Source: Levilactobacillus mulengensis (GTDB lineage: Bacteria > Bacillota > Bacilli > Lactobacillales > Lactobacillaceae). From it: a stretch of 64,000 bases of DNA. The position numbers and the translations under genes are program-made. This document shows, in pieces, positions 1-64,000 of this stretch. The notes under the pieces were generated by a model. That model had not been told where the DNA came from and did no database searches. It saw nothing but the letters and a program-made list of their open reading frames with translations. The stretch lies in the NCBI RefSeq assembly GCF_003946045.1, contig NZ_RHNW01000003.1:62001-126000 (forward strand), written 5' to 3'. Within the stretch, counting starts at the first letter, position 1. Each line of letters opens with the position of its first letter.

Positions 1-2017
1 AAACGCTGGAGTAGTCAGTAATGAGGACATCGGAGATCAGATATAACTCGCTAATGTCATCGTAGCTGGACTCGTTGTAAACAAAGTCGCCAAAGCCGGT
101 TGTATCAAGGTGATCAGTAATAAAGTAGTGGGTTCTGAGCACAAGAACATAATCTTGACCTAATTCTCTTTTTAATCGAGGAATGTCGAGCTTCAAAGTG
201 AATTTGTAATTACCAACACTATAGTAATCATCATCGCGCCAGGTCGGTGCGTACAGGATAACCTTTTTATCTAGAGAAATCCCCAGCTTTTGCTTGATGT
301 TATTCGCTTGGCTGGCCTTGTCTGGGGCGCTGAGAATATCATTGCGTGGGTAGCCGGTTGATAACATTTTTTGCGTCGGATACATAAAGGCGTGTTCGAA
401 GACATTCACAGAAAATTGGTTGGCGGTGATCAGGTAGTCCCATTGGCGAGATTGCTGATAGAAGATTTCCTTGTAGTGTGGATTAGCACTAGCAACGTTA
501 TCCATGTCAAAAACCAAGTGCTTTAAAGGTGTGCCATGCCAGGTGGCGAGAAATTTTGTTCCGGGTCGTTTGATAAACCACTTTGGTTGTCGCATATTGA
601 TAACTTGATACTTGGCGGTGGCCAAGTAGTACATGTAGCGCCAGCCAAAGCGCTTAACCACCTTGGTGTCAGACTGATTACGGGGGCCAGTATCTGTGTG
701 GTCGGCCATAACCCAGATGTGTTTGAATTTACCGGGATAGTTTGCTTGCAGATACTGATAAATAGCCTTGGGACTGTCCGAAAAGTTGCGGCCGAGAAAG
801 GACTCGTAAAGAATCGTTTTGGGCTTAACGGGTAGTTTCGTGAACCACCAGTCATAGGCCAAGCGCGTCACGCCGCGTCCGTGATGCTTGATGACTCGGC
901 GCAACTGACGAAGCCGTACAATCGTATTAATCTGTCGCTGGGGGATGGTGCCATGCAGTTGAAAGTGACGCAAAATTTTTCGACTTAATAGCGGCATAGC
1001 TTGAAAGCTGCTCGGCGTATCAATTGATTGAAGATATCGCTGAAGTTGTACGGCTAAATCCTGGGGGTCAGCAACGGTATCGTCGGTGTTGGTGGACAGG
1101 GACTTATACAAGTAGCGATGCAGCCGGTTTAGTGTATAAGCGACGAAGGCATCGCGCAAATCACCAGCAGAAAGTTGGTCTAGACTAAGTTGCCAGGAAG
1201 CTAGTCGATCATGCCAACGGCTAGATGTAGGTAATTGGTGTACAGAAGGCGCATTGATTGGATCGTTGTGTCTGACACGAATATAGGTCGGATTAGCCAA
1301 TTGAAGATAAGCCGATGTGTGGGCCATGACTTGTGTGAGGAAAAGACTATCCGGGTACAAGGGGTTCGTCGCATCAAATTGAATCTTAGTTTGCTGAACG
1401 AGTTCGCGATTGATGACCTTACCAGCAATTGACAGTTGACGCTTGAAATTATCCCAGCGAGTGGTGTTTTGATAGAGCCGATATTTATAATTCAACCAGT
1501 TCTGTGCCTTAATTGGTAAATCATTTGGCGTTTCGGTAGTTAGGTTTGCGGGTAAATCGAGTGGACGATAGGTGACCTTCTTGCGTTTAGAACCTGTGCC
1601 TTTGGGTAAGCTATCCCGCGCGATTGTTTGGGAAAGGGTGTTGATAAAGGCAGTGTGTGGTTCATAGGTCGGGTATTGATGCAAGTCAGCCATGACAGTG
1701 GGAGTTAAGGCGTTAGTACCAGCCAAGTGGGCTAGTGCCTCCGGTAATAAGTAGTCATCACTGTCCATGAACACAAGCCAGTCACCCTTGGCACTCGCAA
1801 TAGCAGCATTACGTGCCGCGCCGATGGTTGAGACGGTTGGTTGGATCAAACGAATCGGAAACGGCGTCTGCCAAGTAGGACTTTGCAAATCCAAGGTTAG
1901 ATCGGTCGCGACTAGCCATTCGAAATCCTGCATGGTTTGCTGGGATAGATTCCGTTTGAGTGCTAGAAGTTGGGGAAGCTCTTCGGCCTTTACTGGCGTA
2001 ATTAAACTGAATTTCAT
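1..2017 (-). CDS. Bifunctional glycosyltransferase 2 / CDP-glycerol glycerophosphotransferase (TagF-like), 3' end outside window
   Basis: Teichoic-acid polymerase-type enzyme at the inner membrane face; such proteins transfer glycerol-phosphate or a sugar during wall teichoic acid synthesis. About 672 residues are visible before the window edge. The N-terminus (MKFSLITPVKAEELPQL, then FMDSDDYLLPEAL near residue 90) is a GT-A family 2 fold with its DSDD acidic motif. From about residue 345 a CDP-glycerol glycerophosphotransferase domain follows, with HGTPLKHL near residue 495, APTWRDDD near 590 and ITDYSSV at the visible end. The start ATG at 2017 is preceded by GGAG that overlaps the stop region of the upstream gene, so the two are translationally close. 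I see this directly; the exact polymer is unknown. Polyribitol or a capsule-like phosphate polymer is possible. Confidence 0.82.
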   Translation of the reverse strand, partial: MKFSLITPVKAEELPQLLALKRNLSQQTMQDFEWLVATDLTLDLQSPTWQTPFPIRLIQPTVSTIGAARNAAIASAKGDWLVFMDSDDYLLPEALAHLAGTNALTPTVMADLHQYPTYEPHTAFINTLSQTIARDSLPKGTGSKRKKVTYRPLDLPANLTTETPNDLPIKAQNWLNYKYRLYQNTTRWDNFKRQLSIAGKVINRELVQQTKIQFDATNPLYPDSLFLTQVMAHTSAYLQLANPTYIRVRHNDPINAPSVHQLPTSSRWHDRLASWQLSLDQLSAGDLRDAFVAYTLNRLHRYLYKSLSTNTDDTVADPQDLAVQLQRYLQSIDTPSSFQAMPLLSRKILRHFQLHGTIPQRQINTIVRLRQLRRVIKHHGRGVTRLAYDWWFTKLPVKPKTILYESFLGRNFSDSPKAIYQYLQANYPGKFKHIWVMADHTDTGPRNQSDTKVVKRFGWRYMYYLATAKYQVINMRQPKWFIKRPGTKFLATWHGTPLKHLVFDMDNVASANPHYKEIFYQQSRQWDYLITANQFSVNVFEHAFMYPTQKMLSTGYPRNDILSAPDKASQANNIKQKLGISLDKKVILYAPTWRDDDYYSVGNYKFTLKLDIPRLKRELGQDYVLVLRTHYFITDHLDTTGFGDFVYNESSYDDISELYLISDVLITDYSSV

Positions 2018-2031
2018 AGGTGATCTTCTCC

Positions 2032-2943
2032 TTAGTGGAACAATAGATGGGCCAGTTGTGGCGAGATGTGTTGGAGTAGAGCCAGCCGTGTCCAAGGATG
2101 GACTGGTTTGCTTGTTAATTGCTGAACTTGTTGTAGGAGACGAATATGCTCTGCAGGTGTCAGCCGGTGGGTGGTGGTAGTTGCCAGGATTAAGGTTAAT
2201 TGATGCTGCAGGTAGTGAGTAAAAAGTGGTTGCCAAGCGGTATCTAATCCCGTGACATCAACAGTTTGCAGTTGTTCTAGCCAGGCTAGCGGTGTTGTGG
2301 CAGCCCAAGATTGCGTTATAAATGTTGGGACACATAGCCGGACAACTTCAGCGGCGGACTGAAACGCAGACAGCGTCTGGTTCAGTGAGACTAAAGGGTA
2401 TTCAGATTGGAGTAAACTTACGGGTAGGAGAACACCAGTAGGTTGGAGCTGTTGGGCTAATTGATGGGAGCTGGGGAGATCAGGCAAAATTGTGTACTTT
2501 TGTAAACTCCACAAAACAGTTGATGAGGTTACTGGGCCTGCTAAGGCTGAAAAAGTCGTTTGTAGGCTGTTTGCTTGATGATGATTAAGATAATCATGGA
2601 TTTGATCGGATGGTGAATGGCTATTGTCAAAACTGGCAAGGCTGATAATAGCTTGGGGATGAAGGGCTGCCAAACTGTGCCACTGTAGGAGGGCCCCCGG
2701 TAGTAAGTGATCGGTTTCTCGCAGGTTAATGAGATAGTCAGCGGAAATTAAGGGTGGCTGGTTTACGGACAATGACCAGTTTGAAGCCGTTACGCGTTGC
2801 TCAATCGATAAATGCTGTGTTAAAGGTAGTTGTAGATTTAATGATAGATTTTTAAAGCGCTGTGATTTAATTTCTTCAATTAATGTTGTTAGATGAGGCC
2901 AGCTTAATTGGGCCTCGGGTGTAATGTTAATGAGGATATGCAT
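2032..2943 (-). CDS. Conserved hypothetical protein in the teichoic-acid operon
   Basis: 303 residues, first gene of a two-gene unit: its stop lies 15 bases before the start of the TagF-like gene. I do not recognise a family. It begins MHILINITPEAQ and is rich in Leu and Gln with few charged residues, no signal peptide and no clear membrane segment. The phrase SADYLINLRETDHLLPGALLQW (about residues 67-88) resembles the region of family 2 glycosyltransferases that normally carries the DXD and acceptor site, but no DXD is present. It may therefore be a degenerate, non-catalytic glycosyltransferase-like partner of the polymerase. This is inference from position and faint resemblance only. Confidence 0.7.
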   Translation of the reverse strand: MHILINITPEAQLSWPHLTTLIEEIKSQRFKNLSLNLQLPLTQHLSIEQRVTASNWSLSVNQPPLISADYLINLRETDHLLPGALLQWHSLAALHPQAIISLASFDNSHSPSDQIHDYLNHHQANSLQTTFSALAGPVTSSTVLWSLQKYTILPDLPSSHQLAQQLQPTGVLLPVSLLQSEYPLVSLNQTLSAFQSAAEVVRLCVPTFITQSWAATTPLAWLEQLQTVDVTGLDTAWQPLFTHYLQHQLTLILATTTTHRLTPAEHIRLLQQVQQLTSKPVHPWTRLALLQHISPQLAHLLFH

Positions 2944-3110
2944 GACGTGAGACTTCCCTTTAAAATAAGATATAAGGTTTCAGAAGAGGCCGCGGTTTAT
3001 TAGAGAGGCTGTTGTGACCTGAAATCTTACTTAAATAGTAATCCTGAACTCAGGGGAGAAAACGCCAATAATCGGCCATTTTTTTGAAGTGACAGGTATA
3101 ATAATTTGGG

Positions 3111-3155
3111 GCTTCAGGCAAGACCAATCGTTGTCGATTGGTTGTTGCCTCAGCC
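3111..3155. other. Imperfect long hairpin in intergenic region
   Basis: Arms AGGCAAGACCAATCG (3116-3130) and CGATTGGTTGTTGCCT (3135-3150) pair around a TTGT loop with one bulge, and GGCT/AGCC extends the stem. No U-run follows on either strand, so it is not a standard terminator. It lies in the 5' leader side of the minus-strand teichoic genes and could act as an mRNA structure. Confidence 0.45.
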
Positions 3156-3231
3156 CTAAATAACGCCTTCCTGGCTGTTCAAGAGGAGAAGATTAGATTA
3201 ATCGAATATATTAACATAGGGTATAAGGATA

Positions 3232-3462
3232 CTACATTTTATGGTTGATATAAACAATTAAATTGAAAGGGCAAGCCAGGGCGAAAGCAAATAAGGCGTC
3301 ATTTTGGTATCGATCAAAGGTCCTTTCGGAGATTAGGAGCTTGGAACATGTCTTGGGGACCGTGTACGCATTAATGTAGCGGAGACGTAGAATATCGGCT
3401 AGAAAGGCAATGTTTGCGATTGCACGCTTCCCAGATAAGTATGCAAAACTAGTGGTTCGTGA
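3232..3462 (-). pseudogene. Possible relic of an ArpU-type phage late regulator
   Basis: An open minus-strand stretch of about 75 codons without a start or ribosome binding site. It reads KRAIANIAFLADILRLRY, then KLLISERTFDRYQNDALFAFA. The second part resembles the C-terminus of ArpU-family phage transcription regulators, whose helix-turn-helix ends in S-x-R-T-x-x-R-(x)-x-x-A-L-x-x-F-A. It would be a 5'-truncated fragment and would fit the phage lysis genes a few kb away. The resemblance is from memory and weak. The rest of the 2944-3795 gap holds only the hairpin at 3111 and the terminator at 3502. Confidence 0.35.
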
Positions 3463-3501
3463 TTAATTTTGTAAGATAGTTATGAGAATAGCAAGACGCA
3501 C

Positions 3502-3542
3502 AAAAAGGAGTTTCTAATCGTCAAGATTAGAAACTCCTTTTT
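3502..3542. terminator. Bidirectional intrinsic terminator
   Basis: Perfect 18-bp stem: AAAAAGGAGTTTCTAATC (3502-3519) pairs with 3525-3542 around a 5-base loop, with T-tracts on both strands. No intact gene ends here now, which supports loss of a gene from this gap. Confidence 0.8.
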
Positions 3543-3795
3543 GTTGTGCTAACGCTTATTAGCCTAATATTTGAAACGAGTTCTGACTCTTAATAGCTGC
3601 CGCTAATAATTTCGGATATACATAGATTACAAGTGTTAACGAATTGTGGCAATAGGATTACATGGGATAATTCTTTGTTAAAAGTTGCGCTATCTTCTTG
3701 TGTGAGATGAAGGTAACTCCTATAGTGAAGGAAAGAGCACCTTGCAGAGTGCGGAGAACCCTGCAGTTGGTTTTACATATAAGGGGATAAACAAG

Positions 3796-6700
3796 ATGAA
3801 ACGTTCAAGGGAGAACTATCTGTACTATTCGGGGATATTTATCATATTAGCCGGCCTGTTGTACGGTATTTTTATTTTGACTGGAAAATCGTTTATTTGG
3901 GAAGGAGACGGCCTGGCACAACACTATCCCGTATTGGAAAAGTTCTACACCTGGCTGCATCAGGGAAGCCTCACCGGCTGGTCCTGGGACCTGGGCCTAG
4001 GGGCCGACAAGGTGACGACCTTTTCCTATTACGTGCTTGGAGATCCGTTTAGCTACCTAATTGGGCTCTTTCCCCGGCATGCGCTGGAGTTCGGGTATAA
4101 TTGTCTGATTTTACTGCGGCTCTACGCGAGTGGCTTGGCCTTTCTATTCTTCGCGCGGCAACGAGACTTTCGACCGACTAGCGCGCTACTGGGAACCTTG
4201 GCTTACACCTTCACCGGTTATAGCCTGTACGTCAGCATTCGGCATCCGTTCTTTCTTTTGCCCATGATTCTGTTTCCGTTGCTGGCGTATGGCATCGACC
4301 ACGTCTTACGGGGGCGGTCCTGGGTGCCATTAGCGGTATTCACGGGCCTGGCGTTGGTCAGCAACTTCTACTTTGCTTACATACTAGCTATCGGCAGCCT
4401 GGTCTACGCCGTCTTACGCTATCTGAGTCTCCGACCGTTGCCCCTGTGGCGGACGGTGCGGCGTTTGGTGGGCGCCGGTGTGACGGGCTTTCTGTTGGCG
4501 GGGAGTCTGTTTATCCCGTCCGTGCTAGGGGCGCTAGGATCCACGCGGGCCGGGGGCCAATTCGCCAACGGGTACAAGCTATTTCCGTTCGACTACTACC
4601 TCCGCCTCCCCAACGCGCTGGTGACGACCGGGAACCCGATGCGCTTCTGGGTCAGCCTAGGCGTGAGCGGCCTGGTCTTTCTGGGCATCGTCTACGTGTT
4701 CCGACATTTCCGGCAGTACCTGTGGTTAAATGTGGGCTTACTGCTCCTGGCAGCGGGACTCCTCATCCCGGCAGTCCCAGCGCTCATGAACGGTGGCACG
4801 ACGCCCTCGCAACGCTGGTTATTGCTAGGCAATCTGGCGTTTGGTCTGGCGACCATGCATTTGCTGGACCACGTAACGGCACTGACCCGTGGAGACTTAC
4901 AGGTCATGATTGCTAGTGTGTTAGGCCTACTAGTAGTTGTGTGGGCAGCCAACGGGTTCATTTTCAACAATCATGTTCATGATTTCACCATGTACGGGCT
5001 ATTGCTGGTCACGCTGGGGGCACTGATCTGTGGGGTCATGTTTCATTGGTCATCTGGTCAGTTGCTGGGAAGTTTGTTGGCGTTATTAAGCTTGAATATC
5101 GTGACCAATGGGTATGGCTATTACAGTCCCAACTCGGGCGGTGCCAGCCAACAGTTGTTGACCCGCGGAGTGGCAACGAAATTTCAAAAGAACTTCTACG
5201 ACGGGGCCCAACGGTTTACCAACCGGCAATCCGGGTTCAGTCGTAGCGCCACCAGTAAATACTATTACTATAGTGATGACGCGAAGACCAACCTGGGGAT
5301 GAACCTGGGGAGCCATGACATCATGAGCTATTTCTCCGTGCAAAATGGGGCGGTTGGCGATTTCAGCCAGGCGCTGGGCAATGCGCAATTTCAGATGAAC
5401 AAGCCGATTAACCAGGCAGATAGCCGCACGACGCTGAATAACCTGTTGGGTGTGCGGACAATCTTTGCCCGCGGCAATCAACTGGGGATGCAGGCACTTC
5501 CGTATGGCTATCAGCCAGCGACGCAGCACGGACAACGCGTCACGTATCGTGATCAACCCGTCCACGGGCTCGGTAACGCCTATGATACGACCGTGCTCCA
5601 GTCCAAGAACGCCTTACCGTTGGCATACGTCCAGCTAAAGCAACTACGAAGTGGTCAGTTCAACCGGCTTAATGGGAGTGACCGCGAGCAGGCGCTAACT
5701 ACCGGTGCACTCGTCGCGGGTGGCGCCAAGGGCGTTCCCACCACGACTTATCACAGTCATCAGCGCGAAGTAAAGTACACGACAACCAGCGATTCCCAGC
5801 TTGCGCTGACGAGCCTAGCCAAGGTGGTCAGGTATCGCCAGCAAAATAATCAGTTGGATCCGGCGCCGGATCAAATTCAAAAGCCATCGTTGCGTAAGCA
5901 TAACCTCGACCGTTCCGTAAGCATTGAAACGGACCGGCCCCGTTTACGGCGATTGACGCGAGAAAACCGGCAAATTCTGCGGGCCAATCAAAAGAAGAAT
6001 GCGCACGGCTTGCGGCAACTGACCAGTGATAACCAGAATCAGCCAATTGCGGTTGATCTGACCGTGAAGCGGCCGAAAATCACGCGCGGTACCGAGGTTT
6101 ATTTGGAATTACGGGGCATCCAGGCACAGGGATTCGGGGTCATTGATAATTATCGTGGCACCCAGAAGACGCAGGCCTTTCGTAACAGTGCCTTCACGGG
6201 GATCGCCCGCCTGAATCGGTTACGGAATGCCCTCTGGAACCTAAACGACGGGGCCTACACACTTACGGTCGGTAGTAAGCAAAATGTCACCAGCTATCGT
6301 CAATTGGGGCAAAGTAACTTGTCGGATTATCAGCCACAGCGACGCGTGCTCCTGAATCTGGGTTACACCAAGCAGCCACGGCAAACGATTCGCGTGACCT
6401 TCCAAGGCGTGAAGCAACTCACGTTCAAGTCGGCCAAGCTAATTGCGGTCCCATTTGGCAAGACCTATGATCAGCGGATGCAGGCGCTGAAGCACCAGGG
6501 TCTACATCAGTTGCGAGTTCATGAGAATACCGTGACGGGAACGTCTCAGGCCCAACAGGCCGGTGTCCTGACGACATCGATTCCGTATTCTACGGGCTGG
6601 CATCTAACGGTCGATGGGAAAGCGACCCCCACGACTAAGGTCAACGTCGGCTTCGTTGGCGCAAGGTTGCCAGCAGGTACCCACCGTATTCGCCTGACGT

Positions 6701-6801
6701 ATCGTACACCGGGCTTACGCGTGGGCCGGTGGTTGACGGGACTGGGACTGGTTGTCCTGGTAGTTGGCGGGACAGTTGACAAGTTCCGTCGTCAGGAATA
6801 A
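3796..6801 (+). CDS. yfhO: YfhO family membrane protein (lipoteichoic/polymer glycosylation)
   Basis: About 1001 residues. The start is set at ATG 3796 because AAGGGG lies 9 bases upstream; a longer reading frame to 3742 has no ribosome site. YfhO proteins are GT-C-like multi-pass membrane proteins that move sugars from a lipid carrier onto teichoic or lipoteichoic acid outside the cell. Visible: N-terminal membrane segment (YYSGIFIILAGLLYG), the family motif EGDGLAQHYPVLEKFYTW at about 37-54, some ten hydrophobic helices up to about residue 440, a large polar extracellular domain (about 450-970) and a final membrane helix (LTGLGLVVLVVGGTV). The gene is markedly more GC-rich than the phage genes to its right. 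It stands near the TagF-like gene, so both probably shape wall polymers. Confidence 0.85.
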   Translation: MKRSRENYLYYSGIFIILAGLLYGIFILTGKSFIWEGDGLAQHYPVLEKFYTWLHQGSLTGWSWDLGLGADKVTTFSYYVLGDPFSYLIGLFPRHALEFGYNCLILLRLYASGLAFLFFARQRDFRPTSALLGTLAYTFTGYSLYVSIRHPFFLLPMILFPLLAYGIDHVLRGRSWVPLAVFTGLALVSNFYFAYILAIGSLVYAVLRYLSLRPLPLWRTVRRLVGAGVTGFLLAGSLFIPSVLGALGSTRAGGQFANGYKLFPFDYYLRLPNALVTTGNPMRFWVSLGVSGLVFLGIVYVFRHFRQYLWLNVGLLLLAAGLLIPAVPALMNGGTTPSQRWLLLGNLAFGLATMHLLDHVTALTRGDLQVMIASVLGLLVVVWAANGFIFNNHVHDFTMYGLLLVTLGALICGVMFHWSSGQLLGSLLALLSLNIVTNGYGYYSPNSGGASQQLLTRGVATKFQKNFYDGAQRFTNRQSGFSRSATSKYYYYSDDAKTNLGMNLGSHDIMSYFSVQNGAVGDFSQALGNAQFQMNKPINQADSRTTLNNLLGVRTIFARGNQLGMQALPYGYQPATQHGQRVTYRDQPVHGLGNAYDTTVLQSKNALPLAYVQLKQLRSGQFNRLNGSDREQALTTGALVAGGAKGVPTTTYHSHQREVKYTTTSDSQLALTSLAKVVRYRQQNNQLDPAPDQIQKPSLRKHNLDRSVSIETDRPRLRRLTRENRQILRANQKKNAHGLRQLTSDNQNQPIAVDLTVKRPKITRGTEVYLELRGIQAQGFGVIDNYRGTQKTQAFRNSAFTGIARLNRLRNALWNLNDGAYTLTVGSKQNVTSYRQLGQSNLSDYQPQRRVLLNLGYTKQPRQTIRVTFQGVKQLTFKSAKLIAVPFGKTYDQRMQALKHQGLHQLRVHENTVTGTSQAQQAGVLTTSIPYSTGWHLTVDGKATPTTKVNVGFVGARLPAGTHRIRLTYRTPGLRVGRWLTGLGLVVLVVGGTVDKFRRQE

Positions 6802-6942
6802 GAATTAAGTTAGTGTTGCCTCGTAGCTATTTTTTATGATGTAAGGGTATATTGGGGTAAATTAATTCTGCATATAGCTTTAGTTTGTGCAGATTAATGC
6901 TAGGATTAAAGTATGTAGCGTTCATAAGAGGAGACTAGGGAT

Positions 6943-7824
6943 ATGAATAAAGTAAAATTAGCACAAGGTGTAATTGCACTTGTAGCTTCTGCAGGGATGT
7001 TTGGTTTTATGACGACAACTGCATCAGCTAACAGTCAATACTCGGCTGCTAGATCCAATTCGGTTAAATTAGTTTGGCGTAAGAGTATGAAGCAGCATAT
7101 GTACACGGCTACTAAGGGTGCACGGTATTCAAAACACTTAGGGATTCGTTACAGTAATAATGATGTAACTCCGACAGTGACTTGGTATACAGATGCTCAT
7201 GAGAAATTATATAAAAAGTACAAGGGCCATAGTGCCATCTACTATCACGTTAAAAGTGCGGATGGAACCCTACAAGGCTGGATTTGGCGTGGTTATTTAA
7301 GGAAAGTTGTAAGTACGAATACCACGATTGCGAAAAATGCTATTATCAACCTGGGGAGTGGTGCTAAACCGGATGCGCAATCTATGCAAATTGCAAAAAA
7401 CATTCTAAATCAATTATTGAGCAGCAAAGTTCATTTTAGGACCCAGGCTGAGGTTTTTCCAAATGTTCCTGAGAAGTCAAACGATAGGGATATTGTGTTG
7501 CGTGATCCGTCTGCAGATAGTTCAACGCCAAGTGCGAAATTAATGTTTAACTTATTAAAAGAAAATAGAATTAATGGATCAGGGTTTGGTGTGGGCAAAG
7601 CCAGTACAACTTTGTTGATTCAAAATAAAATAAATGTTGGGGACACGTTGCACAGTTATTTTGACCCTTCATCTGATTTTTATGGTCAACAAGGACTGAC
7701 GCGAAAGAACTTCTTTACTGACGTCAAGATTGGAGTTGCTGTAACCAAGACAGCTGATGGACGTATGGCAGTGCTGGCGGTTTTCCAATATCCTGATAAG
7801 TACACTAAACTGACGTCTGACTAA
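6943..7824 (+). CDS. Secreted protein with SH3-like lactobacillus surface domain
   Basis: 293 residues with a Sec signal peptide (MNKVKLAQGVIALVASAGMF, likely cut after TTTASA). The mature N-terminus carries a module with SKHLGIRYSNN, VTWYTDAHEKLYKK and a closing GWIWRGYLRKV, typical of small SH3-like or GW-like surface domains in lactobacilli. The C-terminal half (about 125-293) has a polar alpha/beta look with no catalytic motif that I recognise. GAGGAG stands 9 bases before the ATG. A paralogue with the same WIW-HGFL module lies at 46667-47470. It is AT-rich next to yfhO and is followed by a terminator shared with the convergent phage genes. The function is unknown, perhaps wall adhesion. 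Confidence 0.75.
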   Translation: MNKVKLAQGVIALVASAGMFGFMTTTASANSQYSAARSNSVKLVWRKSMKQHMYTATKGARYSKHLGIRYSNNDVTPTVTWYTDAHEKLYKKYKGHSAIYYHVKSADGTLQGWIWRGYLRKVVSTNTTIAKNAIINLGSGAKPDAQSMQIAKNILNQLLSSKVHFRTQAEVFPNVPEKSNDRDIVLRDPSADSSTPSAKLMFNLLKENRINGSGFGVGKASTTLLIQNKINVGDTLHSYFDPSSDFYGQQGLTRKNFFTDVKIGVAVTKTADGRMAVLAVFQYPDKYTKLTSD

Positions 7825-7857
7825 GCAATAGCTATATCTTGCGAAGAGATAACAAAA

Positions 7858-7894
7858 AAGGGTAAGAAAACCATTTGCGGTTTTTCTTACCCTT
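7858..7894. terminator. Bidirectional terminator between convergent genes
   Basis: AAGGGTAAGAAAACC pairs with GGTTTTTCTTACCCTT (7879-7894), one bulged base, A-tract before and T-rich sequence after. Confidence 0.8.
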
Positions 7895-7934
7895 CTTTGT
7901 TTTACTTATGCGTACCTATTTATTAAAGATATAA

Positions 7935-10193
7935 TTAAAGGTAAGGCATATATACATTACCGTCAGCGGAATCATAGCCGACAGTAATGGTTGAAACTGC
8001 TGGACTGTATCCATTGTAGTTCTCCAATGAGTAACTATATGGAAGATTCTTTTTAGCTGTGATAGTCGTAATCAAGAACTTTTGACCATTCGGTTGTACA
8101 CCATAGATAGACTGTGAATACTGACCATGGGCAGACTCGTTTCCTGACAAGCCATTTGCAATCGGTGCTCGTTCAGGGTTGGCATTAGTCCAGGTACTTG
8201 CACCGACGCCCTTGACTCGCATATTTGAGCTTGAATGGATATCCTTAGCCTTTTCAGTAATAGTCTTCCCATCTTGATTAGCTGGTTTTACATCACTTGC
8301 TAACGTGTAGATTTGATTACCGTCCACATGAATATCATCCATTGTGTGAGTAGATCCAATCATAAACAAAGCGTATGATGGCGCATACTTAAGCGCTTTT
8401 TCAGCATTTGCATTGTATCCGTGAACGTCATTGAGAATATCAGGTTCAGCAACGTGGACCATTTGCGGATTCATATTGAAAATCTGGTTGTTTCGAATGT
8501 AGAATCCACTGTTCTTCTGTTTAGTCCCTTTCTTGTAGTTATAGAACATAAATACGTTAGGAGAAACTTGAGTCTTTCGACGCTCAATTTGATTGTTAGT
8601 AATTGTGATGTTTTCAGCACTAGGGAAATGAATTGGTGCGTAAAAGCCGTAGCCTCCAAAATTTGCCGGTTTAGGGTCCAAAATTAAGCAGTTAGTCAGA
8701 TGAATATTGTTTGGTACTTGTGTAGTTGCAGCACCAACGGCTCTGCTAAGATGGGTACCAACAGGTTGAGGCCCATATTTGGCAAGTGTCGTAGCATAAC
8801 TATCGGTATAGAGTGGCAAGAATCGACAACCATCAATATAGACATCTCGTGTCGGAAGTTCAGTGAATGGGCGAGAACCGTAATCATTTGGCCTTGCACT
8901 GTATCCGCCATCATAGTCATAGTCGGTTTGAATCGCCTCTTTATAAAAATCTTTTTCAGAAATTGAAGACGTAGATTTTCCAACACCAATGAATGTCGAG
9001 TCACTTACATAAATATGGTCCGAACCACCTAAGTCAAGAGAATGACCACCGTTGGCTTCGTTTTGATCAAAAGTGCATTTAGTGAACTTGATATAATGGC
9101 TTACTAGGATGCTATGAACTAAGCGATAAACATCGTTGTGATCATTATCGTTAATTCCGCGGAAGATAATGTTAGTCCAAGTGGTATTAGATACACCATC
9201 ATATTGAAAAGCGCTTCCTTTATGGGTCTTGATATCCTGAACCTGAGATATTGTCCCTAAGAAGGTGGCCCCATCAGCACCAACAAAATCAACGTTGGAA
9301 CCAATATTAGGACGGCCAATTTTGAAAACACCGGCCGGAATATTGACAGTTACAGCAGATGAGTGGGCAAAGGTAAATAACTTTTGAAATGCCTCGTTGT
9401 TAGCTGCAATATTATCCTCGGAAGTTCCAGAAACGGCTCCTAAGTCTTTAACGAAATCAATAACCGTTTGACCAGGAGTCAGACCACCGGCATCACCAGT
9501 AGTACCGCCCGTGTTGCCACCGGTTGAACCACCTTGCGAGTAGACTGGGTCACCAGGCTTAGAATCAGTCCCATAGTACCGGAATGGATCAATCGTTGCG
9601 TATGGAACGTAATAAGTGGCGCCACTGGTGTGAATGTAACGGAACCAGTAGTGACCGTCAGCCTTGATCTTACCGTTGTAGTAGACCGTTTCACCAATAG
9701 CGAAGCTGTCAACTTTGTTGGCAGTTGTCATGTTCGTGGCATCTCGCCCACGAGCTGTTTCATCAAAAGTAAATGATCCGTTCTCAACAAGAAGTGTACC
9801 ATCAGGAGTTTGGTCGGCCACATTGGCACCGGCTTGGCCCGTCAAGGAACCTAAAGACCCAGTCGTAGAACCTGTACCAGTTGAACCAGAGCCGCTAGTA
9901 GCGGCCTTAATGGGATTGACTGAATTAGAATCAGTCCCAAAGTAAACGCCGGTGTCGGTGTTAGCGTAAGGAATGTAACGACGAGTGCCGCTAGCAGCGA
10001 TGTAGGATAACCATAAGTGATTACCATTTTTGAGCTTACTATCGTAACTAACGGACATCCCTACAGTGTACGTAGCAACGCCGGAGTCGCTCATATCAGG
10101 TGTGTTCCGTACACGACAGTTCGTGTTAAAAGTGAATGACCCAGAAGCAGTAATCTTATACATGTCTGGGGTGTTGCTTACATCAATAGCCAT
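7935..10193 (-). CDS. Phage tail-fibre-like protein: two SH3b modules plus pectate-lyase-type beta-helix
   Basis: 752 residues. Residues about 8-92 and 132-215 are two related SH3b (SH3_5-like) wall-binding modules, each with G-SFTF, a Y-D/N-K-K/LK core and (Y)IPYA. A Gly/Ser/Thr-rich linker follows. From about 245 a right-handed parallel beta-helix starts with the usual phage entry FVKDLGAVSGTSEDNIAANN, then VNIPAGVFKIG; later repeats name D-x-x-F/I ladder turns. Such proteins bind or cut surface glycans. AAAGAGG lies 9 bases before the ATG. It is the last gene of a phage-derived module; its SH3b modules are close in DNA sequence to those of the lysin at 11606-13408, so they share recent ancestry. 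Wall-binding modules on a fibre are unusual. Confidence 0.8.
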   Translation of the reverse strand: MAIDVSNTPDMYKITASGSFTFNTNCRVRNTPDMSDSGVATYTVGMSVSYDSKLKNGNHLWLSYIAASGTRRYIPYANTDTGVYFGTDSNSVNPIKAATSGSGSTGTGSTTGSLGSLTGQAGANVADQTPDGTLLVENGSFTFDETARGRDATNMTTANKVDSFAIGETVYYNGKIKADGHYWFRYIHTSGATYYVPYATIDPFRYYGTDSKPGDPVYSQGGSTGGNTGGTTGDAGGLTPGQTVIDFVKDLGAVSGTSEDNIAANNEAFQKLFTFAHSSAVTVNIPAGVFKIGRPNIGSNVDFVGADGATFLGTISQVQDIKTHKGSAFQYDGVSNTTWTNIIFRGINDNDHNDVYRLVHSILVSHYIKFTKCTFDQNEANGGHSLDLGGSDHIYVSDSTFIGVGKSTSSISEKDFYKEAIQTDYDYDGGYSARPNDYGSRPFTELPTRDVYIDGCRFLPLYTDSYATTLAKYGPQPVGTHLSRAVGAATTQVPNNIHLTNCLILDPKPANFGGYGFYAPIHFPSAENITITNNQIERRKTQVSPNVFMFYNYKKGTKQKNSGFYIRNNQIFNMNPQMVHVAEPDILNDVHGYNANAEKALKYAPSYALFMIGSTHTMDDIHVDGNQIYTLASDVKPANQDGKTITEKAKDIHSSSNMRVKGVGASTWTNANPERAPIANGLSGNESAHGQYSQSIYGVQPNGQKFLITTITAKKNLPYSYSLENYNGYSPAVSTITVGYDSADGNVYMPYL

Positions 10194-10230
10194 AATTAAA
10201 AACCTCTTTCAAATTTTTTTGTATAAAAAA

Positions 10231-10244
10231 AGCGCTAATGCGCT
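10231..10244 (-). terminator. Short terminator-like hairpin before the fibre gene
   Basis: On the minus strand AGCGC-ATTA-GCGCT is followed by seven T. It lies between the coiled-coil gene and the ribosome site of the fibre gene, so it may attenuate read-through. Confidence 0.5.
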
Positions 10245-10264
10245 AGAAATTTGGGTATAAAAAA

Positions 10265-10284
10265 AGCCGTCTAGATAGACGACT
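10265..10284 (-). terminator. Intrinsic terminator after the coiled-coil gene
   Basis: On the minus strand AGTCGTCTA pairs with TAGACGGCT around a two-base turn (one G-U pair), followed by a T-run. Confidence 0.65.
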
Positions 10285-10295
10285 GAATGTTAGTG

Positions 10296-10643
10296 TTACA
10301 AGTTACCGTACTTGGCATGATACTTATCATTTTCCTGGCGAAGGATAGTGTTAGCTCGGCGAAGAGTTGAAATTTGCTGCTCATATTGCTGGGCCATGTG
10401 TTCTTTCTCATGAGATAGGTTGTCGAAGTCTCTCTGTAAGTCGTCCAACTTGTCTTGCATATTAGTCAATGCTTCCGCCGAGTTATGTTTCACCTGGGCC
10501 ATAATCCATTCCTCCCACTTGGTTCGGTCTTGCTCCGCTTGTCGCTTGTCGCGAGTATGGGCGTGAATGATAGACCAAATAACCATGGCGAATGAGCCTA
10601 AAGCACCTACCAGAGTAGCGATATCTCTAAGACTCATGGTCAT
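10296..10643 (-). CDS. Phage membrane-anchored coiled-coil protein (XhlA-like position)
   Basis: About 115 residues from ATG 10643 (MTMSLRDIATLVG). A longer frame exists upstream, but it overlaps a small gene with a far better ribosome site, so I start here. One membrane segment (about 5-27, LVGALGSFAMVIWSIIHAH) is followed by a basic stretch and a long heptad-rich coiled coil (LDDLQRDFDNLSHEKEHMAQ onward). Small one-pass coiled-coil proteins like this accompany holins (XhlA/hemolysin-type). It is downstream of the holin and upstream of the fibre gene. The role in lysis timing or anchoring is inferred. Confidence 0.65.
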   Translation of the reverse strand: MTMSLRDIATLVGALGSFAMVIWSIIHAHTRDKRQAEQDRTKWEEWIMAQVKHNSAEALTNMQDKLDDLQRDFDNLSHEKEHMAQQYEQQISTLRRANTILRQENDKYHAKYGNL

Positions 10644-10749
10644 CGCCTGCTTTGCGGTAGAGTTGGCAGAAGGGTGGAAGTAAGGCATCAGCTGATATGG
10701 TAAGTTTTTCGATTCTGTTGGGAACCGAGCCGATACTTAGAACCATCAT
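10627..10749 (-). CDS. Small 40-residue ORF with a perfect ribosome binding site
   Basis: Begins MMVLSIGSVPNRIEKL and ends GDDHES with TAG at 10627-10629. AAGGAGG is 4-5 bases before the first ATG, the best site in this module. It overlaps the start of the coiled-coil gene in another frame, so it could couple its translation. It does not look like XkdX or another small phage protein that I know. It may be a true mini-gene or a leader peptide. Confidence 0.5.
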   Translation of the reverse strand: MMVLSIGSVPNRIEKLTISADALLPPFCQLYRKAGDDHES

Positions 10750-10758
10750 TGAACCTCC

Positions 10759-11112
10759 TTATAAATCAAGGTGTTGATCACCAGCCACTAAATGTTTGTA
10801 GAGCTGATAAGCGTTTTCTACAGCAGCAGAAACCACGGATGGGGATAACGTAATGCCATGATTATTGAGCTTAGATGTTACAAAACGGATTGCTTCATCT
10901 TTACGTTCGGATTTTCCAAGATTACTCATGACGGCAATCTCAGGAACAATGATTGTAGCTAGTTGATCGGTAAGCTTGAGTGCTTGCTGCAGTCGGGTGT
11001 TATGCAAGGTCTTGAGCTTAGCCTGAACTAGCGGATGGAGAACGTAGTAAGCAACGATAAGGATTACTGTGAATAGCGCGAACCAATTAAGCGCGTCCGC
11101 ATTATCGGGCAT
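10759..11112 (-). CDS. Phage holin, LLH family
   Basis: 117 residues from ATG 11112 (MPDNADALNWF); an ATG three codons earlier is too close to its AGAG. One strong membrane segment (WFALFTVILIVAYYVLHPLV, about 8-27) is followed by a charged amphipathic domain with KTLHNTRLQQALKLTDQL and KSERKDEAIRFVTSKL. This matches the LLH holin family (Lactobacillus phage LL-H type), which opens the membrane for the lysin. The stop codon is inside the ribosome site of the next small ORF. In the message leader a hairpin (11132-11170) ends just before the start, which could control expression. Confidence 0.75.
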   Translation of the reverse strand: MPDNADALNWFALFTVILIVAYYVLHPLVQAKLKTLHNTRLQQALKLTDQLATIIVPEIAVMSNLGKSERKDEAIRFVTSKLNNHGITLSPSVVSAAVENAYQLYKHLVAGDQHLDL

Positions 11113-11131
11113 AAAAATCATCTCTTTTCAT

Positions 11132-11170
11132 GGAGACTTTGATTTATTGCTAGCAGATAAATCAGTCTCC
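11132..11170. repeat. Inverted repeat in the holin leader
   Basis: GGAGACT (11132-11138) pairs with AGTCTCC (11164-11170), and GATTTAT with ATAAATC inside. Immediately after it on the minus strand is a nine-codon ORF (MKRDDFYAR) that overlaps the holin start out of frame. On the plus strand it is followed by T-rich DNA and could also terminate. Confidence 0.5.
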
Positions 11171-11189
11171 TTTGGTTTTTTGGTACAAT

Positions 11190-11219
11190 ACCATAATATG
11201 ATGGAATTGAAGGTTTCAA
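11190..11219 (-). promoter_or_regulatory. Possible promoter for holin unit
   Basis: Minus-strand TTGAAA (11219-11214) and TATGGT (11195-11190), 18 bases apart. Weak -10, but the lysin gene upstream ends in a terminator, so the holin genes need their own start. Confidence 0.3.
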
Positions 11220-11372
11220 CTGCAGGGGCACTGCGGGTTTGGTGAAAAGACACTGCAGATTTAATGAAAATCCAGTAAGAGGAATAGGGTTGTGACAGAG
11301 GATAGGTTTTAAGAAGCAAGAGCCTTAACCTGATAGGTGGGTCGTGCAAGTTGGTAAACGTAGTTCGAAATA

Positions 11373-11412
11373 AAAGGCCTGAGAAATTGCATATGCAATT
11401 TCTCAGGCCTTT
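11373..11412. terminator. Perfect 18-bp hairpin, bidirectional terminator
   Basis: AAAGGCCTGAGAAATTGC (11373-11390) pairs perfectly with 11395-11412 around ATAT. It stands alone in the 11113-11605 gap, between the lysin and the holin, with no gene ending beside it. Otherwise I see only the holin promoter and the lysin terminator there. Confidence 0.7.
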
Positions 11413-11560
11413 AGACGAAGCAAAATGATGTCATAATTTAGATGAAGCGAGCTATTCTCTGGGTATTCAGGGGGCACATTTGTACAACGGTATTATGACT
11501 GATGGTGTTACATATAGAAGCTATTTGGCGTACTCGGTCCCCTTTTAACAGTGTCAAATT

Positions 11561-11589
11561 AAAAAACACCTCCCTATTGGAGAGGTGTT
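11561..11589 (-). terminator. Terminator of the lysin gene
   Basis: On the minus strand AACACCTC (from 11589) pairs with GAGGTGTT, followed by six T. It separates the lysin from the holin transcript. Confidence 0.75.
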
Positions 11590-11605
11590 AAGAGTTACGA
11601 GGTTT

Positions 11606-13408
11606 CTATTCTGCTGGTTTGATAGGATCCTTAGGAGTGGTATCTGACCCAAAGTAGGTTCCTTTAGAAATATTACCGTAAGGGACGTAACGACGAGCAC
11701 CGCTAGATACAAGGTAGGATAGCCAAAAATGGTTATCGTTTTTAACTTTGCTATCGTAGTTAACTGTCATACCGGTTGTATAGGTTGCAACACCAGTGTC
11801 ACTCATGACGGGAGTGCTTCGTACACGACAATTTGTGTTAAAGGTAAATGAACCTGAGGTGGAAATGGTATACATCTCTGGTGTGGTTGCTGCAGTGCCG
11901 CCGGTTTCACCAGTTGAACCAGAGCTGGTTGAACCAGACCCAGTCGATTCAGACCCAGAGTCTGAAGAGATAGGATCTTTGGGGTTATGATCATTACCGA
12001 AGTAGACGCCGGTAGCTGTGTTAGCGTAAGGAACGTAACGACGAACGCCACTGGCTGAAACGTAAGATAACCAGAAATGGTCGTCAGTCTTAATCTTTTT
12101 GTCGTAGTTAACCGTACCACCATCGGTATAAGTGGCGACACCAGCGTCACTCATCTTAGGTTCATTGCGAACAGCGCAACTCGTATCAAAGGTAAATGAG
12201 CCTGAGAGGTCAATGCTGTAGCCATCAGGCGTAGCTTGTGCCGCTTTGGTGTCCATCTTTCGCGTGTTAACGCCATAAGTTCCGGCATTGCCCTTGTTGT
12301 AAATGGTCCACCAATTTGCAGCAAATTTTTCACGTTCCGCCGCCGCGTCACTGATTGGTTGGTGCATTTCGTAGCCACGTAAGAAATCGAGTGCGGCAGT
12401 CTTAGGGTTCGTATTGTGGGCAAACTGCTTAAACGTTTTGCCGCCACCATAGAAACCATTTGTAGATACTTGACCCCAGATGTAGTCTAATTGGACATTG
12501 ATGTCGCTGACGGACTTGCCATGCTTGTCGGCATAAGCCTTGATTTTGCCAGCTGGCGTGAACTGGGCAATCCCATACCCAGTAGAGGAAGACATTGACC
12601 AAGTGTGTGGCATACCTAGTTGCCATTGTGTGGGGTTGATATAGGATTCGTGCTGGAAGTTTCCCAAGATTCCACAGATAGCCGCGTCTGAAAGTCCCTT
12701 TTTATTGAAATAGGTATAAACTTGTTCAGCATGTTGGTGCATCGGGTCAGCTGGCTTCGTTGGCGTAGTGGTTCCAGTTCCAGTACTGGTCCCAGTGGTT
12801 GTAACCTCGCCGAGTAAAGTGCCATCAAAGTCATAGCTGAAATCGACGTGCAGACCGTGTCCGTTATCGGTGTATTGCCAGGCTCCAGCATTGTCAACGC
12901 CAGGCTCAACATTGTTATAGGCAGCAACCCAGATTGGAGTGTTGTTAAACAACTGTGACTTATTGATGCGGCCAGAGGTAAACCAGCTAGCCGAGGCGTA
13001 AACAACCAAGTGTTTGTAGCCTTGTTGGCTAAGGTACTGTAAGAATAGGTTGATGTCATGGGTAGCAGACTGCATGACGACAGGATCCTCAACATCGATA
13101 GCAACAACGGTGGACTTATCCAGGCCGATAGCTTGTAGGTTTTTATCAAACCATTTGGCTTCGTTAATCGGATCAGAATCCCCGTATTTTTGAGAGTTAC
13201 CTTTGAAATAATGGTAAGCCCCCACGGTCTTAAAGACCTTTAACCCGTTAGCAACTTGTGTCTTAGCCTTGGGGTTCACGTAGGCATCACCCGTAGCTGA
13301 ACCTTGAGTTACTTTGATAATGACGCTTTTAGCATAAACAGCGAGTTTCTGCATGAATGCTAATGAATCATCTTGGTAACTAGAAATATCTGCAACTTCT
13401 GTTGACAT
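11606..13408 (-). CDS. Two-headed endolysin: GH25 muramidase, tail-lysozyme domain, two SH3b modules
   Basis: 600 residues from ATG 13408 (MSTEVADISSYQDDS), chosen for GGAG 9 bases upstream; an ATG 11 codons earlier has none. Domain order: GH25 muramidase (about 1-205; VADISSYQ, catalytic DxE in VAIDVEDP near 97, AWQYTDNG near 183); a Thr/Pro linker; phage tail lysozyme domain (about 225-375; GILGNFQHESYINP, STGYGIAQFTP); then two SH3b wall-binding modules (about 395-480 and 505-600). It cuts the glycan backbone of peptidoglycan. The combination is common for tail-associated lysins rather than simple endolysins. No signal peptide is seen, so release needs the holin or a tail. It precedes the holin in transcription order, the reverse of most phages. 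Confidence 0.88.
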   Translation of the reverse strand: MSTEVADISSYQDDSLAFMQKLAVYAKSVIIKVTQGSATGDAYVNPKAKTQVANGLKVFKTVGAYHYFKGNSQKYGDSDPINEAKWFDKNLQAIGLDKSTVVAIDVEDPVVMQSATHDINLFLQYLSQQGYKHLVVYASASWFTSGRINKSQLFNNTPIWVAAYNNVEPGVDNAGAWQYTDNGHGLHVDFSYDFDGTLLGEVTTTGTSTGTGTTTPTKPADPMHQHAEQVYTYFNKKGLSDAAICGILGNFQHESYINPTQWQLGMPHTWSMSSSTGYGIAQFTPAGKIKAYADKHGKSVSDINVQLDYIWGQVSTNGFYGGGKTFKQFAHNTNPKTAALDFLRGYEMHQPISDAAAEREKFAANWWTIYNKGNAGTYGVNTRKMDTKAAQATPDGYSIDLSGSFTFDTSCAVRNEPKMSDAGVATYTDGGTVNYDKKIKTDDHFWLSYVSASGVRRYVPYANTATGVYFGNDHNPKDPISSDSGSESTGSGSTSSGSTGETGGTAATTPEMYTISTSGSFTFNTNCRVRSTPVMSDTGVATYTTGMTVNYDSKVKNDNHFWLSYLVSSGARRYVPYGNISKGTYFGSDTTPKDPIKPAE

Positions 13409-13827
13409 AAAATCACGCTCCATAGTTAGTTTTTGGTACATGATTAGATTAAGACATTGCGGAGGATGTAATGCGCCATTAATACGCCAATTTAACGTCA
13501 GGAAAGGCAGATTCTTGTGTGATTTGAGTGTTTTGTGGTTACAAGAATACCGGTTGGTATGTGGATAATGTGATTTATTAGATTAACTATTTTTGAATCA
13601 CCTTAAGGCTGCCCTATAAATGGTTGAAGCGTACGATGGATATGAGCCTGCTAAATTAATGAAAAGTATGAATAATTTTAAATCCAGATGCTGTATAACG
13701 TAGAGTTATAATGAAGAATAAGTTGAGAGGATATGGTAAGAACGGTTAATAACAGAGCAGTTTTTTTGCCTCTTCTGAATGGTATACTTTAAGTGTCTAA
13801 AGTTAAGTAATTAAGGAGGGTGAGTGT
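13409..13827. other. Intergenic stretch upstream of lysin and membrane protein
   Basis: Divergent control region of about 420 bases, AT-rich. A TATACT box at 13783-13788 on the plus strand is a possible -10 for the membrane protein gene, with no good -35. I see no gene or clear repeat. Confidence 0.4.
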
Positions 13828-14871
13828 ATGTGGGGAGCAATTGCTACGGTTTTTGCGGCACTTATTGCCGCTGTTACTGCAATGCAGATAGCAAGAAAAT
13901 TCCAAAGACAAAATGATGAAATTAGCAACCTTCACGGAGAATCGAGTTGGCGAGCAGATTTATTTGAACTAACTCATGTGAGTAAGATTGATAGGGAGTC
14001 TTTGGAACTTTTTCGAACTTGCCTTAGCGCAACGCGGGGTATAAAGGTTACTAAGGGATTAAGATCTAGGCTAGTGAAGTACGACCTCAATGAAGCAAAA
14101 AGGACTAATCTTGATTTGGATGATATTTGTATTCAATATTATGCTGGTTTGAATGAAAAACTAATATTGCAGGATGTAATTACAGAGGATAAATTGCTAA
14201 TTAGCTTTAGACTTTTATGTCGATTGTTGTTGAAATCTGATTGGAATATTCGTACCTCTCCCGAGAATAAAGAGAAGGTTAACTCAGAAATTATCAATAA
14301 GGCAGAGAAGATTATAAAATTGCTAGGTGACCCTTTTAAGTGTGCAGAGGAAACGCTGGAAAGTGGTTTTAAGAAAAATTCCGAGAAGAAAACAGCGAGC
14401 TCGGCGGTTGTGACTGAGATAGTTTGGGCTTTATTAGGAATCAATCTAGGTGCTTATCTGTTCTATAAGTTTTCTGATGCATTTTCAATTGTGAATGGAT
14501 ATTTGGGACAGCTAAATATATTGGATTTAGTTGGACTCAGTACGATTTTGTTCTTTGCAGTTCTTTTCTCTTTTGTAAATCTTGTGTATATGTTGTCGTT
14601 AAAACATAAGGGCTTTAGAGTATACAATGAGTTGTTCTTTACCTTATTGCCGCGATTCTTCGCTTGGGACGTGTTGATAATCGCGTGTGTCATGCAATTA
14701 CCTAAAGTGAAGGATAATTTGATGGGTGTCACACCTGTTTTGGTTTTGTTTGGTATCACCTGTTTGCCAATCATTACTGGGGTGATTTTGGTGTGGAAAA
14801 TAGATGGTCTGGGTTTGAATGGTTTTTTTGAACTTTCAAAGATTCGGGCGCACTTTGGAAAAACAAATTAG
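13828..14871 (+). CDS. AT-rich membrane protein of unknown function
   Basis: 347 residues, ATG with AAGGAGGG 8 bases upstream. The N-terminus is one membrane helix (WGAIATVFAALIAAVTAM) followed by a basic patch (ARKFQRQNDE). A charged cytoplasmic domain of about 170 residues follows. The C-terminal 160 residues hold four hydrophobic helices (near 195-215, 230-255, 275-295, 300-322). The N-anchor plus helical domain layout recalls small membrane proteins in phage-resistance islands, but no motif proves it. Codon use is more AT-rich than housekeeping neighbours, a sign of acquisition. The gene lies between a phage module and a candidate ncRNA. Confidence 0.7.
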   Translation: MWGAIATVFAALIAAVTAMQIARKFQRQNDEISNLHGESSWRADLFELTHVSKIDRESLELFRTCLSATRGIKVTKGLRSRLVKYDLNEAKRTNLDLDDICIQYYAGLNEKLILQDVITEDKLLISFRLLCRLLLKSDWNIRTSPENKEKVNSEIINKAEKIIKLLGDPFKCAEETLESGFKKNSEKKTASSAVVTEIVWALLGINLGAYLFYKFSDAFSIVNGYLGQLNILDLVGLSTILFFAVLFSFVNLVYMLSLKHKGFRVYNELFFTLLPRFFAWDVLIIACVMQLPKVKDNLMGVTPVLVLFGITCLPIITGVILVWKIDGLGLNGFFELSKIRAHFGKTN

Positions 14872-14934
14872 AAGTACTGGAAGAAACTAGTTGGCAAATT
14901 GTTATTTTCACGATAAACGTGATAATTAGCAGAC

Positions 14935-14963
14935 TTGACAAAAGTGTGGTTTATCTTTATGCT
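14935..14963 (+). promoter_or_regulatory. Consensus sigma-A promoter of candidate ncRNA
   Basis: TTGACA at 14935-14940 and TATGCT at 14958-14963, spacing exactly 17. No protein gene follows on this strand before the terminator at 15214. Confidence 0.7.
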
Positions 14964-14969
14964 AACGAC

Positions 14970-15261
14970 TGCAAGGAGTGATTTGATTAGTTACATAGGT
15001 TAGCTGGGGCCTGGGGCGTGTAGCCCCAATGAACCGTCCTTTGTGTAACAAAGGACGGGGTAGTATTTAAAACAAATTTGTTTCTAATTGACAAATTGAG
15101 TGCGGTAAAGAAGAAGACCTAGGCAACATTAGCATTGCCTAGAAAGTTACGTAAGCGATAGCTAAGTGCGTTTAAGTTTCCATTGTGCCCTCGTTTAGAG
15201 GGTTTATATATATAAAAAGGAAACGGCATTCTCAAAAATCGAGACTGTCGTTTCCTTTTTT
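14970..15261 (+). ncRNA. Candidate structured small RNA
   Basis: A transcript from the promoter at 14935 to the terminator at 15214-15261 would be about 290 bases. It holds clear hairpins: GGGGC/GCCCC (15013-15027), CCGTCCTTTG/CAAAGGACGG (15034-15058), CTAGGCAA/TTGCCTAG (15119-15142), CCCTC/GAGGG (15188-15202). An AAGGAG at 14974 leads only to a six-codon frame, and ATG 15029 to a 13-codon frame without ribosome site. I do not match it to tmRNA, 6S, RNase P or SRP RNA. It may be a regulatory RNA, a type I toxin relic or a leader. Together with the hairpins it fills the 14872-15392 gap. Confidence 0.45.
15214..15261. terminator. Strong terminator
   Basis: AAAAAGGAAACGGCA (15214-15228) pairs with TGTCGTTTCCTTTTT (15246-15260), one G-U pair; an inner TCTC/GAGA stem closes the loop. 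T-runs on both sides serve the ncRNA and the convergent amidase. Confidence 0.85.
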
Positions 15262-15392
15262 ATTTGCGCTCTAATATTTATCTACCTTTAGTGAAACGGT
15301 AGTGTGTTGCACTGTCAAGAAGAGCCTGATTATATTCATTTTTTGTCACTGAATCAAGGGTCCGAAGAAAGACGGTTAGCGCGGGAACCCGG

Positions 15393-16082
15393 TTACTTGA
15401 TCTTCTCGTTAGTGATGGCTTCAATATCACCCTTGGCAATCTTAGCCATGTGCTTCTTCAGATGTTTAACGTCAGTCTTGTTCGTGATAAAGCCGGATTC
15501 GACCAGACTGTAGTCGATACCCCGGCGCCGTAATACGTTGCAGTTCCGTAGGTTGGTCCGAAAACTGTAGCCGTTGTAGGCTCGGTTCAAGCCAACGTAT
15601 TTCTTGATGACCTTGGCCAAGCGTTTGTCACGGACCGTGGGGTGCTTCTTGTGAATGATGACGTGGCCACCGTGACCGGCAGGGGCGTCCAGATGGAACA
15701 TGATGACGGTCGTGTGCTTGTTCAGCTTGTAGCTCCCCTTGTGATGGTAGAGCGTGTCGCTGACCAGGTTGTGCTTGGGATTGTAGAAGGTGATGGTGCT
15801 GTGCTTAACTTCCTTGGCGTACTTCCGCAGCTGGGGCAGCATGTGTTGCCGCAAAAAGTGGGCTTCGGTCGTCCCATTTCCGCGGGCACCCGGATCGCCG
15901 GCACCGTGGCCCATGACAATCAAATAGTGTTTCTTCGGGGTCGTGCGCTTCGCCGTTTTAGTGGTCTTCGTGGTGGTTGTTTTGGCAGTTGCCGTGGTCG
16001 TCTTGGCTGCAGCGGACGTGGTTCCAAAGGTCAATGGCAGTAAGAGTAGGGCTGCTGCTAAACCCAATTTCCAGGTTCTCAT
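15393..16082 (-). CDS. Secreted N-acetylmuramoyl-L-alanine amidase (Amidase_3-like)
   Basis: 229 residues with a signal peptide (MRTWKLGLAAALLLLPLTFG, cut near SAAA) and a Thr/Lys-rich low-complexity spacer (about 27-48). The zinc amidase fold shows its ligands: MGHGAGDPGARG (first His, near 58), a Glu in GTTEAHFLR, a His in IMFHLDAPAGHGG, and the catalytic Glu in LVESGFITNKTD near 200. Enzymes of this type cut the bond between muramic acid and the stem peptide. Compared with usual Amidase_3 proteins it is short and has no binding repeat; the charged spacer may fix it to the wall. AGGAG is 9 bases before the ATG. Confidence 0.85.
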   Translation of the reverse strand: MRTWKLGLAAALLLLPLTFGTTSAAAKTTTATAKTTTTKTTKTAKRTTPKKHYLIVMGHGAGDPGARGNGTTEAHFLRQHMLPQLRKYAKEVKHSTITFYNPKHNLVSDTLYHHKGSYKLNKHTTVIMFHLDAPAGHGGHVIIHKKHPTVRDKRLAKVIKKYVGLNRAYNGYSFRTNLRNCNVLRRRGIDYSLVESGFITNKTDVKHLKKHMAKIAKGDIEAITNEKIK

Positions 16083-16410
16083 ATGTAAAGACTCCTCATG
16101 TTGTGATGTGAATCGTTATCAGTTCAGCTGATTAACTGAATTAATGATACGCCAAATGACGTAAAAATTGTAGGATTCATTCAAAAGAAAAGGAATTATA
16201 CAAGAGAAAATTCACTGTTACTTAGAAGGCAAACTGGAATAATGCCTTATGGGTGTAAGGTCGAACATAGTTTTATTAAAGACAGAGCAGAAAACCTGCG
16301 ATTTTAATCGTGGGATGAATGCCAGAACTTAATAATATTTTTTTGAAACATACGTTCCCCCAAAGGGCTAAACATGGTATACTTAATCCAATCTACAGGG
16401 GAGGTATCCA

Positions 16411-17631
16411 TTGGTTAAATTAGGGCGGACAATTAAGCTGAGACTCTATCCAGACACGAATCAAGCAGAACAATTTTTAGCAATGAGTCAAGAGTATCAA
16501 CAATTAGCCAATATTGTCAGTCAATGGATCTTTGACCATGAGTTTCAGTTGAGCTGGTTAAAAATCAACCACCATCTGTACAAAATATTTAGACAAGAAT
16601 CACCACTCAATAGTCAGATGGTCCAATCTGTTTTTCGGACAGTAGTAGCTCGCTACAAAACGGTTCAGGAACAAATGAAGCAACATCCTTACCGTTACCA
16701 GAACGAGGAAAAAAAGTGGGTTCAAGTTCCTAGAGACCTGAACTGGTTAGTGCAACCCATCCAGTTTCGTCGGCCACAAGCAGACTTGGTACGCCAGAGT
16801 AATTATTCCTTTGTAGACAAGATGCGACAGATTTCAATAACGACTCTAGGTAAACGAACTAAGTTAAAATTCACTAGCAAGGGATTTGAAAAATACTTTG
16901 CCGACAACTGGAAACTAGGTACCGCTAAGTTAGTCCACAATCGGGGTAAGTGGTTCTTGCATATTGGCATCACGAAAGAAGTTAGTGATTTCAATACTAA
17001 GGATAATCCTAAAATCGTGGGTATCGACCGTGGATTACGTTTCCTAGCGACTGCCTTTGATAGTGAAGGAAAGACGCTATTCTTTGATGGTCAAAAAATC
17101 TTACGTAAGCGAAAGAAGTTCTTAGAAATTCGTCGGCAATTACAAAGCAAGGGAACTAGATCTGCCAAGAAGAAGCTGAAACGACTAGCTCAACGAGAGA
17201 ACCGCTGGATGACCGATGTGAATCATTGGCTAGCTAAGACACTCGTTGCGGCATATGGGTCGCATACACTTTTTGTTTTGGAAGACTTAACTAATGTGAC
17301 ATTCAATACTAACGATTTGCCTAAATCCTTGCGTAATAGCCATCGTTCGTGGGCCTTTTTCCAGCTAGAATCTTTCTTAATGTACAAGGCTCAAGCCATT
17401 CAAAGTACTGTTTTGAAAGTGAGTCCAGCATTCACTTCACAACGCTGTCCCAAGTGTGGATTAGTTGAGAAAACCAACCGGCACCACGATACTCATGAGT
17501 ATTGGTGTGCCCAATGCCAATATCGTTGTAACGATGATCGATTAGGAGCCATGAATATCGAGATGCTGGGTCAAGAATGGTTGAATGGTGTCAAGAGACC
17601 AAAGATTAAGAAACTAACGACTGTTGGGTAG
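16411..17631 (+). CDS. tnpB: TnpB, RNA-guided endonuclease of IS200/IS605 elements
   Basis: 406 residues, TTG start with GGGGAGG 7 bases upstream. TnpB uses an RNA from the element's right end to cut matching DNA next to a short adjacent motif, which preserves the element after excision. All RuvC residues look intact: Asp in VGIDRGLRF near 206, Glu in LFVLEDLTNV near 292, and Asp in CNDDRLGAMNIE near 380. The zinc ribbon CPKC...CAQC is at about 350-372. The N-terminal helix-turn-helix is present (IKLRLYPDTNQAEQF). So it is a likely active nuclease, not a nuclease-dead TldR. The last motif has Leu-Gly where Asn-Ala is usual. No tnpA is near. Confidence 0.92.
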   Translation: MVKLGRTIKLRLYPDTNQAEQFLAMSQEYQQLANIVSQWIFDHEFQLSWLKINHHLYKIFRQESPLNSQMVQSVFRTVVARYKTVQEQMKQHPYRYQNEEKKWVQVPRDLNWLVQPIQFRRPQADLVRQSNYSFVDKMRQISITTLGKRTKLKFTSKGFEKYFADNWKLGTAKLVHNRGKWFLHIGITKEVSDFNTKDNPKIVGIDRGLRFLATAFDSEGKTLFFDGQKILRKRKKFLEIRRQLQSKGTRSAKKKLKRLAQRENRWMTDVNHWLAKTLVAAYGSHTLFVLEDLTNVTFNTNDLPKSLRNSHRSWAFFQLESFLMYKAQAIQSTVLKVSPAFTSQRCPKCGLVEKTNRHHDTHEYWCAQCQYRCNDDRLGAMNIEMLGQEWLNGVKRPKIKKLTTVG

Positions 17632-17639
17632 ATCCTGAT

Positions 17640-17771
17640 AGTTAAACGGGTAGCTGTCAATTACCCGATGATGTTGCCACTACGAGTAGGAGTGCCTAAT
17701 AGGCATGTTGGACTACTGTGTCGTCAGACACGTGAGCGACAAGCCTCTGAATTCATTCAGGGGCAATTGAC
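17640..17771 (+). ncRNA. Likely omega RNA (reRNA) of TnpB, 3' part
   Basis: After the tnpB stop come four hairpins in series: CGGGTA/TACCCG (17647-17667), TGCCTA/TAGGCA near 17692-17705, GTGTC/GACAC (17718-17732) and the end stem GCCTCTGAATTCATTCAGGGGC (split by its loop at 17742-17763 in two arms). This order and the closing stem match the right end of IS605-type elements, where the guide starts right after the end. The guide would then begin near 17772 (CGGCCGTACACC). The boundary is uncertain by several bases, and the 5' part may start inside tnpB. Confidence 0.55.
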
Positions 17772-17837
17772 CGGCCGTACACCTTTGGTACGCTATAAAG
17801 GCAAAAAACATTACAGTGAGGAGAATGATCAATTGGA

Positions 17838-18104
17838 ATGCGGGTTGATTTGCTACAGGAATCATACGCTCAGCTTTATGAATTAGTGGGTGAAGAGTTA
17901 ACCGAGAAGATTTATGAAATGTATCGGAGCCGGCAAATTTCGTTTCCAATGCGCCTTTACAACCGCGACAAGGTCGCCGAACAAATCGTTGAGGAGTACG
18001 ACGGTCACAACTTGGCTGAGTTAACCAAAAAATATGAATACTCGCAGCGCTGGATTCGCCAGATCATTCAGAAGCATCGCGAAGAACATGGCGAGAAGAA
18101 ATAG
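17838..18104 (+). CDS. Small Mor-type HTH regulator (paralogue 1)
   Basis: 88 residues. It matches the Mor transcription activator-like family of small helix-turn-helix proteins: QISFPMRLYNRDKVAEQIV in the middle and a C-terminal DNA-binding helix pair (LAELTKKYEYSQRWIRQII). It is about 75 percent identical by eye to the protein at 19563-19826. The start is odd: the best ribosome site GAGGAG (17818-17823) is 14 bases from the ATG but 8 bases from an in-frame ATT at 17832, which aligns with the ATG of paralogue 3. The TnpB element ends about 60 bases upstream and may have replaced its promoter. Confidence 0.75.
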   Translation: MRVDLLQESYAQLYELVGEELTEKIYEMYRSRQISFPMRLYNRDKVAEQIVEEYDGHNLAELTKKYEYSQRWIRQIIQKHREEHGEKK

Positions 18105-18105
18105 G

Positions 18106-18141
18106 AAAAGACGTTTGGACTTGCGCCCAAGCGTCTTTTTT
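18106..18141. terminator. Terminator between convergent regulators
   Basis: AAAAGACGTTTGG (18106-18118) pairs with CCAAGCGTCTTTT (18127-18139), one G-U pair, T-run after. Confidence 0.8.
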
Positions 18142-18165
18142 GATGGTGTCATAAATTTTTGTATG

Positions 18166-19113
18166 TTAGTAGCGGTCTAAAGTCCGTTGTAGTTCGGCGC
18201 GCATGTCCGCAACAAAGTCACTGGGAGATTGGACCTGAACTAGGGCGCCCTGACTGAGCAACCACATCTTAGCGCCGCGGTCGAACGCTATCGCTTCAAT
18301 CAAGACGGCACCTTCGTCGGGGCAACGCTTGATTACTTTGGCTGTCGGAAAGCGGTCGAGGGCCGCCTCCACGATGCCCCAGAATTTGAAGCGGACTGTG
18401 AGCTTCCTACCCGGCTGCATGTAGTGGACTAGCTGGCGAATCTCACCATCCTCGACGCGTTCCGCACGGGTCCGGGTAATTGGCTGTTGATTGTTGACCT
18501 GGGTGTGAAGAATCCGGTCGACCCGGTAGAAGAGATTGTTCTTGTATTTGGCATTATAGGCGACCACGTAGAAGTAGTACTCTGAGAAAATGATGGCCTC
18601 GGGCAGGATAGTACGGGTCACGATTTCGCGGTGCTGACGCTGATAGGTGATGGTGATGGTCTGGCGGTGGCTGATGTAGCCGGTGAGTTGCCAAACGGCG
18701 TCGAGCAAGGGTCGACCGTGATGGACCGGCTGATAGTAGAAGCGTTCATTCTTGATGATGGGGCGGATTTCATTTTGATCAGCCACGGGGATGAGCTGGA
18801 GCAGGCCGTCGATAGTCTTATTCATTTCCTCGGTGGTTAGGGCGCGGCTGGCGAGCACAATTTTAATCAAGAGGAGTAGTGCTTGCTTGGAAACGGTGGC
18901 CTGGGTGGTTGCTAGCTGATAACCCCCGGATTGATGATCATAGGTTAGGCGGTAGAAGAGTTGTTGGTCGGTAAAAAACTGGCGAATTTGGCTGATATCC
19001 CGTTGAATCATGCGCGAGCTCACGTGAAATTGGTCGGCTAGTTCGGCTTTCCTGATGAGATGATTGGTGAGCAATAATTGAAAGATGGTTAATTGACGGT
19101 AGGCGGCATTCAT
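18166..19113 (-). CDS. WYL-domain transcriptional regulator
   Basis: 315 residues. N-terminal winged helix (about 1-60; FQLLLTNHLIRKAELADQFHVSSRMIQRDI) of the DeoR/HTH_11 type, then a WYL domain (about 135-215; ITITYQRQHREIV, IFSEYYFYVVAYN, FYRVDRIL) and a WCX-like C-terminus (LTVRFKFWG). WYL proteins sense ligands, often nucleic acids, and control defence or stress genes. It is transcribed towards the first Mor-like gene and divergently from the second. The intergenic 19114-19203 may hold the shared operator. A second WYL protein is at 56889-57854. Confidence 0.85.
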   Translation of the reverse strand: MNAAYRQLTIFQLLLTNHLIRKAELADQFHVSSRMIQRDISQIRQFFTDQQLFYRLTYDHQSGGYQLATTQATVSKQALLLLIKIVLASRALTTEEMNKTIDGLLQLIPVADQNEIRPIIKNERFYYQPVHHGRPLLDAVWQLTGYISHRQTITITYQRQHREIVTRTILPEAIIFSEYYFYVVAYNAKYKNNLFYRVDRILHTQVNNQQPITRTRAERVEDGEIRQLVHYMQPGRKLTVRFKFWGIVEAALDRFPTAKVIKRCPDEGAVLIEAIAFDRGAKMWLLSQGALVQVQSPSDFVADMRAELQRTLDRY

Positions 19114-19203
19114 TTGGCGGCCTCCTTTTTTAGTAGGTGGACATATTCTGTCTATTTGTCATTGTAAACTCAAGTTAATTCGTAAGCAATGGAGTTGATG
19201 ACG

Positions 19204-19458
19204 ATGGATGAGACTAAAAATTGGCACGGATTATACCAGGAGCTGGCACGGGTGGTGGGTCCTAAGGCCACGAAAAAGTTGTGCGTGTACTTTGGCGGCT
19301 CCCAAATTAGTTTCCCCAAGCGGCTGTGGGACCAGCAAAAGGAGGCCACGGCCATCCGACAGGCGTACAACCAGGGCGTTAGCGTGGTCACGCTGGCTCG
19401 TGAGCACAATTACTCTAGTCGCACCATTCGCAGAATCTTAGCAAAACCGGAGGCATAG
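19204..19458 (+). CDS. Small Mor-type HTH regulator (paralogue 2)
   Basis: About 84 residues from ATG 19204, with GGAG 9 bases upstream; two earlier ATGs overlap that site. Same family as its neighbours: GSQISFPKRLWDQQKEATAI and a C-terminal helix-turn-helix (VVTLAREHNYSSRTIRRIL). More diverged than the other two copies. Divergent from the WYL gene, which suggests that one controls the other. Confidence 0.72.
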   Translation: MDETKNWHGLYQELARVVGPKATKKLCVYFGGSQISFPKRLWDQQKEATAIRQAYNQGVSVVTLAREHNYSSRTIRRILAKPEA

Positions 19459-19562
19459 TGCCGGGAAAATTGCCGGTCGCGTGTACGGCCAATGCCATTT
19501 TAGCTAACCGTGCACGTTTGCTACTCTGTGAAGTGTAGAAGTCAGTGAAGGAGGAGTTTTGA

Positions 19563-19826
19563 ATGAAAATGCGAGTGGATTTATTACAGGATACGTACGC
19601 CCAGTTGGTGGAGTTGGTGGGGGAGGAGCTGACCGAAAAGATTTATGAGCTTTACCGCGGTCAGCAGGTCTCATTTCCCATGCGGCTCTACAACCGGGAT
19701 AAGGTCGCCAAGCAGATTCTGACTGAATACAACGGCCACAACATTGCGGAGCTGACTAGGAAGTATGATTATTCCCAGCGCTGGGTGCGGCAGATGATTC
19801 AGTTGGGGCGGGAGAAAAGAAGATAG
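19563..19826 (+). CDS. Small Mor-type HTH regulator (paralogue 3)
   Basis: 87 residues, ATG with GGAGGAG 6 bases upstream. Nearly a duplicate of the protein at 17838-18104 (VDLLQ-TYAQL-ELVGEELTEKIYE, VSFPMRLYNRDKVAKQIL, ending YDYSQRWVRQMI). Mor-like proteins activate late genes in Mu-like phages; short stand-alone forms in lactobacilli are uncharacterised. Here three copies with one WYL regulator make a small cluster next to an AT-rich island. Confidence 0.75.
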   Translation: MKMRVDLLQDTYAQLVELVGEELTEKIYELYRGQQVSFPMRLYNRDKVAKQILTEYNGHNIAELTRKYDYSQRWVRQMIQLGREKRR

Positions 19827-20058
19827 CAAGCAAAGTGTTTATAAGATGATGCAAGTCCAGTTAACAAGCTTTTAGACTAGAATCTTTTTGTTCTCTGAAT
19901 TCTAAAAAGTGAGTCGTAGCTCAGACCATAATAAAACGTAATAAAACTTTAGAGGGTTCTTGAATGTTGTATGTTTTATCGGGAATTATGCAACTTAAAG
20001 TAGGATAATAGTAAATATTATAGGTAAGTTCTTACAATAAACTTTGGGAGGTCATACT

Positions 20059-22305
20059 ATGCTCTTTATACTCTATATTCTAGTCGGATTTTTTTGTTAT
20101 TGGTTTGGAAAAAATGAATTGAATACGAAAGGAAAGGTGCTCTGGGGAGCCACATTAGGTATACCATTTCTTGTGGCTTTTTTATGGGTAGGGCTAGGTT
20201 TTAAAACATTAATTTTAGTCATTGTAGCTGTTTTAATTGTATTTCAGGTTCGTGATGGGCTATCTGCCAGCAGTAACCGTGCTAGCTGGAAAAGAATAGA
20301 TTCTATAATTGAAACACCTTATGAATTTGTGGAAGCTTTAGGACAAAAAGTGGAGAGTTCTGGTAGAGGTTCAGACATAAAAATTATGCCGGATGATCTT
20401 CCGTATAACCGTATACGGGCATTTATTCACGGAACGTCGCTAGATTCCAATAATAGTGGTGTTTTTCCAATAGTTTATAATGCACAGCCTGCGGATAATG
20501 AGATGGCCTTTTTGGAATACGGGTACACGGTTTTAACTGCTGGTATTGTAATTAAGTATCAGGTTGAAGATAAGACCGAGGTGACTGATTCTAAACAGAA
20601 AAAATATAGAGCGAAAACTGAAATTATCTATTTTCAGAATTTATATTATGTTCTTCGAAAGGGTAGTAAGCTTATTCTTTGGTATGAAAATAATAACGGA
20701 AAACAAAAGCGAACATTATCAAGTGAAGAGTTAGCTGCCCACCTTGAGTACATATTAATGACGGTTATTCAGTTGGGGTGGACTCATAATGTCAGCCAGG
20801 TTTTAAATCGATTTTCTGCTGAGGATAATAACGAACTGGACATGATCGTTGATGAAACGAATCAGGAAGCTGATCGTATAATGGCGATTAAGAATGCAGC
20901 TGAAAGTGCGAATAAGGCATATGAGTATAAGCAGTTTCAAAAAAATATGACAAGATTTAGGACGGGAGCGTTTAATTTAAATCAGACACTTTCTAAAGAG
21001 ATTATTCTCAATCAAGTTGCCGATCGATTTGGTGGCGGCCAAGGACACGGACATGCTGGTGAACAGGCAGGCCATGCAAACGATGCATTAAAGCTAAAAA
21101 AAGCTGTGAGATGGGGTGGAACGCACGAGAAAGGTGGGGCTGATAGAGTAGTTAATGGTCAGAAAATTCAAACCAAATATTATACGACGGCCCGTGGATC
21201 TGTCGATGCATTCATAAAAGGTGATTATGCAAGTAGGGGGGAGATATTAGAGTGCCCGAAAGATCAGTACAATCAGGCGATTAAATTGATGGGTAAGAAG
21301 ATTGAACAAGGAAAAGTTTCAGGAGAAACAAACCCTCAAAATGCTGCCAATTATGTTAAGTGTGGTGCGTTAACCTATGAACAGGCGGAAATTGCGACTA
21401 AATCAATTTTTGATCGTCACTCAACAATTGCAGTGCGAGGAGATAACAACAAAGTAGTTCGTGATAGTAATGGAAAAATTGAAACAAGAAGTGTCACCTT
21501 TGGTGAAAAGTTAGCGTATTCAGTAGGTACTGATTTAAAAGCTGGCGCAGCTGCAGCATTGCCAATGGCAACAGTAACAGCAGTTTGGACTTTTACTGTT
21601 GCAGAATGGAATGGTGCAGATATGAAGACGGCTCTAAAAATGTCGCTTTTAGGATTTGCTAAACCAATGTTGTTTGGAGCGGGTGTATACGCTTTTTCAA
21701 GTCAATTTGCTGGTTCAAATATGGGCAAAAAATTAGCAATTAATCTTTGGGGAAGCCGTAGTAGTAAGGAGCTAGCGAAGGTGGGTAAATTAGCTGGTGG
21801 AACAGTAGTTGCTGTTATTTCGTATGGTCCTGATACAATTGACTTTTTACGTGGAAGAATTTCGATGAATCAACTGACTAAGAATATTAGTGTTACAACC
21901 ACAGGCATGGTAGTTGGGTCAGTGTTGGGCTCCTCACTGGGACCAATTGGAGCAGTCGTGGGTGGAGCAGTTGGTTCCTATACTTCAAAAAAATTACTCG
22001 ATCAGTTCTCAGAAGATGACAGTAAAAAAATGATTCGAGTTGCAAAAGAAGAATTTATTGAGAATGTTGTCTCAATGCCACTGTCTATGGATGAATTTCA
22101 GGAAATTACGACAATAGTTTTCCTAGATAAGAAAAGTACTGGACTCTATAAGGAAATGTATGCATCAGGTGAGGCAAGAAAGTATATTGATGATGTCTTA
22201 CAAAAATTAGTCGCTGATAAATTTAAGAGTCGTGATTTACCGGAAGATGATATTGTTAGTATGGTGCAGAGTGCGGATGAGAAGTTTGCTGGTTACGCTT
22301 GGTAG
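20059..22305 (+). CDS. Large AT-rich membrane protein with a nuclease-like D...QxK motif
   Basis: 749 residues from ATG 20059 (MLFILYILVGFFCYW); GGGAGG is 7 bases upstream, and a TTG 15 bases earlier is less good. Order: two or three N-terminal membrane helices (1-70); a region (about 110-230) with EYGYTVLTAGIVIKYQ and EIIYFQNLYYVL, like a bacterial PH fold; a coiled segment; a central motif at about 350-375 (HEKGGADRVVNGQKIQTKYY) that fits the D-x(n)-(E/Q)-x-K core of PD-(D/E)XK or Mrr-type nucleases; then PKDQYNQAIKLMGKKI and a helical domain; Gly-rich hydrophobic helices (about 490-660) and an acidic tail. I recall uncharacterised proteins with the same motif order in other bacteria but cannot name them. 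The gene is AT-rich against its flanks, alone, and abuts a truncated gene. A role in defence or conflict is inference. Confidence 0.8.
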   Translation: MLFILYILVGFFCYWFGKNELNTKGKVLWGATLGIPFLVAFLWVGLGFKTLILVIVAVLIVFQVRDGLSASSNRASWKRIDSIIETPYEFVEALGQKVESSGRGSDIKIMPDDLPYNRIRAFIHGTSLDSNNSGVFPIVYNAQPADNEMAFLEYGYTVLTAGIVIKYQVEDKTEVTDSKQKKYRAKTEIIYFQNLYYVLRKGSKLILWYENNNGKQKRTLSSEELAAHLEYILMTVIQLGWTHNVSQVLNRFSAEDNNELDMIVDETNQEADRIMAIKNAAESANKAYEYKQFQKNMTRFRTGAFNLNQTLSKEIILNQVADRFGGGQGHGHAGEQAGHANDALKLKKAVRWGGTHEKGGADRVVNGQKIQTKYYTTARGSVDAFIKGDYASRGEILECPKDQYNQAIKLMGKKIEQGKVSGETNPQNAANYVKCGALTYEQAEIATKSIFDRHSTIAVRGDNNKVVRDSNGKIETRSVTFGEKLAYSVGTDLKAGAAAALPMATVTAVWTFTVAEWNGADMKTALKMSLLGFAKPMLFGAGVYAFSSQFAGSNMGKKLAINLWGSRSSKELAKVGKLAGGTVVAVISYGPDTIDFLRGRISMNQLTKNISVTTTGMVVGSVLGSSLGPIGAVVGGAVGSYTSKKLLDQFSEDDSKKMIRVAKEEFIENVVSMPLSMDEFQEITTIVFLDKKSTGLYKEMYASGEARKYIDDVLQKLVADKFKSRDLPEDDIVSMVQSADEKFAGYAW

Positions 22306-22308
22306 TAA

Positions 22309-22416
22309 GTACCTATTTACCAGCAGGATGCCAAGCACCTCGCAATCTATCAGCAGCGAATGGCGGCTAAGCAGTGGCAACGGACCTGGCCGCGGTTGCA
22401 GGTTGCGGAACGCTAG
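22309..22416 (+). pseudogene. C-terminal fragment of a GC-rich gene at island edge
   Basis: In frame after the island gene's stop, 35 codons read VPIYQQDAKHLAIYQQRM then AAKQWQRTWPRLQVAER and TAG. Base composition changes abruptly to GC-rich here. It has no start or ribosome site. I do not recognise the parent protein. It looks like the tail of a gene cut by insertion of the AT-rich island; a good terminator follows at 22449. Confidence 0.5.
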
Positions 22417-22448
22417 TACATCGCCAGAATAAAGATGACCTGATTTTA

Positions 22449-22480
22449 AGTCCATTCGCGGTTAAACGAATGGGCTTTTT
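22449..22480 (+). terminator. Intrinsic terminator
   Basis: AGTCCATTCG (22449-22458) pairs with CGAATGGGCT (22467-22476), one G-U, then a T-run. Probably belonged to the truncated gene. Confidence 0.75.
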
Positions 22481-22556
22481 TGCTAGGCATGCCCCTTGCA
22501 ATCCCCACCACGCGCGGTATCGTAGAGACAAAGAACTGCGAAAGGAAGCATACCTA

Positions 22557-23270
22557 ATGAAGGATACAACGACACTTTACCAACACGGCACGTTGGCTCT
22601 GCTGGTGCCCGGACTGTTAGCCGGCACCCTGACCATGGCCGAGCTCTTGCGGCATGGCGACACGGGAATTGGGACCGGGGAAGGCCTCGATGGTGAGCTG
22701 ATTATTCTTGACGGTCACCCGTACCAGGTTAACGCGCAAGGTGACGTCCATGAGGTGGCCGGGGATTTCACGCTACCCTTTGCCAATGTTCACTACGCCG
22801 ACTACCAACCGTTGATGACGGTGCTGGGCGCCAGTCAAGCCGACCTCAACCAGCAGATTCGCGCACTGGCTCAGCTGGATAATGCCTTCTTCTCCGTTAA
22901 AATTACGGGGCTGTTCACCGCCATCCGGACGCGGGCCGTTGCTAAATCCGAGCCGCCGTATCAAACGTTGGCCCAAGCCGCGCAGCAGCAACAGATTTTC
23001 TCCCGCGGTGAGGTTGAGGGGACATTGATTGGCTACTACGCGCCACAACTCTATGATGGCATTGCGGTCGCCGGATTTCACGATCACTTCCTGGCGGCTG
23101 ATCACAGCTTTGGCGGTCATTTGCTAGACTTTGAAAGCGTCACGGGTGAGGTGGACGTTCAGCCTTTTAGCACGCTGGCCCAGCACTTGCCGATTGCGGA
23201 CGCCGCTTACCGCCAACATGACTTTAGTGGTGACGATATCGTTGGGGATGTTCGGCGGGCGGAGCATTGA
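22557..23270 (+). CDS. budA: Alpha-acetolactate decarboxylase
   Basis: 237 residues from ATG 22557 (MKDTTTLYQHGTLALLVPG), AAAGGAAG about 10 bases upstream. It turns alpha-acetolactate into acetoin, draining pyruvate and balancing branched-chain amino acid supply in the cytoplasm. Family marks are clear: LLAGTLTMAELLRHGDTGIGT, GEGLDGELIILDGHPYQV, VEGTLIGYYAP, and the zinc-binding histidines in GFHDHFLAADHSFGGHLLDF near 180-200. Length is normal. It stands alone with its own terminator; no acetolactate synthase is next to it. Confidence 0.95.
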   Translation: MKDTTTLYQHGTLALLVPGLLAGTLTMAELLRHGDTGIGTGEGLDGELIILDGHPYQVNAQGDVHEVAGDFTLPFANVHYADYQPLMTVLGASQADLNQQIRALAQLDNAFFSVKITGLFTAIRTRAVAKSEPPYQTLAQAAQQQQIFSRGEVEGTLIGYYAPQLYDGIAVAGFHDHFLAADHSFGGHLLDFESVTGEVDVQPFSTLAQHLPIADAAYRQHDFSGDDIVGDVRRAEH

Positions 23271-23297
23271 GTTCACAATCGTTAATATAGAAACTAA

Positions 23298-23343
23298 AAG
23301 CAGTGCCAACCGCAAAAGTTTCGGTTGGCACTGCTTATTTTTT
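23298..23343. terminator. Terminator after acetolactate decarboxylase
   Basis: AAGCAGTGCCAACCG (23298-23312) pairs with 23322-23336; T-run follows. Confidence 0.85.
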
Positions 23344-23370
23344 CGTTGGCGTGGGACCGCGAAAAAAGAA

Positions 23371-23406
23371 AAACGTCCCCACTACTTGTTGGTAGCGGCG
23401 ACGTTT
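23371..23406 (-). terminator. Terminator of the DUF2798 gene
   Basis: Minus-strand AAACGTC pairs with GACGTTT, inner CTAC/GTAG, followed by T-rich sequence. Confidence 0.65.
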
Positions 23407-23412
23407 AGTTAG

Positions 23413-23916
23413 TTAATCTTCGACTGATTTGGTTTCTAAGACTTCGGCTGGGGCAGTCCGCTTTTGCACGGCACCCAGGATAGCGCGGGCGATTGGCCCA
23501 ACAATCAACAGCTGTAATGGCAGAGCCATGAACAGGTTGAAAATCCAAGTGTGCAGGTAAGTGAGGAAGAAGTTGCTCCCGAAGTTTTGGGTAACGACCA
23601 TCCCGAACAGAGACATCAGGGTGACCATGCCGGCAACCATCATCACTGAGATGGTGAGGGCGATACGAATCTGCTTCTTTTTCATGTAATCGTTAATGAT
23701 AAAGTGGAAAAAGATGTATTTGACGCCGGGGCCGATGATCCCCAGGTCGCAAATGGCGGCGACGATAAGGGCCAGCGGGTAGCCGGTCAGGACTTCGCGG
23801 ATGAAGTGATGTGAAAATCCGTCGGCTAAGGCGATGTTGTAGCCAGCCATGACCAAGACCATGAGTCCCGCCATAACGGCTGTGAAAAGTAATTCTTCTT
23901 TGAAATTTTTAGGCAT
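23413..23916 (-). CDS. DUF2798 family membrane protein
   Basis: 167 residues, ATG 23916 with GAGGAG about 8 bases upstream. Four hydrophobic helices (about 9-31, 47-66, 84-108, 125-147) with LLFTAVMAGLMVLVMAGYN at the start, the hallmark of DUF2798 proteins, here in a duplicated form (second unit IRIALTISVMMVAGMV). Function unknown; a small inner-membrane protein. It is a single-gene unit ending in its own terminator, convergent with budA. Confidence 0.75.
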   Translation of the reverse strand: MPKNFKEELLFTAVMAGLMVLVMAGYNIALADGFSHHFIREVLTGYPLALIVAAICDLGIIGPGVKYIFFHFIINDYMKKKQIRIALTISVMMVAGMVTLMSLFGMVVTQNFGSNFFLTYLHTWIFNLFMALPLQLLIVGPIARAILGAVQKRTAPAEVLETKSVED

Positions 23917-23984
23917 TGTGTTGCTCCTCGTTTAAATTTCCCACGAGATGCTAGCGTACCATAAATTTTTTGTTTGTGTAAGGA

Positions 23985-24407
23985 TTATTTGTGGTACCAG
24001 ACATATTTATGTGCTACAGACTGTGCATCAATACCTTTAACACCAACGAGCTTTCCTTTTTTCTTCACATGGATAATGTAGCCAGGCATAGTCCCGCTCT
24101 TACCAGAGTTTACGAAAATACCCTTAATCGAATAGGTATTCTTGCTAGACTTGACTAGGTGGGCTTGGGCCAGTCCTAAATCAAAGTTTTGCCAGTACTT
24201 TCCATATTTATGATAAATGGTGGCGTAAATCTTACTTGTCGTAACATGTAGTGTTCGCCGGTTTTTGGCAGTTCCCTTAGTCTTCCAGGTTCCACGAAGT
24301 GATTTAGGTATCGGCTTATAAGCCGCCTGAGCAGGAATACCAGGCATGCCTGCCCCAACAGTCGCGGCGATTAAACCTGCTGCCATTAGTTTTGTGACCT
24401 TCCGCAT
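23985..24407 (-). CDS. Small secreted protein (P-x-x-LRGTW family)
   Basis: 140 residues with a signal peptide (MRKVTKLMAAGLIAATVGAG, cut after AQA). The mature chain begins with PIPKSLRGTWKTKG, then alternates short strands and turns (RTLHVTTSKIYATI, NTYSIKGIFVNSG), suggesting a small beta-barrel or lipocalin-like fold. A paralogue with TPKQLRGVWYAKP is at 49238-49717. Strongly basic. No catalytic motif. AGGAGGA is just upstream of the ATG. Function unknown; probably wall-associated. Confidence 0.7.
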   Translation of the reverse strand: MRKVTKLMAAGLIAATVGAGMPGIPAQAAYKPIPKSLRGTWKTKGTAKNRRTLHVTTSKIYATIYHKYGKYWQNFDLGLAQAHLVKSSKNTYSIKGIFVNSGKSGTMPGYIIHVKKKGKLVGVKGIDAQSVAHKYVWYHK

Positions 24408-24696
24408 AAAATCATCCTCCTAGAGTCGCTGGCGAACCCGTCGGCGGCTTTTTAAATTGGTATAAAACGCTAAGTAAGTTGGTCGCCCGGGGTCGTTCAT
24501 CACCCTGGAGGTGACACAACCTAGGCTAACTCGAGTTTAGCGGAACTAAATGGACGTTACCAATCCTTCTGCCCGTGCATTCCCACCTGATTTCTGCAAG
24601 GTAAACCGCATTACCCCGAAACCCGAATATTTAGTAGGATTACCCTGTATTCATCGTTTCATAACTAAATAGTTAACCAATCAGGAGGGATTCACA

Positions 24697-25710
24697 GTGC
24701 ATAAAGTGAAGTACATATTGAGCGGCTTCTTTGCGCTCGGCTTGATGGTCACGGGATTTGCGGCCCAACCAGTGACAGCCCAAGCCAGCAACACGGCGGA
24801 TAAAGTCGTTTACAACAAGGCCATCAACAAGACCAAGACGTTGTATCACACCAAGTACGGCTTCTACAAGAAGATGTACAAGACGGGGATGAAGAAGTCC
24901 GCATCGGCTAAATACGAGTACAAGCACCATTTCAAGGTTAGCCGGATTGCTAAGAACGGTCACGGGGTCTTCTACAAGACTAACCGGGGGTGGATTCGTC
25001 AGGATGCCTTTTACAAATGGGTTCGTTATTTCAACAAAATGAATTACACCATGAAGGTCAATAAGAAACACATTTTGCTCTACAATAAGCCTAAGGGACT
25101 GAAGGGGGCCAAGGTGACTGGGAGTACCAGCACCAAGAACCTCGTCGGCCACTGGTACCACGTGGATAAGCGGGTCGAATTGAACACCACGCCATCCAAG
25201 TCTGGGTACTACCGGATCAACGTTGGCGACAAGAATTACTGGATTCGTGCCAAGTACATGACCATGGACCAAAAGGCCCTCAAGGGAAACATCAAGAAGG
25301 TTGAAAAGGCCATCAAGACGGGTTCCGCACTGGTTGGTCAGTCCAAGTACCTGTGGGGCGGCGGCCGGACCAGTTCCAGCATCGCAGCTCGTCGCTTTGA
25401 CTGTTCATCCTTTATCCACTGGATCTACGCCAAGTCTGGCGTGCGCTTAGGACCAACGTCCAGCTGCACGACCTACACGCTGATCCACATGGGCCGAAAG
25501 ATTAAGCCGAAGAATATGAAGCGTGGGGACATCTTCTTCTTCAACGACAAGGCTGAAGGGCCTAACTGTCACGTTGCCATTTACTTGGGCAACAAGGTCT
25601 TCCTGCACGACTCACCAAGCTCAGATACTGGTGGTGTCGGGATTTCTAGCTTAAATGATAGCCACTGGAAGAGCCGGTTCAACGGTAGCGTTCGCCGGTT
25701 GGTGGGTTAA
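24697..25710 (+). CDS. Secreted NlpC/P60 peptidoglycan endopeptidase
   Basis: 337 residues; signal peptide (MHKVKYILSGFFALGLMVTG, cut near AQA). A basic region of two SH3-like repeats (about 35-195; GVFYKTNRGWIRQDAFYKWV and GYYRINVGDKNYWIRAKYM) precedes the NlpC/P60 cysteine peptidase domain (about 200-337). The catalytic Cys is in RRFDCSSFIHWIY near 231, the His in NCHVAIYLG near 289, and a second His in VFLHDSPS near 302. These enzymes cut stem peptides of the wall. AGGAGGG is 9 bases before the ATG. The upstream gap (24408-24696) has two small hairpins but no clear promoter. Confidence 0.88.
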   Translation: MHKVKYILSGFFALGLMVTGFAAQPVTAQASNTADKVVYNKAINKTKTLYHTKYGFYKKMYKTGMKKSASAKYEYKHHFKVSRIAKNGHGVFYKTNRGWIRQDAFYKWVRYFNKMNYTMKVNKKHILLYNKPKGLKGAKVTGSTSTKNLVGHWYHVDKRVELNTTPSKSGYYRINVGDKNYWIRAKYMTMDQKALKGNIKKVEKAIKTGSALVGQSKYLWGGGRTSSSIAARRFDCSSFIHWIYAKSGVRLGPTSSCTTYTLIHMGRKIKPKNMKRGDIFFFNDKAEGPNCHVAIYLGNKVFLHDSPSSDTGGVGISSLNDSHWKSRFNGSVRRLVG

Positions 25711-25729
25711 AATGAATGAGATTTAAGGA

Positions 25730-25770
25730 AAGTCGTCGCCGGTTGGTGGCGGCTTTTTTCGTGCTGAGAG
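25730..25770 (+). repeat. Direct repeat with terminator, left copy
   Basis: AAGTCGTCGCC...GGTGGCGGC then six T and GTGCTGAGAG: a terminator for the NlpC gene that recurs almost exactly at 26532-26571, framing mazEF. Confidence 0.7.
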
Positions 25771-25822
25771 AGAGGCGGTCTAAATAATCTATCTTAAATA
25801 TGGGATAGCTGAAGCGTAGTGC

Positions 25823-25858
25823 TTGCAAAATAGTAGTTTGCATATATACTGATATATA
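25823..25858 (+). promoter_or_regulatory. mazEF promoter and AT dyad
   Basis: TTGCAA (25823-25828) and TATACT (25845-25850), 16 bases apart. A dyad TATATA (25843-25848) / TATATA (25853-25858) overlaps the -10 and is a likely autoregulation site for the antitoxin. Confidence 0.55.
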
Positions 25859-25880
25859 TAAGGCGAAAGGAGTGGTCAGA

Positions 25881-26111
25881 ATGACAATCAAAGCACGTAA
25901 AGTAGGGAGTTCTACTGTGTTGACAGTACCCAGTAGCATTGAAACGGCACCTGAATACGAAGTTTATGAGGGACAAGATGGTCAGATCATTTATACGCCT
26001 AAGACACCAAACCCATTTTTAGATTCTAAGTTTGTGGCAACACACGATTTTTCACAAAAAGAGGCATTTTCCGGACACATGGTAGGTCACGAGGTTCCGG
26101 AAGATGACTGA
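25881..26111 (+). CDS. mazE: MazE-like antitoxin (AbrB fold)
   Basis: 76 residues from ATG 25881 with AAGGAG 9 bases upstream; the frame is open a little further with no ribosome site. The N-terminus ARKVGSSTVLTVPSSI is the swapped-hairpin AbrB/MazE DNA-binding fold. The acidic C-terminus (SGHMVGHEVPEDD) would wrap the toxin. It overlaps the toxin gene by 8 bases. It neutralises the RNase encoded next and represses the shared promoter. Confidence 0.85.
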   Translation: MTIKARKVGSSTVLTVPSSIETAPEYEVYEGQDGQIIYTPKTPNPFLDSKFVATHDFSQKEAFSGHMVGHEVPEDD

Positions 26112-26454
26112 TTATATTCCAGAGGTACAAGATATTGTTTGGATGGATTTTGATCCAGCGCTTGGTCATGAAATAAAGAAAAGAAGACCAGCGTTAGTGT
26201 TGAGTCATAGTGGGTACAGTAAGTTGACCAACCTGGTTGTTGTTTGTCCAATTACGCATGCGGCTAATAACGCCATTCGGTCGGCTGGGTTCATGATACC
26301 AATTTCCAATGATATTGATGAAATTGATGGATTTATTAACCCATTACAATTTCAAACGCTTGATTTTAATAAGCGACATATCAAGTACATTACGTCTCTA
26401 GATACGCCCACCTATCTTAATGTCCGAAAAAAAGTGTTATTTGTTATTGGCTAG
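26104..26454 (+). CDS. mazF: MazF/PemK-type mRNA interferase toxin
   Basis: 116 residues, starting within the antitoxin gene. Family motifs: VQDIVWMDFDPALGHEIKKRRPALVLS (about 8-34, with the catalytic Arg region), VVVCPITHAAN near 48 and a C-terminal LxxVRKKVLFVIG. It cuts single-stranded RNA at short sites and slows growth when free of MazE. The pair lies between near-identical terminator-bearing repeats, which suggests entry or duplication as a unit. Confidence 0.88.
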   Translation: MTDYIPEVQDIVWMDFDPALGHEIKKRRPALVLSHSGYSKLTNLVVVCPITHAANNAIRSAGFMIPISNDIDEIDGFINPLQFQTLDFNKRHIKYITSLDTPTYLNVRKKVLFVIG

Positions 26455-26531
26455 TCATAAACACATCTGGGAGTGCGAAATGCGTTCTGAGTATGACCTA
26501 TTGTGCTAAGCTTGATTAGATAATTTAATGC

Positions 26532-26571
26532 AAGTCGTCGCTAGTAGGTGGCGGCTTTTTTGTACTGAGAG
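26532..26571 (+). repeat. Direct repeat with terminator, right copy
   Basis: Same layout as 25730-25770: AAGTCGTCGC, GGTGGCGGC, seven T, then GTACTGAGAG. Terminates mazEF. Confidence 0.7.
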
Positions 26572-26708
26572 CTATCCTTAGGTGGTAAGCGAGGTAACCG
26601 TCTAACGAAGTGAACGGTTAATCATAAAATGAGAGCAGCTCATATGGTCTACAATTGGGCAAAAGAAATAGCAAAGATGATTTTTTCAGAGGGGAGGGCG
26701 TATAGGAA

Positions 26709-27416
26709 ATGATTATTAATGGCACGCTCAAGAAAATTCGAGCTGAACGTACTAGGAGTTTGGTAGTTGGTCCAATCGAATTATCCTGTCCAGATTACCG
26801 ACTTGAGGGGAATTTTGCACCCTACAATCGGTTAGCAGATTTCCTTTGGCAGATTATTTCAACGCGAGTGATACCATCTGCATTGAAAAAGAACGATGTT
26901 AGTGAAAAGCAAAACGAATTTTTAGAAAGTGACCTAATGCTACCAGCGAGTTTGACTATCTTATCGAAAAATAAGGCTGGGATGACGGAATACTTGTTGG
27001 TTTGTATGAATCGCGACTTAACAACAACCTATCGTGTTTATTTCTCAATGGATCAGGAAATCTTTCGTCGTAGTCAGTATGGCTTCTTGATGACCGATTT
27101 GTTGGCCACGGTGACTGCCAAGGGGGTTACGCGTGAGTTCCAGATGACCGATGTCACTGAGCAGGGTTACAATGCTTATTGGGAGCTTGCGCAAGCGCTT
27201 TGGCTGATTGTCGAAGATAGCGTTGCACTTGTTTTTGATGGAACGGAAGAGGAAGACGATGCCCAGTATTATTTCACACCACGCTGGATAGGTGATTTAG
27301 GACGGGTCTCGGTTCATTTAGAGCGAAACAAGAATCACTGCCATTTAACAGGGAGTTTGGCAGATGGCTCGTATCGAGCAGAGGCCACGTTTACGATTCA
27401 TGAGAAGCTAGGTTGA
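26709..27416 (+). CDS. Hypothetical protein
   Basis: 235 residues, not recognised. AGGGGAGGG is about 11 bases upstream of the ATG. No signal peptide or membrane helix. The protein is mixed alpha/beta; it starts MIINGTLKKIRAERTRSLVVG, has an acidic loop (DGTEEEDDAQYYF near 178-190) and ends in a strand-rich part (RVSVHLERNKNHCHLTGSL). The base composition is intermediate. It could be an accessory gene that came with mazEF, but there is no evidence for function. Confidence 0.65.
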   Translation: MIINGTLKKIRAERTRSLVVGPIELSCPDYRLEGNFAPYNRLADFLWQIISTRVIPSALKKNDVSEKQNEFLESDLMLPASLTILSKNKAGMTEYLLVCMNRDLTTTYRVYFSMDQEIFRRSQYGFLMTDLLATVTAKGVTREFQMTDVTEQGYNAYWELAQALWLIVEDSVALVFDGTEEEDDAQYYFTPRWIGDLGRVSVHLERNKNHCHLTGSLADGSYRAEATFTIHEKLG

Positions 27417-27587
27417 GAAGCTTAGTAAGCAGAATTGCCAGCCTTGATTAAGGAATAGATTTAAAGAGATATCGTAAAAAAGCAAACAGGTGTCCAGTTG
27501 ATATTTTTCGTGGATTACCAAATAGCCTGCACTGGGCGGAGACAACGTTTACTTTGGCAAAGAACGCGAAAAGTTAAGTGGCATCAA

Positions 27588-27627
27588 AAAGACCTGAGCA
27601 CTGGCCAATCGTCAGTCTCAGGTCTTT
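27588..27627. terminator. Bidirectional terminator
   Basis: AAAGACCTGAG (27588-27598) pairs with CTCAGGTCTTT (27617-27627); A- and T-rich flanks. Serves the convergent genes on both sides. Confidence 0.75.
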
Positions 27628-27644
27628 ATTATTGGACTATAAAG

Positions 27645-28217
27645 TTAACTCATCTGGTCCTCAGGTTCACTCTTATCCGCGGTATCGTCGTGGTGCTTAC
27701 CGTTCTTGTCCGCTTCCTTTTCCGGGAAGAACTTGAACATAATCTTGTTAAAGTAGTCTGACGCGTACCCAATCACGAAGATTCCCATGAACATGGATGC
27801 CAACAGTTCGAAGCAGAACATTGGCCAGCTCTTGATGGTGATGTTGGAGATAATCAGCATGGTCGTCCCCCAAGTAATCAGCCAAGCCGGGACTTCCGTG
27901 AACGGCAGGATGGTTCCCTGCAGGAAGAGGGCGGCGAAGGTCAGAATCCCAAACATCACTGAGGAAGCGACCAAGCCGGAAATCCAGGACACGTGCAGCA
28001 GTGAGAATGCCAACAGCCCCCAAATGAGGCCCAGGCAGAAGCTCAACATGATATTCCAAATCTTATCCTTCGGGAAGCCGGCGCCGAAGAAATAGGAAAC
28101 GGCAATGAAGGCTGCCGCACCCATCCACAGTGAAAAGCCCGTCATGATTAGACTGTAAACGATGGTAAAGCCACCGACCCCAATGGAGTCGAACCAAACT
28201 TTTTTACTAATTTTCAT
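27645..28217 (-). CDS. DUF1097 family membrane protein
   Basis: 190 residues with about five membrane helices (12-50, 55-80, 83-105, 110-128, 130-155) and a charged C-terminal tail (KEADKNGKHHDDTADKSEPED). The pattern, including the early FTIVYSLIMTGFSLWMGAAAF, fits DUF1097, a family of small transport-like proteins. It lies downstream of preT-preA on the same strand, so it may move a pyrimidine or a breakdown product, but a 220-base gap with an inverted repeat separates them. Function is inferred only from location. Confidence 0.7.
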   Translation of the reverse strand: MKISKKVWFDSIGVGGFTIVYSLIMTGFSLWMGAAAFIAVSYFFGAGFPKDKIWNIMLSFCLGLIWGLLAFSLLHVSWISGLVASSVMFGILTFAALFLQGTILPFTEVPAWLITWGTTMLIISNITIKSWPMFCFELLASMFMGIFVIGYASDYFNKIMFKFFPEKEADKNGKHHDDTADKSEPEDQMS

Positions 28218-28373
28218 GAGTGTAATCCCCTTTGCTAGTTAGCGCTTCCATTCTGCGTATTGCTCTAGTGTACAGAATTACGCAGAACCGCGCAAGGACT
28301 TTAGGTAAAACGTTTAAACCCAAAATGGGGCCGAACCCAAACATAACGTTTTGGCCCAGCCTCATTCGGGGTT

Positions 28374-28428
28374 CGTCACGCCCCGCGTTCAATCATTTTT
28401 TTAAATCCCCCGGCAAGCAGGCGTGACG
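28374..28428. repeat. Inverted repeat between preA and the DUF1097 gene
   Basis: CGTCACGCC (28374-28382) and GGCGTGACG (28420-28428) form a 9-bp stem around a 37-base loop. A second pair, CGAACCC near 28333 with GGGTTCG near 28370, lies beside it. No T-run, so possibly mRNA processing or stability. Confidence 0.45.
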
Positions 28429-28439
28429 CGCTTAATTTT

Positions 28440-29711
28440 TTAGAAATGAGTCAAGCGTGGTGACTCAATCTTAATGTCTTCTGGATTACCTTCCCGACCA
28501 GGCTTCATCACAACTTCACCAGTTGAGATGGCGCCAACCGGGCAGACCAGGTTGCACAGGTGGCAGCCGACACACTTGTCGATATCAACTGTTGGGCGGC
28601 GAGCTTCTTCATTCCATTGGATAGCTTGGTGCGCACCATCGAAGCAGGAAATGTAGCAACGGCCACAACCGATACACTTGTCCCAGTCAATTTTAGGGTA
28701 AACTTTGTAATCCCGGTTCAGAGAGTCAACGGGCACGATGCTCTTGTTGGCAGCGCCAATGATTTCTGACAGGTGGTCGATTCCTTGTTCTTCCATGTAG
28801 TGCATTAACCCGTTCTTCATGTCTTCAACGATCCGGTAACCATATTGCATAACGGACGTGGTAACTTGAAGGGTGGTTGCCCCTAACAGGAGGAATTCAG
28901 CGGCGTCTTGCCAAGTTTCGATCCCACCGATCCCAGAGATTGGTAATTGTTCCATGCCGGCAGCTTCACGTAATTGTTGGATGAAGCGTAAGGCGATTGG
29001 CTTAACGGCTTTCCCGGAGAACCCGGAGACGGAACCCTTGCCGTCAACCGTTGGTAAGGCCGTCTTGCGGTCGATGTCCAAGTTGGCGATGGACTTGACC
29101 GTGTTGATAGTGGCGATCCCGTCAGCGCCACCGTCCATGCTGGCTTTAGCAGCAGGAACCATGTCGGTGATGTTTGGCGTCATCTTAGCTAAGATTGGTA
29201 AATCAGATCCGCGGCGAACGGCGGCACAGTACTTCTTAACTAATTCAGGGTTGGTCCCAACGTCAGAACCCATGTCGTGGGAGGTCATCTGTGGGCAAGA
29301 GAGGTTCATTTCAATCATGTCGGCTTTGGCTTCGGTGACTAATTGCGCTAATTCTTCCCAGTCTTGTTCGTTGGTCCCCATGATGGAGGCGATGATGATC
29401 TTGGTTGGGTAGTTTTCCTTTAACTTCTTTAAGTCATGCAGGTTTTGTTCCAAGGGATGTTCGGCAATTTGTTCCATGTTCTTGAACCCAACGAATGGGG
29501 TGCCTTCCTTGGTTAATTCATCAAACCGTGGCGAAACTTCGTCAACTTTAAAGTGCTTTGGTCCAATCGTCTTAAAGGCAACGCCGGCCCAGCCTTCGTC
29601 AAAGGCTTTGGCACACATTTCGTAACAGTTGCCTACGGGAGAAGAGGATAGGAGGAAAGGATTCTCAAAATGCACGCCTAAGAAATCTACGGATAAGTCT
29701 TTTTTAATCAT
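28440..29711 (-). CDS. preA: NAD-dependent dihydropyrimidine dehydrogenase, subunit PreA
   Basis: 423 residues. With PreT it reduces uracil and thymine to dihydro forms using NADH. N-terminal dihydroorotate dehydrogenase-like FMN barrel: [31 protein letters not shown], the substrate loop EMNLSCPQM near 137, [11 protein letters not shown] near 174 and [11 protein letters not shown] near 265. The C-terminus carries two 4Fe-4S clusters ([11 protein letters not shown] near 347 and [12 protein letters not shown] near 379). The start overlaps the preT stop as TAATG, so the two are coupled. Length fits the family. Confidence 0.93.
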
Positions 29712-30973
29712 TATTCGTTACCTCCTACCAAGTCTGCTTCTTTGTCTTTGTCCATAATCATTTTGTCGATTTGTTCTGCGACTTCTTTACCTTTACGAAC
29801 GGCCCAGACAACGGTCTTGTCGCCTTGTGCGATATCACCAGTAACGAAGACCTTTGGATCGGCAGTGCCGTAACCAGCGTAAGGAACTTCTTCGTGCTTG
29901 TCGATGGTGATGTTCAGGTTAGCAGCGTTAACGCGTTGTCCAACGGCGAGGATGATTTTGTTGGACTTGATGGTCATTTCGCTGTCGATGTGACGGTGCT
30001 TGAAGGTGACTTCATTGCCGTTTACAGCGGTTGGAACGTAGCCATCAACGATGGTGACGCCGGCTTCACGAGTGCCTTTGAGTTCCTTCTTGGAAGCTTT
30101 GAATTCGTCAAATTCTTCGTAAGCCATGTCGGTCACGTTCTTCACGTCTAAGCGGCGTAAGGTCGTGGCAACATCCATCGCAACGTCCCCACCACCGATA
30201 ACAACGGCATTTTCAGGTAAGTCGGTGATGTTCCCCTTGGCTTCTTTAACGCGAGCCAGGAAGCCAACGGCCGTTTCAACGTTTTCGTTGTTGGCAAACA
30301 TAGGAAGAACTTTACTTTCGCTAGCACCAACGGCTACGACAACGGCGTCATTGTTGGCCTTTAAGTCGTCCATCATGATGTCATCGCCAACCGTGGTGTT
30401 GTAGTGAATGTTAGCACCCAAGTTGATGATCCGCTTGATTTCGTATTCCACGATATCGTTTGGTAAACGGTATTCTGGGATGCCGTAGGTTAAGTAACCG
30501 CCGGCCTTTTCATTCTTTTCGTAAATGTCAACGGCGTAACCCTTGGTCAACATGGTCGTAGCAACTTGCAAGCCAGAAGGGCCGCTACCAACGATGGCAA
30601 TGTGCTTGCCGTTGGACTTGCCTTGCTTCAGGATGTCCATCTTGGCAGCTTGTTCGAAGTCGGTGACGTAACGTTGAATCCCACCGATATCGATAGGGCA
30701 GTCGATGCCAGTCCGTGAGCAAGCCAGTTCACAGTACTTTTCAGTTGGGCAAACCCGGGCACAAATGGCACCCAAGGCGTTGTTTTCCCGAATGGTTTCG
30801 GCAGCACCCTTAACGTTGTTGAAGCGCACGCTGCGGATGAAACGTGCTGGATCAGTGTCAGCGGGGCAGGCCTTGGAACATGGGGCGTCGTGGCAGAGCA
30901 AGCAACGAGCTGCTTCTTCCATTACCGTAGTCATAGTGTATCCTGGGGCTTCTGTTTCGTATTTTTTAGTCAT
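29711..30973 (-). CDS. preT: NAD-dependent dihydropyrimidine dehydrogenase, subunit PreT
   Basis: 420 residues, ATG 30973 with GTGAGGG 7 bases upstream. Flavoprotein that takes electrons from NADH and passes them to PreA. N-terminal Fe-S domain with [14 protein letters not shown] (about 23-36) and [15 protein letters not shown] (about 70-85), then the FAD site [12 protein letters not shown] near 128 and the NAD site [15 protein letters not shown] near 258, a GltD-like architecture. First gene of the operon. The leader upstream, 30974 on, shows no certain promoter. Some lactobacilli use this route for pyrimidine breakdown. Confidence 0.93.
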
Positions 30974-31167
30974 GCTGATACCCTCACTATCTTTTTTTGA
31001 TTTGGTTGATTGCCATAATGATGAGGCGCGTGACGGTCGGTATAAGTTTGGTTATGTACCTTGTTATTTCTTTCACGTGCCTTGAACAACTAGAGAATAC
31101 CATGTCCAGGGGTGACGGTAAAAAATTCCCGAGAATTCTGGCCGATATTCGCGTTTGGGAGCGGTTT

Positions 31168-31187
31168 CTATATACATTTGTATATAG
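31168..31187. promoter_or_regulatory. Perfect dyad upstream of preT
   Basis: CTATATAC-ATTT-GTATATAG, perfect 8-bp arms. A second imperfect stem (TAGGCAAAAC.../...GTTTTGCCTA) follows at 31185-31230. About 200 bases upstream of preT; possible operator or terminator. Confidence 0.4.
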
Positions 31188-31424
31188 GCAAAACACCCGT
31201 CATTTGGCATAATTGAGGGTTTTGCCTAATAGTTGAGGTGGCGAAAGCGGGGAGAAAGCTTGAATTATCAGCGATTGCGGTAATTAATGGTGGTTGGGCA
31301 AAACTTTTCCATGTTATTTTGGCATAAAATACTGGCAGCAAATTATTCCCACCAATATGCGCCCCAATCCCTCAGATGGCATAATTGGGTTTGGGGCTGG
31401 GGGTAGTCGTTGTCAGCGCCTACC

Positions 31425-31584
31425 GGGCGACAAAAAATGGGTCGGAACGCGGTGGGCAGGACGGCCGAAGCCTGAGGAGCGGTCTTCGACCTCGCTTTGA
31501 ACCTCATAGCCCGAGTTTCAAAGTCGCCATTTACTGAGCTGACCGCTCAGTAAATCCCACGGCTGAACCCATTTTTTGTCGCCC
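31425..31584 (+). repeat. Structured intergenic repeat, copy 1 (type A)
   Basis: Outer arms GGGCGACAAAAAATGGGT (31425-31442) and its exact complement 31567-31584. Inside are a TTTGAA/TTCAAA hairpin and ATTTACTGA/TCAGTAAAT (31530-31555). Weaker matching extends outward to about 31382 and 31620 (GTTTGGGGC / GCCCCAAAC). No ORF. With copy 2 it fills most of the 30974-32076 gap. Confidence 0.8.
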
Positions 31585-31675
31585 TCACGGCTGGAGTGGA
31601 GCGGGCCCCAAACACAATTTTGCCTCGGGTATTGATCGTGGGGGACTATTTTTCAGCGTAGGGAGCATTTCTGCC

Positions 31676-31841
31676 GGGCGGTGAAAATGGGTCGGAACGC
31701 TATGGGCGGACACCCGGAGCCAAAAGGCGGTCTCCGGGATGCTTTGAACCTCTGAGAAGCGAGTTTCAAAGACACCAATTCTCTAAGCGGCAAAGAGCGC
31801 CACTAAGAGAATTCCCATGGCTGAACCCATTTTCACCGCCC
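31676..31841 (+). repeat. Structured intergenic repeat, copy 2 (type A)
   Basis: Outer arms GGGCGGTGAAAATGGGT (31676-31692) and complement 31825-31841. Three inner stems: CCCGGAG/CTCCGGG, TTTGAA/TTCAAA and AATTCTCT/AGAGAATT (31777-31784 with 31806-31813). Bases differ from copy 1 and copies 4-5 while pairing is kept. Confidence 0.82.
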
Positions 31842-32076
31842 TCTCGGCTGGGATGTGTTAGGGCGCGTAACCCAAGTTCTGACATGGTGTGGTGGGTGGC
31901 TTTTCTGTGTAGGCCGAGTCCTAAGTAAGATTGCGTTTCGAGATTAGGCAATCTTGTGGAGCGCTGTCGGCCACTAATAAATATGACGTAACAAGGTGTG
32001 GTACAACTTGTAAGTCGTCCGGGCCAAAAATAGATGGTAAACGTGATTTAATAGAAGTAAATTCAATCGGAAGTCG

Positions 32077-32940
32077 GTGGAAATTTTGTCGGATGAAATT
32101 AATTTGCTGGTCACGTTAAACTCAGGGTACTTGGAACCGTTGAAGGTCATGCTGTACTCAGTACATGCCAATAATCCCGGAGAGCGGATGCATTTGTGGC
32201 TGGTGCATGCCAGTCTGACGCCTGATGAGGTGGCGTCTGTGCGGCAGCTGACCACGGCGTTTGGCTGGGAGCTGAGCGCCGAACGGGTGACGGCGGACTT
32301 CACGGCCGGGGTGCCCTTGATCAAACGCTATCCGCGGGAAATGTATTTCCGCCTCTTGAGTGGACAGATCTTGCCGAAATCAGTGAAGCGGGTCATCTAT
32401 TTAGACCCGGACTTGTTGGTGATTAACAATTTACGGCCACTATGGACGTTAGATTTAGCGGGTCACATGTTAGCGGCCGCCGTTCACCGTGGCGTGACCA
32501 ATCTCATGGACAGCGTCAATCAGTTGCGGCTGGGCACGACGACCAGTTATTTTAATTCGGGTGTGCTGGTCATTGATCTGGACCAAGCGCGGGCCAAGAT
32601 TAAGCTGAGCGACATCACGCAGACGATTGAGAAATATGAAAGCGAGCTAATTTTACCGGATCAGGATATCTTGAACTTTCTGTATGGGCCAGACATTTTG
32701 GAAATTTCTGAGGAAATCTGGAACTACGACACGCGCAAATACCTGATGTACCAGACGCGCAGCCTGAATCAGCATGAGATTCACTGGGTCATGGCCAATA
32801 CGGTGATTCTGCATTACTGCGGGACGCCCAAACCGTGGAATCCGGCCAGCGATGGCAAGTTTACCGGCCTATTTCTGAATTACCAGCAGCAGCTCCAACG
32901 GCTAAATGGTCGCCTCCGAGATGGTGAAAATGAGTCGTGA
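32077..32940 (+). CDS. Glycosyltransferase family 8
   Basis: 287 residues. Retaining GT8 fold (LgtC/general stress protein A group): NLLVTLNSGYLEPLKVMLYSV at the start, the metal-binding DxD in VIYLDPDLLVINNL near 110, YFNSGVLVIDLD near 168, LPDQDILNFLYG near 200 and HYCGTPKPWNP near 257. It likely adds glucose or galactose to a surface glycan or lipid. The start is uncertain: GTG 32077 with GGAAG three bases before it, or TTG 32086 after GGTGG. The last codons (GENES, stop) lie inside the left arm of a structured repeat, so the repeat's insertion probably rewrote the C-terminus. Confidence 0.85.
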   Translation: MEILSDEINLLVTLNSGYLEPLKVMLYSVHANNPGERMHLWLVHASLTPDEVASVRQLTTAFGWELSAERVTADFTAGVPLIKRYPREMYFRLLSGQILPKSVKRVIYLDPDLLVINNLRPLWTLDLAGHMLAAAVHRGVTNLMDSVNQLRLGTTTSYFNSGVLVIDLDQARAKIKLSDITQTIEKYESELILPDQDILNFLYGPDILEISEEIWNYDTRKYLMYQTRSLNQHEIHWVMANTVILHYCGTPKPWNPASDGKFTGLFLNYQQQLQRLNGRLRDGENES

Positions 32941-33121
32941 CGGCGGCTGTCCGTTCCCGGCGGCGGGTTCAACCTGCCCTGCTGTGGGGAACGCCTCCAG
33001 CCTGAGAAGCGGGCTTCCACCTCGCCTTGAAACCTCGCTACAAACCGCGAGTTTCCAAGGCCGTTCCGTGCTCTAAGCTGAGAAAATTACTCAGCTAAGA
33101 CCACCAACACAGCTGGTCAGG
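32923..33121 (+). repeat. Structured intergenic repeat, copy 3 (type B, right arm missing)
   Basis: Starts GGTGAAAATGAG inside the GT8 gene and keeps the type B inner stems (CCTTGAAAC with GTTTCCAAGG; CTAAGCTGAG with CTCAGCTAAG), but the right outer arm is absent after about 33120. A truncated copy. It occupies most of the 32941-33257 gap. Confidence 0.75.
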
Positions 33122-33163
33122 TTGCGTGAACAGAAGCTTTACGTGAATGTTGATTACTAACAG

Positions 33164-33204
33164 AAAGGGTCGTGATTTCCTAAAATTAGGGGTCACGACC
33201 CTTT
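33164..33204. terminator. Terminator downstream of GT8
   Basis: AAAGGGTCGTGA (33164-33175) pairs with TCACGACCCTTT (33193-33204), inner CCTAA/TTAGG. Confidence 0.75.
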
Positions 33205-33257
33205 GTTGTCTGGAAGAATGTCGTCCAATAGGGTATCAGCTTAATCGTAGCATTAAT

Positions 33258-33792
33258 GGAAAAACGGTTGATTTACGCGGGTGTTAACCGTTGATGTTTA
33301 TTGAAAAAGGATGGATTTTTTGATTTACATGGGCCTAGCCACAGCTGCTTATTGAAAAAGGATGGATTTTTTGATTTACATGGGCCTAGCCACAGCTGCT
33401 TATTGAAAAAGGATGGATTTTTTGATTTACATGGGCCTAGCCACAGCTGCTTATTGAAAAAGGATGGATTTTTTGATTTACATGGGCCTAGCCACAGCTG
33501 CTTATTGAAAAAGGATGGATTTTTTGATTTACATGGGCCTAGCCACAGCTGCTTATTGAAAAAGGATGGATTTTTTGATTTACATGGGTCTAGTCACAGC
33601 TGCTTATTGAAAAAAGGCGGTTTTTTTGATTTGTATGGGTCTAACCGTCGCTGTTTATTTAAAAAAGGCGTTTTTTTGATTTGTATGGGTCTAACCGTCG
33701 CTGTTTATTTAAAAATGACGGATTTTTTGATTTGTATGGGTCAAACCATGGCTGTTTATTGAAAAATTGGCGTTTTTTTGATTTGAAGCGCT
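33258..33792. repeat. 51-bp minisatellite, about ten units
   Basis: Units start near 33301, 33352, 33403, 33454, 33505, 33556, 33607, 33658 and 33708; the first five full units are identical, later ones diverge, one lost a base, and a degenerate unit precedes 33301. Each unit holds GATGGATTTTTTGATTTACA and GGGCCTAGCC. A frame is open across it (17 residues per unit), but it lacks a start, signal or balanced composition, so I read it as non-coding. The last unit runs into a cre-like TTGAAGCGCTTACA (33781-33796 area). Confidence 0.85.
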
Positions 33793-33933
33793 TACACGCG
33801 GAAGATAATCAAAAAAATAGGTCGTAATTCCATTTGATTAGGAATCGCGACCGATAACTATTTGGAGGAAGACAGATTAAGTAATGAGGACAGCGGCACA
33901 AGTACATTGACCGCCAACGATGAAAAGGCGCAA

Positions 33934-34160
33934 CCGAAAAACTAGTGTTAGCGTAGCTGGCGGGCGACCGGTGCGGAAGCCTGTGTTCGTGGCGTTTGTC
34001 GACGTTCTGGGTCGGCTTACACCACTGGACGTGCTGGAGACTCTGTACTTTGAGGCTCTAGCGCGAGCGCGAAGACCGTTTCTTAGGCTTCGGGCGGTCC
34101 CCATAGGCTGGGAGCACCGGTCGTCCGCCGGCGTAGCGCATTACGACACGTGTTTTTCGG
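33934..34160 (-). repeat. Structured intergenic repeat, diverged copy (reverse)
   Basis: Outer arms CCGAAAAAC (33934-33942) with GTTTTTCGG (34152-34160); second arms CGACCGGTGC (33965-33974) with GCACCGGTCG (34114-34123). Read on the minus strand, its interior (TATGGGGACCG, AGCCTAAGAA, CTTCGCGCTCGCG) aligns with type B (TGTGGGGACCG, AGCCTGAGAA, CTTCCACCTCGCC). One arm covers the last codons and stop of the Feo-associated gene. It accounts for the 33793-34140 gap, along with a GGTCG/CGACC hairpin at 33821-33853. Confidence 0.65.
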
Positions 34161-34311
34161 CTTGGTGCTTTTTCAGTTGTTGTTTGGCGGGGCAATCGTA
34201 CTCGCACGCCGGGCAGCTGCCCTGGCTGGACTTTTTCAAATGCCGGTACAGCACGAACCCGGCGCCACCAATGATGGCAATGACGATAACGCTATTAATC
34301 AGGATTGACAT
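34141..34311 (-). CDS. FeoB-associated Cys-rich membrane protein
   Basis: 56 residues: MSILINSVIVIAIIGGAGFV is a membrane helix, then a basic stretch and the cysteines C33, C36 and C40 in GSCPACEYDCPAK, ending KHVS. Short one-pass proteins with this layout follow feoB in many Firmicutes and are thought to help assemble or regulate the iron channel. AAAGGAG lies 9 bases before the ATG, which is 16 bases after the feoB stop, so it is in the feo operon. Its 3' end forms part of a repeat arm. Confidence 0.82.
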   Translation of the reverse strand: MSILINSVIVIAIIGGAGFVLYRHLKKSSQGSCPACEYDCPAKQQLKKHQAEKHVS

Positions 34312-34326
34312 GGCTAAGCGCTCCTT

Positions 34327-36315
34327 TTAAATGAACAGCGACCCGACCTGGAAGATGATCATCGCGACCAGGTAGGCAATTACCGTGTTGGAGACCACGG
34401 AATAAACGGCCCACTTGGTCGAATTGGTTTCGGCCTTGATTGTCGCCAAGGTGGCAAAGCACGGTGCATAGATCAGGATGAAGACCAGGACGGCGTAGGC
34501 AGACAACGGGGTGAACAGGGAACTGAAGGTGGCAATCAAACCAGTTTGACCACTCAAATGGAAGAGCACAATCATGCTGGAACTGATGACTTCCTTGGCC
34601 AGAATCCCGGTCATCAGGGCACTGATCGTTTGCCACGAGGTGATGCCGATTGGGGCAAAGGCGGGCAGGACGAAGCGGCCAATCATGGCGGAGAAACTCT
34701 GGTCGATGTTGGTCACCACGCCGGCCGGTCCCAAGTTGGACAACAGCCAGATGAGCACGGTGCCGCCAAAGATGACGGTGCCGGCCTTGCGGATGAAGCC
34801 CTTGCCCTTTTCCCAGGTGCCCATGGCGATGATGTCCGGCCGGGGCATGTGGTACTTCGGCAGCTCAATAATGAAGACGGAATTTTCTTTAACTTTAAAC
34901 ACCCACTGATAAATCTTGGCCATGAATAGCGCCAGCGCAATCCCCAGGAAATAGAGGGAGAGCACGATCAGCGCCTGGTTCCGGTCGAAGAAGGCGGCGA
35001 CGAACAGCCCATAGATGGGGAGTCGGGCCGAACAACTCATAAATGGTGAAATCAGCGTGGTAACCAGCCGTTCCTTGGGTTGCTCAATCGTGCGCGCGGC
35101 CATGATCCCCGTGACGTTACAGCCGAAGCCGATGATCAGCGGAATGAAGGCCTTACCGTTGAGCCCAATCAGTTGCATCAGCCGGTCGGTCACTAGCGCG
35201 GCGCGGGCCATGTAGCCAGAATCTTCCAGAATGGAAATGCACGCGAACAACACGAAAATCTGGGGAATGAAGCTGAGCACCCCACCAACGCCGGCGATGA
35301 TACCGTCAACGATTAGGGATTTCAGAAACGGCATCGCCCCAACGCTGGTCAGAAAGTGACTGGCGGTCGCGGACAGTGGCCCGGAAATGAAGGCATCCAT
35401 CACGTCCGACAGCGGTGTCCCAATCCAGTCGAAGGACAGCTTGAACATTAACAGGAATATACCCACGAAAATGGGGAGTCCCAGCAGGGGATGGGTGACG
35501 ATGCGGTCAATCTTCGCCGTCAAATTGGCGTTGGAGACCTCGTGTAGATACTTGGTCGTGGCCGTCAGCGTTTCATCAATGAAGGCCAGTCGCGTTTGAA
35601 AGATTTGTTCCTCAAAGTCCTGTTTGTCGTAAGCGTCCTGCTGCGTCAGGAGGGGTTGCAATTGGTGCTTACTGGCGTAGCGGCGGACGATTTGGTTACG
35701 GTTCATGAACTGAATCGCCAGCCAGTTGGCAAAGGTCGGCGTCAATTGATCGTCGGCAACCAGTTGCTGCGTGGCCGTGGCGATGGCGTCCTGAACCGTA
35801 GCGGGATAGGCCAGGTGCAGGGGCGCGGTCGTTTCCGGCGGCGTGGCCAACAGTTCTTGGCGGAGTTGGTCCAGCCCCGATTTCTTCCGAGCATTGGTCG
35901 CGCGGACCTGACAGCCCAAGCGTTTAGCCAGCTCGTCGAAGTCGTAGGTGACTCCGTTTGCCTTTAAATCGTCGATCATATTTAAGGCGAGCACCACCGG
36001 GCGGCCGAATTCCAACAGCTCAATCGAGAGCAACAGGTTGCGTTTCAGCTGGCTGGCGTTGGTGACGTTTAAAATCATGTCGGGTGAGTCGTTTAGCAAG
36101 TAGTTGCAGGCGACGGCCTCGTCCTTGGTGATTGGCGTGAGGGAATAGATGCCGGGGAGGTCGACCACCACCATTTCAGAGTGGCGAATCTTCCCCATCT
36201 TCTTGTCAACGGTGACCCCTTCCCAATTACCAACGTAGGCATATTTATCGGTCAACTCGTTAAATAGCGTGGTCTTGCCAGTATTTGGATTTCCTAAAAG
36301 GGCAACGGTTGTCAT
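34327..36315 (-). CDS. feoB: Ferrous iron transporter FeoB
   Basis: 662 residues. GTP-driven uptake of Fe2+ across the cell membrane. N-terminal G domain: G1 GNPNTGKTTLFNEL at 8-21, G2 region GVTVDKKMGK, G3 VVDLPGIYSL near 52, G4 NMIDDL near 112. A helical GDI domain follows, then the permease part with gate helices (LGLPIFVGIFLLMFKL near 275, GFGCNVTGIMAART near 400, SCSARLPIYGLF near 430) and the final cytoplasmic end. Length is typical. Second gene after feoA, one base apart, and followed by the Cys-rich partner. Confidence 0.95.
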   Translation of the reverse strand: MTTVALLGNPNTGKTTLFNELTDKYAYVGNWEGVTVDKKMGKIRHSEMVVVDLPGIYSLTPITKDEAVACNYLLNDSPDMILNVTNASQLKRNLLLSIELLEFGRPVVLALNMIDDLKANGVTYDFDELAKRLGCQVRATNARKKSGLDQLRQELLATPPETTAPLHLAYPATVQDAIATATQQLVADDQLTPTFANWLAIQFMNRNQIVRRYASKHQLQPLLTQQDAYDKQDFEEQIFQTRLAFIDETLTATTKYLHEVSNANLTAKIDRIVTHPLLGLPIFVGIFLLMFKLSFDWIGTPLSDVMDAFISGPLSATASHFLTSVGAMPFLKSLIVDGIIAGVGGVLSFIPQIFVLFACISILEDSGYMARAALVTDRLMQLIGLNGKAFIPLIIGFGCNVTGIMAARTIEQPKERLVTTLISPFMSCSARLPIYGLFVAAFFDRNQALIVLSLYFLGIALALFMAKIYQWVFKVKENSVFIIELPKYHMPRPDIIAMGTWEKGKGFIRKAGTVIFGGTVLIWLLSNLGPAGVVTNIDQSFSAMIGRFVLPAFAPIGITSWQTISALMTGILAKEVISSSMIVLFHLSGQTGLIATFSSLFTPLSAYAVLVFILIYAPCFATLATIKAETNSTKWAVYSVVSNTVIAYLVAMIIFQVGSLFI

Positions 36316-36316
36316 G

Positions 36317-36544
36317 CTAGTGTCCCCCTAAGAGTGCTTTGAAAACAACGTAGCGAATCCCAACTTTCTGCTGATCGAATTCAACGATGACGGGGCCGTG
36401 AAACGGATATTGCCGGAGCACGGTCAGCTGGCTGCCAGGGTGAATGCCGAGGTTATGTAGTCGGTGAGCGGTCTGGCCATCAAGGGTCGCCATCTGTTCG
36501 ACAGTTACGATTGGATAGGCTGATTCTGAATAACGGAGTTGCAT
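36317..36544 (-). CDS. feoA: FeoA, ferrous iron transport accessory protein
   Basis: 75 residues from ATG 36544 (MQLRYSESAYPIV); ATG 36550 is also possible because AAAGG lies between optimum distances for both. SH3-like FeoA fold: HRLHNLGIHPGSQLTVLRQYP and a terminal VGIRYVVFKALLGG strand pair. FeoA binds FeoB and is needed for Fe2+ uptake. First gene of the operon; no certain promoter is seen upstream, where two structured repeats sit. Confidence 0.88.
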   Translation of the reverse strand: MQLRYSESAYPIVTVEQMATLDGQTAHRLHNLGIHPGSQLTVLRQYPFHGPVIVEFDQQKVGIRYVVFKALLGGH

Positions 36545-36609
36545 TATCATCAGGCCTTTCAAATTAAGTCTTTAAACGGTTTTTGCTGGTTAAACTTTGA
36601 TTCGCCTCC

Positions 36610-36779
36610 GGCAGGGTGAAAAATGGCTCGGAACGCGGTGGGCGGACACCCAGAGCCAAAGGGCGGTCTCTGGGATGCTTTGAACCTCTGAGGAGACGAG
36701 TTTCAAAGACACCAATGTTCTAACCCGCAAAGGACGCGGCTAAGAACATTCCCACGGCTGAAGCCATTTTCACCCTGCC
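36610..36779 (+). repeat. Structured intergenic repeat, copy 4 (type A)
   Basis: Outer arms GGCAGGGTGAAAAATGGCT (36610-36628) and 36762-36779, one extra A. Inner stems CCCAGAG/CTCTGGG (36649-36655 with 36668-36674), TTTGAA/TTCAAA, AATGTTCT/AGAACATT (36714-36721 with 36743-36750). Extra arms GCTGGTTAA (36585-36593) and TTAACCAGC (36796-36804) extend it. Confidence 0.85.
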
Positions 36780-36845
36780 TGCGGCTAACACAGGCTTAAC
36801 CAGCACCGGGTTTGCGTGTCATTTGATTACCGCTGGTTTCTGGTT

Positions 36846-37015
36846 AGCCTCGGTGAAGATTGGCTCGGAACGCGGTGGGCGGACACCCAGAGCCAAAGGG
36901 CGGTCTCTGGGATGCTTTGAACCTCTGAGGAGCGAGTTTCAAAGACACCAATGTTCTAACCCGCAAGGTACGCGGCTAAGAACATTCCCACGGCTGAAGC
37001 CATTTTCACCCTGCC
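36846..37015 (+). repeat. Structured intergenic repeat, copy 5 (type A)
   Basis: Nearly identical to copy 4 through the core; the left outer arm is degraded (GGTGAAGATTGGCT) while the right arm is intact. Outer CTGGTTA (36840-36846) and TTAACCAGC (37032-37040) recur. A recent tandem duplicate of copy 4. Confidence 0.85.
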
Positions 37016-37356
37016 TGCGGCTAACACGGATTTAACCAGCACCGGTTTTATACATCTATCAGCAATCTATGCTTGATAGTCATTAGCTGGTTATGCGGTA
37101 CTGGATTTCCAGTTCTGCCGCAATTATATAGGTGAGACAGGTGTAATCAGCAAGCTTATGTTTTACATCATTCAGGTAAGCAGCTGCGCGCGAGATTAAG
37201 TAATGGCTAAGCCGCCATCAAATTATGTGATCTAAGCGCACAGCCGGAATAATAGTTAAGTGATAGAAGAAGGAACACAGCCAACCAATGGAATGGTCAG
37301 CTACCCATCAATTGCAGGAACCGCCTTGGTGACGGGCCAAACTAGTCTTAGCCGCA

Positions 37357-37604
37357 GGGCTGGTGAAAATGGGCGCCGTGTGAGTGACCAGAGGTGGACC
37401 AAGATGACCAGCTGTGTCGGTGGTCTTAGCTGAGTGATTTTCTCAGCTTAGAGCACGGGACGACCTTGGAAACTCGCGGTTTGTAGCGAGGTTTCAAGGC
37501 GAGGTGGAAGCCCGCTTCTCAGGCTGGAGCCGGTCCCCACAGCAGGGCGTCTTGAGGCCACCGCCGGGAACGCTCAGCACGGACCGGCCCATTTTCACCG
37601 GCCC
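37357..37604 (-). repeat. Structured intergenic repeat, copy 6 (type B, reverse)
   Basis: Outer arms GGGCTGGTGAAAATGGGC (37357-37374) and GCCCATTTTCACCGGCCC (37587-37604), one G-U. Inner stems CTCAGCTTAGAGC region near 37430-37452 and CTTGGAAACTCGCG with CGAGGTTTCAAGG near 37474-37498. Opposite orientation to its neighbours. The remaining 37016-37906 DNA holds cre-like TGTAAGCACTTTCA (37682-37695) and the dyad at 37716. Confidence 0.82.
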
Positions 37605-37715
37605 GGAGGCGCTGTCAAAGACTAAAGGTTTGACCCAGACACCAAAAGCAGGTTAATTCATTTGATGGGTCTAGCTTACCATGTAAGCACTTTCACATAT
37701 ATTAGGGAAATGCCT

Positions 37716-37735
37716 AATATTATTCCAGGAATATT
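37716..37735. promoter_or_regulatory. Dyad operator candidate upstream of suf operon
   Basis: AATATTATTCCAGGAATATT, near-perfect inverted repeat, next to TATAAT (37741-37746). About 170 bases before sufC. A second possible promoter is TTGCAC (37801) with CATAAT (37826), spacing 19. Could bind an iron or redox regulator. Confidence 0.4.
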
Positions 37736-37906
37736 CTGCCTATAATAATGTCAAGCGCTTACAAAGGGCGGTCTAAAGCGGAATAGCCCCAGGCATAAAA
37801 TTGCACACTTTCCGGAATATGCGGGCATAATTTGTGAAAACCGCACAAGACCGCAATGAAAAACGCCACAACAGTGAATTTCATAACTAACGGAGGTTGA
37901 TGGATA

Positions 37907-38701
37907 ATGGCAACACTAGAAATTAAAGACTTACACGTTGAAGTGACCGATGAAGAAAATCAAACGGCTAAGGAAATCTTAAAAGGGGTTAACTTAACCA
38001 TGAAGACTGGTGAAATCCACGCCATCATGGGGCCCAACGGTACCGGGAAATCAACGTTGTCTCAGACAATCATGGGCCAGCCATCTTACCACGTTACTCA
38101 GGGTGATATTCTCTTGAACGGCGAGAGCATCGTGGATATGCCGGTTGATGAGCGGGCACGTAAAGGCCTGTTCTTAGGCATGCAATACCCCGCTGAAATC
38201 CAAGGGGTCACGAACGCTGAATTCCTGCGCGCCGCCGTTAATGCACGGCGGGCTAAGGATGACCAAATTTCCGTCATGGATTTCTTAAAGATGTTAGACA
38301 AGAACTTAGCGATTCTGGACATGAGTGAAGCCATGACGGAACGTTACTTGAATGAAGGCTTCTCGGGTGGGGAAAAGAAACGGAACGAAATTCTCCAACT
38401 CTTAATGATTCAACCATCCTTTGCCCTGCTGGATGAAATTGATTCCGGGCTGGACATCGATGCGCTGAAGGTCGTTTCCAAAGGCGTTAACGCCATGCGT
38501 GGCGACAACTTCGGGTCCATGATCATCACCCACTACCAACGCCTGTTGAACTACATCGTGCCTGATGTGGTCCACATCATGATGGGTGGCCGCATCGTGA
38601 AGACCGGGGATGCCTCATTGGCTAAGCGGTTGGAAAAGGAAGGCTACGCCGGTTTGCGGGACGACTTGGACATTGACGTGGCACTCGTGGATGAAAACTA
38701 G
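37907..38701 (+). CDS. sufC: SufC, Fe-S assembly ATPase
   Basis: 264 residues, ATG with GGAGG 9 bases upstream. ABC-type ATPase that powers the SufBCD scaffold, in the cytoplasm. Walker A GPNGTGKST near 42, Q-loop, signature FSGGEKKRNE near 150, Walker B FALLDEIDSGLDID near 173, H-loop ITHYQR. First gene of sufCDSUB; next gene starts 12 bases after the stop. Typical Firmicute order and length. Confidence 0.96.
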   Translation: MATLEIKDLHVEVTDEENQTAKEILKGVNLTMKTGEIHAIMGPNGTGKSTLSQTIMGQPSYHVTQGDILLNGESIVDMPVDERARKGLFLGMQYPAEIQGVTNAEFLRAAVNARRAKDDQISVMDFLKMLDKNLAILDMSEAMTERYLNEGFSGGEKKRNEILQLLMIQPSFALLDEIDSGLDIDALKVVSKGVNAMRGDNFGSMIITHYQRLLNYIVPDVVHIMMGGRIVKTGDASLAKRLEKEGYAGLRDDLDIDVALVDEN

Positions 38702-38713
38702 GGGGTGGCAAGA

Positions 38714-39994
38714 TTGGATACCATGCAAACGCAAACTCAAGCGGCAACGGCTGTTCAAACTGCTGCCCAGCAACACAATGAACCCAGCTGGCTGATCAAC
38801 AAGCGGTTGGCGGCACTAGACCAAATGGCCGACTTACCCATGCCATTGGTTCAACGGTTCAACTACCGTGACTGGGACTTAATGCCCGGTAACCTGCAGT
38901 GGGCCGATTCCAAACGGGACCTCGCGCAAGTCGCTGACGGACCCGTGCAAATCGTGCAGGTGGGCCAGACCACGGTGCGGGTCAATTTACCAGAGAAACT
39001 CCAGGAACAAGGCGTGGTGCTGACCGACTTCTTCACGGCGGTCAAGGACTACCCGGACTTGGTTCAGGAAGCCTTTATGACCAAGGCGATGAAGGCCAAC
39101 GAAAACCGTTTGGCCAGCTACCACACGGCCTACTTGAACGCCGGGGTCTTCCTCTACGTACCCAACAACGTCGTCATCAGTGAACCGATTGACATCCAAT
39201 TGATTCAAGACAACACGTTGGACCAACCATTGAACTCGCACGTGCTGGTCGTTGCCGGCCGCAACACGGAAGTCTCTGTCAGCCAACACCTGACCACGGT
39301 CGGGGAAAACGCCAACCTGGCCAACTGCTTGATGGAAGTCATTGCCGACGAGAATAGTCACGTCACGGTGGCAACGTTGGATGAACTGGGACGCAAGACG
39401 CTGGCTTACGTGGAACGTCGGGCCTACGCCGCCGACAATGCGTCCGTTAACTGGGCGGTCGGCTTCATGAACGAAGGCAACACGATTGGGAACTTCGATA
39501 CCGAATTGAACGGTGTCGGCTCCCGCGCGGATGCCAAGGTCATTGCCATCACCGACCACGACCAACGGATGGGTGTGAACACCAAAATTACCAACCGCGG
39601 GAAGCACACCAACGGGAATATCCTACAGCGTGGGGTCATCCTGGAGGATTCCGAACTGGTTTACAACGGGATCGGCGACATCATTCACGGCGCTGCTGGC
39701 TCCGAAGCCGAACAGGAAAATCGCTTACTGATGATGTCCAGCAACGCCCACGGAAATGCCAACCCGATTCTCTTGATTGATGAAAATGACGTCATGGCCG
39801 GTCACGCCGCTAGTGTGGGGCAGGTCGACGAACAACAACTCTACTACTTAATGAGTCGGGGCATCCGGCGAGAAACCGCGGAACGCTTGGTTATCCGGGG
39901 CTTCCTGGGAGCCGTCTTGAGCGCGATTCCAGCCAAGGCCGTGCGGAGCCAGTTAGTTGAGATCATTGAAAGGAAACTTGAAAATGGCCGCTAA
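38714..39994 (+). CDS. sufD: SufD, Fe-S scaffold subunit
   Basis: About 426 residues from TTG 38714 (MDTMQTQ), placed 5 bases after GGGGTGG; a GTG at 38705 is fused to that site, and ATG 38723 is too far. Partner of SufB in the SufBC2D scaffold. Visible: LPMPLVQRFNYRDWDL near 33, the beta-helix core (VFLYVPNNVVISEPIDIQ near 145) and the C-terminal helical part ([26 protein letters not shown]). Overlaps sufS by 11 bases. Confidence 0.93.
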   Translation: MDTMQTQTQAATAVQTAAQQHNEPSWLINKRLAALDQMADLPMPLVQRFNYRDWDLMPGNLQWADSKRDLAQVADGPVQIVQVGQTTVRVNLPEKLQEQGVVLTDFFTAVKDYPDLVQEAFMTKAMKANENRLASYHTAYLNAGVFLYVPNNVVISEPIDIQLIQDNTLDQPLNSHVLVVAGRNTEVSVSQHLTTVGENANLANCLMEVIADENSHVTVATLDELGRKTLAYVERRAYAADNASVNWAVGFMNEGNTIGNFDTELNGVGSRADAKVIAITDHDQRMGVNTKITNRGKHTNGNILQRGVILEDSELVYNGIGDIIHGAAGSEAEQENRLLMMSSNAHGNANPILLIDENDVMAGHAASVGQVDEQQLYYLMSRGIRRETAERLVIRGFLGAVLSAIPAKAVRSQLVEIIERKLENGR

Positions 39995-41228
39995 AAACTT
40001 AGATGTACGCCAAGATTTTCCCATCTTGGATCAAAAAGTAAACGATGAACAACTGGTTTATTTAGACAATGCCGCGACGGCGCAACGCCCCACGGCGGTT
40101 ACCGATAGCCTGGTTCACTTCTACCAAACGGACAACGCCAACGTTCACCGGGGCGTTCACACGTTAGCCGAACGGGCCACGGAAGATTACGAAAATGCCC
40201 GGCGGAAGGTGCAAAAATTTATCAACGCCGCCGAACCCGAAGAAGTGATCTTCACCAAGGGCACGACCGATGGCCTGAACCTGGTCGCCAGCACCTATGG
40301 CGAGGCCAACATTCAGGCGGGCGATGAAATCGTGATTTCCATCATGGAGCATCACAGCAACCTGATTCCATGGCAACAGTTGGCCATCAAGAAGCACGCC
40401 ACGCTGAAGTACATTGGCTTGACGGCCGATGGCGAGCTCGACATGGCCGATGCCGCCGCCAAAATCACCGACAAGACCAAGATTGTAGCTATCGCCCACG
40501 CTAGCAACGTGATGGGCGTGATCAATCCGTTGGCCGAATTGGCAAAGTTGGCCCACCAACACGACGCCATCATTGTGGGTGACGGTGCGCAAGCCGCGCC
40601 GCATCTACCAGTCGATGTCCAAGCCTTGGACGTGGATTTCTACGCGTTCTCTGGCCACAAGATGATGGGCCCAACCGGGATTGGGGCCTTGTATGGCAAA
40701 CGGGCGCTGCTCGAAGCCATGCCGCCTTACCAATACGGTGGGGAAATGATTGACTTCGTGCACCAACAGGACAGTACCTGGGCGCAGTTACCGTACAAAT
40801 TTGAAGCCGGCACGCAAAACATCGCCGGCGCCGTGGGCTTAGGCACCGCGGTGGATTACCTGACCAGCGTGGGCATGACCAACGTCGAAGCCCACGAACA
40901 AGCCATTGTCGATTACTTATTACCGAAATTGGTGGCGGACCCCGACCTCGAGGTTTACGGTCCCCACGATCCCGCTAAACATACTGGTGTGATTGCCTTT
41001 AACGTGAAGGGCATTCACCCCCACGACATCGCCACGGCGCTGGACATGGAGGGTGTGGCCGTTCGGGCCGGACACCACTGTGCACAGCCGTTGATGACGT
41101 ACCTCGGGTTGGTTGCGACCGCCCGGGCTAGCTTCTATCTCTACAATACCCAGCAGGACGCTGACCGGTTGTTAGTCGCCCTGGCCGAAACAAAGGAGTT
41201 CTTCAACCATGGGGCTGTCAAAGCTTAA
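39984..41228 (+). CDS. sufS: SufS, cysteine desulfurase
   Basis: 414 residues from ATG 39984 (MAAKNLDVRQDFPIL), AAAGGA 9 bases upstream. PLP enzyme that takes sulfur from cysteine. Marks: YLDNAATAQRP near 28, NVHRGVHTLAERAT near 55, EHHSNLIPWQ near 122, the PLP lysine in FYAFSGHKMMGPTG near 225 and the active-site Cys in VRAGHHCAQPLM near 368. It hands sulfur to SufU, whose gene overlaps its end by 20 bases. Confidence 0.96.
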   Translation: MAAKNLDVRQDFPILDQKVNDEQLVYLDNAATAQRPTAVTDSLVHFYQTDNANVHRGVHTLAERATEDYENARRKVQKFINAAEPEEVIFTKGTTDGLNLVASTYGEANIQAGDEIVISIMEHHSNLIPWQQLAIKKHATLKYIGLTADGELDMADAAAKITDKTKIVAIAHASNVMGVINPLAELAKLAHQHDAIIVGDGAQAAPHLPVDVQALDVDFYAFSGHKMMGPTGIGALYGKRALLEAMPPYQYGGEMIDFVHQQDSTWAQLPYKFEAGTQNIAGAVGLGTAVDYLTSVGMTNVEAHEQAIVDYLLPKLVADPDLEVYGPHDPAKHTGVIAFNVKGIHPHDIATALDMEGVAVRAGHHCAQPLMTYLGLVATARASFYLYNTQQDADRLLVALAETKEFFNHGAVKA

Positions 41229-41676
41229 CAGTTTATACCGGGAAGTTATCCTGGATCACGCGGATCATCCGCGTCACAAACACGATTTACAGACGAGTAC
41301 GAATACGATTACCTTAAAAAATCCCACTTGTGGGGACGTGATCAATCTATCCATCAAATTGGATGACCAAGATCAAATCGCGGATATCGGCTTCAGCGGC
41401 GATGGCTGCACGATTAGCCAGTCGTCCGCCAGCATGATGACCGACGCCGTCATGGGCAAGGATAAAGAAACCGCGCTGCGCATGGCCAAGACCTTTTCCG
41501 ACATGGTCATGGGCACGAAGCACCCGCAAGCAGACCTTGATGAATTAGGGGATGCCGCCATTTTATCCAGTATCATGAGTTTTCCGGCTCGAATCAAGTG
41601 CGCAACGCTAGCTTGGTGGGCCTTACAACGGGCATTACTTGAAGAAGACGCGCCCACAGATGAGGAGGAAGCATAA
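41209..41676 (+). CDS. sufU: SufU, sulfur relay protein
   Basis: 155 residues, ATG with AAGGAG about 12 bases before. Zinc-dependent sulfur acceptor for SufS with IscU fold. Three conserved cysteines: LKNPTCGDV near 44, [18 protein letters not shown] near 69, and RIKCATLAW near 131; with the Asp in PTCGD they bind zinc. Acidic tail ([11 protein letters not shown]). Overlaps sufB by one base. Confidence 0.95.
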
Positions 41677-43082
41677 TGCCAGACATGCCAGAAGAAGTGG
41701 TCGATGATAAGGACTATGAATTCGGATTCCACGATGATATCAAGCCCGCCTATTCTACGGGCCGGGGCCTGACGGAACAGACCGTGCGGGACATTTCCGC
41801 CGCCAAGAAGGAACCCAAGTGGATGCTGGATTACCGGCTGAAGGCTTACGAAATCTACAAGAAGCTGCCGATGCCCAAGTACGGGCCAGACCTGTCCGGC
41901 TTGGATTTGAAAGATATGCTGTACTACCAAAAGATGACCGACAAGAAGTACCGGGACTGGGACGATGTGCCCGCTGACCTGAAGAAGACCTTCGATCGGT
42001 TGGGGGTTCCCGAGGCCGAACGTCAATACCTGGCCGGGTCCTCTGCCCAGTACGAATCAGAAGTGGTCTATCACAACATGCGCGACGACTTCGCCAAGCT
42101 CGGTATCATCTTTACCGATACCGACACGGCCTTGCGCGAATACCCGGAACTGTTCAAGAAGTGGTTTGGTAAATTGGTCAAGCCAACCGACAACAAGTTT
42201 GCCGCTTTGAACGCGGCCGTTTGGTCCGGTGGCTCCTTCATTTACGTGCCGAAGGGTGTGCAAACGAAGACGCCGATCCAGTCCTACTTCCGGTTGAATT
42301 CCGAAAACTCCGGACAGTTCGAACGGACCTTGATCATCGTTGAACCCGGCGCTCGCGTGGACTACGTGGAAGGCTGTACCGCCCCGAATTACTCGTCGGA
42401 TAGCCTGCACGCCGCGGTCGTTGAAGTGAACGTGGAAAAGGATGCTTACTGCCGCTACACCACCATTCAGAACTGGTCGAACAACGTCTACAGTCTGGAA
42501 ACCAAGCGGGCTGCCGCTGCCGAGAACGCCACGATGGAATGGGTCGACGGCAACCTAGGTTCCAAGGTCACCATGAAATACCCCTCCGTTTACCTGAACG
42601 GTGAGGGTGCTCGGGGGACCATGTTATCCATCGCCGTTGCCAGCAACAATATTCACCAGGACTCCGGTGCGCGGATGATTCACAACGCCAAGAACACGTC
42701 GAGTACCATCGTCTCCAAGTCCATTTCCAAGACCGGGGGCTCGACCGACTACCGCGGGACGGTGCGCTTTGGCCGTCACTCCGATGGGTCCAAGGCTCAC
42801 GTGGAATGTGACACGATCATCATGGATGACCAGTCCTCGTCCGATACGATTCCGTACAATGAAATTTCTAATGCCAACGTTTCCATGGAACACGAAGCCA
42901 AGGTCTCGAAGATTTCTGAGGAACAGCTGTACTACCTGATGAGTCGGGGCATTTCGGAAGCCAAGGCGACGGAAATGATTGTCATGGGCTTCGTGGAACC
43001 GTTCACCAAGCAATTACCAATGGAATACGCGGTCGAATTGAACCGTTTGATCAGTTTTGAAATGGAAGGAGCTATCGGCTAG
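41676..43082 (+). CDS. sufB: SufB, Fe-S scaffold subunit
   Basis: 468 residues, ATG overlapping the sufU stop (TAATG), AGGAGGAA upstream. Site of Fe-S cluster build-up with SufC and SufD. Visible: [16 protein letters not shown] near 50, [24 protein letters not shown] near 188, [20 protein letters not shown] near 225 with the key Cys, and [25 protein letters not shown] near the end. Normal length. Confidence 0.96.
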
Positions 43083-43114
43083 GCCGGAGCTCAAGCAAAG
43101 GAGGTTCACCACAG

Positions 43115-43438
43115 ATGGATGAAGCAAAACAACTGTCACCGGCTGAGGTCAGCGTCATGCAGGCCTTGGAAATGGTGATCGACCCAGAACTGGGCATTGA
43201 TTTGGTCAACCTAGGCTTGATCTACGGCGTGCACGTCGATGGCGATTCTTGTGAGGTCGACATGACGTTGACCACGATGGGGTGCCCGCTGAGTAACGCG
43301 CTGGATGCAGCGATTATTCAGGTGGTCACGGCCGTTGAAGGCATCGAGCACTGTGACATTAAGTTGATTTGGGAACCGGCGTGGAATATGGGCATGATGA
43401 CCCGCTACGCCAAGGTAGCTTTAGGCATTCATGAATAG
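43115..43438 (+). CDS. DUF59 (MIP18-like) Fe-S assembly factor
   Basis: 107 residues, ATG with AAAGGAGG 9 bases upstream, 32 bases after sufB. Fold of the SufT/PaaD/MIP18 group, which helps move Fe-S clusters onto target proteins: MVIDPELGIDLVNLGLIYG near 22, the reactive Cys in TLTTMGCPLSNALD near 54, and WEPAWNMGMMTRYAK near 86. It probably belongs to the suf operon. Confidence 0.9.
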   Translation: MDEAKQLSPAEVSVMQALEMVIDPELGIDLVNLGLIYGVHVDGDSCEVDMTLTTMGCPLSNALDAAIIQVVTAVEGIEHCDIKLIWEPAWNMGMMTRYAKVALGIHE

Positions 43439-43449
43439 GGTGAGTTGAT

Positions 43450-44343
43450 ATGAATATTGGCATCTTTGTGGCTCGCCGCAAGGCCCTCAAAATTTCGCAG
43501 GTCAAGCTGTGTACGGGAATTTGCACGCAGGCGACGCTCAGTAAATTTGAAAATAATAACCGCGTTCCGTCGCTGTCGATTCTCAGCAAGCTGTGCGTGC
43601 GCTTGGGCCTCACGGTGGATGACCTCTACCAGGAAAGTGCGGAGACTGCGGTGCAGTTGCGGCACGACCTGGACAATATTGAAAAGGAACTGATGATGGA
43701 GAATTATCAGTGCGTTTTGAAACGGTTGGCGAAGTTCAAGCCCAACCAAATTGATGAGATCAACGTAAAGATGCAGTTCTGTTACCTGCGTGGGTGTGTG
43801 AATGCGCTGGTCAATCAGCAGCCGGATAAGATTCTCTTCGACTTCGCCCAGATTTTAAATGACCTGGACGAACGTCACCAAACGATTTTTACCCAGCTAG
43901 CCTTTCTGGGGTCGGGCATCATGTACGCGCGGCACCAGGAGACCCAGCAGGCGGACTTCTACTTTGACAAGGTCTATCAACACATCAAGGCGTACCACCC
44001 GGACGACCATCTGGATGAACCCAATCAGTATTACCTGCGGATGTTGACGCTGATCTTCTTCACGGCGGACTTCTATGCGGGCCAGGACAAGTATCGGCTG
44101 AGCAATCAACTGATCGACACCGGCGTGCAACTGTGTTCCGACGAGCGGGTCACGTATTACCTGCCCCGCCTGAAGTTCTTGGCCACGCAAAACGCGGTCA
44201 ACCAAGGTAAACAACCGGCGACGATTCAACGCCTCATGGATGAGACGCTGGCCTTCACCCGCATCAATCAAAATGAAGTCATCGAAGTTAAGCTGGCGGC
44301 GTTGAAGTGTCAATTCAACCGGCAGTTGGCGGAGAATAAATAG
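43450..44343 (+). CDS. XRE-family regulator with TPR-like domain (Rgg/PlcR-type)
   Basis: 297 residues, ATG with GGTGAG 6 bases upstream, 11 bases after the DUF59 gene. An N-terminal helix-turn-helix (about 4-60; SQVKLCTGICTQATLSKFENNNRVPSLSIL) is followed by helical repeats that resemble the TPR-like region of Rgg/PlcR/PrgX regulators, which bind short peptides. The HTH contains a pair of cysteines (LCTGIC) not usual in such domains; redox sensing is a guess. Read-through from the suf operon is likely because no terminator lies between. Confidence 0.8.
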   Translation: MNIGIFVARRKALKISQVKLCTGICTQATLSKFENNNRVPSLSILSKLCVRLGLTVDDLYQESAETAVQLRHDLDNIEKELMMENYQCVLKRLAKFKPNQIDEINVKMQFCYLRGCVNALVNQQPDKILFDFAQILNDLDERHQTIFTQLAFLGSGIMYARHQETQQADFYFDKVYQHIKAYHPDDHLDEPNQYYLRMLTLIFFTADFYAGQDKYRLSNQLIDTGVQLCSDERVTYYLPRLKFLATQNAVNQGKQPATIQRLMDETLAFTRINQNEVIEVKLAALKCQFNRQLAENK

Positions 44344-44371
44344 AGTTGGTTAGGTGTCAGAACCAACGAAG

Positions 44372-44408
44372 AAAGGTCGACTTTTTGCGAAAAGTCGGCC
44401 TTTTTGCT
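44372..44408 (+). terminator. Terminator of the suf region
   Basis: AAAGGTCGACTTT (44372-44384) pairs with AAAGTCGGCCTTT (44391-44403), T-run after. Confidence 0.85.
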
Positions 44409-44435
44409 GTCTGAAGATTAAGTTTGTCCGGAAAC

Positions 44436-44478
44436 TGAAAACGCTTTACTGACAGTATGTTATACTACAGTTGTAGTA
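44436..44478 (+). promoter_or_regulatory. Control region of the two-component pair
   Basis: TATACT (44461-44466) is a likely -10. A perfect 7-2-7 dyad, TACTACA-GT-TGTAGTA, spans 44463-44478 and overlaps it, a good candidate site for the LuxR-type response regulator. A partial cre (TGAAAACGCTTTAC, 44436-44449) lies upstream. Confidence 0.5.
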
Positions 44479-44569
44479 GGTATCCTGCTAAATAATTGTG
44501 ACGATAACCAATTAACGGCAGTGAACATAATTTAAAGATTAAACCAAAATAGGACAAGGAGGATGGGCT

Positions 44570-45619
44570 TTGAATGAGAACGAAAAGTGGATCACTCGTT
44601 ACTTTGAAAACGCCCCCGTTGCCATTATTTTATTCCAAGAAGATGAGATGCTAGCGTGTAATCAGGCAGCGCGGTGTTTGAAAGAAAAATTGAATTTTTA
44701 TCCACATTACTTATATGAAATTGGCCACGCGGCGGTCAATCAACAGGGACGACCCGTAACGGATTGCCCAACCTGTGAAATCGCCAAACAGGCACGAGAA
44801 GTCGTGGTGCCGGTCCTGGCCGCTGAGGATGACTCGGTGGACGCAGGCTACTTGATGTTTTACAAGGCCCTGGACCTGCGCCAACATATCTCCTCCTTAA
44901 CGTTAAAGAGCTGTAGTTCAGTCAATCGGGGACTCCGACTGGCCCAAAATGAAGAAATCAGTCGCTACGTGGTCAAGGCCAACGAGGAAGACCGTCATCA
45001 GATTTCGGCGGACCTTCACGACAACGTGGCCCAAGGCCTGTACTTTGCGACGACCGGGGTCAAACGGTTGGCCAACTGTGACCTCAGCCCGGCTGAACGG
45101 CAAGAACAGGCCGAAGCGATTACTAAACAACTCCAGGCCACCCTGGCCGAGGTCAGGAACATGGCGCTGGCGGTACGGCCGTCAGTCATGGACGATTTTG
45201 GCTTGTTCGCGGCGTTGCGGTCATTGGCTACGCGTCTGCAGAGCACGACCGGCATCGCGATTTCAGTTGGCGGTAATGCCAAGCCGGAACAGCTATCGTC
45301 GGCGATTCAAAGTGCGATGTACCGGGTCGCCCAGGAGGCCATCAACAATGCCGTGAAGCATGCCAACCCGCAGGAGATTATGCTCTTATTGGTTGAGCAC
45401 AACCACTTTATTACCCTCCAAATTATTGATGACGGGGACGGGTTTGACGTGGCTAAACATTCGCAATTTAACGGCCACTCCCTAGGCTTGAGCGATATGC
45501 ACGAACGCATCAAGTCATTGAGTGGGATTTTCCAGTTGGAATCTACGCCAGGCGTGGGGACCACGGTGTCGGTTAAATTTCCAGTCTGCACGAGTAAGGG
45601 GAGCCTTCAACATGTATAA
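44570..45619 (+). CDS. NreB-like sensor histidine kinase with Cys-bearing N-terminal domain
   Basis: 349 residues, TTG start, AAGGAGG 7 bases upstream. N-terminal PAS-like domain (about 5-105) contains C30, C36, C66 and C69 (ACNQAARC and DCPTCEIA), as in NreB kinases that hold an oxygen-sensitive Fe-S cluster. HisKA_3 dimerisation box with the phospho-His in QISADLHDNVAQGLYF near 150, then HATPase (AQEAINNAVKHANP near 262; DDGDGFD near 290; GLGLSDM-like GHSLGLSDMHERI). Cytoplasmic, no membrane helix. The spacing of the cysteines differs from staphylococcal NreB, so the cluster is inferred. It overlaps the regulator gene by 8 bases. Confidence 0.88.
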   Translation: MNENEKWITRYFENAPVAIILFQEDEMLACNQAARCLKEKLNFYPHYLYEIGHAAVNQQGRPVTDCPTCEIAKQAREVVVPVLAAEDDSVDAGYLMFYKALDLRQHISSLTLKSCSSVNRGLRLAQNEEISRYVVKANEEDRHQISADLHDNVAQGLYFATTGVKRLANCDLSPAERQEQAEAITKQLQATLAEVRNMALAVRPSVMDDFGLFAALRSLATRLQSTTGIAISVGGNAKPEQLSSAIQSAMYRVAQEAINNAVKHANPQEIMLLLVEHNHFITLQIIDDGDGFDVAKHSQFNGHSLGLSDMHERIKSLSGIFQLESTPGVGTTVSVKFPVCTSKGSLQHV

Positions 45620-46265
45620 AGTCTTAGTAGCGGACGACCACGCAATCGTGCGGTCGGGCCTGAAAGCCATCGTGGATGATCAGCCGGATTACCAAGTCGT
45701 CGCGGAGGCGGCCAACGGCAATGACACGTTTGTGCGCGCTGGTCAGGGCGATATTGATATGATTATCATGGATTTGAGCATGCCGCCGGGTGAAAGTGGC
45801 CTAGTGACGACCAAGAGGATTCACAGCCAGTACCCGAAAATCTGGATTTTAATTTTGTCGATGCACGGCGAAGAGGATTACGTGGACCAGGCCATTAAGA
45901 ACGGCGCGTCCGGCTACGTCCTGAAGAGTTCGCCGGATAGTGAAATCATCAATGCCATCACGACCATCGTGAACGGCCGGCATTACGTGGATGAGAACGT
46001 GATCCTGCTGAAGTCCGACATCAAGAATATCCTCACGGACGTGGATAAGACCAATCTGTGGGGCCATAGTCCGTTGTCCAAACGGGAGCGGGAAGTCATG
46101 CCGCTGGTGGCGCTGGGGTACTCCAACAAGGAAGTGGCGGCTAAGCTGAATATCACGACCAAGACGGTGGAGGCGCATAAGGCTAGTATTATGCGGAAAT
46201 TGGATTTGACGTCGCACGTCGAGCTAGTCCGCTACGCCATCCACCACAAGTTAATCGAGTTCTAA
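45612..46265 (+). CDS. NarL/LuxR-type response regulator (NreC-like)
   Basis: 217 residues from ATG 45612 (MYKVLVADDHAIVRSG), AAGGGGAG 9 bases upstream. Receiver domain with DD at 8-9, phospho-Asp in MIIMDLSMPPGES near 56 and Lys in VLKSSPDSE near 104; C-terminal LuxR helix-turn-helix (LSKREREVMPLVALGYSNKEVA). It responds to the kinase before it. No nitrate reductase genes are nearby, so targets are unknown; the dyad at 44463 suggests autoregulation. A structured repeat begins 21 bases after the stop. Confidence 0.92.
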   Translation: MYKVLVADDHAIVRSGLKAIVDDQPDYQVVAEAANGNDTFVRAGQGDIDMIIMDLSMPPGESGLVTTKRIHSQYPKIWILILSMHGEEDYVDQAIKNGASGYVLKSSPDSEIINAITTIVNGRHYVDENVILLKSDIKNILTDVDKTNLWGHSPLSKREREVMPLVALGYSNKEVAAKLNITTKTVEAHKASIMRKLDLTSHVELVRYAIHHKLIEF

Positions 46266-46286
46266 ACGGGTGTTTCCGGCGCCTCC

Positions 46287-46525
46287 GGGCTGGTGAAAAC
46301 TGGTCTGGTCGTGTCCGTTCCCGGCGGCGCGCTCAAGGCGCCCTGCTGTGGGGTCGGTTCCAGCCGAAGAGCGGGCTTCCACCTCAACTTTGAGCCTGAG
46401 GAGCGGTCTCAAAGGTTGTCCCATGCTCTAAGCTGAGTGGGAAACCTCAGCTAAGACCATCGACACAGCCTGGCACCTTGGCGCGCCTCTGGTCACTCCC
46501 ACGACCGGCCCAGTTTTCCCAGCCC
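46287..46525 (+). repeat. Structured intergenic repeat, copy 7 (type B)
   Basis: Outer arms GGGCTGGTGAAAACTGG (46287-46303) and CCAGTTTTCCCAGCCC (46510-46525), one bulge; note CTGG/CCAG here where others have TGGG/CCCA. Inner CTTTGAG/CTCAAAG and CTAAGCTGAG/CTCAGCTAAG. Fills the gap before the terminator at 46606. Confidence 0.85.
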
Positions 46526-46605
46526 TGCGGCTGACACGGGTTTGGAACTGAAACTTGTGGTTGTGGGTTGATAGAGTGGTGTTCTAAAATAACTATCTAT
46601 AGTAA

Positions 46606-46639
46606 AAAGCGCGTTCAGTTTTGAGCCTGAGCGCGCTTT
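46606..46639. terminator. Bidirectional terminator
   Basis: AAAGCGCGTTCAG (46606-46618) pairs with CTGAGCGCGCTTT (46627-46639), one G-U. Confidence 0.8.
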
Positions 46640-46666
46640 AATTTGTGGCAGGTGTTGTTTTAGTTA

Positions 46667-47470
46667 TCACTCGTAAAGGTATAGCGTGAAGGAAATCTGG
46701 CCATTTGTCAGGTTACCGCTAGCCGTTGGGTATAAAACGTAGGTCGTATCGTGGTTGGCAACTAGCGCTTTCTCAACGCTGGCGACGATTTTGAGGCCCA
46801 GTTGGCCCTGGCCCATCGTTTCCAATTTGGCGTTGTGATGCTGGGGGTCAATTGCGGCTGCTAGATTTGTGATAGCTGGGAGATTGACCGTCGTAATTTT
46901 ATCGGCGTCTAAGTTCTTGATTCGCACGAGCTGAATGACGGCGGCCATGGACATTTGTTCGGGCGTCAGGTGGTTGGACCTGTAGTAGTCATACATCATC
47001 GCGAGGTGGTTATTGTTTTCATAACCATCCTTTTGCAACTGCTTAATGGCAAAAACCTCGAGCTGATTCTGGTCGGTGGCGTTCAGGGCCGTTGAAAGGC
47101 TGAGCCCATCGGTGGTGAGCACCTGCTTGCGGTAAGTCCCGGACTTTAGAAAGCCGTGCCAGATCCAGCCCGCGGTCCGTTTGTTTTTACTGACCACGTA
47201 ATAGTAACGGGCCACGTGCGTGCCATGCTGGAGCAGCGCCGTCTTTTGGGCGACCCAGGTCGTGTGCGGAAAGTATTTCGTATTATGTAGTTTGGCCGTG
47301 TGCTGTTGATTCCACAAATAATGCGTCTGGACATCCCGGTTATGGTAGTAGGATGGCCGCGACAAGCTGTAGCTGTCGGTCGTCACGTATTGACTCGCGT
47401 GCGCCGCGGTCGGCAATAGTAGGATAGCAGACAGTGTTAAAACGGTTAAGACAACGATCTTTTTGAACAT
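46667..47470 (-). CDS. Secreted protein with SH3-like surface domain
   Basis: 267 residues; signal peptide (MFKKIVVLTVLTLSAILLLP, cut near AHA). The first module (about 30-115) has YSLSRPSYYHNRDVQT, TTWVAQKTALLQHG and GWIWHGFLKSG, parallel to the protein at 6943-7824. The second half (DGLSLSTALNATDQNQLEVF onward) also matches that protein in length and strand order. So the two are paralogues of a secreted family. GAGGGG is 7 bases before the ATG. No enzymatic motif is evident. Confidence 0.75.
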   Translation of the reverse strand: MFKKIVVLTVLTLSAILLLPTAAHASQYVTTDSYSLSRPSYYHNRDVQTHYLWNQQHTAKLHNTKYFPHTTWVAQKTALLQHGTHVARYYYVVSKNKRTAGWIWHGFLKSGTYRKQVLTTDGLSLSTALNATDQNQLEVFAIKQLQKDGYENNNHLAMMYDYYRSNHLTPEQMSMAAVIQLVRIKNLDADKITTVNLPAITNLAAAIDPQHHNAKLETMGQGQLGLKIVASVEKALVANHDTTYVLYPTASGNLTNGQISFTLYLYE

Positions 47471-47559
47471 ATAATCCCCTCCATTGCCTAGTATACCAGT
47501 CTGTCGTTTGATGTGAGAGATAATCCAATTAATGTTAAATCAGTCCAGCATATTATGAG

Positions 47560-47588
47560 TTGCTTTTAATTTTTACACCCGGTATAGT
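47560..47588 (+). promoter_or_regulatory. Promoter of thiW
   Basis: TTGCTT (47560-47565) and TATAGT (47583-47588), 17 bases apart, 18 bases before the riboswitch. Confidence 0.65.
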
Positions 47589-47605
47589 CGAGATTAACTG
47601 AAAAA

Positions 47606-47690
47606 GACACTAGGGGTGCCAGTCGGCTGAGATGGACACGTGCCAATCCCTTTGAACCTGTTGAGCTAAGACTCGCGTAGGAAAGTGGTC
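47606..47690 (+). promoter_or_regulatory. TPP riboswitch (THI element)
   Basis: Conserved blocks in order: AGGGGTGCC, GGCTGAGAT, CCCTTTGAACCTG and GACTCGCGTAGGAAAGTGG; P1 pairs GAC-AC with GTGGTC. It binds thiamine pyrophosphate and turns off the gene downstream. A terminator at 47713-47743 (AGCCGT with ACGGGGCT, then six T) sits between it and the gene, so control is by termination. Confidence 0.93.
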
Positions 47691-47772
47691 GGTCTGCTGG
47701 AAATGCCAGGGGAGCCGTCGTCGTGGGGGAACGGGGCTTTTTTGGTGAATTTGCAGTAGGAGTGTGACGAGA

Positions 47773-48282
47773 ATGTCCAAGAAAGTGTATCCGATGACGC
47801 TGACCGCCATGTTGGTGGCGTTGGCCGTGATTGGTGGGAGTGTGTTTTCCTTTACGATTGGGGTCGCCAAGGTTGCCCCGGTTCAGCATTTGATTGACGT
47901 GGTGTCTGGGGTTCTGTTGGGGCCGTGGTGGGCCTTGGCGCAGGCCTTTTTGACCTCGGTGATTCGCAATATCATCGGGACGGGTACGGTGTTGGCCTTT
48001 CCCGGCAGTATGATTGGCGCGTTTCTTAGCGGCTGGCTCTTCCAGAAAACGGGGAAGCTCCTGGCCGGCGTCTGTGGTGAACTGCTGGGGTCGGGCGTGA
48101 TTGGCGCTTTCGTGGCCTATCCCGTGGCTGCCTGGTTGATGGGCACGACCGGGGCCGTCTGGCTGTTTCTGCCGAGTTTCTTCATGAGCGCCTTGGTCGG
48201 CGTTATTTTGGCCTACGCGCTCCTGAAGAGCATGTGGGCGAGCGTGATTGCGCCGCGATTGGATAAGCTTCAAGGCAAGTAG
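47773..48282 (+). CDS. thiW: ThiW, thiazole/thiamine precursor transporter (ECF S component)
   Basis: 169 residues from ATG 47773 (MSKKVYPMTLTAML), with AGGAG 9-10 bases before; the upstream GTG is too near the site. Five to six membrane helices; MLVALAVIGGSVFSFTIGVAKVAP and VVSGVLLGPWWALAQAFLTSVIRNIIGTGTVLAFPGSMIGAFLSG-type motifs are characteristic of ThiW. It would bind the thiazole precursor and use a shared ECF module. The TPP riboswitch confirms the pathway. Confidence 0.93.
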   Translation: MSKKVYPMTLTAMLVALAVIGGSVFSFTIGVAKVAPVQHLIDVVSGVLLGPWWALAQAFLTSVIRNIIGTGTVLAFPGSMIGAFLSGWLFQKTGKLLAGVCGELLGSGVIGAFVAYPVAAWLMGTTGAVWLFLPSFFMSALVGVILAYALLKSMWASVIAPRLDKLQGK

Positions 48283-48297
48283 ATGGGTGCAAAAAAA

Positions 48298-48329
48298 GAG
48301 TCTGGGACAACCCCCCAGGCTCGATTTTT
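48298..48329. terminator. Terminator after thiW
   Basis: GAGTCTGGG pairs with CCCAGGCTC (48314-48322), T-run after; G-U allowed. Confidence 0.75.
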
Positions 48330-48353
48330 GTGTACCCACTCCCTTGCCGTGTC

Positions 48354-49016
48354 CTAAGCTAAATCGAGTCCGTGAATGCAATTAGCGTACAACCAGTCTT
48401 TCAGTTGTCGATCGTCATTAGTTTCGTAAAATGGGGCTAACAACTCGTTGAATGTTTCCAATTGCTGTTCGTTGACGGTGATGATACCAATTCCCATGGG
48501 GATGGCTAGATAGTTGATGGTTAAAAATGCCGTACGCTTATTGCCATCCCAGTAAAACTGACTGCGCATCATCAACAGCAATAGATCCAGCAGGCATTCG
48601 GTCTGCGTTTTGTTTTGCGCCAAAGCCGCGTTGATCAATTTGGGGACCTGTGCTTCATCGGGAATATCAGGAACGTATTCCGTATCGTCTAACGTGACAT
48701 TACCTGTACGGATATGACCGGGATCAAGCGAATCTGCTTGGGCGACCAAGCGATTGATCTCATTGCTGACAGTCAGTGAATAGGGAGGCTGATTGTCGAT
48801 AACAAATTGCCAACCACGTTTCAAATTAACGATAGTAGTGATGTCGTCCGTTGAGATACCTGACACTGACATCCCTTCAACAATGGTCCGCGTCTGAGGT
48901 AACGTGGCACGCGTGCCTTCAAATTTGGAAGTCGCGTAGATCAAGTTGACCAGGTTCTTTTTAGCAAAAAACTGTGCTTGCTGCTTAGTCATTTTAAATT
49001 TATCTGTAAATTGCAT
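48354..49016 (-). CDS. Fic-domain protein with Gln at the catalytic His position
   Basis: 220 residues, AGGAGG 8 bases before the ATG. Fic enzymes move AMP or related groups from nucleotides onto proteins. The core loop reads RSQFYWDGNKRTAFL at about 151-165. Aligned with H-P-F-x-D-G-N, the catalytic His is Q153; the anion-binding DGNK and R161 remain. The N-terminus has TSKFEG (T29 to E33-G34), which fits the inhibitory-helix motif (S/T)xxxE(G/N) of class II Fic proteins. So it keeps the inhibitor and the nucleotide loop but lacks the usual base. Either the activity is altered or it is a pseudo-enzyme. Single-gene unit. Confidence 0.85.
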   Translation of the reverse strand: MQFTDKFKMTKQQAQFFAKKNLVNLIYATSKFEGTRATLPQTRTIVEGMSVSGISTDDITTIVNLKRGWQFVIDNQPPYSLTVSNEINRLVAQADSLDPGHIRTGNVTLDDTEYVPDIPDEAQVPKLINAALAQNKTQTECLLDLLLLMMRSQFYWDGNKRTAFLTINYLAIPMGIGIITVNEQQLETFNELLAPFYETNDDRQLKDWLYANCIHGLDLA

Positions 49017-49151
49017 AGTGGCACCTCCTGTGAAGCGTACTCGTATAGTAATTTTAGCATAGTTAGGCTCGGGTTTTAACTGCTAGGGCTGGTTGACACT
49101 AGGCATATGCCTTGAGTCTACTTATTCATTCTGTGTATACATAAGATTCAA

Positions 49152-49198
49152 AAAAGGACTGTTCCGAGAAATCATCGATTTCTCGGAACAGTCCTTTT
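49152..49198. terminator. Strong terminator
   Basis: Perfect 22-bp stem (49152-49173 with 49177-49198), loop ATC, A/T tracts at the ends. Confidence 0.9.
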
Positions 49199-49237
49199 CA
49201 ATACGTGAGTTATGAGTTTTGTCCCAGGCGCTTTCAC

Positions 49238-49717
49238 TTACTTGCGGGTTAAAACACTGACACTTAATTTTGGCTTGTATTGCAGTTGGTAGGTGTGGCC
49301 GGCGTGAGACTTAAAGGCTTTCCCGGCCTTGCGCGTCCCATACTTTTGTAGCTTCAACGTCTTCCCCTGACGCTGGAGCTTGGTGTAGGCCCACGTTTTC
49401 TCAACGCTGTCGTAGGACCGCAAGCGGTAGGCCTGACCGACTTTCTTGTAGGCCAGGCGATTGCCGCCATAGTCGTGGGTGCCGTAGTCGTACATCACGT
49501 ACAGCCACTTGGGAATCAAGATTATCGCGTTGTTCGTGACCTCCGTTGTGTCGTGGCCTAGGTGCTGTACGCGTGGCTTGGCATACCAGACGCCGCGCAG
49601 TTGTTTCGGTGTGCCGGGCGTCCATTTGGCTTTGGCCTGCGCTTGCGCCGTGGTGGCTTCCCCGCAACCGAGCGCTAGCCCCAAGACAACGATGGTTCCT
49701 GTTATAAATTTGTTCAT
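49238..49717 (-). CDS. Small secreted protein (paralogue of 23985-24407)
   Basis: 159 residues; signal peptide (MNKFITGTIVVLGLALGCGE, cut near AQA). The mature start TPGTPKQLRGVWYAKP matches the other protein's P-x-SLRGTW. Then LYVMYDYGTHDYGGNRLAYK and KLQRQGKTLKLQKYG suggest a beta-barrel. The cysteine in the signal region is followed by Gly-Glu, not a clean lipobox. Basic. Function unknown. GAGGGG is 8 bases upstream. Confidence 0.7.
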   Translation of the reverse strand: MNKFITGTIVVLGLALGCGEATTAQAQAKAKWTPGTPKQLRGVWYAKPRVQHLGHDTTEVTNNAIILIPKWLYVMYDYGTHDYGGNRLAYKKVGQAYRLRSYDSVEKTWAYTKLQRQGKTLKLQKYGTRKAGKAFKSHAGHTYQLQYKPKLSVSVLTRK

Positions 49718-49834
49718 AAATAATCCCCTCCGATACCGCCCATTATACCAGATTGGCTGATTAACCGGGAATCTGGGGGATGGTAGCCTTTTCCGCGCAA
49801 AAGTTTTAAACTTTTACGTAGGAGGTTTTGTGGA

Positions 49835-51019
49835 GTGAAAGAGCAAGCAACGTTGTCAAAAAAGACCATCTTGTTGATGGCAGTCGTGACGGGGGTCATT
49901 GTGGCCAACCTGAACTTCATTCAACCGATTGAAAATTTAATTGCGGCGGACTTCAACCTGTCCAAGGCAGTCGTCGGCATGCTGGCGATGGTCACGCAGC
50001 TGGGATACGCCTTTGGCCTGTTGCTGATCGTGCCACTGGGGGACATTTTCGACCGGTATCGGTTGATTCAATTCATGATGGTGCTGTCCATTCTTTCCCT
50101 ATTGTTAGCGCATTGGGCGCCGAACGCCGGCGTCTTTGCGGTCGCCACGGGGTTAGTCGGCATCACCTCGGTGGCGCCCCAGATCATCATCCCGTATGCC
50201 GGGTACTTGGCGCCGGGACTCCAACGGGGGAAGGTCTTGGGCATCGTTTTGAGTGGCCTGTTGACGGGGATTCTCCTGTCGCGGTCCTTTAGCGGATTGC
50301 TAGGGAGCATCATGCCCTGGCAGGATATCTACCTAGTAGCGGCGGCCATTGACCTGGTTTTCCTGGTCATCGTGCATTTCCAGTTGCCCCATGACGAACG
50401 GGGTCATCAGGATTTGAAATACTGGCCGGTCATTCTCACGCTACCCAAGTTGTTTGCGACTCAGAAGCCGTTACGAGGTGCGGCCATCAATGGCTTTTGC
50501 CTGTTTGGGATGTCCAACGTCCTGTGGTCCACGCTGGCCTTTTACCTCGCTGCGCAGTATCACCTGGGCAGTAGCGTGGCCGGGTTGCTGGGCCTGTTAG
50601 GGATCGCTGGGGTGTTGGCCGCTCCCATGATTGGCACGCTGGTCGATCAGCGGTCACCGCGGTTGACGGTGGGCCTGGGGATGGTCTTCTCCGGCGTCGC
50701 GTTCCTGATTTTTTGGCTGGCTGGCCACTGGCTGCTGGGACTCATCGTGGGAATCGTCCTTCTCGACTTGGGGACCCAGTTCAGTCAGGTGTCCTGCCAA
50801 GCCATCGTACAGTCCTTGAATCGCCAACAGAGTAGTCGGAACAACTCCGTCTTCATGTTCAGCTATTTCTTGGGCGGGTCGATTGGGACCTTGTCCGCCA
50901 CCTGGGCGTGGAGCCATGCTGGTTGGCTGGGCGTTTGTTTGGTGGCTTTGGTGTTCCTGGTGATTGCGGTGACGGGCCACTTCGTGATTGGCGAGCCGCA
51001 AAAATTAGCCACCGACTAA
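49835..51019 (+). CDS. MFS transporter
   Basis: 394 residues, GTG start with AGGAGG 9 bases upstream. Twelve membrane helices of the major facilitator type, with LGDIFDRYRLIQ in loop 2-3 (the A-like motif) near 65 and LVDQRSPRLTVG in the second half near 268. It resembles the YnfM/YybF group of drug or metabolite exporters. The substrate is unknown. It stands alone and is followed, 43 bases after its stop, by a structured repeat. Confidence 0.85.
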   Translation: MKEQATLSKKTILLMAVVTGVIVANLNFIQPIENLIAADFNLSKAVVGMLAMVTQLGYAFGLLLIVPLGDIFDRYRLIQFMMVLSILSLLLAHWAPNAGVFAVATGLVGITSVAPQIIIPYAGYLAPGLQRGKVLGIVLSGLLTGILLSRSFSGLLGSIMPWQDIYLVAAAIDLVFLVIVHFQLPHDERGHQDLKYWPVILTLPKLFATQKPLRGAAINGFCLFGMSNVLWSTLAFYLAAQYHLGSSVAGLLGLLGIAGVLAAPMIGTLVDQRSPRLTVGLGMVFSGVAFLIFWLAGHWLLGLIVGIVLLDLGTQFSQVSCQAIVQSLNRQQSSRNNSVFMFSYFLGGSIGTLSATWAWSHAGWLGVCLVALVFLVIAVTGHFVIGEPQKLATD

Positions 51020-51062
51020 CTTGAATTGGCGGGGTAAACTTTGGTCGTTGGACTTCGCCTCC

Positions 51063-51319
51063 GGGACGGTGAAAATGGGCCGTGACGCTGTGGGCGCTGT
51101 CCGTTCCCGCCGGCGGGTTCAAAACGCCCTGCTATGGGGCCGGTTCCAGCCTGAGTGGCGGGCTTCCACCTCGACTTTGAGCCTGGGGACCGGTCTCAAA
51201 GGTCGTCCCGTGGACTAAGCTGAGAAATTCACTCAGCTAAGACCACCGACACAGCTGGGCATTTTGCCCCGCCTCTGGTCACTAACATTGCTCACAGCTT
51301 GGCTCATTTTTACCATCCC
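51063..51319 (+). repeat. Structured intergenic repeat, copy 8 (type B)
   Basis: Outer arms GGGACGGTGAAAATGGGCC (51063-51081) and GGCTCATTTTTACCATCCC (51301-51319), few mismatches. Inner GACTTTGAG/CTCAAAGGTC and CTAAGCTGAG/CTCAGCTAAG. Covers most of the 51020-51435 gap. Confidence 0.83.
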
Positions 51320-51434
51320 TGCGGCTGACACGGGTTTAGCCTGCCATCGAGTTGGTCTGGCTAATTTGTGCTACGGGGTGTTGCTAGTTATCCATCGGCG
51401 TGTTGAGCGTCTTTGACTTACAATAGAAGCGTTA

Positions 51435-51464
51435 GAACTCGGCGGAAACTAGCCGGGTTCTTTT
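51435..51464 (+). terminator. Terminator before hrt operon
   Basis: GAACTCGGC pairs with GCCGGGTTC (51452-51460), T-rich after. Insulates hrtR from upstream reading. Confidence 0.75.
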
Positions 51465-51475
51465 CTACACTAAAG

Positions 51476-51532
51476 TTGACACCGTGTCACCCACATGATA
51501 TGCTGTGCTTTGCAATAAATGACACCGTGTCA
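51476..51532 (+). promoter_or_regulatory. hrtRBA promoter with two operators
   Basis: TTGACA (51476-51481) and TATGCT (51499-51504), 17 bases apart. TGACACCGTGTCA occurs twice, at 51477-51489 over the -35 and at 51520-51532 downstream. This is one base off the known lactococcal HrtR palindrome ATGACACAGTGTCAT in the centre, so both are likely repressor sites. Confidence 0.85.
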
Positions 51533-51559
51533 CTTTTAACTTGAAAGGAGTCGTTTTAC

Positions 51560-52069
51560 ATGCCTTCCACGACTTTTAAAAACTTAAATCCTGAAAAACG
51601 GGCGCGCGTGATGGCGGCCTTACTGACGGAATTTTCTAACCATAGCTTAGCCGACGCGCAGGTTGCGCGGATCATGACGGCTGCTGGGATTGCCCGGGGC
51701 GCCTTTTATAAGTACTTTGATGACCTGACGGACGCCTACCAAACCGTGTATCACGAGGCCTTGGCCGCCGTTCACCGGGACGTTGAGACGACGCCGGGTG
51801 GGGTGTTTACGCCGGCGACCTATTACGATGCCGTCGTGGCCTTCGTGGATCAGTTCACCAATAGTCAATACGATGAGTTGATTCGGCGGCACTACAGTGA
51901 GAATGAAAGTCTCCTGCCCGACCATCCCGTTCCCGTGACCTTACCGGCGGCGGATTGGTCGGCGATGGTGCTGAGCCACGCAACAATCAAAGAAATCATG
52001 TTACGACCAGCTAACCGGGATGCGGCGTTGACGCGCTTCCAGCAAGCCCTACAGTTACTGGCAGAATAG
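51560..52069 (+). CDS. hrtR: HrtR-like TetR-family heme-sensing repressor
   Basis: 169 residues, ATG with AAAGGAG 9 bases upstream. TetR helix-turn-helix (about 28-55; ADAQVARIMTAAGIARGAFYKYF). Lactococcal HrtR binds heme through two histidines and then leaves its operator. Here H72 (AAVHRDVE) falls at the first ligand position, and H140 in VLSHATIKE is a candidate for the second. The operators upstream match in form. First of three genes; hrtB starts 12 bases on. Confidence 0.86.
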   Translation: MPSTTFKNLNPEKRARVMAALLTEFSNHSLADAQVARIMTAAGIARGAFYKYFDDLTDAYQTVYHEALAAVHRDVETTPGGVFTPATYYDAVVAFVDQFTNSQYDELIRRHYSENESLLPDHPVPVTLPAADWSAMVLSHATIKEIMLRPANRDAALTRFQQALQLLAE

Positions 52070-52080
52070 GAGGCACCACC

Positions 52081-53142
52081 ATGTTTTTAGCACTCAAGGA
52101 GATTCGCCACGAGAAGCTGCGTTACGGGCTGATCGTCGGGATGGTCGTCCTGGTCAGCTACCTGGTCTTCGTGTTGAGCGGCCTGGCGTACGGTCTGGCC
52201 CAACAAAACACGCAGGCGATTGCGACCTGGGACGCCCAGAAAATTGCGGTGACCAGCGATGCCAACGATAGCCTGGCGCAGTCACTGATGACCAAACAAA
52301 CGGCTAATAAAGTGACGCTGACCAAGCATGAGGCTTACATCGGTCAGGCGGGCGTCGTCGCCAAGGCTAAGGGCCAACCGAAGCTGTCCGCCCAATTCCT
52401 AGGGATCAACCGCGGCGAATTTATTTATCGCAAACTGACCGTGACGAGCGGCCATAAGCCAACCACGTCTCGCCAAATTTTGGTCGACGATAGCTTCAAG
52501 ACCAATGGCTACCACCTGGGTGATAAGGTGAGTTTGGGGGCCACCGGCGGCAAATTTAAAATTGTCGGGTTCACCCATAACGCTAAGCTGAGCGTGGCCC
52601 CGGTCATTTACGGGACGCTGGTGACCTGGCGGACGTTGAGCCACGTCACCAGTGATTTCAAGGCTGGCGGCATCGTGTCGAACCGGTCTGGTTTTAAGCC
52701 CCAGACCAGCGACCTGAAGACGCTCACCATGAGCCAGTTTATTAACAAGTTACCCGGTTATTCGGCGCAGAACACGACCTTTACCTTTATGATTGCCTTC
52801 TTGATGGTCATTGCGATGGTCGTGATTGCCGTGTTCCTGTATATTTTAACCATGCAAAAGTTACCCAACTATGCGGTTTTGCGGGCGCAGGGGATTCCGG
52901 CAAAGGTGTTGGTCACGACGACCATCAGCCAGGCGCTGATCCTGGTCGTTGGGGGCCTGGTTATCGGGGCCGCCCTGACCGCGGCGACGGTGCTGGTCCT
53001 GCCAGCCGGGTTGCCGATGAGCTTTAACGTGCCATTGCTTGCCGGCGTGACCGGGGGAATCCTCCTGACTGGCGTGTTGGGCGCGTTGATTCCCGTTCGG
53101 ATTATTTTACACGTTGACCCCGTCAGCGTGATTGGAGGTTAA
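52081..53142 (+). CDS. hrtB: HrtB-like heme efflux permease
   Basis: 353 residues, ATG with AGGAGG 6 bases upstream. FtsX/MacB-type permease: N-terminal helix (LIVGMVVLVSYLVFVLSGLAYG), a long extracellular domain (about 45-230) and three C-terminal helices (TFMIAFLMVIAMVVIAVFL near 240, ALILVVGGLVIGAALTAAT near 290, GVTGGILLTGVLGALIPV near 330). With HrtA it expels toxic heme. YxKLTVTSG-type extracellular repeats match the family. Between the regulator and ATPase genes. Confidence 0.88.
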   Translation: MFLALKEIRHEKLRYGLIVGMVVLVSYLVFVLSGLAYGLAQQNTQAIATWDAQKIAVTSDANDSLAQSLMTKQTANKVTLTKHEAYIGQAGVVAKAKGQPKLSAQFLGINRGEFIYRKLTVTSGHKPTTSRQILVDDSFKTNGYHLGDKVSLGATGGKFKIVGFTHNAKLSVAPVIYGTLVTWRTLSHVTSDFKAGGIVSNRSGFKPQTSDLKTLTMSQFINKLPGYSAQNTTFTFMIAFLMVIAMVVIAVFLYILTMQKLPNYAVLRAQGIPAKVLVTTTISQALILVVGGLVIGAALTAATVLVLPAGLPMSFNVPLLAGVTGGILLTGVLGALIPVRIILHVDPVSVIGG

Positions 53143-53145
53143 ACC

Positions 53146-53817
53146 ATGCCAGCATTGACGTTAGCACACGTAAGTAAGCAATTTGGGCACGACACCAACC
53201 AGGTCACGGTCTTAAAGGACGTGAACTTCGAGGCGGAGGCCGGCCAGGTCAGTCTGGTGATTGGGCCTTCAGGTTCTGGGAAGAGTACGTTTTTGACGAT
53301 TGCGGGTGGCATTCAGACGCCCACGGCCGGTGAGGTCCACGTGCAGGACCAGTCACTTCAACAGTTGGCCGGGAAGGCGCGGGATGCCCTGCGATTGAAC
53401 AAAATTGGCTTCATCTTACAGGCCTACAACCTGATTCCGTATCTGTCGGTCCAGGACCAATTTACCCTGGTCGACCGGGTCAAGCCCCGCGGCAATCTGA
53501 CGGCGGAACAACTCGCCAATCTGTTGGATCAGCTGGGCATTGCCAACCTGACGAAGCAGTATCCGGGCGAACTGTCCGGCGGTCAAACGCAACGGGTCGC
53601 CATTGCGCGGGCGCTGTACCAGAACCCCGACATCATTTTAGCGGACGAACCCACGGCGGCGCTCGACAGTGACCGGGTCAAGGTGGTCGGGCAACTGCTC
53701 CACGACCTGGCCAAGCAGCACAACAAGGCCATCGTGGTCGTGACCCATGATTTGCGGCTCCAGGAGTTTGCGGATAAGACCTACGCGATTATGGACGGAC
53801 GGATGACCCTCGCTTAA
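53146..53817 (+). CDS. hrtA: HrtA-like ABC ATPase
   Basis: 223 residues, begins 4 bases after hrtB. Walker A GPSGSGKST near 41, Q-loop FILQAYNLIPYLS near 90, signature LSGGQTQRVAIARAL near 143, Walker B DIILADEPTAALDSD near 163, H-loop VVTHDLRLQEFA. Energises HrtB export of heme. Typical size of the MacB-like class. Confidence 0.9.
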   Translation: MPALTLAHVSKQFGHDTNQVTVLKDVNFEAEAGQVSLVIGPSGSGKSTFLTIAGGIQTPTAGEVHVQDQSLQQLAGKARDALRLNKIGFILQAYNLIPYLSVQDQFTLVDRVKPRGNLTAEQLANLLDQLGIANLTKQYPGELSGGQTQRVAIARALYQNPDIILADEPTAALDSDRVKVVGQLLHDLAKQHNKAIVVVTHDLRLQEFADKTYAIMDGRMTLA

Positions 53818-53883
53818 AAATAATTTTATAAGAGGGTAGACGGATTTTGTGCGAAGATACGCAAGATTGGTCTACACCATCGG

Positions 53884-53912
53884 AAAGGACTGCCTGCCTG
53901 GCGGTCCTTTTT
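53884..53912 (+). terminator. Terminator after hrtA
   Basis: AAAGGACTGCC (53884-53894) pairs with GGCGGTCCTTT (53900-53910), T-run. Confidence 0.82.
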
Positions 53913-53987
53913 CTATCGCCGTAGATGCGGATTCGGTCTAGAGCAGATGCGGACTTTGTGAACATCAAAAGAGCGATTTAACACCGG

Positions 53988-54001
53988 AGTAAGCGTTTAC
54001 A
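53988..54001 (+). promoter_or_regulatory. cre site upstream of sugar transporter
   Basis: AGTAAGCGTTTACA matches the CcpA consensus TGWNANCGNTNWCA at 13 of 14 positions. About 60 bases before the gene, so carbon catabolite repression is likely. Confidence 0.7.
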
Positions 54002-54063
54002 ACACAACCAACCAGCGGTATCATGTATTTGCTGATTATTTATGAAGGGTGAGGAAAGTTAAT

Positions 54064-55446
54064 ATGAATCGACATTTGAGTACGTTTTTTATTTTCACAT
54101 TCGGTGCATTAGGTGGCCTCTTATTCGGGTTTGATACAGGTATTATTTCTGGGGCCTCACCATTGATCGAAAATAACTTTAATTTAGGCATTGGCCAGAC
54201 GGGGTTCATCACGTCGTCCGTGCTGATTGGGTCTTCCGTCGGGGCACTGGGCGTGGGTCCGTTGGCCGACAAATATGGGCGGAAGCGGCTGCTAATTTTA
54301 GCCGCCATCCTGTTCCTGTTAGGGTCATCGTTATCCATGGTGGCCGTGGGTTTCTGGTCCATGGTTATCGCCCGGATCATCTTGGGCTTTGCCGTGGGTT
54401 CCGCGTCCGCTTTGACGCCAGCTTACCTGGCCGAATTGGCACCCGCTGAACGTCGGGGGTCTCTGGGGACGCTGTTCCAATTGATGATTACCTTAGGAAT
54501 CCTGTTGGCCTACGTGTCTAACCTGGGATTCTTGAACCACAACCTGTTGGGCATCCGTGACTGGCGGTGGATGTTGGGGTCAGCCTTGATTCCAGCGGCC
54601 TTACTGTTGATTGGGGGCCTGTTATTACCCGAATCACCACGGTTCTTGGCCGAAAAGGGTGACAGCGAACAAGCCTTAAGCGTGTTAAAGATGTTACGGA
54701 AGAATACGACCGATGATCCCGAAAAGGAATTGGCCGAAATTGAAACCGTTGCCCATCAACCTAAGGGTGGCGTCAAGGAGCTGTTCACGATTGCCCGGCC
54801 AGCCGTGGTCGTGGCGGTCGGTATCATGCTGCTACAACAATTAGTTGGGATCAACTCCGTGATTTACTTCCTGCCCCAAGTCTTCATTAAGGGATTTGGT
54901 TTTGCGGAAGGTAGTGCCATCTGGATTTCCGTGGGGATTGGGATCGTGAACTTTGTGGTCACGGTGCTGGCCACGTTTATCATGGACAAGTTCAACCGGA
55001 AGACCTTCCTGATGTTTGGGTCAATCGTGATGGCCGTTTCCTTAGGGATTTTGGCCGTGATGAACTTCACCATGGACATCCACACGACGGCCGTGCCAAC
55101 CATGATTCTGATTGCCATTTACATCTTCGGGTTCGCCATTTCTTGGGGTCCTATTGCCTGGGTCACGATTGGGGAAATCTTCCCATTGAGTGTGCGGGGA
55201 ATTGGGTCTTCCATCGGGTCCGCGGCCAACTGGATTGGGAACTTCCTGGTTTCCCAATTCTTCCTGGTCATGTTGGCCTACTTCCACAACAACGTCGGTG
55301 GTCCCTTTGCCGTCTTTGCCGTGTTCGCCGTTCTGTCCATGTTCTTCGTCCACTACTTGGTTCCCGAAACGCGGGGCAAGTCACTGGAAGAAATCGAAAT
55401 GGAACTGCGGCATCATGATAAGAAAGCAGAAATGTCAGATAAATAG
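54064..55446 (+). CDS. MFS sugar porter (proton symporter)
   Basis: 460 residues from ATG 54064 (MNRHLSTFFIFTFGALGG), GAGGAAAG upstream. Sugar porter family, like XylE/AraE/GlcP: GALGGLLFGFDTGIISGA, PLADKYGRKRLLI near 75, PAERRGSLGTLFQL near 125, LLPESPRFLAEKG near 185, the sugar site LLQQLVGINSVIYFLPQ near 260, and PETRGKSLEEIEMEL at the end. Imports a hexose or pentose with H+. The cre site indicates catabolite control. Single gene with its own terminator. Confidence 0.93.
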   Translation: MNRHLSTFFIFTFGALGGLLFGFDTGIISGASPLIENNFNLGIGQTGFITSSVLIGSSVGALGVGPLADKYGRKRLLILAAILFLLGSSLSMVAVGFWSMVIARIILGFAVGSASALTPAYLAELAPAERRGSLGTLFQLMITLGILLAYVSNLGFLNHNLLGIRDWRWMLGSALIPAALLLIGGLLLPESPRFLAEKGDSEQALSVLKMLRKNTTDDPEKELAEIETVAHQPKGGVKELFTIARPAVVVAVGIMLLQQLVGINSVIYFLPQVFIKGFGFAEGSAIWISVGIGIVNFVVTVLATFIMDKFNRKTFLMFGSIVMAVSLGILAVMNFTMDIHTTAVPTMILIAIYIFGFAISWGPIAWVTIGEIFPLSVRGIGSSIGSAANWIGNFLVSQFFLVMLAYFHNNVGGPFAVFAVFAVLSMFFVHYLVPETRGKSLEEIEMELRHHDKKAEMSDK

Positions 55447-55460
55447 CGTGTGAACAACGG

Positions 55461-55488
55461 AAGGCTGGGGCTGTGGCCCAAGCCTTTT
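55461..55488 (+). terminator. Terminator of sugar porter
   Basis: AAGGCTGGGGC with GCCCAAGCCTT (about 55476-55486), T-run. Confidence 0.75.
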
Positions 55489-55544
55489 CGTTTGGGATGA
55501 GATATTGAAGGTATAGGTTATCACATGGTGAAAAATAGCAGTCA

Positions 55545-55571
55545 AAAAGCCGCCTAATTCAGGCGGCTTTT
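55545..55571 (-). terminator. Terminator of the paralogue pair
   Basis: AAAAGCCGCCT (55545-55555) pairs with AGGCGGCTTTT (55561-55571); on the minus strand T-tract follows. Confidence 0.8.
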
Positions 55572-55578
55572 CGTTCTC

Positions 55579-56091
55579 CTAGGCGGCATCGGGGCCACCC
55601 AACAGGAGGGTCATAAATTGTTGAATCGTGGTGCGGTCGGCATCGGCAATCAGTTGGCAGAGCAGCCAGAGCTGTTGGGGGTAACGCACATCTGCGACGG
55701 GGGCCAGCGGAAATTTTGGGGTCAGTTCTAGGTCCTTGAAGGCGAGGCGGGCCTGCGCCAGTCGCAGGTGAAAGTCGTCGTTTGAGACCCCGGCAATTTG
55801 GGCGCATCCTCGGGTGATGTTGTCGGTTTGATTGGTGAAGAAGTAGCGGCCGTGCTGTTGGCTAGTGAACTGGCGAACGCGTTGGTTGAGCAGCGCTGGC
55901 GGTAGAATTGGCGTGCCGTAGTAGAGTAGGCTTGCGACGAGGAAGTCGGTGTCAAACGTCCACGGTCGGTAAACCCGGTGGCGCACGCCGTAGTTAGCGG
56001 CGGCCCGCCCATCGATGTAGGTCGTTTGTGGATCGGCATTGTGATGCGTGAGAACAGTTAGGGTTTCTGGGGTTAGGAGGTGTAAGGTCAT
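55579..56091 (-). CDS. Hypothetical protein, tandem paralogue B
   Basis: 170 residues. A partner of the gene just upstream (56103-56597): VRHRVYRPWTFDTDFLVASLLYYG here aligns with IYNYEHRRWSYDHEFLAAALVMVG there, and ITRGCAQIAGVS...ARLAFKDLE with FIRVCADVCGVT...CDFAFADLD. The family is mainly helical with an aromatic core and no enzymatic motif that I know. It is encoded 11 bases after its partner, so both are one operon. They may form a heterodimer. Confidence 0.68.
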   Translation of the reverse strand: MTLHLLTPETLTVLTHHNADPQTTYIDGRAAANYGVRHRVYRPWTFDTDFLVASLLYYGTPILPPALLNQRVRQFTSQQHGRYFFTNQTDNITRGCAQIAGVSNDDFHLRLAQARLAFKDLELTPKFPLAPVADVRYPQQLWLLCQLIADADRTTIQQFMTLLLGGPDAA

Positions 56092-56102
56092 TGGGCACCG
56101 CC

Positions 56103-56597
56103 TTATTTGCTAAGAATCGATGCAATAATCGGTTGTACCTCGGCCAGGGACTTGCCCTTGAGCATCCCACAGACGATGCCCGTTTGCTTGGCGTAGTGGT
56201 CGTAGCCACGGTCGGTCATGGGGATGGTGGTGGTTTGATCTAGATCAGCGAAGGCGAAGTCACAGTTGCTCATCCGAGCCGCAAAGGCAGTGGGCGTGAC
56301 GCCGCATACATCCGCACACACCCGGATAAAGGCATCGAGGTCCGCCGTGATATTAATGGCTTCATATTGCACGCCGGAGAGGTCCGTGGCTACCCGCTTC
56401 AGGTCCGCAAAGTTAAACGCTTGGGGTCCGACCATGACTAAGGCTGCGGCCAGAAACTCGTGGTCGTAGGACCAGCGCCGGTGTTCATAATTGTAGATGG
56501 CCCGTTTGACTAATCGAATAGGAGACACGGTACTGTTGGGGTGCTTGGCTTGAAATTTAGCTAATAGGTCTAAAATGATTTCGTTAAAGTTGTTCAT
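56103..56597 (-). CDS. Hypothetical protein, tandem paralogue A
   Basis: 164 residues, begins MNNFNEIILDLLAKFQ. GAGGTAA lies about 8 bases before the ATG. Shares the W-(S/T)-(Y/F)-D-x-(E/D)-FL motif with its partner, and a C-x(3)-C-G pair (VCADVCGV) that in the partner is C-x(3)-AG. The dyad TTCAAC/GTTGAA upstream (56632-56649) could be its operator. Not recognised. Confidence 0.68.
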   Translation of the reverse strand: MNNFNEIILDLLAKFQAKHPNSTVSPIRLVKRAIYNYEHRRWSYDHEFLAAALVMVGPQAFNFADLKRVATDLSGVQYEAINITADLDAFIRVCADVCGVTPTAFAARMSNCDFAFADLDQTTTIPMTDRGYDHYAKQTGIVCGMLKGKSLAEVQPIIASILSK

Positions 56598-56631
56598 TAT
56601 TATTACCTCAATTTGTTTAAAATTTTAAATT

Positions 56632-56649
56632 TTCAACAGCGCCGTTGAA
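56632..56649. promoter_or_regulatory. Dyad operator candidate
   Basis: TTCAAC-AGCGCC-GTTGAA, extended by AATT on both sides, 35 bases before the paralogue pair. The rest of the 56598-56860 stretch is AT-rich with no gene. Confidence 0.4.
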
Positions 56650-56859
56650 TTGATTCCTTGTTAACAAAATTAAGGTTATCACGGAAGATAGAGACTTGCA
56701 AGCTTGTAAGTACCGTTATACCGGCGTTTTGGAGGCATCCAAGTGCAATTTAATCCAAGGCAATAGGTGCTTAAAATCGATCAATGTCATTTTTGGGAGG
56801 AGTTAACCTCAATTTAAAAAAAAGATAAAATTTTTTAAATTCGCCCTGAAAAGCAAAAA

Positions 56860-56880
56860 ATCCACCCAAATTCGGTGGAT
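56860..56880 (-). terminator. Terminator of WYL gene
   Basis: ATCCACC / GGTGGAT, followed by six T on the minus strand. Confidence 0.75.
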
Positions 56881-56888
56881 GACGACAA

Positions 56889-57854
56889 TTATTCTGTAGG
56901 TAGTTGCCCCAATTGCACCTGACATTCAGTGCGGATGGCAGCAATCAATTCGGTTGGCGCCGTTTGAAGCGTGGCTGCGTGACCCAGGTAAAGAAACCAG
57001 CGGGCAAAGTCCTGGAGTTGTTCTGACGAGGCTGGGTCCAGGTAGCATTCCAATACGGCCGTCTGGTGGAACTGGGCACGGTACTGAAGCGGCGCTGTGG
57101 GGTGGGGATGCTGTTTAAACTGTTGAATGGCGTCGGTCGTTAATTTCAAGCGAACGTTGGGTTGCGGCCGGGCCGCTTTGATGGCGTCGGCGATGGCGTC
57201 CGGGTCCAGCGCCTGTTCCTGAGCGACCGGGGTAACAGCCACGATGTCCGTGATTTTTAGTTCATAGAAGCGGCTAGCGTTCAGGTCCCAGGCGTCGACG
57301 TACCAGATGGCCTGACGATTGTAGACGTGGCGAACCCAAACGGTGTGGGTGGTCGTCGCCAGTTTGAGCTGGAGCTGGCGGCTGGTCAGGCAGTCATTTA
57401 GTAGTGTACGCAGCATGGGTGGCGCAAAGTCGGTCAGCTCGGTCAGTTTGGTGTTGGCCGGATTGGTGTGACTGAAGACTAGCAGTTCTTGTAGCGTCAG
57501 AAGGTCATCCTGTTGGGTCTTTGAGGCGATGGCCACGAGTTTCTCCGTCAAGGTATTACGGTTTTGTAGGTAGGGAAGCTGGGTATTTAGCGTCGCCAGA
57601 AAACTGACAAATAGGGCCTTCAGTTCTTCGTTGTTGAACTGGACGGCGGGCAACAGGGTATTCTGGAGAACGGCGTAACCGCCATCGCGGCCCACGCTCG
57701 ACGTCAGGGGCATCCCCAGCTCCTGAATATTTTCAAGATCACGAATGACCGTGCTCCGCGATACCTGAAAGTGGCTCATCAATTCTCGAATCGTAAAAAA
57801 TTGGCGATTGTTGATGTACCGCATCATGGTATTGACCCGTTCCGTTTTTGTCAT
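56889..57854 (-). CDS. YafY-like WYL-domain regulator
   Basis: 321 residues from ATG 57854 (MTKTERVNTMMRYIN), GGAG 6 bases upstream. HTH_11 winged helix (about 2-58; FTIRELMSHFQVSRSTVIRDLENI), WYL domain (about 140-205; VWVRHVYNRQAIWYVDAWDLN, FYELKITDIVAV) and a WCX end (VRLKLTTDAI, WFLYLGHAATLQ). It is divergent from a GyrI-like gene, a common pair: the regulator controls the ligand-binding protein. The dyad GTTTCTGAAAC (57876-57886) lies between them. Confidence 0.88.
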   Translation of the reverse strand: MTKTERVNTMMRYINNRQFFTIRELMSHFQVSRSTVIRDLENIQELGMPLTSSVGRDGGYAVLQNTLLPAVQFNNEELKALFVSFLATLNTQLPYLQNRNTLTEKLVAIASKTQQDDLLTLQELLVFSHTNPANTKLTELTDFAPPMLRTLLNDCLTSRQLQLKLATTTHTVWVRHVYNRQAIWYVDAWDLNASRFYELKITDIVAVTPVAQEQALDPDAIADAIKAARPQPNVRLKLTTDAIQQFKQHPHPTAPLQYRAQFHQTAVLECYLDPASSEQLQDFARWFLYLGHAATLQTAPTELIAAIRTECQVQLGQLPTE

Positions 57855-57875
57855 GATTTTCTCCAAATAGTGTCA

Positions 57876-57902
57876 GTTTCTGAAACCATTAGTGATTATA
57901 CT
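57876..57902 (+). promoter_or_regulatory. Control region between WYL regulator and GyrI-like gene
   Basis: Dyad GTTTCTGAAAC at 57876-57886 and a TATACT -10 at 57897-57902 with no strong -35, as expected for an activated or repressed promoter. Confidence 0.4.
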
Positions 57903-57933
57903 GAGTCTATCATTTAAAGGAGGCCACCACAAT

Positions 57934-58404
57934 ATGGCAAATTACACGATTGAAACGAAACCCGCATTCACCGTTTTAGGCATCGATACGGTCCTGACCG
58001 GCAACTTCCCCGAAATGGGTCAGCAGAAGGCGAACTTCTGGCAAAAGATCAACGCGGACCACGCGCTGGCAAAACTGGACGGCATCAACGACTACCCCTT
58101 CGCCGTTAACGAAGCCATCAACGGTGAATTCCATTACTACGCCGGTCGGCAAGTCACGACGGCTGCGACGGCCGCAGCGGGGCAACGGTTGATTGAATTT
58201 CCCGCTGGCAAATACCTGGTCATTACCGGCACGGCGGCGGACCAAATGGGGCTGTACAACGCGCTCGAAGGTCCCGCATTTGGCGAAATCTTACCCCAAT
58301 TAACTGACTACGCCTACGTGGGTGGTCCCAACACGTCTTACGTAACGGGGAGCGATGACGCCGGGGTTCACGGCGAAATGCTGGTGCCCTTAGTCGAAAA
58401 ATAG
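57934..58404 (+). CDS. GyrI-like effector-binding domain protein
   Basis: 156 residues from ATG 57934 (MANYTIETKPAFTVLG), AAAGGAGG about 10 bases upstream. Single SOUL/GyrI (AraC E.bind) fold: ETKPAFTVLGIDTVLTGNF, FHYYAGRQV, IEFPAGKYLVITGTAADQMG, and Y-VGGPNTSY. These proteins bind small aromatic or cationic molecules and may sequester or hydrolyse them. Divergent from the WYL regulator. Ends in its own terminator. Confidence 0.82.
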   Translation: MANYTIETKPAFTVLGIDTVLTGNFPEMGQQKANFWQKINADHALAKLDGINDYPFAVNEAINGEFHYYAGRQVTTAATAAAGQRLIEFPAGKYLVITGTAADQMGLYNALEGPAFGEILPQLTDYAYVGGPNTSYVTGSDDAGVHGEMLVPLVEK

Positions 58405-58411
58405 ATTCGTG

Positions 58412-58442
58412 AATCGTCAGTGTAGGTGGCTGACGATTTTTT
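58412..58442 (+). terminator. Terminator
   Basis: ATCGTCAG (58413-58420) pairs with CTGACGAT (58430-58437), T-run. Confidence 0.8.
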
Positions 58443-58475
58443 GTATAATGGAAATAACAACGAGGAGGGGTTTCC

Positions 58476-59102
58476 ATGAAACACGAATGGCGCAAAGCTG
58501 AGAAGGACTGGTACTTATCCAAGCAACCGGCGCTGTTAACGCTGCCAGCACTGAATTTTATCACGATTGAAGGCCAGGGTTATCCCAATCAGCCGGACTT
58601 CGGTGAGCACGTCGCCGCCCTGTATCCGGTGGCCTATCAGCTACGAATGGCGCTGAAACGCGGTGAACTGGGTGAACCCTACGAGTATACGGTTTACCCG
58701 CTGGAGGGCGTCTGGACGACGACTGATGGCTCGCGGGGGGCCGACCTGAACAAGGCGGCCTTGAAATACAAAATCATGTTGCGTCAGCCAGACCGGTTGA
58801 CGGCCACGGATTTTGCTCAGGCCTTGGCTGCCGTTCAAGCGAAGAAGACCAATCCCTACTTTGACCACTTAAACTGGGAAACTTACGCGGAGGGACAGGT
58901 GCTCCAGACCATCCATCACGGGCCATTTGATGACGAGCCGGCCACGTTTGCCCAGCTCCAGACGGTCTTGACCGAGCAGAACTTGCAGGTCATCCCCACC
59001 ATGGGCGACTACTGGCACCGCGAAATTTACCTGACGGATGCCCGCCGGACCGCTCCGGAAAGGGCGAAAACCCTGCTACGGTATCGGGTTCAACCGAAGT
59101 AA
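58476..59102 (+). CDS. GyrI-like small-molecule-binding protein (long form)
   Basis: 208 residues, GAGGAGGGG 9 bases before the ATG. MKHEWRKAEKDWYLSKQPALLTLPALNFITIEGQGYPNQPDF-type opening is usual for the long GyrI-like group (a YdeE-like relative), with LYPVAYQLRMALKRG near 47 and a conserved GPFDDEPATFAQLQTVL near 147. TATAAT at 58444-58449 lies upstream. Probably binds or hydrolyses cyclic small molecules. It follows the shorter GyrI-like gene but has its own promoter after a terminator. Confidence 0.85.
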   Translation: MKHEWRKAEKDWYLSKQPALLTLPALNFITIEGQGYPNQPDFGEHVAALYPVAYQLRMALKRGELGEPYEYTVYPLEGVWTTTDGSRGADLNKAALKYKIMLRQPDRLTATDFAQALAAVQAKKTNPYFDHLNWETYAEGQVLQTIHHGPFDDEPATFAQLQTVLTEQNLQVIPTMGDYWHREIYLTDARRTAPERAKTLLRYRVQPK

Positions 59103-59106
59103 ATCA

Positions 59107-59142
59107 AAAAGTCGCCTGGCAACTTGTCGGACGACTTTTTTG
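59107..59142. terminator. Bidirectional terminator
   Basis: AAAAGTCG (59107-59115 region) with CGACTTTT (59133-59140), inner weak pairing, T-run. Confidence 0.65.
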
Positions 59143-59153
59143 ATGCGATTAGA

Positions 59154-59810
59154 TTACGGGAGCCACTGTAGGACGCTGTCCAGAGTGGTCACCGTGTGGG
59201 TTGGTCGAGCGGCGGCTGTGGGTTTTGCGTTTTCCCGGTTGACCCAAATCGACCGCCAGCCAAGCTGATCAGCGGGGATGATGTCACTGGCATAGCCTTG
59301 CGCGATGTGCCAGTGATTCTCGGGGGTGAAGCCGTAATGCTTGCCCACGGCATCGAAGAAGGTGTGATCTGGTTTGTAGGCGTGCACGTCCTCGGCAGTC
59401 CAAATGTCGAAGGGCACCTGGAGGCTGTCGGCATTGGCAGGGATGATATCCCAGCTGGAGTTGGACATCATAATCAGGTGGTAGCCGCGCTCACGTAGCG
59501 TTTTGAGCGTGGCAATGACTTCGGGAAACGGTGTCAGGGCACGGTGCGCCATTAAGACTTCGGGATAGTAGCGCTCGAAACCATGTTTGAGGCCAAATTG
59601 TTCGTCTAGGTGGAGTAAATTGTTGCGGGTCAGCAAATCATAGTCCAGGTAGGGATGCATGTTGTTGCGGTCGCCCTGATAGGTGATGAACCGTTGCCGG
59701 GCTAATTTGGCATCAACGCCCAGCTGAAGCGCGGCCCGGACGATTTCAGCGTAGGTGCCTTCCTCCCGTAGCAGGGTGCCGTAACAGTCAAAGGTTAGAA
59801 ATTTTGTCAT
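59154..59810 (-). CDS. HAD-family hydrolase (haloacid dehalogenase type II-like)
   Basis: 218 residues from ATG 59810 (MTKFLTFDCYGTLLREE), AAGGAAG 8 bases upstream. HAD motifs: I, FDCYGTLL with nucleophile D8; II, IMMSNSSWDI near 113; III, Lys in DVHAYKPDH near 143; IV, GYASDIIPADQLGWRS near 170. Cys in place of Asp at the second position of motif I is usual for type II dehalogenases. Substrate unknown. A terminator-like hairpin (59835-59861) in its leader suggests attenuation. Confidence 0.85.
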   Translation of the reverse strand: MTKFLTFDCYGTLLREEGTYAEIVRAALQLGVDAKLARQRFITYQGDRNNMHPYLDYDLLTRNNLLHLDEQFGLKHGFERYYPEVLMAHRALTPFPEVIATLKTLRERGYHLIMMSNSSWDIIPANADSLQVPFDIWTAEDVHAYKPDHTFFDAVGKHYGFTPENHWHIAQGYASDIIPADQLGWRSIWVNRENAKPTAAARPTHTVTTLDSVLQWLP

Positions 59811-59834
59811 CGGAATAACTTCCTTAGTCAAACT

Positions 59835-59861
59835 AAAAAACCACCCGCAAAGGTGGCTTTT
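59835..59861 (-). terminator. Terminator-like hairpin in the HAD leader
   Basis: Minus-strand AAAAGCCACC-TTTGCG-GGTGGTTTTTT, ending about 14 bases before the ribosome site region. Could be an attenuator or the end of an upstream transcript. Confidence 0.55.
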
Positions 59862-59937
59862 CGTAGCTGTAATGCACAATCAATCTGTTTTTAGTGGTGA
59901 CCAAGAGGGGGTAACCAGGTGGCCACTGAAATTTTCT

Positions 59938-60029
59938 GATCGGTTAGACGGTTAATCCTAACCAATCGCAGCTGTCAGTCCGTAACGTGGTTCACAAGCT
60001 GGATAGCGGGGGGCTGTCTGGTTGTGAAC
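59938..60029. repeat. Two hairpins in structured gap
   Basis: GATCGGTTAG (59938-59947) with CTAACCAATC (59958-59967), and GTTCACAA (59990-59997) with TTGTGAAC (60022-60029). Part of the 59811-60257 gap, which has no gene. Confidence 0.55.
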
Positions 60030-60145
60030 GTTGTTGGCGGTTACTGGGGTGGTGTGTCGCAGAGGGACTGGCCTCTTTGTTGGACCCTGGAACCGGTGGA
60101 CTGACCGATGCATTTTAGATTCCGGAGACGTGCGGCCTCTGAAAC

Positions 60146-60256
60146 GTGCTCCGTGGGGCAGACAGTTCCGCTTAACACCGTAACGAAAATCCCCCAAGTG
60201 CGGGGGCATTCCCGTTACGCCGTTAATGCTCGCTGTCTAAGCGCCCCACTCCGCAC
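60146..60256. repeat. Long 111-base interrupted hairpin after adh
   Basis: Nested pairs from the outside in: GTGCTCCGTGGGGC (60146-60159) with GCCCCACTCCGCAC (60243-60256), GACAG with CTGTC, TTAAC with GTTAA, CGTAACG with CGTTACG and CCCCC with GGGGG, with small internal loops. It starts one base after the adh stop on the minus strand. Not a usual terminator; no T-run. Confidence 0.7.
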
Positions 60257-60257
60257 T

Positions 60258-61430
60258 CTATTTTGCGTCGTAAGCTGCTTGGAAAATCTTGATGATATCT
60301 TCTTTAGTCCCTACACGAGGGTTAGAGAAGGCGTTCCCATCCTTCAAGGCGTTTTCAGCCATCAGTTCAAAGTCTTCTGGCTTTGCACCGATTTCCTTGA
60401 TGGACTTAGGAATACCAACGTCTTCTGACATCTGCTTCATGGCCTTGATGGATAATTCAGCAGCGTCACGCGTTGATAAGCCTTCAGTGTTTTCACCCAT
60501 GATTTCAGCTAATTCAGCGAAACGTTCTGGGCAAGCAATGATGTTGTATTCTTCAACGTAAGGCAGGAGCAAAGCACAGCAAACACCATGTGGGGCGTCG
60601 TATTGACCACCTAATTGGTGAGCCATGGCGTGAACGTAACCTAAGTTAGCGTTGTTGAAGGCCATCCCGGCTAACATTTCAGCTTCGACCATCTTGGTCC
60701 GAGCTTCGAGGTTGTGGCCGTTAGCAACGGCTTCACGTAAGGAAGTTTCAATCAACTTGATAGCTTCGATACATTGTGAGTCGGTGATTGGGTTGTGGTC
60801 AACGGAAACGTAGGGTTCGATGGATTGAACGAAAGCGTCCATCCCAGTAGCGGCGGTTAAGCCCTTAGGAACGTCCAACATCAAAGTCGGGTCGTTGTAG
60901 GAAACCAACGGAATGTTCCGCCATGAAACAACAACGAACTTCAAGTGGGTTTCTTCGTTCGTGATAACGGCGTGACGAGTCAATTCAGAACCCGTCCCAG
61001 CAGTCGTGTTAACGGCAATCAGTGGTGGCAAAGCCTTGTCGAGCGTTTCGATCCCAGCTAACTTGGTGATGTCATCACCGTTAGTCAAGATAATGCCGGC
61101 ACCTTTACCAGTATCATGAGCAGAACCCCCACCAACAGTGATGATGGAGTCAGCGCCTGAATCCAAGTAAAGTTTCTTAACTTCTTTGATGTTGCGAATC
61201 TTAGGGTTCGGTTCAACGTTGTTGTACACAACGTAGTCAACACCAGCAGCCTTTAAGGAATTCAAGGTCTGTTCAACCGCACCGTTTTCCATTCCTTCAA
61301 GGAACTTATCCGTTACGATGACGGGCTTCTTCATCCCTAACATCTTTGCACGGTCACCAATCTTGCTAATTACGCCAGGGCCAAAGAAATTGACACTGGG
61401 CATAAGAAAGTCATAACTACGTTCAGCCAT
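60258..61430 (-). CDS. dhaT: Iron-containing alcohol dehydrogenase (1,3-propanediol dehydrogenase-like)
   Basis: 390 residues. Group III alcohol dehydrogenase: SVNFFGPGVISKIGDRAK, the NAD site TVGGGSAHDTGKGAGI near 97-112, TTAGTGSELTRHAVI near 140, the metal Asp in TGMDAFVQSIEPYVS near 195, and the metal histidines in HAMAHQLGGQYDAPHG near 265-280. It reduces 3-hydroxypropanal or small aldehydes with NADH in the cytoplasm and regenerates NAD+, useful in heterofermentation. The symbol is by similarity; lactaldehyde reductase is possible. Strong promoter at 61489 and a cre at 61606. Confidence 0.88.
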   Translation of the reverse strand: MAERSYDFLMPSVNFFGPGVISKIGDRAKMLGMKKPVIVTDKFLEGMENGAVEQTLNSLKAAGVDYVVYNNVEPNPKIRNIKEVKKLYLDSGADSIITVGGGSAHDTGKGAGIILTNGDDITKLAGIETLDKALPPLIAVNTTAGTGSELTRHAVITNEETHLKFVVVSWRNIPLVSYNDPTLMLDVPKGLTAATGMDAFVQSIEPYVSVDHNPITDSQCIEAIKLIETSLREAVANGHNLEARTKMVEAEMLAGMAFNNANLGYVHAMAHQLGGQYDAPHGVCCALLLPYVEEYNIIACPERFAELAEIMGENTEGLSTRDAAELSIKAMKQMSEDVGIPKSIKEIGAKPEDFELMAENALKDGNAFSNPRVGTKEDIIKIFQAAYDAK

Positions 61431-61488
61431 TATACAAATGCCTTCTTTCGGAAGTTTTGAAAATCATTGGTACCAATTTCACAAAGCA

Positions 61489-61517
61489 ATTATAACTAAA
61501 AAAATTACAGTTTGCAA
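61489..61517 (-). promoter_or_regulatory. adh promoter
   Basis: Minus-strand TTGCAA (61517-61512) and TATAAT (61494-61489), 17 bases apart. About 60 bases before the ATG. Confidence 0.8.
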
Positions 61518-61605
61518 CTGCTTTCGGGTAAAAGTTTGTTAGTTGTCCGAGAAAACCAGGGCGTATCACCGATTTGGCGGTGTTCGTTCTGACCAAAGAA
61601 AATTT

Positions 61606-61619
61606 ATTTAGCGCTTACA
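61606..61619 (-). promoter_or_regulatory. cre-like site upstream of adh promoter
   Basis: ATTTAGCGCTTACA fits the CcpA consensus at 12 of 14 positions. It lies 90 bases upstream of the -35, a place typical of CcpA activation. Confidence 0.5.
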
Positions 61620-61762
61620 AAAGTGTGAATGTATTAATGAAAAGTTAAACAAATTGTTCTCATTTCGCTGTGAATCTCGGGGGAGACAACTGCTTGCGTC
61701 AGGTTTCACCGGGTCGTGAACCCCCTAACGCATTTTCCCTGGGAGCGGGTTAAAAGGCATCT

Positions 61763-62002
61763 CAGGGATGAGAAAATTATACCGCGGCTGATCGTTCCCG
61801 ACGGCAGGTTCAAGGTGCCCTGCTGTGGGGTCGGTTCCAGACTAAAGGGCAGTCTTCCACCTCGACTTTGAGCCGGAGTGCGGTCTCAAAGGTCGACCCG
61901 TGCTCTAAGCTGAGAATAAAGCGCTCAGCTTAGAGCACCGACACAGCTGTTCACCTTGACCTGCCTCTGGTCACTAACATGGTGGTGTGATTTTTCATCT
62001 TT
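61763..62002 (+). repeat. Structured intergenic repeat, copy 9 (type B, diverged)
   Basis: Left AGGGATGAGAAAATTATACC and right GGTGGTGTGATTTTTCATCTT pair imperfectly. Inner TGCTCTAAGCTGAG with CTCAGCTTAGAGCA (61901-61938) is a perfect 14-bp stem, and GACTTTGAG/CTCAAAGGTC is kept. It lies in the 61431-62279 gap. Confidence 0.78.
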
Positions 62003-62149
62003 GCGGCTGACATTGGTTCAATCCGCAGTTACGGGGGGGTGATTGTTGGTGTGTTCCGTTATTTTAGTCCAGTCTAAATTGAGTTGAAGGGATAGTTGCT
62101 GTCCATCGTATGCATAGGACATTATTAGCATATTTAAGACAGTGATCTG

Positions 62150-62164
62150 CGACAATGATTGTCG
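62150..62164. promoter_or_regulatory. Dyad operator candidate
   Basis: CGACAAT-G-ATTGTCG, perfect 7-1-7 dyad, about 115 bases before the lipoprotein gene. Confidence 0.4.
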
Positions 62165-62279
62165 TTTATCTTAATTATTAATCAGACAATTACTATTTAG
62201 TGTTAGCCATTGTAGTTGTTGATGGGTTGGCCTAAAATTGACAGTAAGATCTACATAAATCAATTGCGGAGGCAGAAAA

Positions 62280-63053
62280 ATGGCACATAAAAAGCACTGG
62301 CTAACGGTCGCTGTTGCATTGTTGGCAGCGGGGAGTTTGGCGGGATGTACGTCTAATATGAGTAGTCGGCAGGCCAAGAATGCGTTTAAGCAAGCCCAAT
62401 CTAGCAGTAAACAGGCGTCGGGGAAGACGGCCAAAGATGAGTCGATCATCGCGGCTGCCCAATCCTTGAATGCCGATGGCAAATACAAGCAGTCGAACAA
62501 AAAGCTGAGCAGTATTAATCTGACGGATCTAAACAAGAAGGGCTTTGGCGCCCTGAAGACGGAATTTTTCAGTCTGCAAAAGAGCAACGATAAATTCCTG
62601 TTGAAGAAGACCCAGTCCAAGGGCAATAGCGCGGCTACGAGTCAGACTAGTGGGGGCAACACGGCCACGACGACCACTACCAACAATAGTTTTGACGGTT
62701 ACAGCAAGTACGTTGGCGACTATTATTTCTATAATGACGACGATGGCGACCGGCAACAGGAAACGCTAACGATCCACGATAACGGGTCGGTCGTGCAGAA
62801 CAACAACGACGGTTCCGCCTTCCACGGGACTGCCACCATCAAGGATTCCGGCGCACACGGTGTCTTGTCCTATGACGTGACGACCGGTACCAACGACACC
62901 AAGACCATCGATGCCAACGTGGAGATCGACGTGGTTTGGAGCAACGGCGAGCACGAAACGTACTACGGCTACACGTCCTACGACGATGATATCGTGTTGA
63001 CGGACGGCAACTCGTACGATGGTGATTTAGTGAACGAAGTCTGGATGCAGTAA
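62280..63053 (+). CDS. Lipoprotein of unknown function
   Basis: 257 residues, GGAGG 7 bases before the ATG. Signal peptide with lipobox LAGC (MAHKKHWLTVAVALLAAGSLAGC), so it is anchored in the outer leaflet of the cell membrane. After it: a helical region (SSRQAKNAFKQAQSSSKQAS to about 110), a Ser/Thr/Asn-rich linker (about 112-140) and a beta-rich acidic domain (about 145-257; GDYYFYNDDDGDRQQETLTIHDNG). No enzyme motif. Next to another lipoprotein gene on the same strand. Confidence 0.78.
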   Translation: MAHKKHWLTVAVALLAAGSLAGCTSNMSSRQAKNAFKQAQSSSKQASGKTAKDESIIAAAQSLNADGKYKQSNKKLSSINLTDLNKKGFGALKTEFFSLQKSNDKFLLKKTQSKGNSAATSQTSGGNTATTTTTNNSFDGYSKYVGDYYFYNDDDGDRQQETLTIHDNGSVVQNNNDGSAFHGTATIKDSGAHGVLSYDVTTGTNDTKTIDANVEIDVVWSNGEHETYYGYTSYDDDIVLTDGNSYDGDLVNEVWMQ

Positions 63054-63069
63054 ATTTAACGCAGAAAAC

Positions 63070-63107
63070 ACACGGCAGCCCGCACATGACGGCCGCCGTG
63101 TTTTTTT
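63070..63107 (+). terminator. Terminator between the lipoprotein genes
   Basis: ACACGGC (63070-63076) pairs with GCCGTGT (63095-63101), T-run. Confidence 0.78.
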
Positions 63108-63123
63108 GGTCAGGAGGATTTTG

Positions 63124-64000
63124 ATGAAGAAATGGGGATTGTGGTTGCTGGTCGGTGTCGTGAGTCTGGGATTGGTCGGCTGTCAGTCGCGTGGTCAAGC
63201 GAATCAGGCGGCGAAAAAGATGACATCTAGTCGCTCGGCGTCGGCCAGTTCTAGCGTAATCAAGCGAAAAACACCTAAAGCAAAAACAGCTAACGCCAAG
63301 GCCAAGAAGCCGGTTCCAGCCGCGCCATTCAAACAAATTGCGCAGAGCACGATGGGCCACTTGAAGGGGCAAAACGCCGTGTTCATTCAAACAACAACGG
63401 GGCAGACGCTGAGTTGGCACAATCGGTCACAAAAGGCCGCGAGTGATATTAAGTTGTTTATTTTGGCGACGGTCTATCGGCAGGTTGCGGCTGGTAAGTT
63501 TGATTTGGCGGCGACCTATACGCTCCGAGAGGCGGATAAGGTAGGCGGCACCGGAAACCTTCAGGCGCAAGCCGCCGGAACGCGGGTCACCAATCGCGAC
63601 TTGCTAAAGGACATGATGACCGTGAGCGATAACACCGCCACCAACATCATCATCCGCGAGGTCGGGGGCTTGGCGGCCGTCAATCAGGAAATCAAACGCC
63701 TGGGGGCCACCCAAACGGTGCTCCGGCGAAAGATGATGGATCAAAAGGCCCTCGCGGCGGGGCGAGACAACGAAACCTCTGCCCGTGATTTGGGGAACCT
63801 GTTAATGAAAATCTGGCGACACCAGCTGATTTCGCGCGCCGCCGATACGGCGATCTTAAAGTTGATGGCGGCCAATACCAATCACGCCAAGCTGCCAAAA
63901 TTAGTGCCCGCTAGCCGTCAAATCTACAACAAGACCGGTGAATTTGATACCTACGGCGTAGAAAATGACGCGGCCATCTTTGCTCAGGGTAAGCAGGCCG
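63124..64000 (+). CDS. Lipoprotein serine hydrolase, class A beta-lactamase-like (3' partial)
   Basis: 292 residues visible, open at the window edge. ATG with AGGAGG 6 bases upstream. Lipobox LVGC (MKKWGLWLLVGVVSLGLVGC). A Ser/Lys/Ala-rich spacer (about 25-75) leads to a class A fold: SxxK motif in ASDIKLFILATV near 104 (Ser-Asp-Ile-Lys), SDN in MTVSDNTATNIII near 168, and KTG in IYNKTGEF near 278. Such proteins in lactobacilli act as low-activity carboxypeptidases or penicilloyl enzymes on the cell surface, not always as resistance factors. Its terminator-separated neighbour is also a lipoprotein. Confidence 0.86.
   Translation, partial: MKKWGLWLLVGVVSLGLVGCQSRGQANQAAKKMTSSRSASASSSVIKRKTPKAKTANAKAKKPVPAAPFKQIAQSTMGHLKGQNAVFIQTTTGQTLSWHNRSQKAASDIKLFILATVYRQVAAGKFDLAATYTLREADKVGGTGNLQAQAAGTRVTNRDLLKDMMTVSDNTATNIIIREVGGLAAVNQEIKRLGATQTVLRRKMMDQKALAAGRDNETSARDLGNLLMKIWRHQLISRAADTAILKLMAANTNHAKLPKLVPASRQIYNKTGEFDTYGVENDAAIFAQGKQA

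Follow-up and report, generated by a model that had tools for sequence, protein, structure and literature searches.

Structured repeats in the window

The window, the whole stretch of 64,000 nucleotides of Levilactobacillus mulengensis that was analysed (C23:62001-126000), contains exactly ten copies of a folded intergenic repeat, as found with profiles of its types A and B at an E value of 1e-4. A sequence-only reading of this DNA had listed ten copies, all of which are real and are the sole profile matches in the window at this threshold, and the stem pairs that it quoted are present in the copies. Instead of the one common architecture proposed there, we find two homologous types of about 175 nt (A) and about 275 nt (B), here called half-elements and marked > or < by direction; four A and four B copies lie on the plus strand, and one B and one divergent A on the minus strand. 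The GGTGAAAATGG core described as shared by the arms is exact in three of the ten copies (31674, 37339 and 51053), and this part of the description does not hold for the other seven.

The leftmost intergenic region with copies contains two type A half-elements (>) on the plus strand, the first (31422..31593) recognised by profile matches and folds and the second (31674..31849), which has the exact core, by a profile match; the site of the second has three A copies in L. wangkuiensis, one in L. lanxiensis and none in CD0817. To the right is a >..< pair, also found by profile matches, in which the left partner is a type B half-element (32909..33124, plus strand) that has lost its 3′ arm, and the right partner is the divergent type A half-element (33982..34154, minus strand), placed at 33934 in the earlier reading. 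The left site is occupied at loci L126 and L127 by a type A interior with the 5′ arm unchanged, and the interior of the right partner is 0.98 and 0.97 identical to its orthologs in two species. A >>< region follows, with profile matches to a type A half-element (36608..36789, plus strand), whose site is empty in L129 and L130, its tandem type A partner (36851..37025, plus strand), and a closing type B half-element (37339..37614, minus strand) with the exact core, whose site in L126 and L128 is occupied by a type A interior. The remaining three profile matches are type B half-elements (>) on the plus strand: one (46279..46543) starts about 14 nt past an ORF that ends with its stop at 46265, one (51053..51338) lies 34 nt past the end of a predicted gene, has the exact core and was the query for the genus-wide search, and one (61761..62020) has a degenerate outer arm. 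The sites at 51053 and 61761 are empty in CD0817.

There are 120 copies in 722 kb (23% of this genome), making up 3.3% of the sampled DNA with a GC content of 58%, and extrapolation gives some 500 dispersed copies genome-wide. Type B was detected in 26 of the 34 further genomes from the genus and in none of 43 from outside it, and no match was found in plasmids searched with A, B and the larger unit described below, or in phages searched with B and the unit; carriage by plasmids or phages was accordingly rejected.

Order and conservation of sites

The copies had been said to occur in both orientations, and both strands are indeed used, although a strict order was overlooked: all 30 multi-copy intergenic regions of this genome have the order >..<, never <>, as do all 22 of those on contigs from three further species. 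Of 48 regions with a single copy, 41 are shorter on the 5′ side. Attribution of the > < order to a rule of insertion at gene edges was given up when recent copies in L. suantsaiihabitans pointed to an order belonging to the unit itself.

Sites are shared extensively, with 48 of 50 common to L. lanxiensis and 13 of 13 to L. wangkuiensis, and two of 49 L. lanxiensis sites are absent from this genome; sites are kept over about 8% divergence. The interior occupying a shared site nevertheless differs between A and B in nine of 38 ortholog pairs (two short pairs were dropped from 40, and the 38 include the same site compared with two species), and type and number of copies differ between close species. 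Natural empty sites, which the sequence-only reading had proposed to compare, are present in relatives: CD0817 has no profile match at 22 of 30 compared regions, with about eight clean short gaps. Single copies inserted relative to CD0817 include about 115–150 nt that the profile does not cover, most of it 3′ of the match, and many copies lie at non-homologous sites. Two ideas about the adjoining sequences were rejected. Centres are not shared cargo, with ten similar pairs among 91, mostly local tandem copies or element edges; and 3′ tails are not copies of other loci, with 12 non-local matches for 69 tails, of which six hit a single stretch next to a B copy, four link two neighbouring sites and two lie elsewhere.

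Larger units in relatives

In relatives, the halves are directly observed to lie inside larger units, most often of 633–640 nt, with inverted ends CTGAAGGTTGAAAG. Taking as a unit any stretch of 200–800 nt bounded by these ends in the fetched loci of relatives gives 42 units, one of them counted twice through an alternative start. A target duplication of 7–9 bp flanks 25 of the 42 (231–724 nt in length), compared to 4 of 1,722 mismatched flank pairs, and the other 17 have no recognisable duplication. Where two halves are recognised, they point inward (> <) in 23 of 25 units; type B itself is the top-scoring match in just two of the 42. Counts of the end motif exceed a reversed-motif control in many genomes, for example 101 versus 1 in G030, 100 versus 1 in G017 and 86 versus 0 in G033.

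In this genome the CTGAAGGTTGAAAG ends are not recognisable around the copies. CTGAAGG ends with up to two mismatches number 6 in the 722 kb versus 5 in the control and are not enriched, three of the six being within 400 nt of a copy; with up to one mismatch, there are 13 in the whole genome versus 0. We note that the link between these copies and the units rests on the homology of the halves and their order, and that the unenriched ends here, and a lone B half that may have inserted alone, speak against the unit reading; so do the rarity of B itself as best match in the units, the units with no recognisable duplication, the extra sequence of copies inserted relative to CD0817, the missing autonomous partner and the lack of plasmid and phage matches. 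This lone half, with about 330 nt, is found in L. lanxiensis and absent from this genome. It is flanked by AATTGA-type repeats, no CTGAAGG end lies closer than 200 nt, and it looks like either the insertion of one half bearing different ends or a precise loss in this genome.

No autonomous partner or transposase was found in the fetched loci of relatives. The ORFs listed for nine end pairs encode at most 118 amino acids, with the exception of an IS3-family element nested in the unit at L375; this locus was for that reason rejected as an autonomous partner, as was L393, where two host genes lie between separate ends, these two being the longest candidates. The inverted-end motif offers a handle on the missing transposase.

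Covariation of the stems

Covariation is the main evidence on which new structured RNAs are called, and that reported for these stems is real. In an alignment of 29 type A copies of this genome (30 loci were fetched and L026 left out), 97.4% of 1,497 cells are paired versus 86.6% when shuffled, two-sided changes are observed at 27 of 52 pairs versus 15.6, and double changes occupy 165 cells versus 44.6; none of 500 shuffles was as high as the observed alignment, and slid controls are 37–54% paired. The alignment of 26 type B copies (30 loci, with L040, L042, L046 and L051 left out) has two-sided changes at 16 of 59 pairs in the raw count. Wobble pairs are few despite this very strong covariation. 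Between orthologs, stems diverge by 4.0% versus 10.8% for loops. Hairpins maintained by template switching, described for RNA genes in the available part of PMC8794818, would likewise yield matched changes on both arms without RNA selection, whereas the nine matched changes in 28 ortholog comparisons here are all isolated pairs, with none of the multi-base blocks expected from template switching.

It is unlikely, in our view, that the repeats are structured RNAs, i.e. 3′ or 5′ UTR elements selected for mRNA folding and spread by their usefulness in stability or termination. The covariation and the slower divergence of stems would suit such a role, as would the 54 copies beside a same-strand upstream gene, at a median of 32 nt from the gene end, and the several copies that sit before a terminator. 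However, if selection acted on a single RNA strand, G-U would be expected to outnumber A-C, and single changes between orthologs comprise 98 G-T and 104 A-C. With these two in balance, and with G-U in excess in like-for-like pairs of RNase P RNA, the covariation does not resemble that from ordinary RNA selection, and the proposed selection on RNA structure is not well supported. In like-for-like pairs, G-U versus A-C is 48 versus 7 for the RNase P RNA control, compared to 21 versus 54 (A) and 35 versus 71 (B) for the copies; for pairs chosen on the plus strand the copies have 60 versus 55 (A) and 86 versus 83 (B), and RNase P on its true strand 535 versus 7. Pairs chosen on the minus strand do lean towards G-U, with 118 versus 21 (A) and 96 versus 40 (B), a larger excess than for RNase P on the wrong strand (100 versus 56), and it is because of this lean that we leave some room for an RNA role. 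The lean, which is seen among paralogs, persists in stop-facing copies (42 versus 28), where the minus strand is antisense to the gene, a point against a role in mRNA. There is also no Rfam match to the copies, either across the whole window at the gathering score or from 31 to 38 kb at E values up to 10, and a known Rfam RNA was rejected. Taken together, the covariation looks more like DNA-level upkeep than like a working RNA.

A role of the DNA itself in the host, as a cruciform or a protein-bound boundary, would account for the maintenance of pairing while G-T and A-C changes balance between orthologs, for the conserved sites and for the position of copies at gene edges; it seems quite improbable to us in view of the many CD0817 regions with no match or a clean gap, and of the variation in type and number between close species, which suits neutral or selfish DNA. 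Amplification of REP/BIME-like palindromes by a RAYT-type (Y1) transposase, as for REPINs, is highly improbable. High copy number, extragenic location and inverted pairs with variable spacers are as expected of such a system, but Y1 genes are present in 23 of 35 genomes and unrelated to copy number, the units have inverted ends and 7–9 bp duplications, and each half is about 170–290 nt long; with no PF01797 match in the high-copy genome G012 (408 first-look candidates), this system was rejected.

A probable MITE-like transposon family

We consider it probable that the repeats belong, as structured parts, to a MITE-like transposon family of Levilactobacillus that is old and non-autonomous, and that in this genome they are eroded and interior-exchanged, with stem pairing kept mainly at the DNA level. 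The copies are read as eroded parts of such a transposon because the units of relatives carry inverted ends, duplications and inward-facing halves, and the >..< order fits this reading. The sequence-only reading is partly supported overall: a mobile non-coding element and real covariation are supported, and the larger unit with its inverted ends, the >..< order and the interior exchange at fixed sites go beyond it.

The typical intact unit in related species consists of an inverted end, an inward A half, a centre, an inward R (B-like) half and a second inverted end; there are also units with one half. Units insert between genes with a 7–9 bp duplication, presumably by means of a transposase acting in trans. 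The copies in this genome would descend from such units, most being old, with ends and centres decayed or different, many sites retaining one half and some having gained tandem copies locally. Dispersed copies may have exchanged sequence, most likely by gene conversion via the shared arms, so that interiors were replaced, A for B, leaving site, orientation and outer arms unchanged. Pairing would be maintained mainly at the DNA level, either at a hairpin stage of the DNA or through palindrome repair by template switching.

We speculate further, and with some doubt, that strong covariation can arise without RNA selection, with palindrome-correcting DNA synthesis and gene conversion keeping stems paired as they drift and swapping interiors between fixed sites. 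If so, this transposon-like family, with its very strong covariation, scarcity of wobble pairs and balance of G-T and A-C changes among orthologs, would be a natural case in which covariation misleads as evidence of RNA function. The sampled sequence alone contains more than one hundred palindromes whose sites can be followed through three closely related species, which offers material for testing template switching versus selection; the genus, one of food bacteria, is used in industry, and the family occupies 3.3% of the DNA sampled here. No published description of this Levilactobacillus repeat family was found.

The bcr1 repeat of the Bacillus cereus group reportedly has mobile-element traits, to go by the title of a paper cited in PMC2267715. 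It is alike in being a structured intergenic repeat with such traits, and differs in genus and sequence; the available part of PMC2267715 gives a length of 167 nt and lists 31 copies in B. anthracis. The BOX, RUP and SPRITE repeats of Streptococcus pneumoniae are also folded, intergenic, numerous and regarded as MITE-like, BOX being modular and novel insertions now slow, but their sequence and module plan are unlike, and the available text has no inward order, no interior swapping and no mention of 'gene conversion' (PMC3049150). Similar in form are MITEs such as the Correia element, ERIC, QMITE and Chunjie, which according to the available part of PMC10969869 are short, gene-less, intergenic and highly folded, with inverted ends and target duplications, and decay into end-less fragments. 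MITEs are typically AT-rich (PMC10969869), whereas the family described here, for which no autonomous partner was found in the fetched loci, is GC-rich, has two unlike multi-branched halves facing inward, and has exchanged interiors between its sites.

Two types of folded intergenic repeat

The ten repeat copies picked out by the sequence-only reading are all real, and profile searches with both types yield no others in the window. The single architecture proposed for them resolves into two homologous types, A and B, although a long outer stem around several hairpins is indeed predicted for most copies; the GGTGAAAATGG core ascribed to them is exact in three of the ten and not in the remainder. 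Type A is about 175 nt long, with four copies in the plus orientation and one divergent copy in the minus orientation in the window, and type B is about 275 nt long, with four plus copies and one minus copy. The type B copy at 32909 lacks its 3′ arm, and a 51-bp tandem repeat array (33193–33778) is located in the centre of the inward-facing pair 32909/33982. Complementary flanks (31378–31397 with 31605–31624) lie outside the 31422 copy and show matched differences across three species, as if the stem extended beyond the repeat itself. At gathering score, Rfam yields a single match in the window, a TPP riboswitch on the plus strand (47602–47700). Within the parts of the literature covered by our search, no published description of the family was found, and the nearest known kinds are MITEs, BOX and bcr1.

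Abundance and distribution

Within 722,490 sampled bases (23% of the 3.11 Mb L. mulengensis genome) there are 120 copies, totalling 23,861 nt or 3.3% of the sample, which extrapolates to about 500 copies in the whole genome; a first-look search gave 156 A and 383 B candidates, which are not counts. In the sample the G+C content is 58% in the copies, 53% in predicted genes and 43% in copy-free intergenic DNA. A type B query matches 26 of 34 other Levilactobacillus genomes and none of 43 genomes outside the genus, and no matches were found in plasmids searched with A, B and a unit (see below), or in phages searched with B and a unit.

Genes were predicted with a simple codon-usage script, and 118 of the 120 copies were assigned to 78 intergenic regions. 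Wherever such a region has more than one copy (30 regions), the order is >...< and never <>; contigs from three other species show the same inward order in 22 of 22. Among 48 regions with a single copy, 41 have the shorter flank on the 5′ side; the 46279 copy begins about 14 nt past the stop of an ORF, and thus at least one of the seven exceptions reflects a missed gene.

A mobile unit in related genomes

The best 40 of 204 candidates in L. suantsaiihabitans are full-length and 89–100% identical, and their alignment with flanks included reveals units of about 640 nt bounded by inverted ends, CTGAAGGTTGAAAG. Loci fetched from seven genomes hold 42 units of 200–800 nt, 12 of them 633–640 nt, a tally that is no census and in which one unit was entered twice via an alternative start. 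A 7–9 bp duplication flanks 25 of the 42, compared with 4 of 1,722 mismatched flank pairs. Two halves are recognised in 25 units, and in 23 of these they face inward (12 A>R<, 10 R>A< and 1 A>B<, where R is the B-like half); 15 other units have one half and two have none. The end motif CTGAAGG is frequent in many Levilactobacillus genomes, and no enrichment of it was found in the sampled part of the L. mulengensis genome, where the ends are either decayed or different. No autonomous partner of the units was found in the fetched loci: one candidate locus (L375, genome G015) contains an IS3-family element with rve and HTH_Tnp domains (L375:923–3061) nested within a unit, and in another (L393) the ends are separate and enclose two host genes. 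Y1 transposases were also rejected as the mover, as their occurrence does not follow copy number.

Site occupancy and interior exchange

L. wangkuiensis and L. lanxiensis both have a FeoB protein 99% identical to that of L. mulengensis, and aligned DNA is 92–93% identical. Comparable site clusters are occupied at 48 of 50 in L. lanxiensis and 13 of 13 in L. wangkuiensis; in the reverse comparison L. mulengensis has a copy at 47 of 49 L. lanxiensis sites. One of the two L. lanxiensis-only sites is within a rearranged coding stretch, and the other is a lone B half (161379–161592 of loci L201–L215, joined and reversed) inside an insertion of about 330 nt, with AATTGA-type repeats on both sides. 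No CTGAAGG end was found near it, and it is possibly a recent single-half insertion without such ends.

Ortholog pairs share their orientation in 39 of 40 cases, and the one that does not is a short palindromic fragment. Of 38 one-to-one pairs, 9 differ in type, A for B, while their arms remain similar (medians 0.89 and 0.81, against 0.92 and 0.93 in same-type pairs); such interior swaps are seen, for example, at the 32909 and 37339 copies. In 16 of 18 cases where the types agree, the interior that matches best in L. lanxiensis is the orthologous one. Same-orientation tandem copies have been gained and lost between species.

In strain CD0817, 22 of the 30 regions that can be compared have no profile match, and about eight of these are clean short gaps; at five further regions a copy is present in CD0817 alone. 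The extra DNA at the clean sites exceeds copy length (a single copy plus 115–150 nt), and at one a 655-nt >..< stretch corresponds to a gap of about 30 nt that runs from an apparent stop codon to the next start. CD0817 is labelled L. brevis yet is its own species representative, and the label may be outdated; large aligned blocks share 71–87% DNA identity with the window. In the intergenic gap at C23:140809–141177 an A copy precedes the terminator in L. mulengensis, a complete unit lies past it in L. suantsaiihabitans, and CD0817 has neither, so these are apparently independent insertions.

Covariation and the upkeep of pairing

Covariation in the stems, claimed from sequence alone, is borne out. 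In an alignment of 29 type A copies of the L. mulengensis genome (from 30 fetched loci), 97.4% of 1,497 cells are paired compared to 86.6% in shuffles, which are inflated by related rows, and 27 of 52 pairs have two-sided changes compared to 15.6 when shuffled; none of 500 shuffles equals the observed value on any of five measures. A slid control of the same alignment agrees, with 37–54% paired. In type B (26 copies from 30 loci) two-sided changes occur at 16 of 59 pairs, the shuffle control covering type A.

Selection on the folding of one RNA strand would be expected to tolerate G-U but not A-C. Single changes between orthologs (56 directed comparisons, every pair counted both ways) comprise 98 G-T, 104 A-C and 99 others. 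Among paralogs, with pairs predicted from both strands, there are 21 G-T and 54 A-C in 2,254 cells for A, and 35 and 71 in 2,381 for B, whereas RNase P RNA from 30 genomes under the same treatment gives 48 and 7. When pairs are picked on the plus strand, G-U and A-C are nearly even (60 vs 55 for A, 86 vs 83 for B), but picking on the minus strand gives a G-U excess there (118 vs 21 and 96 vs 40), so there is a minus-strand lean that has to be taken seriously; in the RNase P control the true strand gives 535 vs 7 and the wrong one 100 vs 56. The lean is present in stop-facing (42 vs 28) and start-facing (83 vs 28) copies.

We favour the interpretation that pairing is kept by upkeep at the DNA level rather than by selection on one RNA strand. 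Such upkeep could involve a hairpin step during transposition, gene conversion among copies, or palindrome correction. Orthologous stems diverge by 4.0% and loops by 10.8%, and 21 directed two-sided changes are observed where about 2.3 would arise under independence. The two-sided changes between orthologs are isolated pairs, nine in 28 comparisons, and multi-base template-switch blocks are therefore unsupported.
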